Shown here piece by piece: positions 1 to 37,457 of a stretch of 37,457 bases of DNA. The translations under genes and the position numbers were made by a program. The stretch covers positions 1 to 37,457 of IMG/VR virus record IMGVR_UViG_3300033141_003291; one strand, written 5' to 3'. The stretch is from a virus. Position 1 is the stretch's first letter. Every line of letters begins with the position of its first letter. The notes beneath the pieces are model-generated. The model had not been told where the DNA came from, did no database searches, and saw nothing but the letters and a program-made list of their open reading frames with translations.

Positions 1-1
1 T

Positions 2-418
2 GTCTGTGGAAAAGGTCCAACCTGGCGATTGGATGAAATTGTAACAAAAAATGGTGTGAAAGTCTTAGCTCTTGGAACTGGTAGTAAGATAAGGGGTCGT
101 AAATTTGGAGTTTACAGACCTGATCTCTTGATCGGTGACGATCTTGAAAACGGTGATATGATTCGCTCTCCTACTACTAGAGAATTCATAAGATACCAAT
201 GGTTTGACAAAGACTTAATGTTTGCAGGTGGTGAAGAAGGTACTAGCACAGATTTCATTGTAGTTGGTACTATTTTGGGTAAAGATTCCCTTCTTCATGC
301 TCTGACTGACCCTTCTCAGTATCCAGAATGGACTAGTGTCAGGTTTTCAGCAGTAGAGCAATTTTCGGATTCTCCACTGTGGGATGAGTGGGCTTCACTA
401 TACCGATCCATACTATGA
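2..418 (+). CDS. terL: Terminase large subunit, ATPase part (5' partial, frame broken)
   Basis: Open from the left edge; the true start lies outside the window. The protein is the C-terminal half of the TerL ATPase domain that powers DNA packaging. I see a Walker B-like LLIGDDLE, then a coupling-type segment ending VVGTIL, then the PLWDEW segment that usually closes the ATPase domain. The frame stops at 416-418 just after ASLY, while the nuclease domain continues in a frame one base further on. A single extra base, or a +1 ribosomal shift, would join them into one normal TerL with no residues missing. Whether the protein is really split cannot be decided from one sequence. Confidence 0.85.
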   Translation, partial: VCGKGPTWRLDEIVTKNGVKVLALGTGSKIRGRKFGVYRPDLLIGDDLENGDMIRSPTTREFIRYQWFDKDLMFAGGEEGTSTDFIVVGTILGKDSLLHALTDPSQYPEWTSVRFSAVEQFSDSPLWDEWASLYRSIL

Positions 419-1109
419 TTTAATGATATGGAAATATATGTCTCCAAGTGCTTTTGCGAGTGAGAAGCAGAACAACCCGTATGATCCAACAAAGATTTTG
501 GTTACAAGAGATCAACTGCATTTTGAAGATTTTAGAAGGAATGAGAAGATACAAGGCATCCTCAAAAATGCAAGGTATTTCGGGGCTTTAGATCCAAGCC
601 TAGGTAAGAAGGGTGGAGATTATTCCTGTATTTGCACTCTTGCTAGAGATCCAAAGACAGGATTTGTATTTGTAGTTGATTTTTTTCTTAAGAGAGCTAG
701 TGTAGATGACCAAATAAATGCAATACTGGCTCTCCATCAGAAATATAAATATATGCGTTTTGCTGTTGAAGTGAATGCCTTTCAACTTGTGGTGGCTGAC
801 GCTTTAAGAAAGAAATCAAGAGAACTTGGCTTTTATGTCCCAATTCAAGAAATAAAAAATTATTCTGATAAGAAGATGCGGTTTGAAGGGATAATTCCGC
901 ATTTGACTGACGGGACTATCGTTTTTGATTTGAATAAAGAAAGACAGTCTCAGCAATATTCAATGGCAATTGAACAGATTACTACATTTACTGGAGAGGA
1001 GTCTGGGAAGTTTAGCCATGATGATGCTATTGATTCATTAGTTATGAGTTTTGAAATTGCAAAGAAGCCGAAGTTTAGGAGATTGTATAGACTGACCAAG
1101 GAGATTTAA
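384..1109 (+). CDS. terL: Terminase large subunit, nuclease part
   Basis: RNase H-like nuclease domain of TerL, which cuts concatemeric phage DNA during packaging. The linker segment with FASEKQNNP is followed by GALDPSLGKKGGDYS (first catalytic Asp), AVEVNAFQ (catalytic Glu) and HDDAIDSLV (last catalytic Asp), in the family order and spacing. The ATG at 384 overlaps the upstream ATPase frame by 35 nt and has only a weak purine-rich stretch before it. It is therefore more likely the continuation of the same gene after a +1 frame change than an independent start. All catalytic acids are present, so the domain looks functional. Confidence 0.88.
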   Translation: MSGLHYTDPYYDLMIWKYMSPSAFASEKQNNPYDPTKILVTRDQLHFEDFRRNEKIQGILKNARYFGALDPSLGKKGGDYSCICTLARDPKTGFVFVVDFFLKRASVDDQINAILALHQKYKYMRFAVEVNAFQLVVADALRKKSRELGFYVPIQEIKNYSDKKMRFEGIIPHLTDGTIVFDLNKERQSQQYSMAIEQITTFTGEESGKFSHDDAIDSLVMSFEIAKKPKFRRLYRLTKEI

Positions 1110-1111
1110 TT

Positions 1112-1330
1112 ATGGCAAGACTAACCGCTAGTGAAAAGAAGTGGCAAGCCGAAGAAGATGCGAGAACTTTGCTTCGAGCTGTTGAGATTGAGAATTCCAA
1201 GACTAGAAAAAAGGCTGCCTTAAAAGAGATTAAAAAGATAGAAGAACAAGCTAAAACTACTATTCAGACTACTAGAAAAATAGTCAAGAAGACTCCTCAA
1301 AGAAAGGCTAAAGGAAGAAAAAGGAAATAA
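1112..1330 (+). CDS. Small Lys/Arg-rich protein, unknown function
   Basis: A 72-residue protein starting 2 nt after the terminase stop, with AAGGAG about 8 nt upstream of the ATG. It is very basic, predicted mostly helical (KKWQAEEDARTLLRAVEIE is amphipathic) and ends in a KGRKRK tail. I do not recognise a family. Its place between TerL and portal is where small terminases or packaging accessory proteins can sit, but nothing in it proves that. Other tiny basic proteins occur at 28.4-29.5 kb. The gene is followed immediately by the promoter of an inserted endonuclease gene. Confidence 0.7.
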   Translation: MARLTASEKKWQAEEDARTLLRAVEIENSKTRKKAALKEIKKIEEQAKTTIQTTRKIVKKTPQRKAKGRKRK

Positions 1331-1333
1331 AAC

Positions 1334-1361
1334 TTGACATTTTTAAAATAATGATTATACT
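1334..1361 (+). promoter_or_regulatory. Sigma70-type promoter for endonuclease gene, leaderless geometry
   Basis: TTGACA at 1334-1339, 16 nt spacer, TATACT at 1356-1361, then 6 nt to the ATG at 1368. A start point 7 nt after the -10 box falls on the A of the ATG, so the mRNA would have no leader, and no Shine-Dalgarno sequence is present. The same arrangement precedes the genes at 7783 and 25095. Confidence 0.75.
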
Positions 1362-1367
1362 ATAAGT

Positions 1368-2207
1368 ATGAAAAGACTCACTTATGATTTTATAAAATCT
1401 CAGTTTGAAAAGGAAGGATATACACTTTTAACTAAAGAATACAAAGATGCTTTTCAAAAATTAGAATATGTCTGTCCTAATGGGCATAAGCATTCAATAA
1501 TATGGAATCACTGGCAACAAGGTCATAGATGTCCATATTGTTCAAATAGGATTAAAAAAACAATAGAAGAAATAAGGAAAAGTTTTGAATCTGAAGGTTA
1601 TACTCTACTAACTGAAGAATACAAAAACAATAAACAAAAGTTGGAGTACATTTGTTCTAATGGACATAAGCATTCAATCACATGGAACGACTGGCGAAGT
1701 GGAACAAGATGTCCTTATTGTGCAAAATGTGCTAAAAAGACGATAGAAGAAGTTAGAGAAGCATTTGAAAAAGAAGGTTATACTTTATTAACCAAAATCT
1801 ATAAGAATAATCTCCAAAAATTGGAATGTATTTGTCCTCGGGGACATAGATACTCAATAAAATGGGCCGATTGGTCTCAGGGATATAGATGTGGTAAGTG
1901 TAGGATAAAGTATTATTCTAAAGAAGACTTAGAAAAGTATAGCAATTATAGAGAAGCTATTTGCAATCTAAGTAATCAAATTTATAATAAATATAGATCT
2001 TACATCAATCCAAATAGATATAGGAGAGGTAGATACTCCTACCATCTGGATCATATCTATTCAGTAATAGATGGATTCGAGAATAATGTTCCAATAGATA
2101 TAATATCAAATCCTAATAATTTAAAGCTAATTCCTGCAAAAGAAAATCTTTTCAAACATGGCAAATCTTATATATCAAAAATGCTTCTCTATCACCTAGC
2201 AATTTAA
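1368..2207 (+). CDS. HNH homing endonuclease with three zinc-finger modules
   Basis: A 279-residue free-standing endonuclease. Three tandem ~65-residue modules fill residues 1-185. Each has an amphipathic helix (..IEEIRKSFESEGYTLLT), a YKN..QKLEY strand and a treble-clef-like finger C-x-x-G-H-x(13-17)-C-x-x-C. The modules resemble DUF723-type zinc-binding repeats of phage endonucleases. The last third holds YHLDHIYSVIDGF, ISNPNNLKLI and an N/K end, an HNH catalytic motif in which DH and N residues bind metal. It lies between the basic gene and the portal gene and breaks neither. It has its own leaderless-type promoter. The final 27 nt are identical to those of the copies ending at 26123 and 32918. 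Confidence 0.85.
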   Translation: MKRLTYDFIKSQFEKEGYTLLTKEYKDAFQKLEYVCPNGHKHSIIWNHWQQGHRCPYCSNRIKKTIEEIRKSFESEGYTLLTEEYKNNKQKLEYICSNGHKHSITWNDWRSGTRCPYCAKCAKKTIEEVREAFEKEGYTLLTKIYKNNLQKLECICPRGHRYSIKWADWSQGYRCGKCRIKYYSKEDLEKYSNYREAICNLSNQIYNKYRSYINPNRYRRGRYSYHLDHIYSVIDGFENNVPIDIISNPNNLKLIPAKENLFKHGKSYISKMLLYHLAI

Positions 2208-2268
2208 TTAAGTATAATCATCTTAATATAATAGATAAAATCTCAATCAATTAGGAGAAAAGTATATT

Positions 2269-3810
2269 ATGGCAGAAATTAAAAAAATAAAGTTAGCAGA
2301 AAGAAGACATCCATTGTTTGAAGAGAATCTACCCCTCTGGGAACTTTACCAATCTGCTGTGCTTGGTGGTGATGATTTTATCAATGATTCTAATCTTTTC
2401 TCACACCGTCTAGAGGAGTCTGAAGACTTTGAGGAGAGATTGGAACGAGCTTTTTTCCTGAATTTTTGCAGTACCATTCCAACTATTTATAATTTCTACA
2501 TTTTTAAGGAAAAAATAGGTCGTAGTGCTGACCCTCTCTTGGAGAGATTCAGAAGAGACATTGATAGACGTAATACTGACATTACGGATTTTATTCGTAG
2601 AGTCGGATTTTTATCTTCCATTTATGGAGTAATGCATGTTCTAGTAGATGTCCCACCAGCAGGTGGTAGAATACTGACCAAAGCTGAAGATAAAGAAATA
2701 TATCCATATTGTAGTCTAATTTTTCCACAAGATCTGGTTGACTGGTCTCTAGATGCGTACTCGAACTATAATTGGGTGATAATCAAGAGCACCTATTACA
2801 GAGATGAAGATCCTACGGTTGAAAGATCAACGGAGACTCACTATAAATTAATCACTAAGACAGAGTGGAGAGTTGAGGATGAAGATGGTAATATCGTAAA
2901 ATTTGAAGATGGAAGTCCCAGTTCAGGAACTAATGAATTGGGAATTATCCCCATCGCAACCATCTATCATCAAGATATAAATAGTGATAAGATTGGTGAG
3001 TCAATGTTAAAAGACATCGTGTACATCAATAGAGCAATTCTCAATTGGTGCTCATGTATTGATGAACAAATTGAGAGACAGACATTTTCTCAACTTGTCG
3101 TTCCAGACAATGGAGAGTTAGCAGAAGAAGACGAAACTGGTTCTGGAGATCCACTCTACAAAATCGGTACTTCTTCAATCTGGACATTTCCATCCGATTC
3201 TGCAAATCCACCCCAGTTTATTTCTCCAAATGTTGGAAATATCAGCACTATCTGGAATCTGGTAGTTGATCATATAAAGGAAATATTCAGAATGGCAGGG
3301 TTGGTTGGTTCCAGCCAGGACTTGTATGTTTCCCAATCGGGTAGAGCTGCCCAGATGGGATTTATGGGTGTCAATTCTGCACTAGCAGACAAAGCTAAGA
3401 AATATCAGAAATTAGAAAATGATATCAGCAGGTTGGCCTATCTCCAGCTTGGAAAGAACCCAGATGACTTTGAAGAAGTTAAGTATCCTGACACATTTGA
3501 TGTGGGTACATTGTCTGATGAACTGGATTCTTACTTCAGAGTAATGCGTGCTGATTTTTCCGAGACATTGAACAAGCAGTTAATGAAGAATATTGCACGA
3601 AGGGCAGTTCCATTGGCTCCGCCAGTCGTGCGTGCTACAATAGAGAAGGAAATTGAGGCTGGAGATGGGAAAATAAGCAATGTTTCTTCTACAGAGCCGG
3701 AAGGTCAAGTTGGTAATCCTAACGTTGACCAATTGGCTGATGTGTATAAAACTACACAGCAAAAGAAGAAAGAGCAAACTAGCCACAGAATAGAAAAATC
3801 TTCAATGTAA
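2269..3810 (+). CDS. Portal protein
   Basis: A 513-residue protein directly before the scaffold and capsid genes, the usual place of the portal, the dodecameric ring through which DNA enters the head. Length and layout fit portals of siphophages: an N-terminal alpha/beta part (about 1-260), a helical stem around 320-350 with IWNLVVDHIKEIFRMAGLVG, then SGRAAQMGFMGVNSALADKAK and a long helix of the wing/stem. The C-terminus is polar and likely disordered. AGGAG lies 11 nt before the ATG, a longer spacing than its neighbours use. No single motif proves the assignment; size, position and the helix pattern carry it. Confidence 0.8.
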   Translation: MAEIKKIKLAERRHPLFEENLPLWELYQSAVLGGDDFINDSNLFSHRLEESEDFEERLERAFFLNFCSTIPTIYNFYIFKEKIGRSADPLLERFRRDIDRRNTDITDFIRRVGFLSSIYGVMHVLVDVPPAGGRILTKAEDKEIYPYCSLIFPQDLVDWSLDAYSNYNWVIIKSTYYRDEDPTVERSTETHYKLITKTEWRVEDEDGNIVKFEDGSPSSGTNELGIIPIATIYHQDINSDKIGESMLKDIVYINRAILNWCSCIDEQIERQTFSQLVVPDNGELAEEDETGSGDPLYKIGTSSIWTFPSDSANPPQFISPNVGNISTIWNLVVDHIKEIFRMAGLVGSSQDLYVSQSGRAAQMGFMGVNSALADKAKKYQKLENDISRLAYLQLGKNPDDFEEVKYPDTFDVGTLSDELDSYFRVMRADFSETLNKQLMKNIARRAVPLAPPVVRATIEKEIEAGDGKISNVSSTEPEGQVGNPNVDQLADVYKTTQQKKKEQTSHRIEKSSM

Positions 3811-3860
3811 CTGGTAATGGAGTTGCCAGAAAACAAAAGAAAGTCGGAGGGCTTAAATAA

Positions 3861-4823
3861 ATGGGTATAGAGAATAAAGAATTATTGGAAGAAGCTGGAA
3901 AGCTTGAGATTAATGTGGATGATTTTGAATCAGAAGATGATTTGAAAGAAGCAATTGAGACCAAGAAAGAAGAAATCCAGAAAGAAAAAGAAAATGATAT
4001 AAACTATTGGAAAGAGAGAGCTAAATATTTAGAACAGGAATCCAAGAAAGCATTTGAGGCTCGTGATATTACCAAAAAAGAACGAAGGAAATTACAGGAG
4101 AAAATAAAAGAATTTGAAAAACAACTTAGTAATTCACCATCAAAAGAAGAGTTTGAAAAAATTCAATCTAGACTTAAGGAAACTGAAGAGCAACTTTCAG
4201 AATACAGAGCAAAAGAAGAAGAAGAAGAATTAAAGAAGAAAACTGAAGTTGAACGAGTCAAGATAAATTTTGAGAAGCAGCTTGAGAATTTCAGAAAAGA
4301 AATGGAAGCTAAACTGGCTGAAAAGGATAAAGTTGTAGAAGAGTTTAATAAGAAACTTAAAGAAAAAGATACTAATATTGCTAGGTTACAACAGGCTAGA
4401 TTAAGAGCTGAATTAATAGAAGCTGCTACTAAGTTTGAAGCATATAATCCTACACAAATTTATTATCTACTGAAAGAGAAATTTCAGTATGATGATAATT
4501 TGGATAAATTTGTAAATCTTATTACTGATCCTAAAACGGGAAAACTAACTGGAGAGTTGGATGTAATAGAGACTGTAGAAGAGTTTCTTAAAGACCCAAC
4601 AAATGCCAACCTTGTGAAATCTTCAGCTAACAAGGGAGGCACTGGTCATAAAGAAACTCAAAAGCCTTCTGGAGGGAAGAAACTAAAGGGCAAAGGGTAT
4701 AATCCCAATGACCCTGAGCTTATAGCTCAAGCTGAAGAAAGAGGTCTTGAAGTTGAAGACTATATTGAGATTCTTCAACTGAGAGATGAGAAAATGAAGA
4801 GGATTAGAGAACAAAAAGACTAA
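3861..4823 (+). CDS. Capsid scaffold protein (coiled coil)
   Basis: A 320-residue, strongly charged protein. Residues about 25-200 form a nearly unbroken Glu/Lys-rich coiled coil with heptad leucines. This is followed by a compact part (FEAYNPTQIYYLLKEKFQYD) and a flexible Gly/Lys-rich tail ending in EKMKRIREQKD, a basic helical end of the kind scaffolds use to bind coat protein. Placed between portal and decoration/coat genes, it fits the internal scaffold that shapes the procapsid. GGAGG lies 10 nt before the ATG. A minor structural coiled-coil protein is the alternative; no protease domain is present. Confidence 0.8.
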   Translation: MGIENKELLEEAGKLEINVDDFESEDDLKEAIETKKEEIQKEKENDINYWKERAKYLEQESKKAFEARDITKKERRKLQEKIKEFEKQLSNSPSKEEFEKIQSRLKETEEQLSEYRAKEEEEELKKKTEVERVKINFEKQLENFRKEMEAKLAEKDKVVEEFNKKLKEKDTNIARLQQARLRAELIEAATKFEAYNPTQIYYLLKEKFQYDDNLDKFVNLITDPKTGKLTGELDVIETVEEFLKDPTNANLVKSSANKGGTGHKETQKPSGGKKLKGKGYNPNDPELIAQAEERGLEVEDYIEILQLRDEKMKRIREQKD

Positions 4824-4851
4824 TCCATCTTGAACAAGGAGGGAACCACTT

Positions 4852-5328
4852 ATGGCACAGGTTCGCTATGGACACGTCAGAGGTCCAGGAAAAGGCATCG
4901 AAGTTCCGCTTACTGCTAACCAGTACTTCCATGAGCGTGGTGGGCATTTTGTGAAACTTGTTGCCGGTAATGCTTCTCTGTGTGCAACCGGTGATGCTGT
5001 CGTCTTCGGATGGGCTGAATCACCAAAACATGCAGATGGCTATAGTTCCTGGAAAGGCTCTGCTACCGCTGAAGCTGACAAATTGTTTGTCATTTCAGGT
5101 CTGGAAGATGTCTTTGAATTGCCTGTTAATGAAGGTAATGCAAGCCTGGCTGCAAGTTGGGTTGGCCGTGGTGCTGGAATCGTTAATAGCGGTTCTACCT
5201 ATACACTTATTCAGAAGGCCAAAATCGGTGGAAGTATTACTGCTTCTCCGCTCTCTATTGTTGGTGTAGATACGACCAACAAGACAGTTCAAGTGAAAAT
5301 TAAACCTGGGAAGCTCCAGGCTAATTAA
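4852..5328 (+). CDS. Probable capsid decoration or stabilisation protein
   Basis: A 158-residue protein rich in Gly, Ala, Ser and Val with a beta-strand pattern and no charged helix, unlike its neighbours. It sits between scaffold and major capsid genes, where head decoration proteins usually lie. AAGGAGG upstream of the ATG is strong, as expected for a protein needed in many copies. Codon use is richer in G+C than in the accessory genes, as in the MCP. The assignment rests on position, size and composition; I see no diagnostic motif. Confidence 0.6.
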   Translation: MAQVRYGHVRGPGKGIEVPLTANQYFHERGGHFVKLVAGNASLCATGDAVVFGWAESPKHADGYSSWKGSATAEADKLFVISGLEDVFELPVNEGNASLAASWVGRGAGIVNSGSTYTLIQKAKIGGSITASPLSIVGVDTTNKTVQVKIKPGKLQAN

Positions 5329-5346
5329 TAAGGAGGTGTAACTTGT

Positions 5347-7688
5347 ATGGCAGGCGTACATCGTAATCAATCAGAGAAAACTGCTCGCCTGCTAATAATA
5401 AAAAATTAGCAGTAAATAGGTTGCATATTTTCTATATCTTTGAGGAAAAATATGGTTAAGTGTCTATTATGTAATAAAGAAATGAGAATAGTTAATAATT
5501 TTCATTTGGAATCTATCCATAAAATAACATTTAGGGAATATAAGGAGATGTTTCCAGAGGCTAAAACTCATTCAGATTCTACAATAAAAAAGATGAAATA
5601 TAGTAGTAGGATATCTCAAATAGGTAGAAAGTACTCACTTGAATCAAGAAAAAAGATGAGCAATACTAGGAAGAGATTGATAGCTTCTGGCAAAGTCGTC
5701 ACTCCTTTTATGATTGAAGATAAGCATGGAGAAAATAATCCAGCTTGGGGAAATAATAGACGAACTAATGATGAAATAAGAAAAACCAAGGAGAAACTCA
5801 GTAAGATAATAACAGATTATACTATGAACAATAAGATGAATTATCAATATGGTAGTTTTATTTCTAATAAGTTAAATAAGAAATTTCATTTTAGAAGCTC
5901 TTATGAGATGAGATTTTTTAAGATTATAGATAGTCTACCTTTTATTGTTTCATACGACTATGAGTGTGTTAGAATACCATACTCTTATAATGGAATTACT
6001 AGAACATATATCCCAGATTTTCTATTGAAGTGTTCTGATAATAAAACTGTGGTAGTAGAAGTTGGGACTATCTCGTTTAAATTATACAAGACTTCTGAAA
6101 TGGAATATAAATATTCTGCTGCAATAGATTATTGTAAAGATAAAGGATTTGATTTTGTAGTCGTTACTGAGGATTCCTTAAAGGATATGGAAGATATGAA
6201 AAATTCGGTGAATTGCTGGGACGACTTAAGCCAACTTTGCCACAACATAACTGGAAACGGTAAGTGTGACGGCTTAAAAAATAAGTTGGTAGTAGAGTCA
6301 ATCAGCAGCCAAGTCCCTGAAAGGTCATAAAAGTATGGGAAAGGTTCAACGACTAGAATTTGATGCAGACCAGCAAATAATAATTCCACGAGCGCCGAAC
6401 ACGAAAGTGATGATATAGTCTGGTCTTGTAGGTGACTACAAGAAATCGAGGTTAAATTCCTTGATGATAACAATTACGTTACCGAGGCCATGAAGAAGGA
6501 TGCCTACGTTTGGTTCTGGGAAAAGTATGAAGAAGTACCTCCCAAACATGAGCAACTTTTTGACGTGGTTCCGTCTGACGCAGCTTACTCCAAGTTCACC
6601 TCAGCTATTGGCTTGGGTGAGCTTCTGGAAAAACCTGAAGGAGAGGATCTCAAAACTGATGCTCCTCTGGAAAACTACACAATAGTGTGTAAAAACCGTT
6701 CCTTCGGGCGAATCGTCAGATTTTCATATGAGACTGTCAAGGATGCTCAGAAACCTGCAAATATTCTGGCAGACACAGTTGGTTCGTGGGGTCGTATGGT
6801 TCCGATTACAAAAGAGAAATTTTATGCGAAGTTTTTCAACTATGGTGCAATGACTGCTGGTAATGATGTATTCGATAACTCCATCACTGGTGTTATTACT
6901 GATTCGTCTGGAGATTTGATCTACGATGGCAAGGCTTTCTTTGCTACGGACCATCCAGATAGGGTTGGGAATACATACTCGAATTATTCAGCATCTAATT
7001 CACTTACGCATTCTAATCTCAAAACGGTATATACGACTTATACTACGACTAACAACAGGGACGAGAGGGGCGAAGTCATTGACTTGCTCCCCGATGTTTT
7101 ATTGATTCCGCCTGCATTGAAGTTTACTGCTCAGGAAATCCTGAACACGACTTTGATTCCCAATAGTGCGGACAATACTACTAACGTTCTTGCAGCCATT
7201 GTTGAACCACTCGAATGGGCATATCTGACCGATACGGACGGTTGGTTTCTCGGTAGGAGAAAAATGGGTTTGATGGCGACACAGAGGGAAGATGTTACTA
7301 TCGATTTCTGGCAGGATGAAACTTCTAAGGATTATTTTGCCAGCGTGTTTACCAGGTTCGGCGGTTGTGTAACCAATTGGAGATTTTGTAATAGAAGTCT
7401 CCCTGAATCGAGAGATTCAGAAAACAACGGGGTGAATTGCTGGAAACTCCATTTCATAATGGACAACCAGCAGCCAAGCTTGAGCAGAAATGCTCTTGAA
7501 GGTTCAGAGACTAGTGGACGATCCCTAACAGAGAATGCTGAGGGAAGTAATTCCACCACGAGTGCCCTGCTCCCAGTATATGGGATGAAGATATAGTCCG
7601 AGCTACATAGTAATATGTAGAAACAGAATTTAAATGGTTCTGTGATAACAATACTGTCTGGTATGCAAACAACATAGCATCATCCTAA
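5347..7688 (+). CDS. Major capsid protein, interrupted by two group I introns
   Basis: Spliced gene for the head shell protein. Proposed exons are 5347-5407, 6479-7384 and 7657-7688, together 999 nt or 333 codons with stop. Exon 1 starts behind AAGGAGGTG with an 8-nt spacer and begins MAGVHRNQSEKTARL. Exon 2 carries DVLLIPPALKFTAQEIL and MGLMATQREDVTIDFWQD and ends GGCVTNWR; it resembles the Mu gpT-like capsid family. Exon 3 adds FWYANNIASS. Both junctions split a codon after its first base, and joining removes the stop at 5407-5409 and the intron-encoded tail at 7385-7596. The 3' splice sites are well supported. The first 5' splice site is chosen by reading phase and is the least certain point. 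Confidence 0.85.
5408..6478 (+). ncRNA. Group I intron 1 of the MCP gene (with endonuclease ORF)
   Basis: Self-splicing intron. Core elements in order: P-like AATTGCTGGG near 6211-6220, Q-like AATCAGCAGCCAAG at 6300-6313, R-like GGTTCAACGACTAGA at 6343-6357 and S-like GATATAGTC at 6412-6420; the R and S strands pair as P7. A terminal hairpin ATCGAGG/CCTTGAT lies at 6445-6465. The last 13 nt, starting GATAACAAT and ending in G at 6478, match the end of intron 2. A P2-like stem near 5427-5441 pairs with about 6186-6199, placing the ORF in its loop. The 5' end is inferred from phase: only T5371 or T5407 fit, and the guide pairing there is weak. Confidence 0.85.
5452..6330 (+). CDS. Intron-encoded homing endonuclease, PD-(D/E)XK type
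   Basis: Encoded inside MCP intron 1. I place the start at ATG 5452 behind TGAGGA; an in-frame TTG at 5440 is possible. Domains in order: an N-terminal Ros/MucR-like C2H2 finger (CLLCNKEM then HLESIH), a NUMOD3-like stretch around GENNPAWG, and a nuclease part with SYEMRFF, TYIPDFLL and VVVEVG, reading as E...PD...E-x-x of the PD-(D/E)XK fold. The usual last Lys is replaced by Gly. The final ~40 residues are encoded by the intron's catalytic core and are probably not under protein selection. It should cut intronless MCP alleles and spread the intron. Confidence 0.75.
   Translation: MVKCLLCNKEMRIVNNFHLESIHKITFREYKEMFPEAKTHSDSTIKKMKYSSRISQIGRKYSLESRKKMSNTRKRLIASGKVVTPFMIEDKHGENNPAWGNNRRTNDEIRKTKEKLSKIITDYTMNNKMNYQYGSFISNKLNKKFHFRSSYEMRFFKIIDSLPFIVSYDYECVRIPYSYNGITRTYIPDFLLKCSDNKTVVVEVGTISFKLYKTSEMEYKYSAAIDYCKDKGFDFVVVTEDSLKDMEDMKNSVNCWDDLSQLCHNITGNGKCDGLKNKLVVESISSQVPERS
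7385..7656 (+). ncRNA. Group I intron 2 of the MCP gene (no ORF)
   Basis: A 272-nt ribozyme. P1: exon end GGAGAT pairs with the guide GTCTCC at 7397-7402, with the expected U-G pair at the cut after T7384. P2: CTGAATC/GATTCAG at 7403-7420. Core: GAATTGCTGGAAACTCC at 7434-7450 (P), CCAGCAGCCAAGC at 7467-7479 (Q), GGTTCAGAGACTAGT at 7501-7515 (R), GAAGATATAGTCC at 7587-7599 (S). A terminal hairpin CAGAATT/GGTTCTG precedes GATAACAATACTG, whose last G at 7656 is the intron end. The core is close to that of intron 1. Reading straight through gives a false C-terminus up to 7596. Confidence 0.9.
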
Positions 7689-7709
7689 TGTTGCTTGACC
7701 TGATATAAT

Positions 7710-7738
7710 GTAATGGGGAGAAAATTTCTCCCCATTAC
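7710..7738 (+). terminator. Perfect 14-bp hairpin after the MCP gene
   Basis: GTAATGGGGAGAAA at 7710-7723 is the exact reverse complement of 7725-7738. It lies 22 nt after the MCP stop. A run of A rather than T follows, so it is not a textbook intrinsic terminator on the + strand; an mRNA-stabilising 3' hairpin, or a stop against read-through into the endonuclease promoter, is equally possible. Confidence 0.55.
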
Positions 7739-7748
7739 AAAAAAAGAC

Positions 7749-7776
7749 TTGACAAATCAAAAATAATGATTATAAT
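7749..7776 (+). promoter_or_regulatory. Sigma70-type promoter, leaderless geometry
   Basis: TTGACA 7749-7754, 16-nt spacer, TATAAT 7771-7776, 6 nt to the ATG at 7783. The spacer end AATAATGAT is shared with the promoters at 1334 and 25061. This is the closest of the three to consensus. Confidence 0.78.
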
Positions 7777-7782
7777 ACAAGT

Positions 7783-8502
7783 ATGAAAAGACTCACTTAT
7801 GATTATGTAAGATCACAGTTTGAGAAGGAAGGATACACTCTTTTATCTAAAAAATATAAGAATAATAAACAAAAACTAGAATATATTTGCTCAAATGGAC
7901 ACAAACATGAGATATCTTGGGATGCTTGGCAACAAGGCAGAAGATGTCCTTATTGTTCAGGCAAAATTAGTAAGACCATAGACGAGGTTAGAGAGATATT
8001 TAAAAAAGAAGGATACACTTTATTAACTAAAAAATATAATGGGATTAATCAAAAACTAGATTTTATATGTCCTAATGGACACAGACATTCAGTAAGATTA
8101 CACGATTTTCAAAAAGGAATTAGATGTGCTTATTGTTCAAACAGAGTAAGAATATCATATGATAAGATAAAACAATCATTTGAAAAAGAAAGTTACACTT
8201 TATTAACTAAAGAGTATAAAAATAATAAACAAAAGTTAGAATATATCTGTCCTAATGGACATAGACATTTCACTTCGTGGATTGAATGGAATATTAACAA
8301 ATATAGGTGTCCTTATTGTTCAGGTTTAGCTAGAAAGACAATTGAGGAAATAAGGAAAAGTTTTGAATCTGAAGGTTATAAACTTCTAACTAAAGAGTAT
8401 AAAAATAGTAAACAAAAACTAGAATATATTTGTCAGGTCAAAGATGCCCAAATTGTAATCCTTCTACTTCAAAACCAGAACACGAACTATTTAATTTCCT
8501 GA
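7783..8502 (+). CDS. Zinc-finger array of a broken Vsr-like homing endonuclease
   Basis: Four tandem zinc-finger modules begin this locus. Modules 1-3 are complete (ICSNGHKH..RCPYC, ICPNGHRH..RCAYC, ICPNGHRH..RCPYC). Module 4 reads normally to LEYIC and then loses the frame, so that the rest (QVKDAQIVILLL...) is nonsense. The nuclease half continues in the -1 frame from 8430. About 50 nt encoding the P-x-G-H core and tryptophans of finger 4 appear deleted. The break lies at the end of a 115-nt stretch identical to 32096-32210, where a second endonuclease is broken at the same base. The product as it stands would bind DNA at most. Confidence 0.7.
   Translation: MKRLTYDYVRSQFEKEGYTLLSKKYKNNKQKLEYICSNGHKHEISWDAWQQGRRCPYCSGKISKTIDEVREIFKKEGYTLLTKKYNGINQKLDFICPNGHRHSVRLHDFQKGIRCAYCSNRVRISYDKIKQSFEKESYTLLTKEYKNNKQKLEYICPNGHRHFTSWIEWNINKYRCPYCSGLARKTIEEIRKSFESEGYKLLTKEYKNSKQKLEYICQVKDAQIVILLLQNQNTNYLIS
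8321..8435 (+). repeat. 115-nt exact repeat ending at a frame break (copy 1)
   Basis: Identical base for base to 32096-32210. It covers one module from the last residues of a finger to LEYIC plus CA. Both copies lose the reading frame immediately after it, but continue into different sequence. Confidence 0.85.
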
Positions 8503-9347
8503 AACCTTATTTCTCAGACATAGTAAACAATGACAGGTCTCTAATTAAACCACTCGAATTAGATATAGTAATCCCAAGCAAAAAGACAGCTATTGAGTTT
8601 TGTGGTTTGTATTGGCATTCGGAATCCAAAGGTAAAGATAAAAACTACCACCTTGATAAACTAAATAAATGCAATGAAGTGGGATACAGATTGATAACAA
8701 TATTTGAAGATGAGTGGCTGAATAATCAGGATTTGGTAAAATCTCATCTATTGAACATACTATCCAAATCTACAGCTATCAAAATGAATGCCAGAGATTG
8801 CAGAATAAAAGAAATAGATGCCAAGTCAGCTAGAAATTTTGTTGATAAGTTTCATCTTCAAGGATATAACGGTTCGACAGTGAAACTAGGTGCTTTTTAT
8901 AATGATGAGTTAGTATCGGTTATGACTTTTTCAAAGTTGTCAATCTCTAAAGGGCAGAAAAATATCAATGGAATATATGAGATAAGTAGATTTTGCTCCG
9001 ATACGAGTTATCTTATAAGAGGGATAGCATCCAAACTATTGAAATATTTCATTAATAATTACAATCCTATTAAAATAATCTCTTATGCAGATAGACGCTG
9101 GAGTGATGGTAATCTTTATAAGAGATTAGGTTTTAATTTTGTACACAACACTGATCCTAATTATTGGTATATAACTGAAAATGGTAGAATACATAGATTC
9201 AATTTCAGGAAGTCAGAACTCAGTAAAAAACTTGAACATTTTGATCCCAATCTTACAGAATATCAGAATATGTTAAACAATGGATATTGTAGAATTTGGG
9301 ATTGTGGTAATATGAAATTCGAATTAGGAGTCCCAAATGGAAATTAA
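8430..9347 (+). CDS. Vsr-like (EDxHD) homing nuclease with GNAT-like domain, broken from its array
   Basis: It opens with the stub SGQRCPNC of a truncated finger; TTG 8430 is only a formal start. Next comes a Vsr-fold nuclease: ELDIVIPSKKTAIEFCG, LYWHSE, a K..YHLDK helix and GYRLITIFEDEW, the EDxHD pattern known from I-Bth0305I-type homing enzymes. The second half (IKEIDAKSARNFVDKFHLQG, KLGAFYNDELVSVMTF, LKYFINNYNPIKIISYADRRW) looks like a GNAT/Mom-like fold often fused to this nuclease; its role is unknown. The copy within 32924-34540 is intact and about 70% identical by eye. It ends 11 nt inside the next small gene. Confidence 0.75.
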   Translation: MSGQRCPNCNPSTSKPEHELFNFLKPYFSDIVNNDRSLIKPLELDIVIPSKKTAIEFCGLYWHSESKGKDKNYHLDKLNKCNEVGYRLITIFEDEWLNNQDLVKSHLLNILSKSTAIKMNARDCRIKEIDAKSARNFVDKFHLQGYNGSTVKLGAFYNDELVSVMTFSKLSISKGQKNINGIYEISRFCSDTSYLIRGIASKLLKYFINNYNPIKIISYADRRWSDGNLYKRLGFNFVHNTDPNYWYITENGRIHRFNFRKSELSKKLEHFDPNLTEYQNMLNNGYCRIWDCGNMKFELGVPNGN

Positions 9348-9510
9348 AGACTTTGTAAGAGATATGGCAATTCAGGAAATTTGCCAATTCTCAGGTAACC
9401 CGACCACAGAGTATGAAATAAGTACAGTAGATCTTCTTACCAAATTTGGTACTGAAGTTTTGTCTAGGTGGATTGCAATTCACAAAGATGTTATCAAAAA
9501 AGATAACTAG
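9337..9510 (+). CDS. Small protein of unknown function (57 aa)
   Basis: A short gene starting at ATG 9337 with TTAGGAG 6 nt upstream, overlapping the end of the endonuclease frame by 11 nt. The product MEIKDFVRDMAIQEIC...RWIAIHKDVIKKDN is mixed-charge and probably helical, with no motif I recognise. The good ribosome binding site and the overlap with the following lipoprotein start argue that it is real. It is probably a resident phage gene whose upstream neighbour became the inserted endonuclease. Confidence 0.6.
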   Translation: MEIKDFVRDMAIQEICQFSGNPTTEYEISTVDLLTKFGTEVLSRWIAIHKDVIKKDN

Positions 9511-9760
9511 TTTAATACTTTTACTTTTCCTATGTGGTTGTATTACAGCTCAGCCTCCAAAATTATTAACTGACTCAAATAAAGATATTCCATATAAGTA
9601 TAGAATAGAACAGTGGCAGAAAAGAATCCATAAAGAAGGTTGGACAATTTCATTGGTTGACGAAATTGTCAATTCTTGCAAATCATACTCAAGCTATACT
9701 CCAGATAGTATAGATCATTGGGATACTTTCAAAGAAATAGTTTACAATCATTTCTTTTAA
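9488..9760 (+). CDS. Lipoprotein, N-terminal part (frame broken)
   Basis: From ATG 9488 the protein begins MLSKKITSLILLLFLCGC, a lipoprotein signal peptide with lipobox LCGC and lipidated Cys18, so it would be anchored in a membrane. After the signal the mature part (YRIEQWQKRIHKEGWTISLV) is a helical soluble domain. The frame ends at 9760 after YNHFF, and the next frame continues LLNYPNDTRILIVDV without a gap in sense. Adding one T in the TTTCTTTT stretch at 9753-9760 restores one ORF to 9939. I do not know its function; infection-stage lipoproteins of phages sometimes block superinfection. Confidence 0.6.
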   Translation: MLSKKITSLILLLFLCGCITAQPPKLLTDSNKDIPYKYRIEQWQKRIHKEGWTISLVDEIVNSCKSYSSYTPDSIDHWDTFKEIVYNHFF

Positions 9761-9939
9761 ACTATCCCAACGATACCAGAATATTAATTGTTGATGTAGC
9801 AGGAAGTAATCTGGATCATGCTCTATTTAAAATAAGATTACCAAATGGAAAATGGAAGATTTATGAAACATTGTCAAGTTCATCACTATATCTTCCATTA
9901 GTGGAATTTGATGAATACCATATTTGGTATTATGATTGA
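9718..9939 (+). CDS. C-terminal continuation of the lipoprotein gene
   Basis: The sense portion starts near 9757 (LLNYPNDTRILIVDVAGS) and includes NLDHALFKIRLPNGKWKIYE; the start at 9718 is formal only. The DHA...NGKW pattern is faintly like the His/Asn part of papain-like peptidases, but I see no convincing nucleophile Cys, so I do not assign an enzyme. It is best read as the second half of the lipoprotein that begins at 9488, separated by a one-base change in a T-rich run. A -1 ribosomal shift there is possible but the site is not canonical. Confidence 0.5.
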   Translation: MGYFQRNSLQSFLLNYPNDTRILIVDVAGSNLDHALFKIRLPNGKWKIYETLSSSSLYLPLVEFDEYHIWYYD

Positions 9940-9950
9940 AAGGTGATTAA

Positions 9951-10298
9951 ATGGCTTTATCAGAAAGAACAAAAACAAAAATATCAGGGAGTGAGAAGAG
10001 AGATATAAATGAAATCTATCCCGATAGAGAAGCTACTTATCCTTATGAAAAAAAGGATACTGGAACTACATACCGATTAAATGATGAAGTTCCACGTACT
10101 AGTGAAGATATGCATGATCTGTTTACTTGGCAACATGGAGATACAATCTATGGTACTCATGCCAAATCGCATTCTGGAATGGCAGGTTACATAAAAGATA
10201 TAAATAAAGCTTATGGTAAAGAAGATCAATATAAGGATATTTATCTAGATAATTTTAAGAAGATCTCGGATGAAAAGAAGAGGTTTGAATTGATATAA
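9951..10298 (+). CDS. Unknown protein (115 aa)
   Basis: A hydrophilic 115-residue protein with a disordered N-terminus (SERTKTKISGSEKRD) and a short compact part around DLFTWQHGDTIYGTHAKSHSG. No transmembrane segment or known motif. GGTGATTAA precedes the ATG. The last base of its stop is the first base of the next start (TAATG), so both are translated together. It belongs to a run of small accessory genes between capsid and lysis genes. Confidence 0.6.
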   Translation: MALSERTKTKISGSEKRDINEIYPDREATYPYEKKDTGTTYRLNDEVPRTSEDMHDLFTWQHGDTIYGTHAKSHSGMAGYIKDINKAYGKEDQYKDIYLDNFKKISDEKKRFELI

Positions 10299-10501
10299 TG
10301 GGTGATCGCTATATATTAGAAATGAGTTGTCCAAAATGTGGATTTATAGATGATGAAGTACCTTTTGCTCCTACCTGTGGATTTGTAGATTGGGTATGTC
10401 CAAAGTGTGGATATAAGCTCGATCTTTGTAAATTCACTGGAATAAGTTATGAGGATGCTTCAAATGCTGATTTAATAGGAGATATAGTTGATGAACTATA
10501 A
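10298..10501 (+). CDS. Small zinc-ribbon protein
   Basis: 67 residues with CPKCGF at residues 10-15 and CPKCGY at about 34-39, a C-x2-C...C-x2-C zinc ribbon, plus further Cys residues at 27 and 44. The tail is acidic (DLIGDIVDEL). Such small ribbons often bind nucleic acid or a host polymerase, but the partner is unknown. It overlaps both neighbours, so it is part of one operon. Confidence 0.65.
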   Translation: MGDRYILEMSCPKCGFIDDEVPFAPTCGFVDWVCPKCGYKLDLCKFTGISYEDASNADLIGDIVDEL

Positions 10502-10835
10502 TGTCTGTGAAACTGATAGGTTTGATAGAGCCATATTCTATAAAGTTCATTGTATGTGTGGTGATGATGACCATACTGTAGTTTTAGAGCTTGATTACGA
10601 TGAAGACCTAAATGAGATTACATTAAGCTTTTATAATAAAATGTATTATATAGCTCCTAGTGAAAACTGGCTCAGTCGTTTCTGGGAAAAATTGAAGGTA
10701 TCTCTATTGGTTCTATTTAAAGGTTATATATCATTGGAAGGGTATTTATTGATACATGGTGAAAGACATCTTAATGATTTCATAAAGGCCTTGGAAGAGG
10801 GAAAGACATACTTAAAAAGTCGGAGGACTAAGTAA
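10491..10835 (+). CDS. Unknown protein (114 aa)
   Basis: Starts at ATG 10491 inside the end of the zinc-ribbon gene, with GGAGA 8 nt upstream; an in-frame TTG lies three bases earlier. The protein has an N-terminal beta-rich part with CMCGDDDHTVVLELDYDED, then a tryptophan-rich helix (ENWLSRFWEKLKVSLLVLF) and a second helix at the end. The pattern suggests a small globular protein. I do not recognise the family. Confidence 0.6.
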   Translation: MNYNVCETDRFDRAIFYKVHCMCGDDDHTVVLELDYDEDLNEITLSFYNKMYYIAPSENWLSRFWEKLKVSLLVLFKGYISLEGYLLIHGERHLNDFIKALEEGKTYLKSRRTK

Positions 10836-11327
10836 ATGGCAGAATGTTTAATTTGTGGTAAAGAAATGAAGAATCTTCCACAGCATGTCAAAATGGCACA
10901 TAAAATGACTATGGAAGAATATCAGAAAACTATTGATGGATCTGGTGAAATTGAGGAATTACCAGAAGGTAGTACACCAGAAGCAGATTCTATAACATCA
11001 AACGAGTTAGTTAATAATAGGTTTGATGATAAACCAGAGTTAACAGAAGAAGACACAATTGAGAAACTATGTAAAGAAAAGGATATTACGCTTAAGGAAT
11101 TATTGTCTTTGATCAGGAGATTCAAAACTGGCTCTTCTTTAGATGTTACTCAGACAATAAAACAAAAGATTGATTTAGGTAAACGTGGAGCAGAAGCTCT
11201 AAAAAATGAAAAGAAGGTAGAAACTGATAATCTCAGTATAGCTGAATCTCTTGTTAAAGACCATAATTTTAAAGTTATAACTGTTAGAAGTGGACCACCT
11301 AAAGTGTGGGTCTTAGAAAAAGGATAA
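10836..11327 (+). CDS. Ros/MucR-like single zinc-finger protein
   Basis: A 163-residue protein opening with CLICGKEMKNLPQHVKMAH, a C-x2-C-x9-H-x4-H finger followed by MTMEEYQ, like the Ros/MucR finger of prokaryotic regulators. The same finger type begins the intron endonuclease at 5452. The middle is acidic and disordered; residues about 75-163 contain a helical part (TIEKLCKEKDITLKELLSLIRRF) that could be a second DNA-contacting or dimerising unit, and a short strand end. A phage transcription regulator is plausible but not shown. CGGAGGA lies 8 nt before the start. Confidence 0.6.
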   Translation: MAECLICGKEMKNLPQHVKMAHKMTMEEYQKTIDGSGEIEELPEGSTPEADSITSNELVNNRFDDKPELTEEDTIEKLCKEKDITLKELLSLIRRFKTGSSLDVTQTIKQKIDLGKRGAEALKNEKKVETDNLSIAESLVKDHNFKVITVRSGPPKVWVLEKG

Positions 11328-11364
11328 TTGTATCCTTCATCTTGTTGGAGGAGGTGTGTTATAA

Positions 11365-11676
11365 GTGGGTGATACACACTGGCGTTCAAATTTAAAAGGT
11401 AAAAATGGTACTGAAACCATAAGTAATTTTGCTACTATTGGTGGTACTAATATAACTGCATCTGATACTGTACAGGGTGCTAAAGTAGTTGCTACATCCT
11501 ATCTCACTGTAGGAAGTCGCTATATCTTCTATGGAGATAGTAACACAAGTGCAAGTATTGTTGCAGAAGCTACAGCTTTGGTAGCAACACCTATTAAGGG
11601 AAGTATGTATATGTCAAGCACAGGTAATGTGTGGGTGTATAAATCAGACAGTGCAGCTTCTCCTTTACTATATTAA
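11365..11676 (+). CDS. Probable virion protein with beta-rich fold (103 aa)
   Basis: Starts at GTG 11365 behind the strong GGAGGAGGTG. The protein is rich in Thr, Ser, Gly and Ala with alternating strand pattern and no charged helices, typical of phage decoration, fibre or head-spike pieces. The segment SMYMSSTGNVWVYKSDSAASPLLY resembles C-terminal beta segments of virion proteins. A hairpin follows the stop. The assignment to a structural role is by composition and expression signals only. Confidence 0.55.
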   Translation: MGDTHWRSNLKGKNGTETISNFATIGGTNITASDTVQGAKVVATSYLTVGSRYIFYGDSNTSASIVAEATALVATPIKGSMYMSSTGNVWVYKSDSAASPLLY

Positions 11677-11687
11677 TCTAATCTAAT

Positions 11688-11710
11688 GGAGCTACTTTCC
11701 TAGTAGCTCC
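11688..11710 (+). terminator. Hairpin terminator-like element
   Basis: GGAGCTACT at 11688-11696 pairs with AGTAGCTCC at 11702-11710 around a 5-nt loop, followed by ACTTTCCCC. The T-run is weak. It ends the run of small genes; the 144-nt gap 11677-11820 holds this hairpin and an AAGGAG site for the next gene, and otherwise nothing I can name. Confidence 0.6.
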
Positions 11711-11820
11711 ACTTTCCCCATTTAACACAAGATTTCTCCATCGGAATTGATTTCTAAAAGTTAGAGCTACGTTCTCCCGCAGGTTTTGAATAAAAAATAA
11801 AGTAAGGAGTTGAATCTTAC

Positions 11821-12213
11821 ATGTCTATTGTTAGCACAAGTGGGCGATTATTCTATACAAAGTATAATGTCGCCTCAACTGGATTTGTATATGACAGCAA
11901 TGGAAATGCTGATAGTGATACAGGTTGGCAGAATTGTCAGGCTGATTACATTGTCGTACAAACTCGCCTAGCTACCCATCTCAGAAGTGGAAATCTCACA
12001 TTAAGAATCGAAGGAAAATTTGACACAATGGATCGTGCTGCATCCATCAAGACGGCAGTGTATACTGCTGCTCAAGATATTGATGAATTGCATGTTATTG
12101 ATGAAAGATTGAAAGAGATTCGTGTTGGTGTCAAATCCGATACTGTTCCGGCCAGTCTATTGGCAAGCCCGTGCTATGTCTATGCTGGATTATGCTTAAC
12201 GGAGGCTAGATAA
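11821..12213 (+). CDS. Probable virion structural protein (130 aa)
   Basis: A beta-rich 130-residue protein (GRLFYTKYNVASTGFVYDSNG...LRSGNLTLRIEGKFDT) with few lysines and a higher G+C content than the surrounding accessory genes, as for the capsid genes. It lies directly before the lysis set with a 1-nt stop/start overlap (TAATGG). The fold pattern suggests a virion protein such as a head spike or a tail-tip component; no decisive motif is seen. Confidence 0.5.
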   Translation: MSIVSTSGRLFYTKYNVASTGFVYDSNGNADSDTGWQNCQADYIVVQTRLATHLRSGNLTLRIEGKFDTMDRAASIKTAVYTAAQDIDELHVIDERLKEIRVGVKSDTVPASLLASPCYVYAGLCLTEAR

Positions 12214-12518
12214 TGGCTGGTCTTAATCTTAGTAATAAAGTATGGCAGACAGTGCTTGGTGTTTTATTGGCGAGTTTTTTATCAATGGGAGCCTGGGTAT
12301 TTTCAGCAGTTCGTGACATGCCAAATAAGTATGTTACGAGAACTGAAATGAGTACTACAATAACGTTGATAGAGAATATGGATAAGAAGTTGACCAATAT
12401 TCAAACATGTGTAATGGAATTTCCAGAGAAATATCCACAAAAGAATGATTTGGAATACAGACTTCAACGTATTGAGACAAAATTAGACAAGATAATGTCA
12501 ATTATAAATAGTGAGTGA
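12213..12518 (+). CDS. Membrane-anchored coiled-coil protein of the lysis region
   Basis: 101 residues: a transmembrane helix at about residues 9-31 (VWQTVLGVLLASFLSMGAWVF) followed by a soluble coiled coil (YRLQRIETKLDKIMSII). Phages often carry such a one-helix protein next to endolysin and holin, where it may be a holin partner or spanin-like protein. It overlaps the preceding gene by 1 nt and precedes the endolysin by 6 nt. The exact lysis role is inferred from context. Confidence 0.6.
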   Translation: MAGLNLSNKVWQTVLGVLLASFLSMGAWVFSAVRDMPNKYVTRTEMSTTITLIENMDKKLTNIQTCVMEFPEKYPQKNDLEYRLQRIETKLDKIMSIINSE

Positions 12519-12524
12519 TGATTA

Positions 12525-12968
12525 ATGTCTAATATAAACTGGAAATGTGTCAGATTCTTCAAACCAGAAGAATTTGACGATCCACTTATTGCTGGTAGTG
12601 GTAGGAATATAGATGGTAGAACACTCTTCCTACTTGATAAGCTTCGTGGGGAGACTGGATGGGCAATAATTACGCACTGGCAAATTGGAGGATGCGTAGA
12701 CATGAATGGTGTTCATGGTCATTCTGATAATAGCTATCATTTGTTAAGAAGAGGATGTAAGGCAGTAGATTTCCACTTTAAGACAAATAAAAATCCTAGA
12801 GAACAATTTTATGCTGTTATGATGGCAGGTTTTACCGGAATTGGAGTCTACTATGATTGGAAATGGAATGGTGAATTATTACCAATTGGTTTCCATGTAG
12901 ATACCAGACCAAAAGAAAGAATGCAAGTCTGGAAGAGAGAAAAGGGTAAATATATTTATTTGTTATAG
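12525..12968 (+). CDS. Endolysin, M15-family zinc peptidase
   Basis: A 147-residue peptidase that should cut cross-links or stem peptides of peptidoglycan at lysis. Zinc ligands of the M15A/VanY-like fold are visible in order: His in NSYHLLRRG, Asp in KAVDFHF, and His in IGFHVDTRP; the last motif with HVD is typical. No signal peptide is seen, so it needs the holin encoded 9 nt downstream to leave the cytoplasm. M15-like virion maturation enzymes are an alternative, but the holin next to it supports an endolysin. Confidence 0.82.
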   Translation: MSNINWKCVRFFKPEEFDDPLIAGSGRNIDGRTLFLLDKLRGETGWAIITHWQIGGCVDMNGVHGHSDNSYHLLRRGCKAVDFHFKTNKNPREQFYAVMMAGFTGIGVYYDWKWNGELLPIGFHVDTRPKERMQVWKREKGKYIYLL

Positions 12969-12977
12969 GAGATAATT

Positions 12978-13388
12978 ATGGGATTTTTAACGTTTATTCC
13001 AATACTTGGAAAGATTCTTGATAAAGGTCTTGGCATAGTTGATAAGTTTGTTGAAGATAAGGATAAGGCTAATGAACTCAAGGCTGCAATTAAGGATAAA
13101 ATTTTAGTTCAAGACCATGAAGAAAATCTTGAACTCATTAAAGGGCAGGTAGATATTATTCTGGCTGAAGCTAAAGGTAGTTGGCTCCAGAGAAATTGGA
13201 GACCTCTCTTAATGCTCACGATTATTGCTATCATCTTCAACAACTATGTTCTTTTCCCGTATCTTTCAATGTTTACTGATAAAGCAACCATGTTAACATT
13301 ACCTGGTGGGCTTTGGGCACTCCTAACTGTTGGAGTTGGTGGTTACGTTGGTGGCAGGACTTATGAGAAGATAACAGGAAAAAACTAA
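12978..13388 (+). CDS. Holin (GTA holin / 3TM family)
   Basis: 136 residues with an amphipathic N-terminus, a charged middle (LVQDHEENLELIKGQVDIIL) and then WLQRNWRPLLMLTIIAIIF, a second hydrophobic segment around LPGGLWALLTVGVGGYVGG, and the tail RTYEKITGKN. The motif W-x-Q-R-x-W-R-P followed by two or three membrane helices is characteristic of the gene-transfer-agent type holin family. It would form the membrane lesions that release the endolysin. It closes the lysis set; the sugar block starts 1 nt after its stop. Confidence 0.85.
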   Translation: MGFLTFIPILGKILDKGLGIVDKFVEDKDKANELKAAIKDKILVQDHEENLELIKGQVDIILAEAKGSWLQRNWRPLLMLTIIAIIFNNYVLFPYLSMFTDKATMLTLPGGLWALLTVGVGGYVGGRTYEKITGKN

Positions 13389-13389
13389 T

Positions 13390-14664
13390 ATGGAAAAATT
13401 ATATATTGATGATGATTGTGTAACTTCATTCTTTATAGGCTCATTATACTATTTCATCCAGAAATGGCAGGGATATCTAAGATATTTAAAATTTGAAAAA
13501 TACAATATTAAATTTCACTGTCTAGTCTCTGATTTTTCGTATCTTACTTTAGATTTGCCGGTTGAGTTCTATAAAATGGGATTTCAAGGTAAGGGATATG
13601 AAGCAGTATTAGACCAGAGAGAGGAACTCACATCTCCTCATATCTATTCTCAACTAATAAAATATTTCAGAAATTACTACAATAGAGATAAAGCTATCGA
13701 AATATGGACTCCTAGAAATTCCGATACCTTCTGGATAGATAAAAAACCACAAATTTTTACTCAATATGTCTCTAATCTAATAGAGCATGATAAACCAATT
13801 ATCAGTATATTTCCTGGAAATGACATAAATGGTTTCAATATTCCGCCTGTTATCTGGCAGAGAGTGATAGATATACTGAGCCAGCATTATATTCTTGTTG
13901 TTTCTAGTTTAGATACTAATCTTTCTTTAAGACTTGATAATGAAAATATAGTAAATCTAGTATCATATAATGAAGATGATAAATTAGAACAGATAATAGG
14001 ATATCTTAATAATTCAATCTGTTCAATAGGTATGAATAATGGGTTAGCTCATGTTGGGATACTCACTAGATGTCCAACTTACTTGATTGGAAATTTTGAT
14101 GAGAGAGAAAATCATTCAGAAACTATCACAGCAAACAGGAAATTATCAGATTATAGAGCAATAGATGAAAAAACTATTTTAGATGATGTAGAACTTTTTA
14201 TTAGAAAATTAATGGAGTTGGAAGAGTCAACAATCAGAAAAATAGGTAGGTTGCCACTTGGTATTTTATATAATCATATTAGGATTGAAGGTTTGCTGAT
14301 AACTGATGATTTGATGTTAATTGATAATGTATTGGAAAATTTGGATATATCAAAACTCTATCTTAAGTCTAAATACAAGATGGAAGATGAAAGAGTAATT
14401 AATGTTAAAAGTCTCAAGGAAGTAAAAGCAGGATTAAATTTTGCCTATATAGATTCTGTGAAAAACTTGAATAAGAATATCAAAGATTCTTGGAATCTTG
14501 TTAAAGAATATGGGATTCTAGCTGGATCAAATTTTGATAACTATGATGTTAAAATAGCCTTACAGAAAGCTCTCTCTGGAAAAGAAGTAAATTATGGTAA
14601 AATAGAGGAACAGAACTATGAATGGTGGATACAAAAAGACGACAATATTTTTGGTAACGGGTAG
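13390..14664 (+). CDS. GT9-like glycosyltransferase fused to a degenerate methyltransferase domain
   Basis: 424 residues. The first ~280 are a GT-B fold resembling GT9/heptosyltransferases, with a sugar-nucleotide site around CSIGMNNGLAHVGILTRCPTYLIG. The last ~140 align with the Methyltransf_24-type domain at the end of the protein at 15059, but the SAM loop is lost (GVEIGVDEGYNS in the paralogue, GILYNHIRIEGLLI here) and YIDGNHRYE has become YIDSVKNLN. The final YEWWIQK still matches DWW(I/T). The transferase may work while the methyltransferase half is a non-catalytic relic. The next gene overlaps by 47 nt. Confidence 0.7.
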   Translation: MEKLYIDDDCVTSFFIGSLYYFIQKWQGYLRYLKFEKYNIKFHCLVSDFSYLTLDLPVEFYKMGFQGKGYEAVLDQREELTSPHIYSQLIKYFRNYYNRDKAIEIWTPRNSDTFWIDKKPQIFTQYVSNLIEHDKPIISIFPGNDINGFNIPPVIWQRVIDILSQHYILVVSSLDTNLSLRLDNENIVNLVSYNEDDKLEQIIGYLNNSICSIGMNNGLAHVGILTRCPTYLIGNFDERENHSETITANRKLSDYRAIDEKTILDDVELFIRKLMELEESTIRKIGRLPLGILYNHIRIEGLLITDDLMLIDNVLENLDISKLYLKSKYKMEDERVINVKSLKEVKAGLNFAYIDSVKNLNKNIKDSWNLVKEYGILAGSNFDNYDVKIALQKALSGKEVNYGKIEEQNYEWWIQKDDNIFGNG

Positions 14665-15055
14665 ACCAGGTAGTGGAAAGACAACTCTTGGTAGAAGACT
14701 GTGTGAGTTTAAGAGAAGTCAAGGTCATAGTGCAGTTCTTCTTGATGGTGATGAATTAAGAGAAGTTCTTGAGTATAAAGATTTTACTGAGGCTGGAAGG
14801 AAAAGATGGATGTTGAGAGTAGCAGGGTTAGCTAAGATTCTTGAATACAACGATGTTATTCCAGTAATTGCTCTAGTTAGTCCATATCGAGAGACGAGAA
14901 AGAAAATCGCAAAGATGTTTAAATCATTTAAATTAATATATATTCAGAGTGATTCTGAGCGAATGTGGGAAGGTTCAGTTTATGAAGAGCCACAAGATGA
15001 TGAAAAACCTATTAAACTGTTTAGAAAAGGTAAGAAAATAACTCAAGTGGAGTAA
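14618..15055 (+). CDS. APS kinase (CysC)-like P-loop protein
   Basis: A 145-residue kinase resembling adenylylsulfate kinase, which makes PAPS from APS and ATP. Seen: Walker A GRPGSGKTT at residues 15-23, LLDGDELRE, FTEAGRKRWMLRVAGLA, ALVSPYRETRKK and LIYIQSD. It is shorter than CysC (about 200): between MWEG and SVYEEP the family's KGLYKKAR..FTG lid of some 20 residues is absent in frame. That lid contacts APS, so activity on another substrate or loss of activity is possible. The start ATG lies inside the preceding gene behind AGAGGAA. With the sulfotransferase at 22669 it suggests sulfation. Confidence 0.72.
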   Translation: MNGGYKKTTIFLVTGRPGSGKTTLGRRLCEFKRSQGHSAVLLDGDELREVLEYKDFTEAGRKRWMLRVAGLAKILEYNDVIPVIALVSPYRETRKKIAKMFKSFKLIYIQSDSERMWEGSVYEEPQDDEKPIKLFRKGKKITQVE

Positions 15056-15058
15056 TAG

Positions 15059-16537
15059 ATGGATAACCTTTATGTAGATGAACCCGTTTTTGTATCCTTT
15101 CATATTGGAGAATTAGGGCATTTCTTGCAGAGATTTCAGGGACTTATGAGGTGGCTTAGAAATAATAAATATAAAGATAGAAAATTCTTAATAATGGCAA
15201 GGAAGCCATTCCACATTTTTATACGAGATTTCACTGATTATATAACAGATTTGCCAGTTGAGTTCTATAAACTAAATCTTGAGACTGATTGTTCTGAATC
15301 TCCTCTGAAATCAGCACCACCAGGATCGTTGACACCGCCAGACGTTTATAATTCTCTAATAGAATATTTGAGAAGTCATTACAACAAAGATAAAGCTATA
15401 GAATTCTGGCCTTCACGTGGTTGTGATTTTTTCTGGATAGATCATAAACCACAGACCTTTGTATTGTATAAAACCGAAAAAATAGAATCAGATTTACCAA
15501 TAATTTGTGTATTCCCACGAGGTAGAGCAAGAGCATCTTTCAGAAATGTTCCAGATTTCGTATGGGATGAAGTTGTAGATAAGTTGAGTGAACAATTCCT
15601 AGTTGTTCTAGGTGGTACTCCGGATGGATCTTATCTAGCCAATAAAGAAGGTAAGAATATTATAAACCTGATAAGCTATGATGGTGATGATAAATTAGAG
15701 CAAATAATGGTATTTTTGAACAGTTGCATTTGTTCTGTTAGTAGTCAATCGGGATTGACACATGTTAGCATGTTATGTGGTGCTAATTCTTACATAATAG
15801 GGCATGAGAAGTACAGACATGCAGTAGTAGAGAATAGATACAAAGTTCCAGTCTCATTCAGATTTGTAGATGACTATCGAGCCATTGATGCATATACAAT
15901 TCTGAAAGATATTGAAGGTTTCATTAATGATTTGTTATCAAAGGGGATTGTCCATCTCGGCCAATTAGAAACTAATGTAATCAATAGACCAGCTCTTCAA
16001 CAATTGGTAGGGAAGAAGGATTTAGTTGGTGTAGAGATTGGAGTAGATGAAGGATATAACTCCAAGAATATATTAGATAATTTAGATGTGAAGAAGTTAT
16101 ACTTAGTTGATCCTTGGAAACCATATGACCAGTTTAAAAAGCAGGAATCTCACTACCAAATTGCAAAAAAGATACTGGCAGATTATTCTGATAAAGTAGT
16201 CTGGCTGAGGATGACATCTGATGAAGCAGTGGACAAAATTCCGAATGAACTTGATTTTGTGTACATTGATGGCAATCATCGTTATGAGTTTGTGAAAGAT
16301 GATATAGAAAACTATTTACCAAAGGTAAGAGAAGGTGGTCTGCTAGCAGGGCATGATTATGAATTTAGCGAGGTTCATCGAGCGGTAAATGAGATTTTAA
16401 AGAAGGATTATCATATTTATTCTGGCAAATCATTGGATTGTAATCCCTATGATTGGTGGATATTCAAGGGAGAAAATGAGTTTGATAAGATAATTAACTC
16501 CGATATTGAGAAGCTCAAGACATTATGGACATTGTAG
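15059..16537 (+). CDS. GT9-like glycosyltransferase fused to a SAM methyltransferase
   Basis: 492 residues, paralogue of the gene at 13390. The GT-B half (about 1-300) shares DLPVEFYK, FWIDHKPQTF and CSVSSQSGLTHVSML with it. The C-terminal half is a Methyltransf_24-type domain with an intact SAM site: GVEIGVDEGYNS, LYLVDPW, then DFVYIDGNHRYEFV and LLAGHDY, ending DWWIFKG. One polypeptide could transfer a sugar and O-methylate it. A free-standing version of the methyltransferase is at 18112. It starts 3 nt after the kinase gene and overlaps the next methyltransferase by 13 nt, so the genes form one operon. Confidence 0.78.
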   Translation: MDNLYVDEPVFVSFHIGELGHFLQRFQGLMRWLRNNKYKDRKFLIMARKPFHIFIRDFTDYITDLPVEFYKLNLETDCSESPLKSAPPGSLTPPDVYNSLIEYLRSHYNKDKAIEFWPSRGCDFFWIDHKPQTFVLYKTEKIESDLPIICVFPRGRARASFRNVPDFVWDEVVDKLSEQFLVVLGGTPDGSYLANKEGKNIINLISYDGDDKLEQIMVFLNSCICSVSSQSGLTHVSMLCGANSYIIGHEKYRHAVVENRYKVPVSFRFVDDYRAIDAYTILKDIEGFINDLLSKGIVHLGQLETNVINRPALQQLVGKKDLVGVEIGVDEGYNSKNILDNLDVKKLYLVDPWKPYDQFKKQESHYQIAKKILADYSDKVVWLRMTSDEAVDKIPNELDFVYIDGNHRYEFVKDDIENYLPKVREGGLLAGHDYEFSEVHRAVNEILKKDYHIYSGKSLDCNPYDWWIFKGENEFDKIINSDIEKLKTLWTL

Positions 16538-17214
16538 TTAGAAAATATAATGATGAAGGAGACCTTAGTAGAGGAACTAGAACACTTACATGGATGGGAG
16601 AATATGTATTTAGTCCATTACTAGACGAATATTGGAATGAAGGTGAAAGTGTTCTTGATGTTGGAAGTGGAAATGGAAGAGTAAATTCACTATTAAAAGA
16701 CTACTTTGAGGAAATTTATAATATAGATTTGGTTCTAGAGACTGATGAGAAATTCAAATATGATAACGTTGTGAGTTACAAAGCTGATGTGATGACATTC
16801 GAGTTTAACAGAAAATTTGACACAATTTTCATGTTTGCTACGTTCAGGCTTTTTATAAATAAATATCTAGCCATGAAAAAATTTGTTGAGCTAATGAATC
16901 CATATGGTCAAATAGTAATTATAGAAGACCCAAACTGGGTAAAGCATAAAAATAAAAGTCTAGCATACAATTTGCATGAAATAGCTCCTCCATTTGGTCT
17001 GTATATAGATGAGTTTATAACCAAAAAAGCTGATATGAAGATTTCCTTTATGAGAAGAAAATCAGAATATAGAGAGACTAAAATCACAAAAGGAGATATA
17101 TTCAGGTCAGTTGAAAAGAACATAGGTCTCCATGAAAATGAAAATTGGGAATTTATAGATGAACAGATAACAATGTTAGGAACAGATTTTAATTATGAGG
17201 TTAAGCGTTTATGA
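16525..17214 (+). CDS. Class I SAM methyltransferase
   Basis: 229 residues with the Rossmann methyltransferase signature VLDVGSGNGRVN at about 43-54, an acidic strand end IYNIDLV, and the post-core LMNPYGQIVIIEDP. The substrate is unknown; in this block a sugar hydroxyl is most likely. It is a paralogue of the gene at 20659, sharing the N-terminal SRGTRTLTWM pattern, GSGNGRVNS and the late FITKKAD..SFMRRK. It has an extra ~40-residue tail that the paralogue lacks. An endonuclease gene was inserted just after it. Confidence 0.78.
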   Translation: MDIVVRKYNDEGDLSRGTRTLTWMGEYVFSPLLDEYWNEGESVLDVGSGNGRVNSLLKDYFEEIYNIDLVLETDEKFKYDNVVSYKADVMTFEFNRKFDTIFMFATFRLFINKYLAMKKFVELMNPYGQIVIIEDPNWVKHKNKSLAYNLHEIAPPFGLYIDEFITKKADMKISFMRRKSEYRETKITKGDIFRSVEKNIGLHENENWEFIDEQITMLGTDFNYEVKRL

Positions 17215-17255
17215 TTTCATAGAATCAATAGATTAATAATTTATTAGAAAAGACC

Positions 17256-18098
17256 ATGAAGAAACTTTCATATGAATATATAAAATCTCAATTTGAAAAA
17301 GAAGGATATACTTTGTTAACTAAAACTTATGAGAATTGTTCTCAAAAGTTGGAATTCATCTGCCCAAATAATCATATACATGCTATCAGTTGGGATGAAT
17401 GGAAGCAAGGTAGTAAATGTTATTACTGTTCAGTAAATGTTAAAAAGACAATAGAAGAAATAAGAGAAGCATTTGAGGCTGAAGGATATACTTTGTTAAC
17501 TGAAAAATATAAAAATGCTCATCAAAAATTAGATTATATCTGTCCAAATGGTCATAAACATTCAATATCTTGGGCTAATTGGCAACAGGGACATAGATGT
17601 GGCAAGTGTAAAAAATGTGCTAAAAAAACAATTGAAGAAATCAGAGAAGCATTTGAAAAAGAAGGCTATACTCTTCTTACTAAAAAATATAAAAATGTTT
17701 CTCAAAAACTTAAGTTTATCTGCCCTAATGGACATATACATTCTATACAATGGAATAATTGGCGACAAGGTAAAAGATGTGGTAAATGTAAAATCAAATA
17801 TTACAGTAAGGATGATTTAGAAAATTTTAATATTTATAAAGAAGCAATCTACAATCTAAGTAATAGATTATATAATAAATATAAATCATATATTAATCCT
17901 CTAAATCTAAAAAGAGGTAAATATTCTTATCATCTGGATCATATCTACTCAGTTATAGATGGATATGAGAATAATATCCCAGTAGAAATAATATCTAATC
18001 CTAATAACTTAAGATTGATATCTGCACAAGAAAATTTTAGTAAGAATGGAAATTCTTATATATCAAGAATGATGTTATATCATTTGGCAATAATATGA
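17256..18098 (+). CDS. HNH homing endonuclease with three zinc-finger modules
   Basis: 280 residues, intact. Modules: ICPNNHIHAISWDEWKQGSK.., ICPNGHKH..RCGKC and ICPNGHIH..RCGKC; the first finger has N-H instead of G-H. The HNH part follows with YHLDHIYSVIDGYENN and ISNPNNLRLIS. It lies between two methyltransferase genes without breaking either. Unlike three sister genes there is no TTGACA promoter and no clear ribosome site in the 41 nt before the ATG, so its expression may depend on the sugar operon. Its 3' end differs from the 27-nt end shared by the sister copies. Confidence 0.83.
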   Translation: MKKLSYEYIKSQFEKEGYTLLTKTYENCSQKLEFICPNNHIHAISWDEWKQGSKCYYCSVNVKKTIEEIREAFEAEGYTLLTEKYKNAHQKLDYICPNGHKHSISWANWQQGHRCGKCKKCAKKTIEEIREAFEKEGYTLLTKKYKNVSQKLKFICPNGHIHSIQWNNWRQGKRCGKCKIKYYSKDDLENFNIYKEAIYNLSNRLYNKYKSYINPLNLKRGKYSYHLDHIYSVIDGYENNIPVEIISNPNNLRLISAQENFSKNGNSYISRMMLYHLAII

Positions 18099-18111
18099 GG
18101 TCTTAAATACT

Positions 18112-18624
18112 ATGATTATAAGAACAGATAGACCAGCAATTCACCAACTTATAGGAAGGGAAGATTTAATAGGAGCAGAAATTGGCGTAGAACACGGCTA
18201 TAATGCCATAGGAATCCTAACCCAACTAGATATTAAGAAGTTATATCTGATTGATCCATATCAAGAGTATCCTAGTTCTGATGGTAAAAGTGTTAGATCA
18301 CAAGAACTGATGCAACAAACCAAAGATGAAGCCTTAATTAATCTTGAGAAATTTAATGATAGAATAGAATGGATATTTGATTATTCCTGGAATGCAGTAA
18401 ATCAAATAGAAGATGAATCATTAGATTTTGTCTATATTGATGGAGACCATCGTTACGAAGCTGTTTATAGAGATATTGAATTATACCTTCCAAAGGTAAG
18501 AATTGGTGGATTAATTGGTGGGCATGACTACAAACCAAGAGAAAAAGGTGTAATTAGAGCGGTTAATGAATTCTTCTCAGGAATTGGTCAAAAAAATTGG
18601 GATTGGTGGACGGTAAAAAAATAA
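18112..18624 (+). CDS. SAM methyltransferase, Methyltransf_24 type
   Basis: 170 residues, the stand-alone form of the domain fused to glycosyltransferases at 13390 and 15059. It has GAEIGVEHGYNA (SAM loop), LYLIDPYQ, DFVYIDGDHRYEAV and GGLIGGHDY, and the family's late WDWWTVKK. Members of this family methylate sugar hydroxyls in antibiotic and surface-glycan pathways; the exact position here is unknown. Its stop shares a base with the next start (TAATG). Confidence 0.8.
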   Translation: MIIRTDRPAIHQLIGREDLIGAEIGVEHGYNAIGILTQLDIKKLYLIDPYQEYPSSDGKSVRSQELMQQTKDEALINLEKFNDRIEWIFDYSWNAVNQIEDESLDFVYIDGDHRYEAVYRDIELYLPKVRIGGLIGGHDYKPREKGVIRAVNEFFSGIGQKNWDWWTVKK

Positions 18625-19193
18625 TGAATAAATCAATTTGTTTAGTTGGTGTCTTTAAAAAAGGAAGCACGAATGTTCCAATGGCTAAATCATTCACAAA
18701 ACATGGCTTCTTTGTGATTCCTGTTAATTATCGAACAATAATAACTACTTATGGAATGGAGTTCTTTAATCAGTTTATGCATCATGTAATGATAAAATAT
18801 GAACCATACTTAACATTGTTCAGCAAATGCAACGGAGTTGACCCAGAAATTGTTTCTATGTGTAATAAGTACTCAAAAACTTGGCTATTCTTTATGGATG
18901 CAAAACCAATCTTGGCTGCCAACCCAGAAATCATACAACATATAAAAAACTCAGATATCTCATCGTGTACAGCAAGTGACATGGTCGAATGGTTTAGGTC
19001 TCAAGGAGTAAAAAATTGCCACCATATAGTTCAGGGAATAGATCCAGATGTATTCAAGCCTGTAGAACCAGAAGATAAATATAAAGCTGATATTTCATTT
19101 TTAGGTACACGAACTCCAGAAAGAGATAAGTTTAAAAAAGCTCTTGAAGATGCAGGATTTAATGTTAAATTTAGTAGAGGAAGAATTCTCTAA
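18624..19193 (+). CDS. CgeB-like glycosyltransferase, N-terminal part (frame broken)
   Basis: Start at ATG 18624. The N-terminal Rossmann half of a GT-B enzyme (CLVGVFKKGSTNVPMAKSF, TWLFFMDAKP, VVQ-like HHIVQGIDPDVFKP) runs to ADISFLGTRTPERDKF, the usual hinge into the nucleotide-sugar domain, then loses frame after NVKFS. The second half continues from about 19166 in the +1 frame. Family members have a few more residues between these parts, so a small deletion together with the shift is likely. As read here the enzyme lacks its donor site. Confidence 0.65.
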   Translation: MNKSICLVGVFKKGSTNVPMAKSFTKHGFFVIPVNYRTIITTYGMEFFNQFMHHVMIKYEPYLTLFSKCNGVDPEIVSMCNKYSKTWLFFMDAKPILAANPEIIQHIKNSDISSCTASDMVEWFRSQGVKNCHHIVQGIDPDVFKPVEPEDKYKADISFLGTRTPERDKFKKALEDAGFNVKFSRGRIL

Positions 19194-19524
19194 GGTTTGT
19201 AGCAGTTCCAAGTTTATGCTTTCAATGAATACTTTTAATAACATTCACAAAGGTTATTTTAGTAATAGATTACCAAGATGTCTAGCTTGTGGAGTTACCA
19301 CTTTCCACTATGATAATACTGGAACCTTGAATGACTTTTTTGAAGACGGAAAAGAAGTTATCTATGTCAAAGATGAATATGACTTGATAGATAAAATGAA
19401 GAAAATTGATGATACCACAGCAGGAAAAATAGCTCTAGCAGGTAGAGAACGAGTTTTAAAAGACTATACTTGGGATAATATAATTGGTAAAATGCTAACT
19501 TTGGCAAAAAGGATTACAAAATGA
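19144..19524 (+). CDS. CgeB-like glycosyltransferase, C-terminal part
   Basis: The donor-binding half: EEFSKVCSSSKFMLSMNTFNN, RLPRCLACGVTTFHYDNTG, LNDFFEDGKEVIYVKD and RERVLKDYTWDNII, closely following the Glyco_trans_1_2 layout. The sense portion begins near VEEEFSKV; the formal start at 19144 overlaps the other frame by 50 nt and is probably not used. Read with the preceding frame it forms one glycosyltransferase of about 295 residues. Its stop overlaps the aminotransferase start (ATGA). Confidence 0.65.
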   Translation: MKMQDLMLNLVEEEFSKVCSSSKFMLSMNTFNNIHKGYFSNRLPRCLACGVTTFHYDNTGTLNDFFEDGKEVIYVKDEYDLIDKMKKIDDTTAGKIALAGRERVLKDYTWDNIIGKMLTLAKRITK

Positions 19525-20558
19525 TACCATTTACGAAACCTAGCATTTCCAATAAGACTATAGACAACTTAAAATCAATATGTAGAATTGGAGATGTCCA
19601 AACAGATGGTAGATTTACTATCATGTGTAAGGATATGCTGAGAGATTTAACTGGTTGTAAGGATGTCTTTTTTGTTCCATCGTGTACAGCAGCACTTGAG
19701 TTAGCTGCATTAGCAATTGATATAAAACAAGGTGATGAGGTGATAATCCCATCATTTACTTTTGTATCTTCTGTTGATGAGACACAACTTGAGAGTTTGA
19801 TAACTGAGAAAACTAAAGCCATAGTACCAACTCATTATGGTGGTATCTCCTGCAATATGGATTTTATTAATGAACTTGCGAAAGAGTATTCTTTGTATGT
19901 TATAGAAGATGCAGCTCAGTGTATAAATTCATATTCTGAAAATGGTAAACATTTAGGGTCAATTGGAGATTTGGGAGCAATAAGTTTTCATTTTACCAAG
20001 AATATAACATGTGGTGAAGGTGGGGTATTGCTCGTTAATAGTAATGGACTACTTAATAAGATTAAGGTAGCAAGGGAATGTGGTACAGATTATGCATTCA
20101 GTAGTAATAAATATAGTTGGAAAGATATTGGTTCTTCCTTTAGACCTAGTGAGATTTCTATGGCTTTTCTAGCTACCCAGTTATGTGAAGTTGAAAAAAT
20201 AACGGAGGATAGATTTGCAAGTTGGATTGCCTACTATAGAGGTCTTTCAGAGTTGGCTGATACTGACCTTATTAGATTAGCAGATTCTCGTGGAATGGAA
20301 CATAATGCTCATATATTCTACCTACTAGTTGATAATAGGGATAAAGTATTGAAAAAACTAAGAGAAAATGGTATTTACGCAACAACACATTATTATCCCC
20401 TGCATCTTTCTCAATACGGTGAGCAATTTTACTCATATAAACTACCAAATACTGAATATGTATTCGATCATATAATAAGATTACCTCTATGGTATGGTAT
20501 ATCAATCGATGATATAGAATTTATAATAGATACTTTAAAAAATATATTAAAGAAGTGA
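19521..20558 (+). CDS. DegT/WecE-like sugar aminotransferase, internally shortened
   Basis: 345 residues of the PLP-dependent DegT/DnrJ family, nearest to WecE/RffA, which aminates dTDP-4-keto-6-deoxyglucose to dTDP-Fuc4N. Seen: PSCTAALELAAL, GDEVIIPSFTFVS, VIEDAAQ (Asp130 for the PLP ring), SFHFTKN (Lys160, Schiff base), DIGSSFRPSEISMA and the late THYYPLH. Relative to WecE as I remember it, about 24 residues are missing after FVSS at residue 84, removing a central strand; one Gly is also absent after Lys160. The fold may be compromised. Its dTDP substrate could come from the dehydratase at 23328. Confidence 0.8.
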   Translation: MIPFTKPSISNKTIDNLKSICRIGDVQTDGRFTIMCKDMLRDLTGCKDVFFVPSCTAALELAALAIDIKQGDEVIIPSFTFVSSVDETQLESLITEKTKAIVPTHYGGISCNMDFINELAKEYSLYVIEDAAQCINSYSENGKHLGSIGDLGAISFHFTKNITCGEGGVLLVNSNGLLNKIKVARECGTDYAFSSNKYSWKDIGSSFRPSEISMAFLATQLCEVEKITEDRFASWIAYYRGLSELADTDLIRLADSRGMEHNAHIFYLLVDNRDKVLKKLRENGIYATTHYYPLHLSQYGEQFYSYKLPNTEYVFDHIIRLPLWYGISIDDIEFIIDTLKNILKK

Positions 20559-20564
20559 TTTTTT

Positions 20565-20645
20565 ATGGGATATTTAAAAAGAGGAAAAAGGGATGGAACT
20601 GGTCCATACAAGGGAAGTTATACGAAAAGGAACAAAATGTCCTAG
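20565..20645 (+). CDS. Tiny basic peptide with DGTGP motif
   Basis: A 26-codon ORF beginning MGYLKRGKRDGTGPYKGS. Short basic phage peptides with an R-D-G-T-G-P core are familiar to me, but their function is not. It fills the gap between the aminotransferase and the methyltransferase, though its ribosome site is weak. It could be a truncated remnant. Confidence 0.4.
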   Translation: MGYLKRGKRDGTGPYKGSYTKRNKMS

Positions 20646-20658
20646 AAGGAAATCTTAG

Positions 20659-21210
20659 GTGGCTGATTATAGTTTATACAGTTATTCAAAGAGTGGAGAC
20701 ATAAAAGGTTCCAGAACTCTAGAATGGATAGACAAGTGGATTTTCAAAGAATATCTAGTAAAGGAGTACTGGAAAGTAGGAAGTTCTATACTAGATGTTG
20801 GAAGTGGAAATGGGAGAGTAAACTCCATCTTGGTAAGATACTTTGACATAGTTTATAATATAGATGTGATAATTGATATAGATAGAAGATTCGATTATGA
20901 CAATGTAGTATACCACAGAGGTAACTTTGTATATTATGAATTTGATAGGAAATTTGATGTAATATCATTCTTTATGAGTTTTCTGGCCTTCCCTGACAAA
21001 CCCAAAGCAATAGCCAAATGTTTGGAATTGTTAAATCCAAATGGATTTATATTCATTGCAGACGATGTTAGTTGGGAAGATGGAAACAAAAAAATAAATA
21101 GATATTTAACTTACAACCTTAATGAACTGTGTGAAAAATTCAATCTCGTGTGTGATTCTTTTATAACTAAAAAAGTGAAAACAAAGTGCTCTTTTATCAG
21201 GAGAAAGTGA
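20659..21210 (+). CDS. Class I SAM methyltransferase
   Basis: 183 residues from GTG 20659 with AAGGA 8 nt upstream. SAM motif ILDVGSGNGRVN, then YNIDVI, and LLNPNGFIFIADD after the core. It is clearly a paralogue of the methyltransferase at 16525, lacking that protein's C-terminal tail. Two related enzymes in one block suggest methylation at two positions or on two sugars. The 94-nt gap after it holds only a short hairpin. Confidence 0.75.
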   Translation: MADYSLYSYSKSGDIKGSRTLEWIDKWIFKEYLVKEYWKVGSSILDVGSGNGRVNSILVRYFDIVYNIDVIIDIDRRFDYDNVVYHRGNFVYYEFDRKFDVISFFMSFLAFPDKPKAIAKCLELLNPNGFIFIADDVSWEDGNKKINRYLTYNLNELCEKFNLVCDSFITKKVKTKCSFIRRK

Positions 21211-21217
21211 ATAACTT

Positions 21218-21234
21218 CACTAATTGGATTAGTG
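21218..21234 (+). terminator. Small hairpin after methyltransferase gene
   Basis: CACTAAT (21218-21224) and ATTAGTG (21228-21234) around TGG. No T-run follows, so termination is doubtful; the rest of the gap 21211-21304 shows nothing else I can name. Confidence 0.3.
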
Positions 21235-21304
21235 ACAGTCTTGAGAATTGAAGAGTAGATAGAGAGAACTAATTTAACAAATATTAAAGACTTCAGGAAA
21301 CATT

Positions 21305-22003
21305 ATGGCTTTAGAAAAAAGATTGGTAGTAACTAGATCAGATGATAGCCAGAATGAAATGGCTGAGATAACTCATCCTATTATTAGGAAGTATAGTGAT
21401 AAATGTGAAGCTGATTTTATGATACTATCTGATAACTTGGGATATAAGAGTTCACACTATAGAATACTTAAACTGTATGATTTGTTTGAAGAATACGATA
21501 GGATTTTATCACTAGATACAGATATTTTAATATTGAAGGGTTGCCCAAACATATTTGATGTAGTTCCAAAAGATTGCATTGGTACGATTTTTGAAGATGT
21601 TGGGAGCAGACAACAAGATAGGCGAAATAGAATAAGAATGGTTCAGGAGAAATTTGGAGATGTTGAGTGGAAATCTGGATATATAAATACTGGAGTTGCT
21701 CTGTTTCCCAGAGAAAGTAGGATTATTTTTGAGCAGAAACCAGAAAATGAACTCTGGAACGAGCTGGGCTACGATGATGTATGGCTGGGATATATGATTC
21801 GTAAATACAAATTGGAAATTTTTGAATTAGATCCAATTTGGAATTTTATGAGTATGTTTTCGGAATCGTGGAATATGAATAAATCTAGATTTGAAGCTCA
21901 CATTATACATTATGCTGGAATGGGTTTTAGATTGGCTAATAAAGGAAGAATTGAGATATTAAAAGAAGATTTCTTAATATTGAGGAAATATGGACTCATA
22001 TAG
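21305..22003 (+). CDS. GT8-like glycosyltransferase (GT-A fold)
   Basis: 232 residues resembling glycogenin/LgtC-type GT8 enzymes that move a sugar from a nucleotide donor with retention. The metal-binding DxD lies in LSLDTDILIL (residues 71-73), acceptor-side GYINTGVALF follows at about 120, and HIIHYAGMG near the end gives the third metal-contact region. GGAAACATT precedes the ATG. It overlaps the next gene by 14 nt. Confidence 0.75.
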   Translation: MALEKRLVVTRSDDSQNEMAEITHPIIRKYSDKCEADFMILSDNLGYKSSHYRILKLYDLFEEYDRILSLDTDILILKGCPNIFDVVPKDCIGTIFEDVGSRQQDRRNRIRMVQEKFGDVEWKSGYINTGVALFPRESRIIFEQKPENELWNELGYDDVWLGYMIRKYKLEIFELDPIWNFMSMFSESWNMNKSRFEAHIIHYAGMGFRLANKGRIEILKEDFLILRKYGLI

Positions 22004-22685
22004 TTTCAAAGCTGAGGGCAGTCTTGGCGATTCTTATATTATTGCTTGTAAACTCAATATGTTACATGGAAATATCAAAGTGTTCCATCACACTAAACAT
22101 TACTACTGGCAACCTAAAATTTCTGAGATATATTCACTCAATTCCCATATTTTAGTAGAATTTACAGATGAACCAAGATTGGATCTTTGTGAAATAACTT
22201 CGGATACACACGAACAAAAAATGAATTTCTTTCCAGATTGGAAGATAAAGAGTAATATTAATATTGAAAAACCTTACTGGATATTACAACCTCATTCTGG
22301 TAAAGTTAATGGTGGGAATGCTAAGTTTCTTCCATTTGAGTGGTTAAATCATCAGATAACTATGAACAAAGTAAAGTGTGTTATTTTGGGTACTAGTCCA
22401 ATTTATGAAGACTTAGGAAAAGACTTAACTAAATGTACTAACTTGATTGGAAAGACAAGCATTAAACAAGCAATGAGTATTATAAGAAATGCAAGTCTAT
22501 TTTTTGGTCCAGAAGGGTTATTATCTTTTGTAGCTTTGAGTTATAAAATTCCTTCAATAATTTTCTACTCGGATTTTACGGCATTGGAGAGACGTGTTGT
22601 TGGTACTCCTTGGGAAAATCATGTTATTCAATACATACCTATCCAATATATACCTACAGGAGCAATAAATGATAGTAGTATTTAG
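21990..22685 (+). CDS. GT9-like glycosyltransferase
   Basis: 231 residues with features of ADP-heptose-type GT9 transferases: GSLGDSYIIACKL near the N-terminus, WILQPHSGK mid-protein, and NLIGKTSIKQAMSIIRNASLFFGPEGLLSFVAL, where the donor is bound. It is shorter than a full heptosyltransferase (about 330) and lacks part of the N-terminal domain. Start and stop overlap both neighbours, so it is translated as part of the operon. Confidence 0.7.
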   Translation: MDSYSFKAEGSLGDSYIIACKLNMLHGNIKVFHHTKHYYWQPKISEIYSLNSHILVEFTDEPRLDLCEITSDTHEQKMNFFPDWKIKSNINIEKPYWILQPHSGKVNGGNAKFLPFEWLNHQITMNKVKCVILGTSPIYEDLGKDLTKCTNLIGKTSIKQAMSIIRNASLFFGPEGLLSFVALSYKIPSIIFYSDFTALERRVVGTPWENHVIQYIPIQYIPTGAINDSSI

Positions 22686-23328
22686 TTGCGGTCGCTCAGG
22701 GACAAATTTAATTCTTGAAATGCTACGAGGAAACTCATACTTTTTAGCATCTAGCTATTCGGAGGATAAATTTGTTTTCAGAAGGAAAGACACCATCTAT
22801 CCGCAGAATTACCTTACAAAATGTGACACGATTTATACCAGTTGGTCCGATTTTAGTAGAACAATGTCTACAAACCAACATTGTAAAATAATATGGCCAA
22901 TTAGAAATCCAAAAGATATGATTTTGAGCAAGATGTATCGTGGTCACGGACATGCTGACGATGCTTCTCCAATGGGCTGTGTCGGTGACATATTTTATAT
23001 GTTTGGATTATATAAATTAACAGAAAGCAGATTTAATACAAGAATGATGTTAGTCAAAATGGAAGATGTTATTCTAGATATCGAGAAAGAAGCAAAAGAA
23101 ATTTGTAGATGGTATGGAATAAAATACGAAGAATCAATGAATTATCCCCACTTCAGAATGAGACACAAAGGTAAAAAAGAAAGATATAAAACACTGGACA
23201 AAGGACAAATAGACTTATGGAAGCACTGGGATACTCTATATGATGGTTTCTTTGTAAAAAATAATATTAATGTTGAACAATTATTTAGAGAAGTAGAACC
23301 TATAACAAAATACTTCGGGTACAAATAA
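22669..23328 (+). CDS. Sulfotransferase (PAPS-dependent)
   Basis: 219 residues. The 5'-phosphosulfate loop CGRSGTNLI is at residues 7-15 and the 3'-phosphate site WPIRNPKDMILSKMYR follows at about 76-91 with the Arg and Ser that hold PAPS. These two motifs in this spacing define the sulfotransferase family. It would move sulfate from PAPS to a hydroxyl or amine, here most likely a sugar. An APS-kinase-like gene 7.6 kb upstream in the same block could supply PAPS. Overlaps the GT9-like gene by 17 nt and the dehydratase by 1 nt. Confidence 0.82.
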   Translation: MIVVFSCGRSGTNLILEMLRGNSYFLASSYSEDKFVFRRKDTIYPQNYLTKCDTIYTSWSDFSRTMSTNQHCKIIWPIRNPKDMILSKMYRGHGHADDASPMGCVGDIFYMFGLYKLTESRFNTRMMLVKMEDVILDIEKEAKEICRWYGIKYEESMNYPHFRMRHKGKKERYKTLDKGQIDLWKHWDTLYDGFFVKNNINVEQLFREVEPITKYFGYK

Positions 23329-24335
23329 TGAAAATTTTAGTTACTGGTGGAGCTGGGTTTATAGGGAGTAATTTCATAAAATTTCTAGTAAAAAATGGAC
23401 ATAAAGACATAATAGTTGTGGATAAGCTCACATATGCTGGAAATTTGGATAATCTGAAAGGTTATGAAGACAAAGTAATTTTTTATCAGGTTGGAATTGA
23501 AGAGGAGATAATTAAGCCAATTCTATCTACTCATAAGCCTGAAGTTATAGTTAATTTTGCAGCAATGACCCATGTAGATAGGTCAATTAACAATCCAAAG
23601 GCATTTCTAGAAACTGATGTTTTAGGTCTATATAATTTAGTTTATTGGTCAATTAAATTAAACATACCTAAGATAATTCATATCAGTACTGACGAAGTAT
23701 ATGGGGATAGCTACAAGAATGAAGCTCTAGAAGATTTCCCACTAAAACCTAACAGTCCTTATTCAGCAAGTAAAGCATCTGGAGATCTTTTATTAAGATC
23801 ATACTATAAAACTTACAATCTTCCAGTAGTTATAGTAAGGCCATCAAATAATTACGGGCCAAATCAATATCCAGAAAAGTTAATTCCAATGGCAATCACA
23901 AGATTAATAGACGGCAAGAAAATACTTCTTCATGGGAATGGAAGGGAAATCAGAGAGTGGATTTACGTTGAAGATTGTTGTAGAGCAATTTACAATATCA
24001 TGTTGAAAGGTAATGTTGGAGAAATATACAACATAGGAAGCAGGGAAAGAATAAACAACCTGATGGTTATAAAACAGATAATTGACTCATTTGGATATGG
24101 TTCTGATTATAGCAATTTCATACAGATAGTTCCAAATAGACCAGGGAATGATAAGAGATACGCAATAAATAGCAATAAATTGAAAAATGAAATTGGAGAT
24201 TACTTAACTGTCAGGTTTAAAGAAGGAATCCAAATGACGATTGACTGGTACAAAAAGAATGAATGGTGGTGGAGAAAGTTGAATGTCAATTTGGATTCAA
24301 ATATTTATAAAGAAAATGATGAATACTTGAGGTGA
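23328..24335 (+). CDS. rmlB: dTDP-glucose 4,6-dehydratase
   Basis: 335 residues of the short-chain dehydrogenase family; RmlB/RffG turns dTDP-glucose into dTDP-4-keto-6-deoxyglucose using bound NAD. Seen: GGAGFIGSNF at 7-16 (NAD loop), DKLTYAGNL, AAMTHVDRSI, active-site TDEVYGD at 121-127 (Thr, Asp, Glu), YSASKA with Tyr145 and Lys149, RPSNNYGP and REWIYVEDCCRAI. All catalytic residues are present and the length is near normal. Its product is the substrate of WecE-type aminotransferases such as the gene at 19521. It is the last gene of the block before structural genes resume. Confidence 0.92.
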   Translation: MKILVTGGAGFIGSNFIKFLVKNGHKDIIVVDKLTYAGNLDNLKGYEDKVIFYQVGIEEEIIKPILSTHKPEVIVNFAAMTHVDRSINNPKAFLETDVLGLYNLVYWSIKLNIPKIIHISTDEVYGDSYKNEALEDFPLKPNSPYSASKASGDLLLRSYYKTYNLPVVIVRPSNNYGPNQYPEKLIPMAITRLIDGKKILLHGNGREIREWIYVEDCCRAIYNIMLKGNVGEIYNIGSRERINNLMVIKQIIDSFGYGSDYSNFIQIVPNRPGNDKRYAINSNKLKNEIGDYLTVRFKEGIQMTIDWYKKNEWWWRKLNVNLDSNIYKENDEYLR

Positions 24336-24341
24336 GTTTAA

Positions 24342-25052
24342 GTGAGTTTAAACTGGAAATTGGGAGACCCAAATCAAAATTCGTATGTGAATGCTACAAT
24401 GGCGGATGAATATTTTGCCAATATGCAGGATACCACAGAGTGGGATAATATAAATACCACTGCATCAAAAGAAGCTGTTCTAATACAGGCTGCTAGAGAT
24501 ATGGAATTTAACTATATTGATGATGTTTATTATGATTCTCAGGGATTAGCATTTCCACGAGATTCCCATGAAGTGGTTACTGGAAATTGTGCAACCCCAA
24601 TAACCAAAAACTCGTTTAGACATTCCTCTTTGAAATCAGATACCTATGGTGTATATCCAGACAATTATTGGAAATTTGGTACAGTTCATATAACCAGCGG
24701 AACACCACTAAATGATATTCAGATAATTCGTGCATCCGATTCTGTGACTGGATCAATAACAACTGATGAGTTCTCAGCTACTCCAACTCCTAATACTGAA
24801 TTCATAGTTTTTGCTCCCGTAGACAGATTGATTCGTGACGCACAGTGTGAACAAGCACTTTTCATACTGAAGAACAAGGGAATAGACAATCTGATGGGTT
24901 ATAAAACTTTGGGTGTGCAGCAATATTCTATTGGTGATGTGAGAGTAACTTTTAAGCAGATGGGAAGTTTAACCAAATACCCGTTTTCTCCAAAAGCTAA
25001 GAAGATGTTGGGAAGGTGGATGACTAGAAGAAGGGTAGTTTTACGAGCTTAA
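24342..25052 (+). CDS. Head-tail connector, DnaT-like/adaptor family
   Basis: 236 residues, start GTG 24342 with TTGAGGTGAG upstream. The opening NSYVNATMADEYFANM, then EWDNINTTASKEAVLIQAARDMEF, is the helical signature of phage head-tail adaptor proteins annotated as DnaT-like; a tail with RDAQCEQALFIL and LTKYPFSPKAKKMLGRWM follows. Such adaptors bind under the portal. A roughly 70-residue beta insertion (about 85-155) is larger than usual. It marks the return to virion genes after the sugar block. Confidence 0.7.
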   Translation: MSLNWKLGDPNQNSYVNATMADEYFANMQDTTEWDNINTTASKEAVLIQAARDMEFNYIDDVYYDSQGLAFPRDSHEVVTGNCATPITKNSFRHSSLKSDTYGVYPDNYWKFGTVHITSGTPLNDIQIIRASDSVTGSITTDEFSATPTPNTEFIVFAPVDRLIRDAQCEQALFILKNKGIDNLMGYKTLGVQQYSIGDVRVTFKQMGSLTKYPFSPKAKKMLGRWMTRRRVVLRA

Positions 25053-25060
25053 GATAAAAC

Positions 25061-25088
25061 TTGACAAATTAAAAATAATGATTATACT
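25061..25088 (+). promoter_or_regulatory. Sigma70-type promoter, leaderless geometry
   Basis: TTGACA 25061-25066, 16-nt spacer, TATACT 25083-25088, 6 nt to the ATG at 25095. Expected start is the A of the ATG. It begins 8 nt after the connector stop. Confidence 0.75.
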
Positions 25089-25094
25089 ATAGGT

Positions 25095-26123
25095 ATGAGA
25101 AAGTTAACTTTAGGATATATAAAATCTCAATTTGAAAAAGAAGGTTACACTCTTTTAAGTAGAGAATATAAGAATAGTAAGCAAAAGTTAGAATATATTT
25201 GCTCCAATGGACATCATCATTCAACAACTTGGTTTAATTGGCAACAGAATAACAGATGTCCTTACTGTTCAGGATTGGTCAGAAAAACAATTGAAGAAAT
25301 AAGGAAAAGTTTTGAATCTGAAGGTTATACTCTACTAACTGAAGAATACAAAAACAATAAACAAAAATTAGAATATATTTGTCCAAAAGGACATAAACAT
25401 TCAATCTCTTGGATTAATTGGCAACAAGGTCATAGATGTTCATATTGCTCAAATAATATTAAGAAGACAATAAGAAAAATAAGAAAAGAGTTTGAAAAAG
25501 AAGGATATATTCTGTTAACTAAGAGATATAAAAATCAATATCAAAAACTTCACTTTATTTGTCCAAATGGACATCAGCATTCAATAAGATGGAATGATTG
25601 GCAACAGGGTCACAGATGTTCATATTGTATGTATGGAATTAGGAAAAGTATAAACGAGATAAAAATTGAATTTGAAAAAGAAGGTTACACTCTTTTAAGT
25701 AGAGAATATAAGAATAGTAAGCAAAAGTTAGAATATATTTGTCCTCAAGGTCATAGAGGTTCAATCAAATGGAACAATTTTCAACAGGGACAGAGATGTT
25801 TAGACTGCTATCTTGTAAATAGAACTAAATACTATTCTCAGGAAGATTTAGAAAAATACAACACTTATAGAGTAGCTATTGATAATCTTACTAATAGGAA
25901 CTATAAAAAATATAAATCATATATTAATCCAAAGAATCTAAAAAGAGGAAAGTGTCACCATCTAGATCATATCTATTCAGTGATAGATGGATTCGAGAAT
26001 AATATTTCAATAGATATAATTTCAAACCCAAATAATTTAAGAATAATTCCTTCAAAAGAAAATCTTAGTAAGAATGGAAATTCTTACATCTCTAGGATGC
26101 TTCTCTATCACCTAGCAATTTAA
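25095..26123 (+). CDS. HNH homing endonuclease with four zinc-finger modules
   Basis: 342 residues, intact. Four modules end in CPYC, CSYC, CSYC(-like CMYG) and CLDC, followed by the HNH segment HHLDHIYSVIDGFENN and ISNPNNLRIIPS. Modules 1 and 4 share 73 identical nt (25129-25201 and 25669-25741), showing internal duplication, and module 2 shares 74 identical nt (25293-25366) with the gene at 1368. It sits between the head-tail connector and a glycosyltransferase gene. The 3'-terminal 27 nt match those of the copies ending at 2207 and 32918. Confidence 0.85.
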   Translation: MRKLTLGYIKSQFEKEGYTLLSREYKNSKQKLEYICSNGHHHSTTWFNWQQNNRCPYCSGLVRKTIEEIRKSFESEGYTLLTEEYKNNKQKLEYICPKGHKHSISWINWQQGHRCSYCSNNIKKTIRKIRKEFEKEGYILLTKRYKNQYQKLHFICPNGHQHSIRWNDWQQGHRCSYCMYGIRKSINEIKIEFEKEGYTLLSREYKNSKQKLEYICPQGHRGSIKWNNFQQGQRCLDCYLVNRTKYYSQEDLEKYNTYRVAIDNLTNRNYKKYKSYINPKNLKRGKCHHLDHIYSVIDGFENNISIDIISNPNNLRIIPSKENLSKNGNSYISRMLLYHLAI

Positions 26124-26158
26124 AACCAATAATAAGATAAAAAACGATCGGAGGATTT

Positions 26159-27343
26159 ATGAGAGATTTTGATAAACCAATTCTAGATAAAAATGGGAAA
26201 CCATTGAAGTTGGCTGAAATAGGGGCGCATCATTGCATACGTTGCATAAAAAAAACTAATAGTTTCAGACAGTTAGGCTATACAACATTTGGAATGGGTA
26301 ATATGATGGCCTATGGCACAGAGCATTATGATATTTACATGACTTGGAAGAATGAAAGACAATTTAAAGAGAGTATTCGAGCGTTAGTAAATTGTGGAGC
26401 TTCCATTTTTGTATGGGATAATGAGCCTCACTTCCCAGCAAAATGGATAAAGGAAGTATTACGAGATATGGGTAGAGAAGATATTCCACTAGTAGTAGAT
26501 TGTCATGATCTTGAGACTATTAGAAAAGAATTCTCACCTATTGAGGAACTGGAAATGCTACAGGCAGCAGACGGTTTGGTTTTTGTAAGTAACCCAATTC
26601 AAAAAAGAATAAATGAACTCCACAATATAACTAAACCCAATATAGTATTATATAGTTATTGTAATAAGGGAATTGTAGAATATGATGAATCAAAAATCAA
26701 TGAGAGACGTAGTTTAGTCTATGAAGGGGGAGCCAACCCTCCTCAAGATCGTTACTTAAACGAGCAATTCTCATACAGGAATCTTTATGGTATAATAAAA
26801 AGACTAGTTGAGATGGGCAATGAAGTTCATGTTTTTTGTGGCAACCTCAGCGCGTATGACAGCCATCAGGGAACGGGAGCTAGATTGTATCCTCCAACTC
26901 CCTATGACGAGATGATGAAGGGACTGACCAAATTCAAATACGGGATTTTGATATTCAATAATGAGGATGGTAAAAAAGAACAGGTAAATCTAACGCTGAC
27001 TAACAAGGCTCAAGAATACCTCCAGGCTGGATTACCAAGTATTGCATGTTGGTGTCCAGAATCGGAAAAGTGGATAACCAAACATGGAATTGGATTTACA
27101 TTTAAACACATTGAGGAGATTGGAGATCTATCACAGATAACTAATGAGATGTATCTTGAGAAGATGCAGAATATCAAAAAGAAGAGAGAAGAACTTGTAA
27201 TGGAGAATTTCATCTGGCGTCTCGAAAATCTCTATGCCAAACTCTTAGGAGTTGAAGGTAAAGCTGTTCCTGATAAAATTAAGCAACTAAGTTATCTTGA
27301 GTATGGTAAAGAAGAAACAGATAAATTATTGGAGACCAAATAA
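26159..27343 (+). CDS. GT-B glycosyltransferase (group 1/GT4-like)
   Basis: 394 residues, CGGAGGA 4 nt before the ATG. The N-terminal half has LVVDCHDLETIRKEF and ADGLVFVSNPIQKRI, the usual hinge of GT4 enzymes where a strand leads to the linker. The C-terminal half has RSLVYEGGANPP, MGNEVHVFCGN and LTNKAQEYLQAGLPSIAC, the donor-site part; the usual E-x7-E is reduced to K-x2-E-Y. The gene stands apart from the main sugar block, separated by the connector and an endonuclease gene. Confidence 0.75.
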   Translation: MRDFDKPILDKNGKPLKLAEIGAHHCIRCIKKTNSFRQLGYTTFGMGNMMAYGTEHYDIYMTWKNERQFKESIRALVNCGASIFVWDNEPHFPAKWIKEVLRDMGREDIPLVVDCHDLETIRKEFSPIEELEMLQAADGLVFVSNPIQKRINELHNITKPNIVLYSYCNKGIVEYDESKINERRSLVYEGGANPPQDRYLNEQFSYRNLYGIIKRLVEMGNEVHVFCGNLSAYDSHQGTGARLYPPTPYDEMMKGLTKFKYGILIFNNEDGKKEQVNLTLTNKAQEYLQAGLPSIACWCPESEKWITKHGIGFTFKHIEEIGDLSQITNEMYLEKMQNIKKKREELVMENFIWRLENLYAKLLGVEGKAVPDKIKQLSYLEYGKEETDKLLETK

Positions 27344-27528
27344 TGAAACAAAAATCAGCAGGATTAATTGTGGATGCAGAAGAAAATTTGTGGATTACAG
27401 TCTACGGGCGAAAAATATCTGATGAAAGGCCCATAGAGAAAATTCAGATGATGAAGATTGATAATGAAATACTGAATGTCAGGGATATAACAGAATTGGA
27501 AATAAGGGTAGAAAAAGAGGATATTTAA
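27343..27528 (+). CDS. Unknown small protein (61 aa)
   Basis: Starts on the last base of the glycosyltransferase stop (TAATG). Residues 1-61 form a beta-rich pattern (AGLIVDAEENLWITVYG) with an acidic end. No recognised family; the coupling suggests it is real. Confidence 0.55.
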   Translation: MKQKSAGLIVDAEENLWITVYGRKISDERPIEKIQMMKIDNEILNVRDITELEIRVEKEDI

Positions 27529-27529
27529 G

Positions 27530-28408
27530 GTGTCAAAAAAGAGATGTCCTAAATGTGGTCTTTTAAAAGATACAAGTGAGTTTTATCATAGATCATATAA
27601 TAAGGATATATTAAGATCTTGGTGTAAAGATTGTGAAAAGAAATCTGCAATTGAATATCGCCATAAGACTGGCAGAACCAAACCCAAAATTACTAATGTT
27701 ATGGTAGATAAATTTGTAAAAGATTCAAACTGGTTATTCAGGGAATATCATATTAATAAGAAGTCTACTAGGCAAATAGCAGATTTTGTTGGTTGTCATA
27801 GATCATGTATTAGGTATTGGTTAAGGAAATTTGGGATTGCTTCTAGAGAAGTTGGATGCACAGAAGGTAAAGAAAAAGAGAGATATTCTAAGGAGCTAAT
27901 CTCAAAGGAATTGCAAAAATACAATTATTTTCTAAAATCAATAGAGATTGATAAATATAGTCATAAAATAATAACCTTCATTTGTAATAGAGGTCATGAA
28001 GTTACACAAAGATTAGATTCGTGGTATAGGAGTAAATATAAGTGTAAAGAATGCTGGATTGAAGATCTATCTGGAGAGAACAGTAAATTTTGGAAATCAT
28101 ATCCCAAAGATAGTTTTAAACAATTCAAATTGTATAGAGCACGTGTACTTCAATTAACTAAACAAAATATAAAAAAATATATTAATTATATAAATCCATC
28201 CAAACTGCCACTAGGAAAAAACAAATATAATATTGACCACATCTATTCTGTATATGAAGGGTTTATTAATAAAGTATCTCCAGAAATAATTTCTAGTCCA
28301 ATTAATCTTCAAGTTTTATGGTACAGTGATAATATAAAAAAGAGTTCTACTTCATGGATGAGTATTGAAGAATTATATAGAAGATACGAATCTTGGAGAG
28401 GTGATTAA
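27530..28408 (+). CDS. HNH homing endonuclease with N-terminal zinc ribbon and HTH
   Basis: 292 residues from GTG 27530. Order: a Cys-rich ribbon (RCPKCGLLKDTSEFY..SWCKDC), a helix-turn-helix STRQIADFVGCHRSCIRYWL near residues 84-103, one degenerate module ending FICNRGHEV..YKCKEC, and the HNH part YNIDHIYSVYEGF with ISSPINLQVL. The ribbon-plus-HTH front end differs from the six module arrays, but the C-terminal half is their relative. Its end overlaps the next basic gene, whose N-terminus looks altered, so the insertion may have trimmed that gene. Confidence 0.8.
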   Translation: MSKKRCPKCGLLKDTSEFYHRSYNKDILRSWCKDCEKKSAIEYRHKTGRTKPKITNVMVDKFVKDSNWLFREYHINKKSTRQIADFVGCHRSCIRYWLRKFGIASREVGCTEGKEKERYSKELISKELQKYNYFLKSIEIDKYSHKIITFICNRGHEVTQRLDSWYRSKYKCKECWIEDLSGENSKFWKSYPKDSFKQFKLYRARVLQLTKQNIKKYINYINPSKLPLGKNKYNIDHIYSVYEGFINKVSPEIISSPINLQVLWYSDNIKKSSTSWMSIEELYRRYESWRGD

Positions 28409-28601
28409 AATTCCATTTAAGTCAGCAGCTCAAGAATATTATTTACAGATAAATTTTCCAGAAATCTATAGAAAATGGGTTCGGGAATACGGACACCACC
28501 CAGACTACTATGATTATTTGAGAAAAAAGAAGCGGAGGAAAAAGAAAAGGAGAGTTGTATCCAAGAAACGTAAACCTACTAAAAGAAGAAGAAAAAGGTA
28601 A
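28401..28601 (+). CDS. Very basic small protein, N-terminus uncertain
   Basis: About 66 residues if GTG 28401 is used; the open frame extends back to 28365. FKSAAQEYYLQINFPEIYRKWVREYG is followed by a tail of almost pure Lys/Arg (RKKKRRKKKRR...KRRRKR). Phage proteins of the FKSKAQ...YANHPE type begin similarly after a Met-Pro, so the first residues may have been lost when the endonuclease gene entered. The tail would bind nucleic acid strongly. Confidence 0.55.
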   Translation: MIKIPFKSAAQEYYLQINFPEIYRKWVREYGHHPDYYDYLRKKKRRKKKRRVVSKKRKPTKRRRKR

Positions 28602-28604
28602 TGT

Positions 28605-28778
28605 ATGGCTTTTAAGAAAAGAAGGAAAATATTTGTTGAAATAAAAACTAACCGTCATGGATGGAGAAAAGTTCGATTATTAAAAGTTAAATCTCACAAG
28701 TGGAGAAGTGATAACCAGAAAAACTTCCAATCTTCATTGGGGAGTATACAGGAAAACAGGAAATACAAAACCAAATAA
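28605..28778 (+). CDS. Small basic protein (57 aa)
   Basis: MAFKKRRKIFVEIKTNRHGWRKV... begins 4 nt after the previous stop. It is basic throughout with a possible beta hairpin. After about residue 35 the composition becomes less biased (FQSSLGSIQENRKY), while the frame at 28708 becomes strongly basic, so the two may be one gene with a frame change. Unknown function. Confidence 0.45.
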   Translation: MAFKKRRKIFVEIKTNRHGWRKVRLLKVKSHKWRSDNQKNFQSSLGSIQENRKYKTK

Positions 28779-28902
28779 AAAAGAATTGAAAAAGTGGAAA
28801 TCTAAGAGACGCAAACGCAAAAAGAAGAAAAGAATGATGAAGAGTGATAAAAAAACTAATTATCACAATCCTGTTGATACTAATCACAGGATGCAGTTTT
28901 AA
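28708..28902 (+). CDS. Small Lys/Arg-rich protein, possibly second half of the preceding gene
   Basis: From GTG 28708: ITRKTSNLHWGVYRKTGNTKPNKK, then KWKSKRRKRKKKKR. It overlaps the previous gene by 71 nt in another frame and the next lipoprotein by 59 nt. Two overlaps of this size make an independent gene less likely than a continuation of 28605 by a single-base change. Confidence 0.35.
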   Translation: MITRKTSNLHWGVYRKTGNTKPNKKELKKWKSKRRKRKKKKRMMKSDKKTNYHNPVDTNHRMQF

Positions 28903-29167
28903 CGGGTGGAACACTAGGGATAAGGCTAAATATTTAACATACACTGGACTCACAATAACTGATACAATCCAGTCACATAAAATTATTAAGGAAGGTAATG
29001 AGCTAAATCCACTATTCAGAAATTCTGAAAGTATGATAGCAATAAAGTTCCTATCTGGTAGTATAATCTATATTTTGGCAGACAAGTTTCCAGAACAACG
29101 GTCTACTATTCTAGACATAGCCTGTATCATAGCAGGTGGAACTGTTGTTTGGAATTTTGCTCATTAA
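28844..29167 (+). CDS. Small membrane lipoprotein, DUF5658-like
   Basis: 107 residues from GTG 28844. Signal MIKKLIITILLILITGC with lipobox LITGC (Cys17). The mature part has DTIQSHKIIKEGNELNPLFRN, typical of DUF5658-like phage membrane proteins, then two hydrophobic segments (SMIAIKFLSGSIIYIL and IACIIAGGTVVWNF). Its job is unknown. It is the second lipoprotein in the window. Confidence 0.6.
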   Translation: MIKKLIITILLILITGCSFNGWNTRDKAKYLTYTGLTITDTIQSHKIIKEGNELNPLFRNSESMIAIKFLSGSIIYILADKFPEQRSTILDIACIIAGGTVVWNFAH

Positions 29168-29192
29168 ATTAAAACAAGGAGATGACTTATGA

Positions 29193-29405
29193 ATGGCACG
29201 TAAGAGAAAAACGAAAAAGAAATGGATTCAGTCATTGGGACTTAAGAGAAAACGCTTTACTAGGTGGTGTAAAAGACAAGGGTTCTCTGGACCCACAATG
29301 GCCTGCGTCCGAAAAGGTAAGAAATCTAAGAGTAGATCAGTACGTGGAATGGCAATCCTAGCAGAACGTTTCAAAAAAGGCATAGGTAGAAGGAAACGTA
29401 GATAG
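29193..29405 (+). CDS. Very basic small protein (70 aa)
   Basis: Start ATG 29193 with AAGGAGA 10 nt upstream. MARKRKTKKKWIQSLGLKRKRFTRW...RRKRR carries about 40% Lys+Arg. Of two ATGs four bases apart, only this one opens a frame. Unknown; DNA condensation or binding to packaged DNA is conceivable. Confidence 0.6.
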   Translation: MARKRKTKKKWIQSLGLKRKRFTRWCKRQGFSGPTMACVRKGKKSKSRSVRGMAILAERFKKGIGRRKRR

Positions 29406-29509
29406 TGGCTACACGAAGATGTTGTGTAGCAGCAACTCTCCTCAAACGTATAAAGAGAAGAGCTGTTCTATCAAAAAGAAGAAAACCTAGAAAGTCTAGA
29501 AGGAGATAA
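29405..29509 (+). CDS. Arg-rich mini-protein (34 aa)
   Basis: Starts at a GTG sharing a base with the previous stop (TAGTG) and ends just before the next start, its final codons AGAAGGAGATAA doubling as the ribosome site of the gene at 29511. ATRRCCVAATLLKRIKRRAV then SKRRKPRKSRRR: about half basic residues. The tight packing suggests a real gene. Confidence 0.5.
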   Translation: MATRRCCVAATLLKRIKRRAVLSKRRKPRKSRRR

Positions 29510-29510
29510 T

Positions 29511-29825
29511 ATGTCGCTAATCAGTGGAGCAACCAATCAAACTATAGACTACATATACTCCATTTCCAGAACTAAAACTGGAGATAAGAGTAGGACATTG
29601 CTATACTCCAATGTGCCATGTAGGTGGGAAGAGAGAACCACAATAGTTAAACTTCCAAACAATGAAGAAAAAACCACAAAAGCACTAGCTTGGCTTCTCC
29701 CAGACTATTCCGTAACTGAAAACTATGAGATTGTAAAGGATAGTGAGACCTATACAGTAGTATCAGTTGAGAAGAGATATGGCTTGGGTGGTAATCACGA
29801 TCACACGAAGGTGGCACTGGCATAA
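29511..29825 (+). CDS. Head closure / head-tail joining protein
   Basis: 104 residues, mostly beta strands, in the slot where siphophages carry the head-closure protein between adaptor and tail completion genes. TLLYSNVPCRWEERTTIVKL and DYSVTENYEIVKDSETYTVVSVEKRY read like the small beta barrel of such stoppers (SPP1 gp16-like). Strong AAGGAG before the ATG. The assignment rests on order and size. Confidence 0.55.
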   Translation: MSLISGATNQTIDYIYSISRTKTGDKSRTLLYSNVPCRWEERTTIVKLPNNEEKTTKALAWLLPDYSVTENYEIVKDSETYTVVSVEKRYGLGGNHDHTKVALA

Positions 29826-30619
29826 TGGGAGTATTAAAGTTTGGACCAAATCCACACAGAAGAGTTAAAGTGTATCTTAGGAATGCCGGAAGAGGACCTT
29901 CTGCATTCAAAGGCAAAACTAAGAACAGTGTCAATGTAAAAATGCCAAGGATTCAGCTTGATAAGGTGCTCCAGAATTGGCAAACAATTGGTGGCATAGT
30001 ATCTTATAAAGTAGCACGTTCAATTGGATATATGATGATAGACTTGCTTGCTCATGCTCAGCCCAGAGTTCCCTATTATCCTGGTGGGAAATATGGGAAA
30101 GCATCAACCGGCAAATTGAGGAAAAGTGGAAGAGCTTGGATAAGACGCTCTGATAGACGTTCAATGGTGATAGCCAGAGGTCAGGTTGACGGTACAGTCC
30201 AAGCTGATGTAAGTAGGATAACTGCAGCATGGGTAGGTAGAGGCAGAAGCCTAGCTAGATTTTTTCAAGGTAATGTATCATATAGTAGGATAAGTAAGGA
30301 TGGCAAAGATATAGCTTTGTGGACTCACGAGCAGCTTCTACCATTTGAAGAAAGACCACTTAAGAAAGAAGCAAAATATAGAAATCTTTATTTTGCACGT
30401 GGAGCTAATACTGGTCCTAAATATCTTGAATTGCCCTGGTTGCAAAGGAAGAGAGTCTATGAATCATGGATAAAAAAGGCAGTTCACAATATTCATTTGG
30501 ATGTTAAGAAAATAATGAGAGTAACCAAGAGAAAAAGAGATGCTTTTACTGTTGGTGAAGTAGAAGCCATTACTGGAGCAATAGTCAGGTTAGGCTATTT
30601 CGAGAGTCGTTACAGGTGA
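29825..30619 (+). CDS. Tail completion / minor capsid protein (gp10-like)
   Basis: 264 residues. SIGYMMIDLLAHAQPRVPYYPG with TGKLRKSGRAWIR is the pattern of HK97 gp10-like neck proteins (A-P-x-x-T/Y-G-x-L-R-x-S). RFFQGNVSYSRISKDGKDIALWTHEQLLPF follows, typical of the same family's V-x-Y-x-x-P-Y-A-x-x-x-H-E-x region. It is longer than usual and ends in a basic helix. Overlaps neighbours at TAATG and by 4 nt. Confidence 0.65.
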   Translation: MGVLKFGPNPHRRVKVYLRNAGRGPSAFKGKTKNSVNVKMPRIQLDKVLQNWQTIGGIVSYKVARSIGYMMIDLLAHAQPRVPYYPGGKYGKASTGKLRKSGRAWIRRSDRRSMVIARGQVDGTVQADVSRITAAWVGRGRSLARFFQGNVSYSRISKDGKDIALWTHEQLLPFEERPLKKEAKYRNLYFARGANTGPKYLELPWLQRKRVYESWIKKAVHNIHLDVKKIMRVTKRKRDAFTVGEVEAITGAIVRLGYFESRYR

Positions 30620-31044
30620 TGCAGATGTCTACAATTCCTAATGAATTTTCTAAATATTTTAACAACTTAACTGCTACACATCCAATTTGTGATGCACTTG
30701 GCACAACTCTCAATGAAGGAAGTAATTTGTTTATATACACTGAACCCGTAGAAGCTACTATGTGTGTTACTATAATTCCGTATGGGGGTGCTCCTCCCGA
30801 ACCGGATAATTATAAATATGAAACTGGAGTTCAAGTTAGACTAAAAGCTAACTCACGAAAAAGAGCAATAGAAACGATGCAAGCCATCATACACGATTTG
30901 CATGGAAATGGATCTGTATGTGCATCTACCAATGGTAAAGTAATGGCGAACCAAAGCTCTCCAATAATCTTTGAAATTCAAGAAGGTGGAGAGAGAATAA
31001 TAACGATTGCAAACTTTAGAGTTAAGCATATAAAGTTAGCATAA
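30616..31044 (+). CDS. Tail terminator (minor capsid protein family)
   Basis: 142 residues. Layout of a tail terminator: an N-terminal helix, NLFIYTEPVEATMCVTIIPYGGAPPEPDN, a strand YETGVQVRLKANSRKRAIETM, and a closing strand EIQEGGERIITIANFRVKHI. The P-Y-G-G-x-x-P loop and R-x-K-A-N/S-x-x-x-A are familiar from phage minor capsid/terminator proteins. It precedes the tube gene by 17 nt, as expected. Confidence 0.65.
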   Translation: MMQMSTIPNEFSKYFNNLTATHPICDALGTTLNEGSNLFIYTEPVEATMCVTIIPYGGAPPEPDNYKYETGVQVRLKANSRKRAIETMQAIIHDLHGNGSVCASTNGKVMANQSSPIIFEIQEGGERIITIANFRVKHIKLA

Positions 31045-31061
31045 AGGAAGGTGAATTATAA

Positions 31062-31628
31062 ATGGCAACTGTGAATACGGACAATTATCTGATAACCGGC
31101 GTTGACCTGTATTTTGAAGCTTCAATTGCACATGCCAGTCTGTTGGATACAAGTGGTACGACAATGGTAGGTTCCAGTTTCCGAACCTCAAGTCGGAACC
31201 TTGGGAATATTACTACTGCTGACATCTCACCCGAGGTCACATATGTAGAACATTTTATTGCAGTGCAAGGAGCAAGGAGAAAAGATAAAACTGTGGCTAA
31301 TCAAGAATCTATTACAATACCTTTCACGTTCGATGAAATTAATGAAAACAACATGCAGAGATTCTTACTAGCCTCTTCACTTGGTGATAATAAATTGGCT
31401 CCAATGCAGAAAGCATTACTGGAAGGTTCTGTCTCACTGAAGGTTACAACTGATGTTGGCAATGATATGGTATATAGTATTCCGAAGGCAATAATCCGTC
31501 CTGATGGCAATCTGACATTCGGAGATGGTAGTGATTGGACGACTGCTCCTATGGTCATTGAAGTTCTCTATTATGACACTGGACAGTGGGCTTCCAAACC
31601 TTACGGCGTATTGGATATGAATCCTTAG
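31062..31628 (+). CDS. Major tail (tube) protein
   Basis: 188 residues, beta-rich, following the tail terminator and preceding (with inserted genes) the tail chaperone: the standard place of the tube protein. NYLITGVDLYFEA near the start and a late GNLTFGDGSDWTTAPMVIEVLYY fit tube folds. Higher G+C and strong expression signals match a highly made virion protein. No sheath gene is next to it, which argues for a non-contractile tail. Confidence 0.7.
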   Translation: MATVNTDNYLITGVDLYFEASIAHASLLDTSGTTMVGSSFRTSSRNLGNITTADISPEVTYVEHFIAVQGARRKDKTVANQESITIPFTFDEINENNMQRFLLASSLGDNKLAPMQKALLEGSVSLKVTTDVGNDMVYSIPKAIIRPDGNLTFGDGSDWTTAPMVIEVLYYDTGQWASKPYGVLDMNP

Positions 31629-31631
31629 TAC

Positions 31632-31659
31632 TTGACAAATAGGATTTAATGATTAACTT
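31632..31659 (+). promoter_or_regulatory. Degenerate copy of the leaderless promoter cassette
   Basis: TTGACA at 31632-31637 followed by AAT..TTTAATGATTAACTT resembles the three intact cassettes, but the -10 is TAACTT and the ATG in the homologous place (31664) opens only two codons. The functional endonuclease start has moved to 31741. Confidence 0.45.
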
Positions 31660-31664
31660 ATAAA

Positions 31665-31716
31665 TGCAGGTCTGACGAGCGTAAGTGGGGAGTGCCTGTC
31701 CACTCCCCAGCCTGCA
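31665..31716 (+). terminator. Two-level hairpin between tube gene and endonuclease
   Basis: Inner stem TGGGGAGTG (31686-31694) with CACTCCCCA (31701-31709), loop of 6; outer stem TGCAGG (31665-31670) with CCTGCA (31711-31716). Very stable, but no T-run. It may end or protect the tube mRNA. Confidence 0.55.
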
Positions 31717-31740
31717 ATCCTAGACAGGAAGGATGTTTAT

Positions 31741-32256
31741 ATGAAAAGACTTACTTATGACTATGTAAAATCTCAATTTGAAAAAGAGGGATATACTCTC
31801 TTAACTAAAGAGTATAAAAATAGTAGACAAAAATTAGAGTACATTTGCTCAAATGGACATAAACATTCAATAACTTGGAATGCTTGGCGACAGGGTAAAC
31901 GATGTCTTTATTGTGCAAAAAATAGGAAGAAAACAATTGAAGAAATAAGAGAGGCATTTGAGGCTGAGGGCTATACTCTACTAACTAGGGAATATAAGAA
32001 TAATAGACAAAAACTAGAATATATTTGTAACAAAGGACACAGAAGTTCAATGTCCATTCATAGTTTTGAGTCTGGACATAGGTGTCCTTATTGTGCAGGT
32101 TTAGCTAGAAAGACAATTGAGGAAATAAGGAAAAGTTTTGAATCTGAAGGTTATAAACTTCTAACTAAAGAGTATAAAAATAGTAAACAAAAACTAGAAT
32201 ATATTTGTCAACTTGGGATAACTGGCATTCAGGGCAACGATGTGTTTATTGTATAA
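31741..32256 (+). CDS. Zinc-finger modules 1-3 of a broken HNH endonuclease
   Basis: Start ATG 31741 with an AAGGA ribosome site 7 nt upstream, unlike its leaderless sisters. Modules 1 and 2 are complete. Module 3 is normal to LEYIC, then out of frame. The -1 frame resumes TWDNWHSGQRCVYC, so about 19 nt encoding the P-x-G-H core are missing. The break follows the same 115 identical nt as in the gene at 7783 but joins further upstream in the lost finger. Confidence 0.7.
   Translation: MKRLTYDYVKSQFEKEGYTLLTKEYKNSRQKLEYICSNGHKHSITWNAWRQGKRCLYCAKNRKKTIEEIREAFEAEGYTLLTREYKNNRQKLEYICNKGHRSSMSIHSFESGHRCPYCAGLARKTIEEIRKSFESEGYKLLTKEYKNSKQKLEYICQLGITGIQGNDVFIV
32096..32210 (+). repeat. 115-nt exact repeat ending at a frame break (copy 2)
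   Basis: Exact partner of 8321-8435. A related but diverged module without the break is at about 25264-25376, which keeps reading into a complete finger. Confidence 0.85.
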
Positions 32257-32918
32257 ATAACAATATTAAAAAGACAATTGAAGAAATAAAGATAGAATTT
32301 AAGAAGGAAGGATATATACTTTTAAGTAAAGAATATAAGAACAATAAAAACTTGCTTAAAGTAAGATGCCCACAAGGACATGAATATTATACAAAATATA
32401 ATTATTTCAAATCAGGATGTAGATGTCCTTACTGTTCAGGAAATATTAAGAAAACAATTGAAGAAGTAAGAGAAGCATTTGAAAAAGAAGGATATACTTT
32501 ACTTTCAACAGAATATAAAAGCAATAAAGACTTACTTGATGTAAGATGCCCAAAGGGGCATGAGTATAGAGTAAGATGGGATAATTTTCAACGTGGCTAT
32601 AGATGCAAACAATGTAAGACAAAATATTATTCAAAAGAAGATTTAGAAAAGTATTTTGGTTATAAAAAATCAGTTCGCAGTTTGACCAATAGAATATATA
32701 AAAAGTATAGAAATTATATTAACCCAAATAAATATAGAAGAGGTAAAAATTACCATCTAGACCATATCTATTCAATAGTTGACGGATTTGAGAATAATGT
32801 TCCAGTAGACATAACTTCAAATCCACATAATTTAAGGATGGTTCCTGCAAAAGAGAACCTAAATAAAAATGGAAAATCTTATATATCAAAAATGCTTCTC
32901 TATCACCTAGCAATTTAA
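32205..32918 (+). CDS. Modules 3-5 and HNH domain of the broken endonuclease
   Basis: The sense frame starts at the stub TWDNWHSGQRCVYC; TTG 32205 is a formal start. Two complete modules follow with a variant strand (NNLLKVRCPQGHEY, KDLLDVRCPKGHEY), closer to module 4 of the gene at 32924. Then YHLDHIYSIVDGFENN and SNPHNLRMVP give an intact HNH site. Together with 31741 this is the longest array (five modules). The last 27 nt match those of the genes ending at 2207 and 26123. Confidence 0.72.
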   Translation: MSTWDNWHSGQRCVYCINNNIKKTIEEIKIEFKKEGYILLSKEYKNNKNLLKVRCPQGHEYYTKYNYFKSGCRCPYCSGNIKKTIEEVREAFEKEGYTLLSTEYKSNKDLLDVRCPKGHEYRVRWDNFQRGYRCKQCKTKYYSKEDLEKYFGYKKSVRSLTNRIYKKYRNYINPNKYRRGKNYHLDHIYSIVDGFENNVPVDITSNPHNLRMVPAKENLNKNGKSYISKMLLYHLAI

Positions 32919-32923
32919 ATGAT

Positions 32924-34540
32924 ATGAAAAAATTAACAATTGATTTCATAAGAAAAGAATTTGAAAAAGAAGGTTATACTCTATTAACTGAAGAATACAA
33001 GAATAGTCAACAAAAATTAGATTATATCTGTAAAAATCATCATAGACATAGTATAAGATGGAATGATTTCAAAAAGGGTATTAGATGTCCACATTGCTCA
33101 AGAAATGCTAAGAAAACAATAGAAGAAATAAGAGCCAATTTTGAAGCTGAAGGCTATACACTTCTTACTAAAAAGTATAAGAATAATAAACAAAAACTAG
33201 AATATATTTGTCCTAAAGGACATAGATGTGTTACTACTATAGCTAGTTGGTCTCAAGGTAAAAGATGTAGAATATGTGCAAATGAGAATAGAAAGAATAA
33301 GTTAAAATTAGACTTCAATACCATAAAAGAATCATTTGAAAAAGAAGGATATACACTCCTAACGAGAGAAGACGAATATAAGAACGCTACTTCTAAATTG
33401 AGATTTCTCTGTCCTAATCACCATGAAAACACAACTACTTGGGCGTCATGGTATTCAGGTAGAAGATGCTCCATCTGTAGTAATAGACGTAAAAAATCAA
33501 TAAGTGATATAAAACAGAGTTTTGAAAATGAAGGATATAAAATTATCAGCAAAGAATATAAAGACAATAAAAGTTACCTTAAGGTAGTGTGTCCGTTAGG
33601 ACATGAATTCAGGACTAAGTGGAATGACTTCCAGCAAGGTCATCGTTGCCCTGTATGTTTTCATCATATATCTAAAGCTGAGAAAGAAGTATTCTCTTTC
33701 CTAAAACCTTATTTTTCAGACATAGTAAACAATGACAGGTCTCTAATTAAACCACTTGAACTAGATATAGTAATCCCAAGCAAAAAGACAGCTATTGAAT
33801 TTTGTGGCCTATACTGGCACTCAGAATCGGCAGGCAAAGATAAAAATTACCATCTCAATAAACTAAATAAATGCAATGAAGCAGGGTATAGATTGATAAC
33901 CATATTTGAAGATGAGTGGCTTCACAAAAAAGACATAGTGAAGAATAGATTATTACATCTACTAGGTATCTCCAATTCTGAGAAAATATATGCCAGAAAT
34001 TGCACAATAAAAGAAATAGATAACTCAACCAAAAACTACTTTCTGAACACTTACCATTTACAAGAATCGGATTCATCAAGAGTCAAACTGGGCTTGTTCT
34101 ATAATGATAAATTAGTTTCAGTAATGACTTTTTCAAAGGGAAGTTTAGCCAAGCATAATCTAAAAGATAATGATTCCTACTATGAGTTGAGTAGATTTTG
34201 TTCGGACTATAATTATAATGTAGTAGGTTCAGCAGGTAAGTTGTTAAAATATTTCATTAATAATTATAATCCGAGTGAAATCATCTCTTATGCAGATAAA
34301 AGGTGGTCTGATGGTGATCTCTATAAAAAACTAGGTTTTACTTTTGAACATGATAGTCAGCCAAATTACTGGTATATAGTTGGAGATAAAAGAGTACATA
34401 GATTTAATTTTAGAAAATCAGAATTGAACAAAAAACTTGAACATTTTGATCCCAATCTCACAGAATATCAAAACATGTTGAATAATGGCTACCATAGAAT
34501 CTATGATTGCGGCAATTCAAAGTGGGTTCTAACAATATAA
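32924..34540 (+). CDS. Vsr-like (EDxHD) homing endonuclease with four zinc-finger modules
   Basis: 538 residues, intact, starting 5 nt after the previous stop. Four modules: CPHC, CRIC, CSIC and CPVC fingers; the third has an insertion (TREDEYKNATSK) and H-H instead of G-H. From about residue 255: ELDIVIPSKKTAIEFCG, LYWHSES, KDKNYHLNKLNKCNEAGY and LITIFEDEW, the Vsr-like catalytic region. Then comes the GNAT/Mom-like domain (KLGLFYNDKLVSVMTFSKG, YELSRFCSDYNY, YADKRWSDGDLYKKLGF). It is the complete model for the broken locus 7783-9347; the nuclease DNA is nearly identical over long runs. Confidence 0.85.
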   Translation: MKKLTIDFIRKEFEKEGYTLLTEEYKNSQQKLDYICKNHHRHSIRWNDFKKGIRCPHCSRNAKKTIEEIRANFEAEGYTLLTKKYKNNKQKLEYICPKGHRCVTTIASWSQGKRCRICANENRKNKLKLDFNTIKESFEKEGYTLLTREDEYKNATSKLRFLCPNHHENTTTWASWYSGRRCSICSNRRKKSISDIKQSFENEGYKIISKEYKDNKSYLKVVCPLGHEFRTKWNDFQQGHRCPVCFHHISKAEKEVFSFLKPYFSDIVNNDRSLIKPLELDIVIPSKKTAIEFCGLYWHSESAGKDKNYHLNKLNKCNEAGYRLITIFEDEWLHKKDIVKNRLLHLLGISNSEKIYARNCTIKEIDNSTKNYFLNTYHLQESDSSRVKLGLFYNDKLVSVMTFSKGSLAKHNLKDNDSYYELSRFCSDYNYNVVGSAGKLLKYFINNYNPSEIISYADKRWSDGDLYKKLGFTFEHDSQPNYWYIVGDKRVHRFNFRKSELNKKLEHFDPNLTEYQNMLNNGYHRIYDCGNSKWVLTI

Positions 34541-34597
34541 CCAATCTTGACTAGCCAACCTCACAATAACTAATCTGAAATCCTAGGAGGTGTAACA

Positions 34598-34789
34598 ATG
34601 AGACTAACCTGTAGTTCTTGTGGTGCTCTCAATCGAGATTATGATACTTCTCTCGGTGATTTCGAATGGAAATGCAGTGCTTGCAGTGCAATCAACAAAT
34701 ATACAGCACCAAAACCAAAAAACCCATACATAGAAAGATTGACAGACGAGACAACCTTCAATGAGGAAAAAGAAGATGAAGAAACTTGA
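34598..34789 (+). CDS. Small zinc-ribbon protein (63 aa)
   Basis: CSSCGALNRDYDTSLGDFEWKC..C: a ribbon with CSSCG at residues 5-9 and CSAC at 27-30, then an acidic tail. AGGAGGTG 5 nt before the ATG. The ribbon resembles that at 10298. Function unknown; it precedes the tail-chaperone genes. Confidence 0.6.
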   Translation: MRLTCSSCGALNRDYDTSLGDFEWKCSACSAINKYTAPKPKNPYIERLTDETTFNEEKEDEET

Positions 34790-35006
34790 TGCATTCTTAA
34801 CTAATACCAGAGTATTCTCCTGCACAAACGTGAGATGTAAATTCCATGACTTCAATTCACCAGCTTGTAATGGAGATTTCTCATGTACACTGAAAGAAAT
34901 AGAGCTTGATGAACATGGAAGATGTGCCAATATGGAAATCAGAAAGGATACTATTGGTGATTTTCTAAACTTCTTCAAATCAAAAGGTGTGACAATCAGG
35001 GAGTAA
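34761..35006 (+). CDS. Cys-rich small protein (81 aa)
   Basis: Overlaps the zinc-ribbon gene by 29 nt; ATG 34776 is an alternative start nearer to the stop. Residues CTNVRCKFHDFNSPACNGDFSC and GRCANMEIR suggest a metal site of four or five Cys plus His. It is like small proteins (DUF1540-type) found in phages and clostridia, but I cannot confirm the family. Confidence 0.5.
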   Translation: MRKKKMKKLDAFLTNTRVFSCTNVRCKFHDFNSPACNGDFSCTLKEIELDEHGRCANMEIRKDTIGDFLNFFKSKGVTIRE

Positions 35007-35009
35007 AAA

Positions 35010-35417
35010 ATGACAACAAGGAAGAAAAAAGACGAGGATTTGCAGATTTTCTCTGAGATGAAAATTGCTGGTATAGTGCTCAAGCCCTGGAGTTTTGGTA
35101 TGTTGTTTGACATTTCTCCACTGCTTGAGAGAGTACTACAAAAAGCAACCGAGAATGGTTTGATAAACGAACTCAGTTCATATACCGATTCTATACCATA
35201 TGCTACCATAGTAAAAATATTTACAACTGCTGGCCCAGAGATGCTAAAGATTATAGCAATGTCTACCAAGCAGTCTGAAGAGAAGATAAAAGCCCTTCCT
35301 ATGGATAAGGGTATAGAATTGGCAGTTGCAATTTTCAATCAGAATAAAGATGTAATAAAAAACGCATTAACCCTCCTCTTCTCAACGGGAAAAAGAGAAG
35401 AAGGAGGGACAGAATAA
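35010..35417 (+). CDS. Tail assembly chaperone, short form (G-like)
   Basis: 135 residues, helical, with the position and length of the short tail chaperone that coats the tape measure protein during tail assembly. MKIAGIVLKPWSFGMLFDISPLLERVL is the typical N-terminal part. In its last codons the frame holds a GGGAAAA slippery heptamer, after which a -1 shift opens a longer product. It starts 3 nt after the previous stop. Confidence 0.75.
   Translation: MTTRKKKDEDLQIFSEMKIAGIVLKPWSFGMLFDISPLLERVLQKATENGLINELSSYTDSIPYATIVKIFTTAGPEMLKIIAMSTKQSEEKIKALPMDKGIELAVAIFNQNKDVIKNALTLLFSTGKREEGGTE
35387..35393 (+). other. -1 programmed ribosomal frameshift site (GGGAAAA)
   Basis: Zero-frame codons read ACG GGA AAA AGA, so the heptamer G-GGA-AAA fits X-XXY-YYZ. 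It lies 8 codons before the short-form stop, and the -1 frame is open from here to 35764. The lambda G/GT site is GGGAAAG, nearly the same. Confidence 0.82.
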
Positions 35418-35764
35418 GCCTTGCAGATATATTCTATTCTCTCCTTTCCCACAATATTGGTAATTCCATTGATGATTTGAAATGGAATTATACCATCGAA
35501 CAAGTATACCTTTTGTACGAAAAAACACTAAAAGAAGACATGGATAGGAACAAAATGAATGCCATAATTGCAGCAAATGCAATGGTCTATGCTACTCCTG
35601 CATATGACAAAAAAGCTGCTCATTCAAAACAGGCAGCCTGGAGGAGATTTATAAATAGTCTCACATGGGAAAGAGTAATGGATCCAAAGAAGCATACGGT
35701 TGGATACTTTAAGAACATATTTGGAGCTTCTGGGGTAAAAATAAAAGAGAAAGGTGATAAATAG
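35393..35764 (+). CDS. Tail assembly chaperone extension (T-like), reached by -1 shift
   Basis: The -1 frame reads on as RISLADIFYSLLSHNIGNSI, DDLKWNYTIEQVYLLYEKT and so on to GVKIKEKGDK. A separate start exists only as TTG 35477 with no good ribosome site, so the extension is most likely made only as a fusion to the short form, as in lambda gpGT. The T part would bind tail tube protein. The last base of its stop is shared with the GTG of the tape measure gene. Confidence 0.75.
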   Translation, partial: KRRRRDRISLADIFYSLLSHNIGNSIDDLKWNYTIEQVYLLYEKTLKEDMDRNKMNAIIAANAMVYATPAYDKKAAHSKQAAWRRFINSLTWERVMDPKKHTVGYFKNIFGASGVKIKEKGDK

Positions 35765-37457
35765 TGCCTGCTACTACAATAGGTGGCTTAAATGTAAGTA
35801 TTGGTTTCGATTTATCAGGTCTGAAAGCTGGAACCAAGGAAGGTCAGAAACAGCTTGAAGGATTCGCAAAGCGACTTGCACAAATAAGTGTTGAAGGAGC
35901 AGTCAAAGGAAACCCATTTAAAGCCACATGGAAATATTTTAGAGAAACCGGCGATAAACTCAATGATGTTTTTGATACATGGAGATCTCTGGTTAATAGT
36001 ACCAATATCTCTATGAGTAAGTTTGCCTCCCAATCAAGACGAAATACCGTAGCAATAGTTAATGACTGGAACAAAATGGTCAAAAATATAAAGACTAGGA
36101 AACGGGAATTACTTGAAGGTATTTCAATGAAGGGAAGAGAATTTGTAGAAGCAAAACCAGGAGAGAAAAAGAAAATAAGTGAATGGTTCGAAGCTACTAC
36201 TCAGGCAACCACATTAAGAGATTCAATTGAGATAATAAGAAGGAAAGTACCAGAAGCAAGAGAAGCCACATCAAAATTTCTAAATGTATTCAGTTCGGGT
36301 GCTAAAATAACAAAAGAAAATTTAGAAGGATTACTAAAAACTATTGAAAAGATTGTTGAATCTTCTGTTGGTAAAAAGGAAATAGCCTCATTTGGAGAAA
36401 AATTAAGAATAGCACTTAAAGAACAAGAAAAACTACAACAAGCTGAAAAAATAAGACAGGCTAAAGCTCCAGAAAGAATATTCCAAGAACGTGTAAACTT
36501 AATGAAAAAATTAGCAGTTCAGCAGGCTACATATACGACTAATTTAAAGGAAGGGTATCAAGTTGAAGAGAGTATAGCTGGTTTGCTATCATTAATTCAA
36601 CAACGCAAACGAGCTGGTCTTATAATAACTAAGGAAGAAGTTGCCCAAGCTAGAAAATTATACCAACAACAGAGAGCAATGCAACTTCAAGTCACCAAAT
36701 TAGGAATGGCAAAGACTTCTGGAGTTCACTTAGCTGAGATGGGTCTGGCTGCTGATACTAAAAGAATATTATGGGAACGTACTCAGGCATGGATGAAATT
36801 AAGAGAATCTAGAGCAAAAGCCAGAGCCGAGATGGAAAGAGGTATAAATGTAGTAGCAAACTCAAAAACAATATTACAGAGTTATCAAAGACAGCAGGAA
36901 ATGGGAATTTCATTAAGTAAACAACAAGCTGCTGAATACGCAAAACTTTATAGAGAAAGTCTCAAAAGTGCAAAATCTAGTGAGTTACAAAAAATAAGAG
37001 AAAGAGAAGAATTAAGAGTTTCTAGAAGCGTAATTGAGGCTACTAAAAGAAAATGGAAAGAAATAAATAAACTTAAAGTAGCCGAAGCTAAACTTAGAGC
37101 AGAGATTTCCATAGGGATGAATGTAAATAGAAATAGGGTTTCCCTAATGGAAAACTTAAGAAGAAGACAAGAACTAGGGCTTAAGTTAACAAAAGAGCAA
37201 CGAGCTGAGTTGAAGAAATTAACCAAGCAAACTAGAAAATACATTGAAGAACAACGAGCTTCTCGTGATGTATTATTTAGTCGTGCATGGTTCAAGCAAA
37301 GAGCAAGATGGTTTGTTCAACTTCGTGCATTCTGGGAAATATGGCGGTTATTGTCAGATGCTATGCGTGGAGCAATAGAATTTGAACAGCAAATGGCTAA
37401 TGTAGCAGCTATTGCTCAGACTACTACAGATCAATTTGATAAACTAAAGAAAAAAGC
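35764..37457 (+). CDS. Tape measure protein (3' partial)
   Basis: Open from GTG 35764 to the right edge, 564 codons. It begins PATTIGGLNVSIGFDLSGLKAG, the usual tape-measure start, continues as a long Lys/Glu/Gln-rich helical rod, and reaches AIEFEQQMANVAAIAQTTTD, a segment typical of the conserved TMP core (F-E-x-x-x-A-N-V). It directly follows the chaperone pair. The protein sets tail length; the unseen C-terminus is cut by the window. ATG codons in frame lie only far inside, so the GTG start is preferred. Confidence 0.85.
   Translation, partial: MPATTIGGLNVSIGFDLSGLKAGTKEGQKQLEGFAKRLAQISVEGAVKGNPFKATWKYFRETGDKLNDVFDTWRSLVNSTNISMSKFASQSRRNTVAIVNDWNKMVKNIKTRKRELLEGISMKGREFVEAKPGEKKKISEWFEATTQATTLRDSIEIIRRKVPEAREATSKFLNVFSSGAKITKENLEGLLKTIEKIVESSVGKKEIASFGEKLRIALKEQEKLQQAEKIRQAKAPERIFQERVNLMKKLAVQQATYTTNLKEGYQVEESIAGLLSLIQQRKRAGLIITKEEVAQARKLYQQQRAMQLQVTKLGMAKTSGVHLAEMGLAADTKRILWERTQAWMKLRESRAKARAEMERGINVVANSKTILQSYQRQQEMGISLSKQQAAEYAKLYRESLKSAKSSELQKIREREELRVSRSVIEATKRKWKEINKLKVAEAKLRAEISIGMNVNRNRVSLMENLRRRQELGLKLTKEQRAELKKLTKQTRKYIEEQRASRDVLFSRAWFKQRARWFVQLRAFWEIWRLLSDAMRGAIEFEQQMANVAAIAQTTTDQFDKLKKK

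Follow-up and report, generated by a model that had tools for sequence, protein, structure and literature searches.

Phage endonuclease genes with variable arrays of CapR-like zinc fingers, and a probable role of the arrays as locus-specific addresses

Six genes in a viral DNA stretch of 37,457 bases (the window) were interpreted as free-standing phage homing endonuclease genes, in which the finger array is the locus-specific address and the nuclease half is shared between loci. We assign this reading, which was built by comparing sequences, a probability of roughly 70%. Two nuclease classes would be involved, four HNH-like and two EDxHD/Hef-like fused to a Mom-like domain. In the proposed mechanism, N-terminal arrays of CapR-like treble-clef fingers would serve as the DNA-binding address of each locus, and the nuclease half would be the common part, swapped or homogenised among loci. 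The array modules would duplicate, drop out and be exchanged via recombination between repeats. Comparison of the genes revealed the modularity and the recombination tracts, and in cultured relatives it revealed locus-specific arrays together with apparent exchange of the nuclease halves. We infer that the fingers touch the DNA of the homing site, that the enzymes are able to cut and to home, and that changes in the arrays eventually yield new specificities.

The IMG/VR record comprised the whole window. Terminase, portal, capsid, and tail genes were present, and the window is probably a fragment of a tailed phage. A near-DNA search of its first 25 kb against phage records gave no match. The parts of the six loci are listed in Table 1. 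A further gene at 27530-28408, in the neighbourhood of H4, ended in an HNH-like domain of the same type and contained a single degenerate module. Near-identical TTGACA/TATAAT-like promoters were located upstream of 1368, 7783, and 25095, with the start codon ~6 bases past the -10 box, and this close spacing suggests leaderless mRNAs.

Table 1. Positions and predicted contents of the array endonuclease genes and the associated leader in the window.
Feature	Position	Strand	Content
H1, HNH-type array endonuclease gene	1368..2207	+	3 CapR-like modules ~1380-1901, HNH-like domain ~1902-2204
E2 5' part, EDxHD-type	7783..8502	+	modules 1-3 and first part of module 4; frame lost at ~8435
E2 3' part	8430..9347	+	end of module 4, EDxHD nuclease, Mom-like C-terminal domain ~8790-9344
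H3, HNH-type array endonuclease gene	17256..18098	+	3 modules, HNH-like domain ~17793-18092
H4, HNH-type array endonuclease gene	25095..26123	+	4 modules, then HNH-like domain
H5 5' part, HNH-type	31741..32256	+	modules 1 and 2 and start of module 3; frame lost at ~32210
H5 3' part	32205..32918	+	end of module 3, modules 4 and 5, HNH-like domain
E6, EDxHD-type	32924..34540	+	4 modules 32936-33658, EDxHD nuclease ~33671-33980, Mom-like acyltransferase domain 33992-34537
H5 leader RNA	31665..31740	+	hairpin loop CCTGTC, pairing with GACAGG that overlaps the Shine-Dalgarno region

The sequence-only reading had counted 3, 4, 3, 4, 5, and 4 modules at the six loci, 23 in all, and both the loci and the counts were confirmed by the translations and by pattern/HMM extraction (21 modules intact, two interrupted). 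The modules were slightly shorter than the ~65 residues first given, the measured period being 60 residues (180 bp in the DNA repeats). The helix, strand and C..GH..C..C finger described for each module corresponded to a helix, two paired strands and a finger of the form C-x3-H...C-x2-C. In the AlphaFold models each module was folded as helix, strand, strand, and short helix, and the block pLDDT was mostly >85 inside modules. In the module alignment that the same reading had proposed, the zinc-ligand columns C, H, C, and C were conserved in all 22 of the window modules that were aligned. The mean amino-acid identity among the 21 intact modules was 57%.

The CapR profile (PF21817) matched five of the six loci, with E-values from 1.8e-19 to 1.3e-9 and scores of 38-70 bits against a curated cut-off of 24.2. 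Locus 3 had no PF21817 match in the Pfam search, yet it matched PHROG 559/681 and the HMM of the window modules. Judged by these profiles, the modules are CapR-type treble-clef fingers; according to PMC10448857, CapR itself is a repressor whose DNA-binding domain has been characterised and which is related to homing endonucleases. Overall, the modules were under purifying selection (pN 0.31, pS 0.58; 0.16 and 0.48 for close pairs). Change was about neutral at module columns 23, 24, 36, 40, 42, 43, 48, and 51, several of which lay on the second strand and in loops. A TALE-like pair of hypervariable recognition positions was sought in the modules and none was clear, the variation being spread across at least 10 columns.

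The ends of the proteins had been described as constant, which proved wrong: two unrelated kinds of C-terminus were present, an HNH-like domain in the proteins of loci 1, 3, 4, and 5, and an EDxHD nuclease followed by a Mom-like domain in those of loci 2 and 6. The HNH-like ends shared the motif H.DHIYSV...NP.NL (YHLDHIY...NP.NL) and had PHROG matches; the Pfam search gave no HNH match in these four genes. A Foldseek search of the H4 model (pTM 0.36) against the PDB returned unrelated weak matches only, and it was uninformative because the array is flexible. The EDxHD nuclease was I-Bth0305I/Hef-like and homologous to I-Bth0305I itself (E6 against PDB 3r3p, E 1.5e-4), an EDxHD-family enzyme with a solved chain of 105 residues that lacks a Mom-like C-terminal domain. 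The EDxHD nuclease of the window is Vsr-like and carries the acidic/His motif of the family; residues E279, D281, E292, H299, and K313 were invariant among 32 relatives. In the EDxHD tree, the capsid-site and tube-site enzymes did not form separate clades, and the two window copies were nearest to each other. For the C-terminal domain of E6, the closest solved fold was that of phage Mu Mom (PDB 8bv8, E 1.4e-7), and in E6 this predicted fold is fused to a nuclease and a finger array. The Mom-like acyltransferase domain could act on the site of its own gene, by modifying or protecting it. E6 matched genes in 645 phage records, many of them annotated as homing endonuclease or Hef-like.

E2 (7783-9347) and H5 (31741-32918) were each divided over two frames by a short out-of-frame deletion inside a module. 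In both genes, the break coincided with the end of a 115-bp tract that was identical between them (8321-8435 and 32096-32210). Similar breaks relative to relatives were found in the terminase (29-1109; ~30 residues missing) and the glycosyltransferase (18597-19524; ~9 missing), which makes an assembly error likelier than gene decay at E2 and H5. The two splits are probably assembly errors in the record, and such assembly trouble could also affect the 115-bp identity. Programmed frameshifting at these loci was rejected, since both events were net deletions within a module and the terminase was similarly broken.

Besides the tract shared by E2 and H5, exact tracts of 74 bp (H1 and H4) and 73 bp (modules 1 and 4 of H4) were found, and they stood out against a background DNA identity of ~70-75% between modules. 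A tree was built from 53 columns of 125 modules, drawn from 19 virus records; it was poorly resolved, and in it the modules grouped by genome (64 changes vs. 93 when shuffled). Grouping by protein within a genome was not significant (97 changes vs. 99.3; 31 of 200 within-genome shuffles were as low). A modest signal was detected for nuclease class (8 of 200 shuffles) and for array position (1 of 200). The shared tracts and the tree lent support to the earlier description of modular endonucleases with variable, recombining arrays.

The evidence on array and nuclease half came from eight cultured Campylobacter Fletchervirus phages, which contained 91 ORFs encoding an EDxHD domain; in 80 of these both the nuclease half and the array were intact, and the arrays had 3-9 modules. 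These genes were grouped into loci by flanking DNA; all of them were Hef-type, so the comparison covers no HNH type. The median identity of arrays was 95.5% at the same locus in different phages and 42.9% between different loci, while the nuclease halves were 89.1% identical at the same locus vs. 79.4% between loci. At fixed loci the array had a synonymous divergence (pS) of 0.05-0.13, compared with 0.25-0.43 for the nuclease half, and the 600-bp flanks were 88-99% identical. Divergence climbed at or shortly past the array/nuclease boundary in six loci. This combination of low array pS and high nuclease-half pS at fixed loci indicated that the nuclease halves look exchanged between loci while the arrays stay. 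The simplest reading is that nuclease halves swap among paralogues by ectopic gene conversion and that the arrays remain at their site. Arrays fixed to a locus in this way support a role as address. There is also a passive alternative: arrays of different loci may be too diverged to gene-convert and would then mimic an address. The window modules were more alike between loci than the Campylobacter modules.

The sequence-only reading had also proposed that adding, losing, or swapping modules re-aims the enzyme. At a Campylobacter locus between the end-protector and ssDNA-binding genes, where the flanks were near-identical, three phages had five modules, one had six, and four had nine. The nine-module array was composed of modules 1-4 of the five-module type joined to modules 2-6 of the six-module type. 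These alleles at a single site indicated that gaining or losing modules is not enough by itself to move the gene. Some of the array may be dispensable, and alleles of altered length could have changed affinity or a future target. Length also varied among relatives at two sites of the window, which were compared as the same neighbourhoods and not as demonstrated identical cut sites: downstream of the major capsid gene the EDxHD genes of relatives had one to four detectable modules, and at the tail-tube site the window had five plus four modules and relative G011 had seven in a single gene. In some of the capsid-site EDxHD genes, NUMOD3, MucR-like, or DUF7487 stretches replaced further modules. 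One relative had a three-module gene with another HNH-type domain at the capsid site, and another had an array with NUMOD3. Viral contigs were scanned for the tail-tube and g24342 neighbours, and nothing was found. The earlier interpretation was partly supported, in that the array is the locus-specific half in cultured relatives, which fits an address; re-aiming by adding or losing modules was not supported as worded, given the five-, six-, and nine-module alleles at one site and the one to four modules in the capsid neighbourhood.

The sharpest specificity of I-Bth0305I lies in a short core at the cut. Specificity could likewise reside in the nuclease domain of the present enzymes, with the fingers adding only non-specific affinity or spacing. 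I-Bth0305I dimerises on a long target, and modular DNA-binding regions of EDxHD enzymes have been reviewed (PMC3943268). The varying module number at one Campylobacter site and around the capsid-gene site would also agree with this explanation. However, the nuclease halves were apparently exchanged across loci, and the arrays were locus-specific and better conserved there. Such exchange would scramble targeting if the nuclease half held the specificity, which counts against this explanation, and we regard it as unlikely.

Another explanation is that the EDxHD-Mom genes are weapons, in which the nuclease hits host or rival DNA, the Mom-like domain marks the phage's own, and the fingers recognise the target. 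The Mom-like fold is in line with it, as are several Mom-domain residues that were invariant in 26 relatives and the fusions of Mom to a nuclease (REase-fold) in jumbo phages, which were read as restriction-modification-like (PMC7824862). However, the capsid-gene site is intergenic, being occupied in ~10 relatives and empty in ~9, and the many copies per genome with locus-specific arrays form a homing pattern. In addition, the HNH genes have the same fingers without Mom. A function as weapons is therefore rather improbable. The relationship of the CapR repressor to homing endonucleases could also mean that the arrays are domesticated CapR-like repressors with vestigial nuclease halves, which is very hard to reconcile with the purifying selection on the Campylobacter nuclease halves (pN/pS ~0.13-0.21) and the invariant residues of the catalytic region.

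Tandem CapR-like zinc fingers in variable number also occur on the T5orf172 (GIY-YIG) phage homing endonucleases; unlike them, the window nucleases are HNH-like or EDxHD-Mom. CapR/DUF723/DUF4379 repeats, internal module deletion, and domain swapping were described in the T5orf172 enzymes by Barth et al. (2023), who proposed rapid diversification or retargeting through module exchange (PMC10448857), which means that the basic idea had already been published. The Hef-like enzymes of Campylobacter and Bacillus phages (AR9, CP81, Los1, and PC5) have the same order of finger array, EDxHD nuclease and Mom-like domain and are ~37-39% identical to E6 over nearly its whole length, the Campylobacter phages being distant relatives. 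Each of the eight Campylobacter phages carried 10-12 Hef copies, with arrays of mostly 3-9 modules that differed strongly between loci, whereas the window had only two EDxHD copies, whose modules were similar to the ones in its HNH genes. Two findings appear to be new, namely an array that stays at its locus beside a nuclease half that is exchanged, and the five-, six-, and nine-module series at one site, since neither was found in the literature examined, whose coverage left out most subscription papers.

If the array is the address, the Campylobacter phages offer ~80 natural enzymes at ~20 sites, with 3-9 fingers and with alleles of three lengths at one site. DNA reading by the fingers and the role of array length would then become directly testable, and a new modular DNA-targeting scaffold is possible. 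It would also mean that these selfish genes can maintain a common, functional nuclease even though every copy retains a target of its own. More tentatively, we speculated that gene conversion has carried one cut-and-protect cassette (EDxHD plus Mom-like) to a dozen loci of a genome, each copy being addressed by a finger string whose code is readable in principle.

A leader hairpin was located upstream of H5, and ten related array genes from five other records (among relatives L095, L097, L105, L155, L156, and L018) had it too. Its loop of 6-7 bases could pair without mismatch with bases that overlap the Shine-Dalgarno region, and nine different, covarying loop sequences were observed. None of 104 mismatched loop partners reached 6, and none of 100,000 permutations equalled the observed total, although the eleven leaders were picked by eye and by a scan. 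The scan was passed by 17 of the 37 module or nuclease ORFs vs. 38 of 907 others, although a small number of those that passed resemble A/T-rich matches arising by chance. No such leader was found in 21 Campylobacter Hef genes, and the H5 leader had no Rfam match. The int-alpA family (RF02996) scored in the leaders of some relatives (two in L027 and one in L156) and not in that of the window. In T4 endonucleases, hairpins over the ribosome-binding site exert translational control (PMC2988022), and by analogy the leader suggests translational control here.

Several other features were observed in the record. Two group I introns (RF00028, 85-87 bits) were located at 6153-6442 and 7375-7620, within and adjacent to the major capsid gene, and the conserved capsid C-terminus WYANNIASS was found past the second intron (~7660-7690). 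A TnsA-like endonuclease ORF (5440-6330) overlapped the first intron. Within the structural-gene region, the segment 13390-24335 contained glycosyltransferase, methyltransferase, APS-kinase-like, aminotransferase-like, and epimerase-like genes, as judged from translations only.
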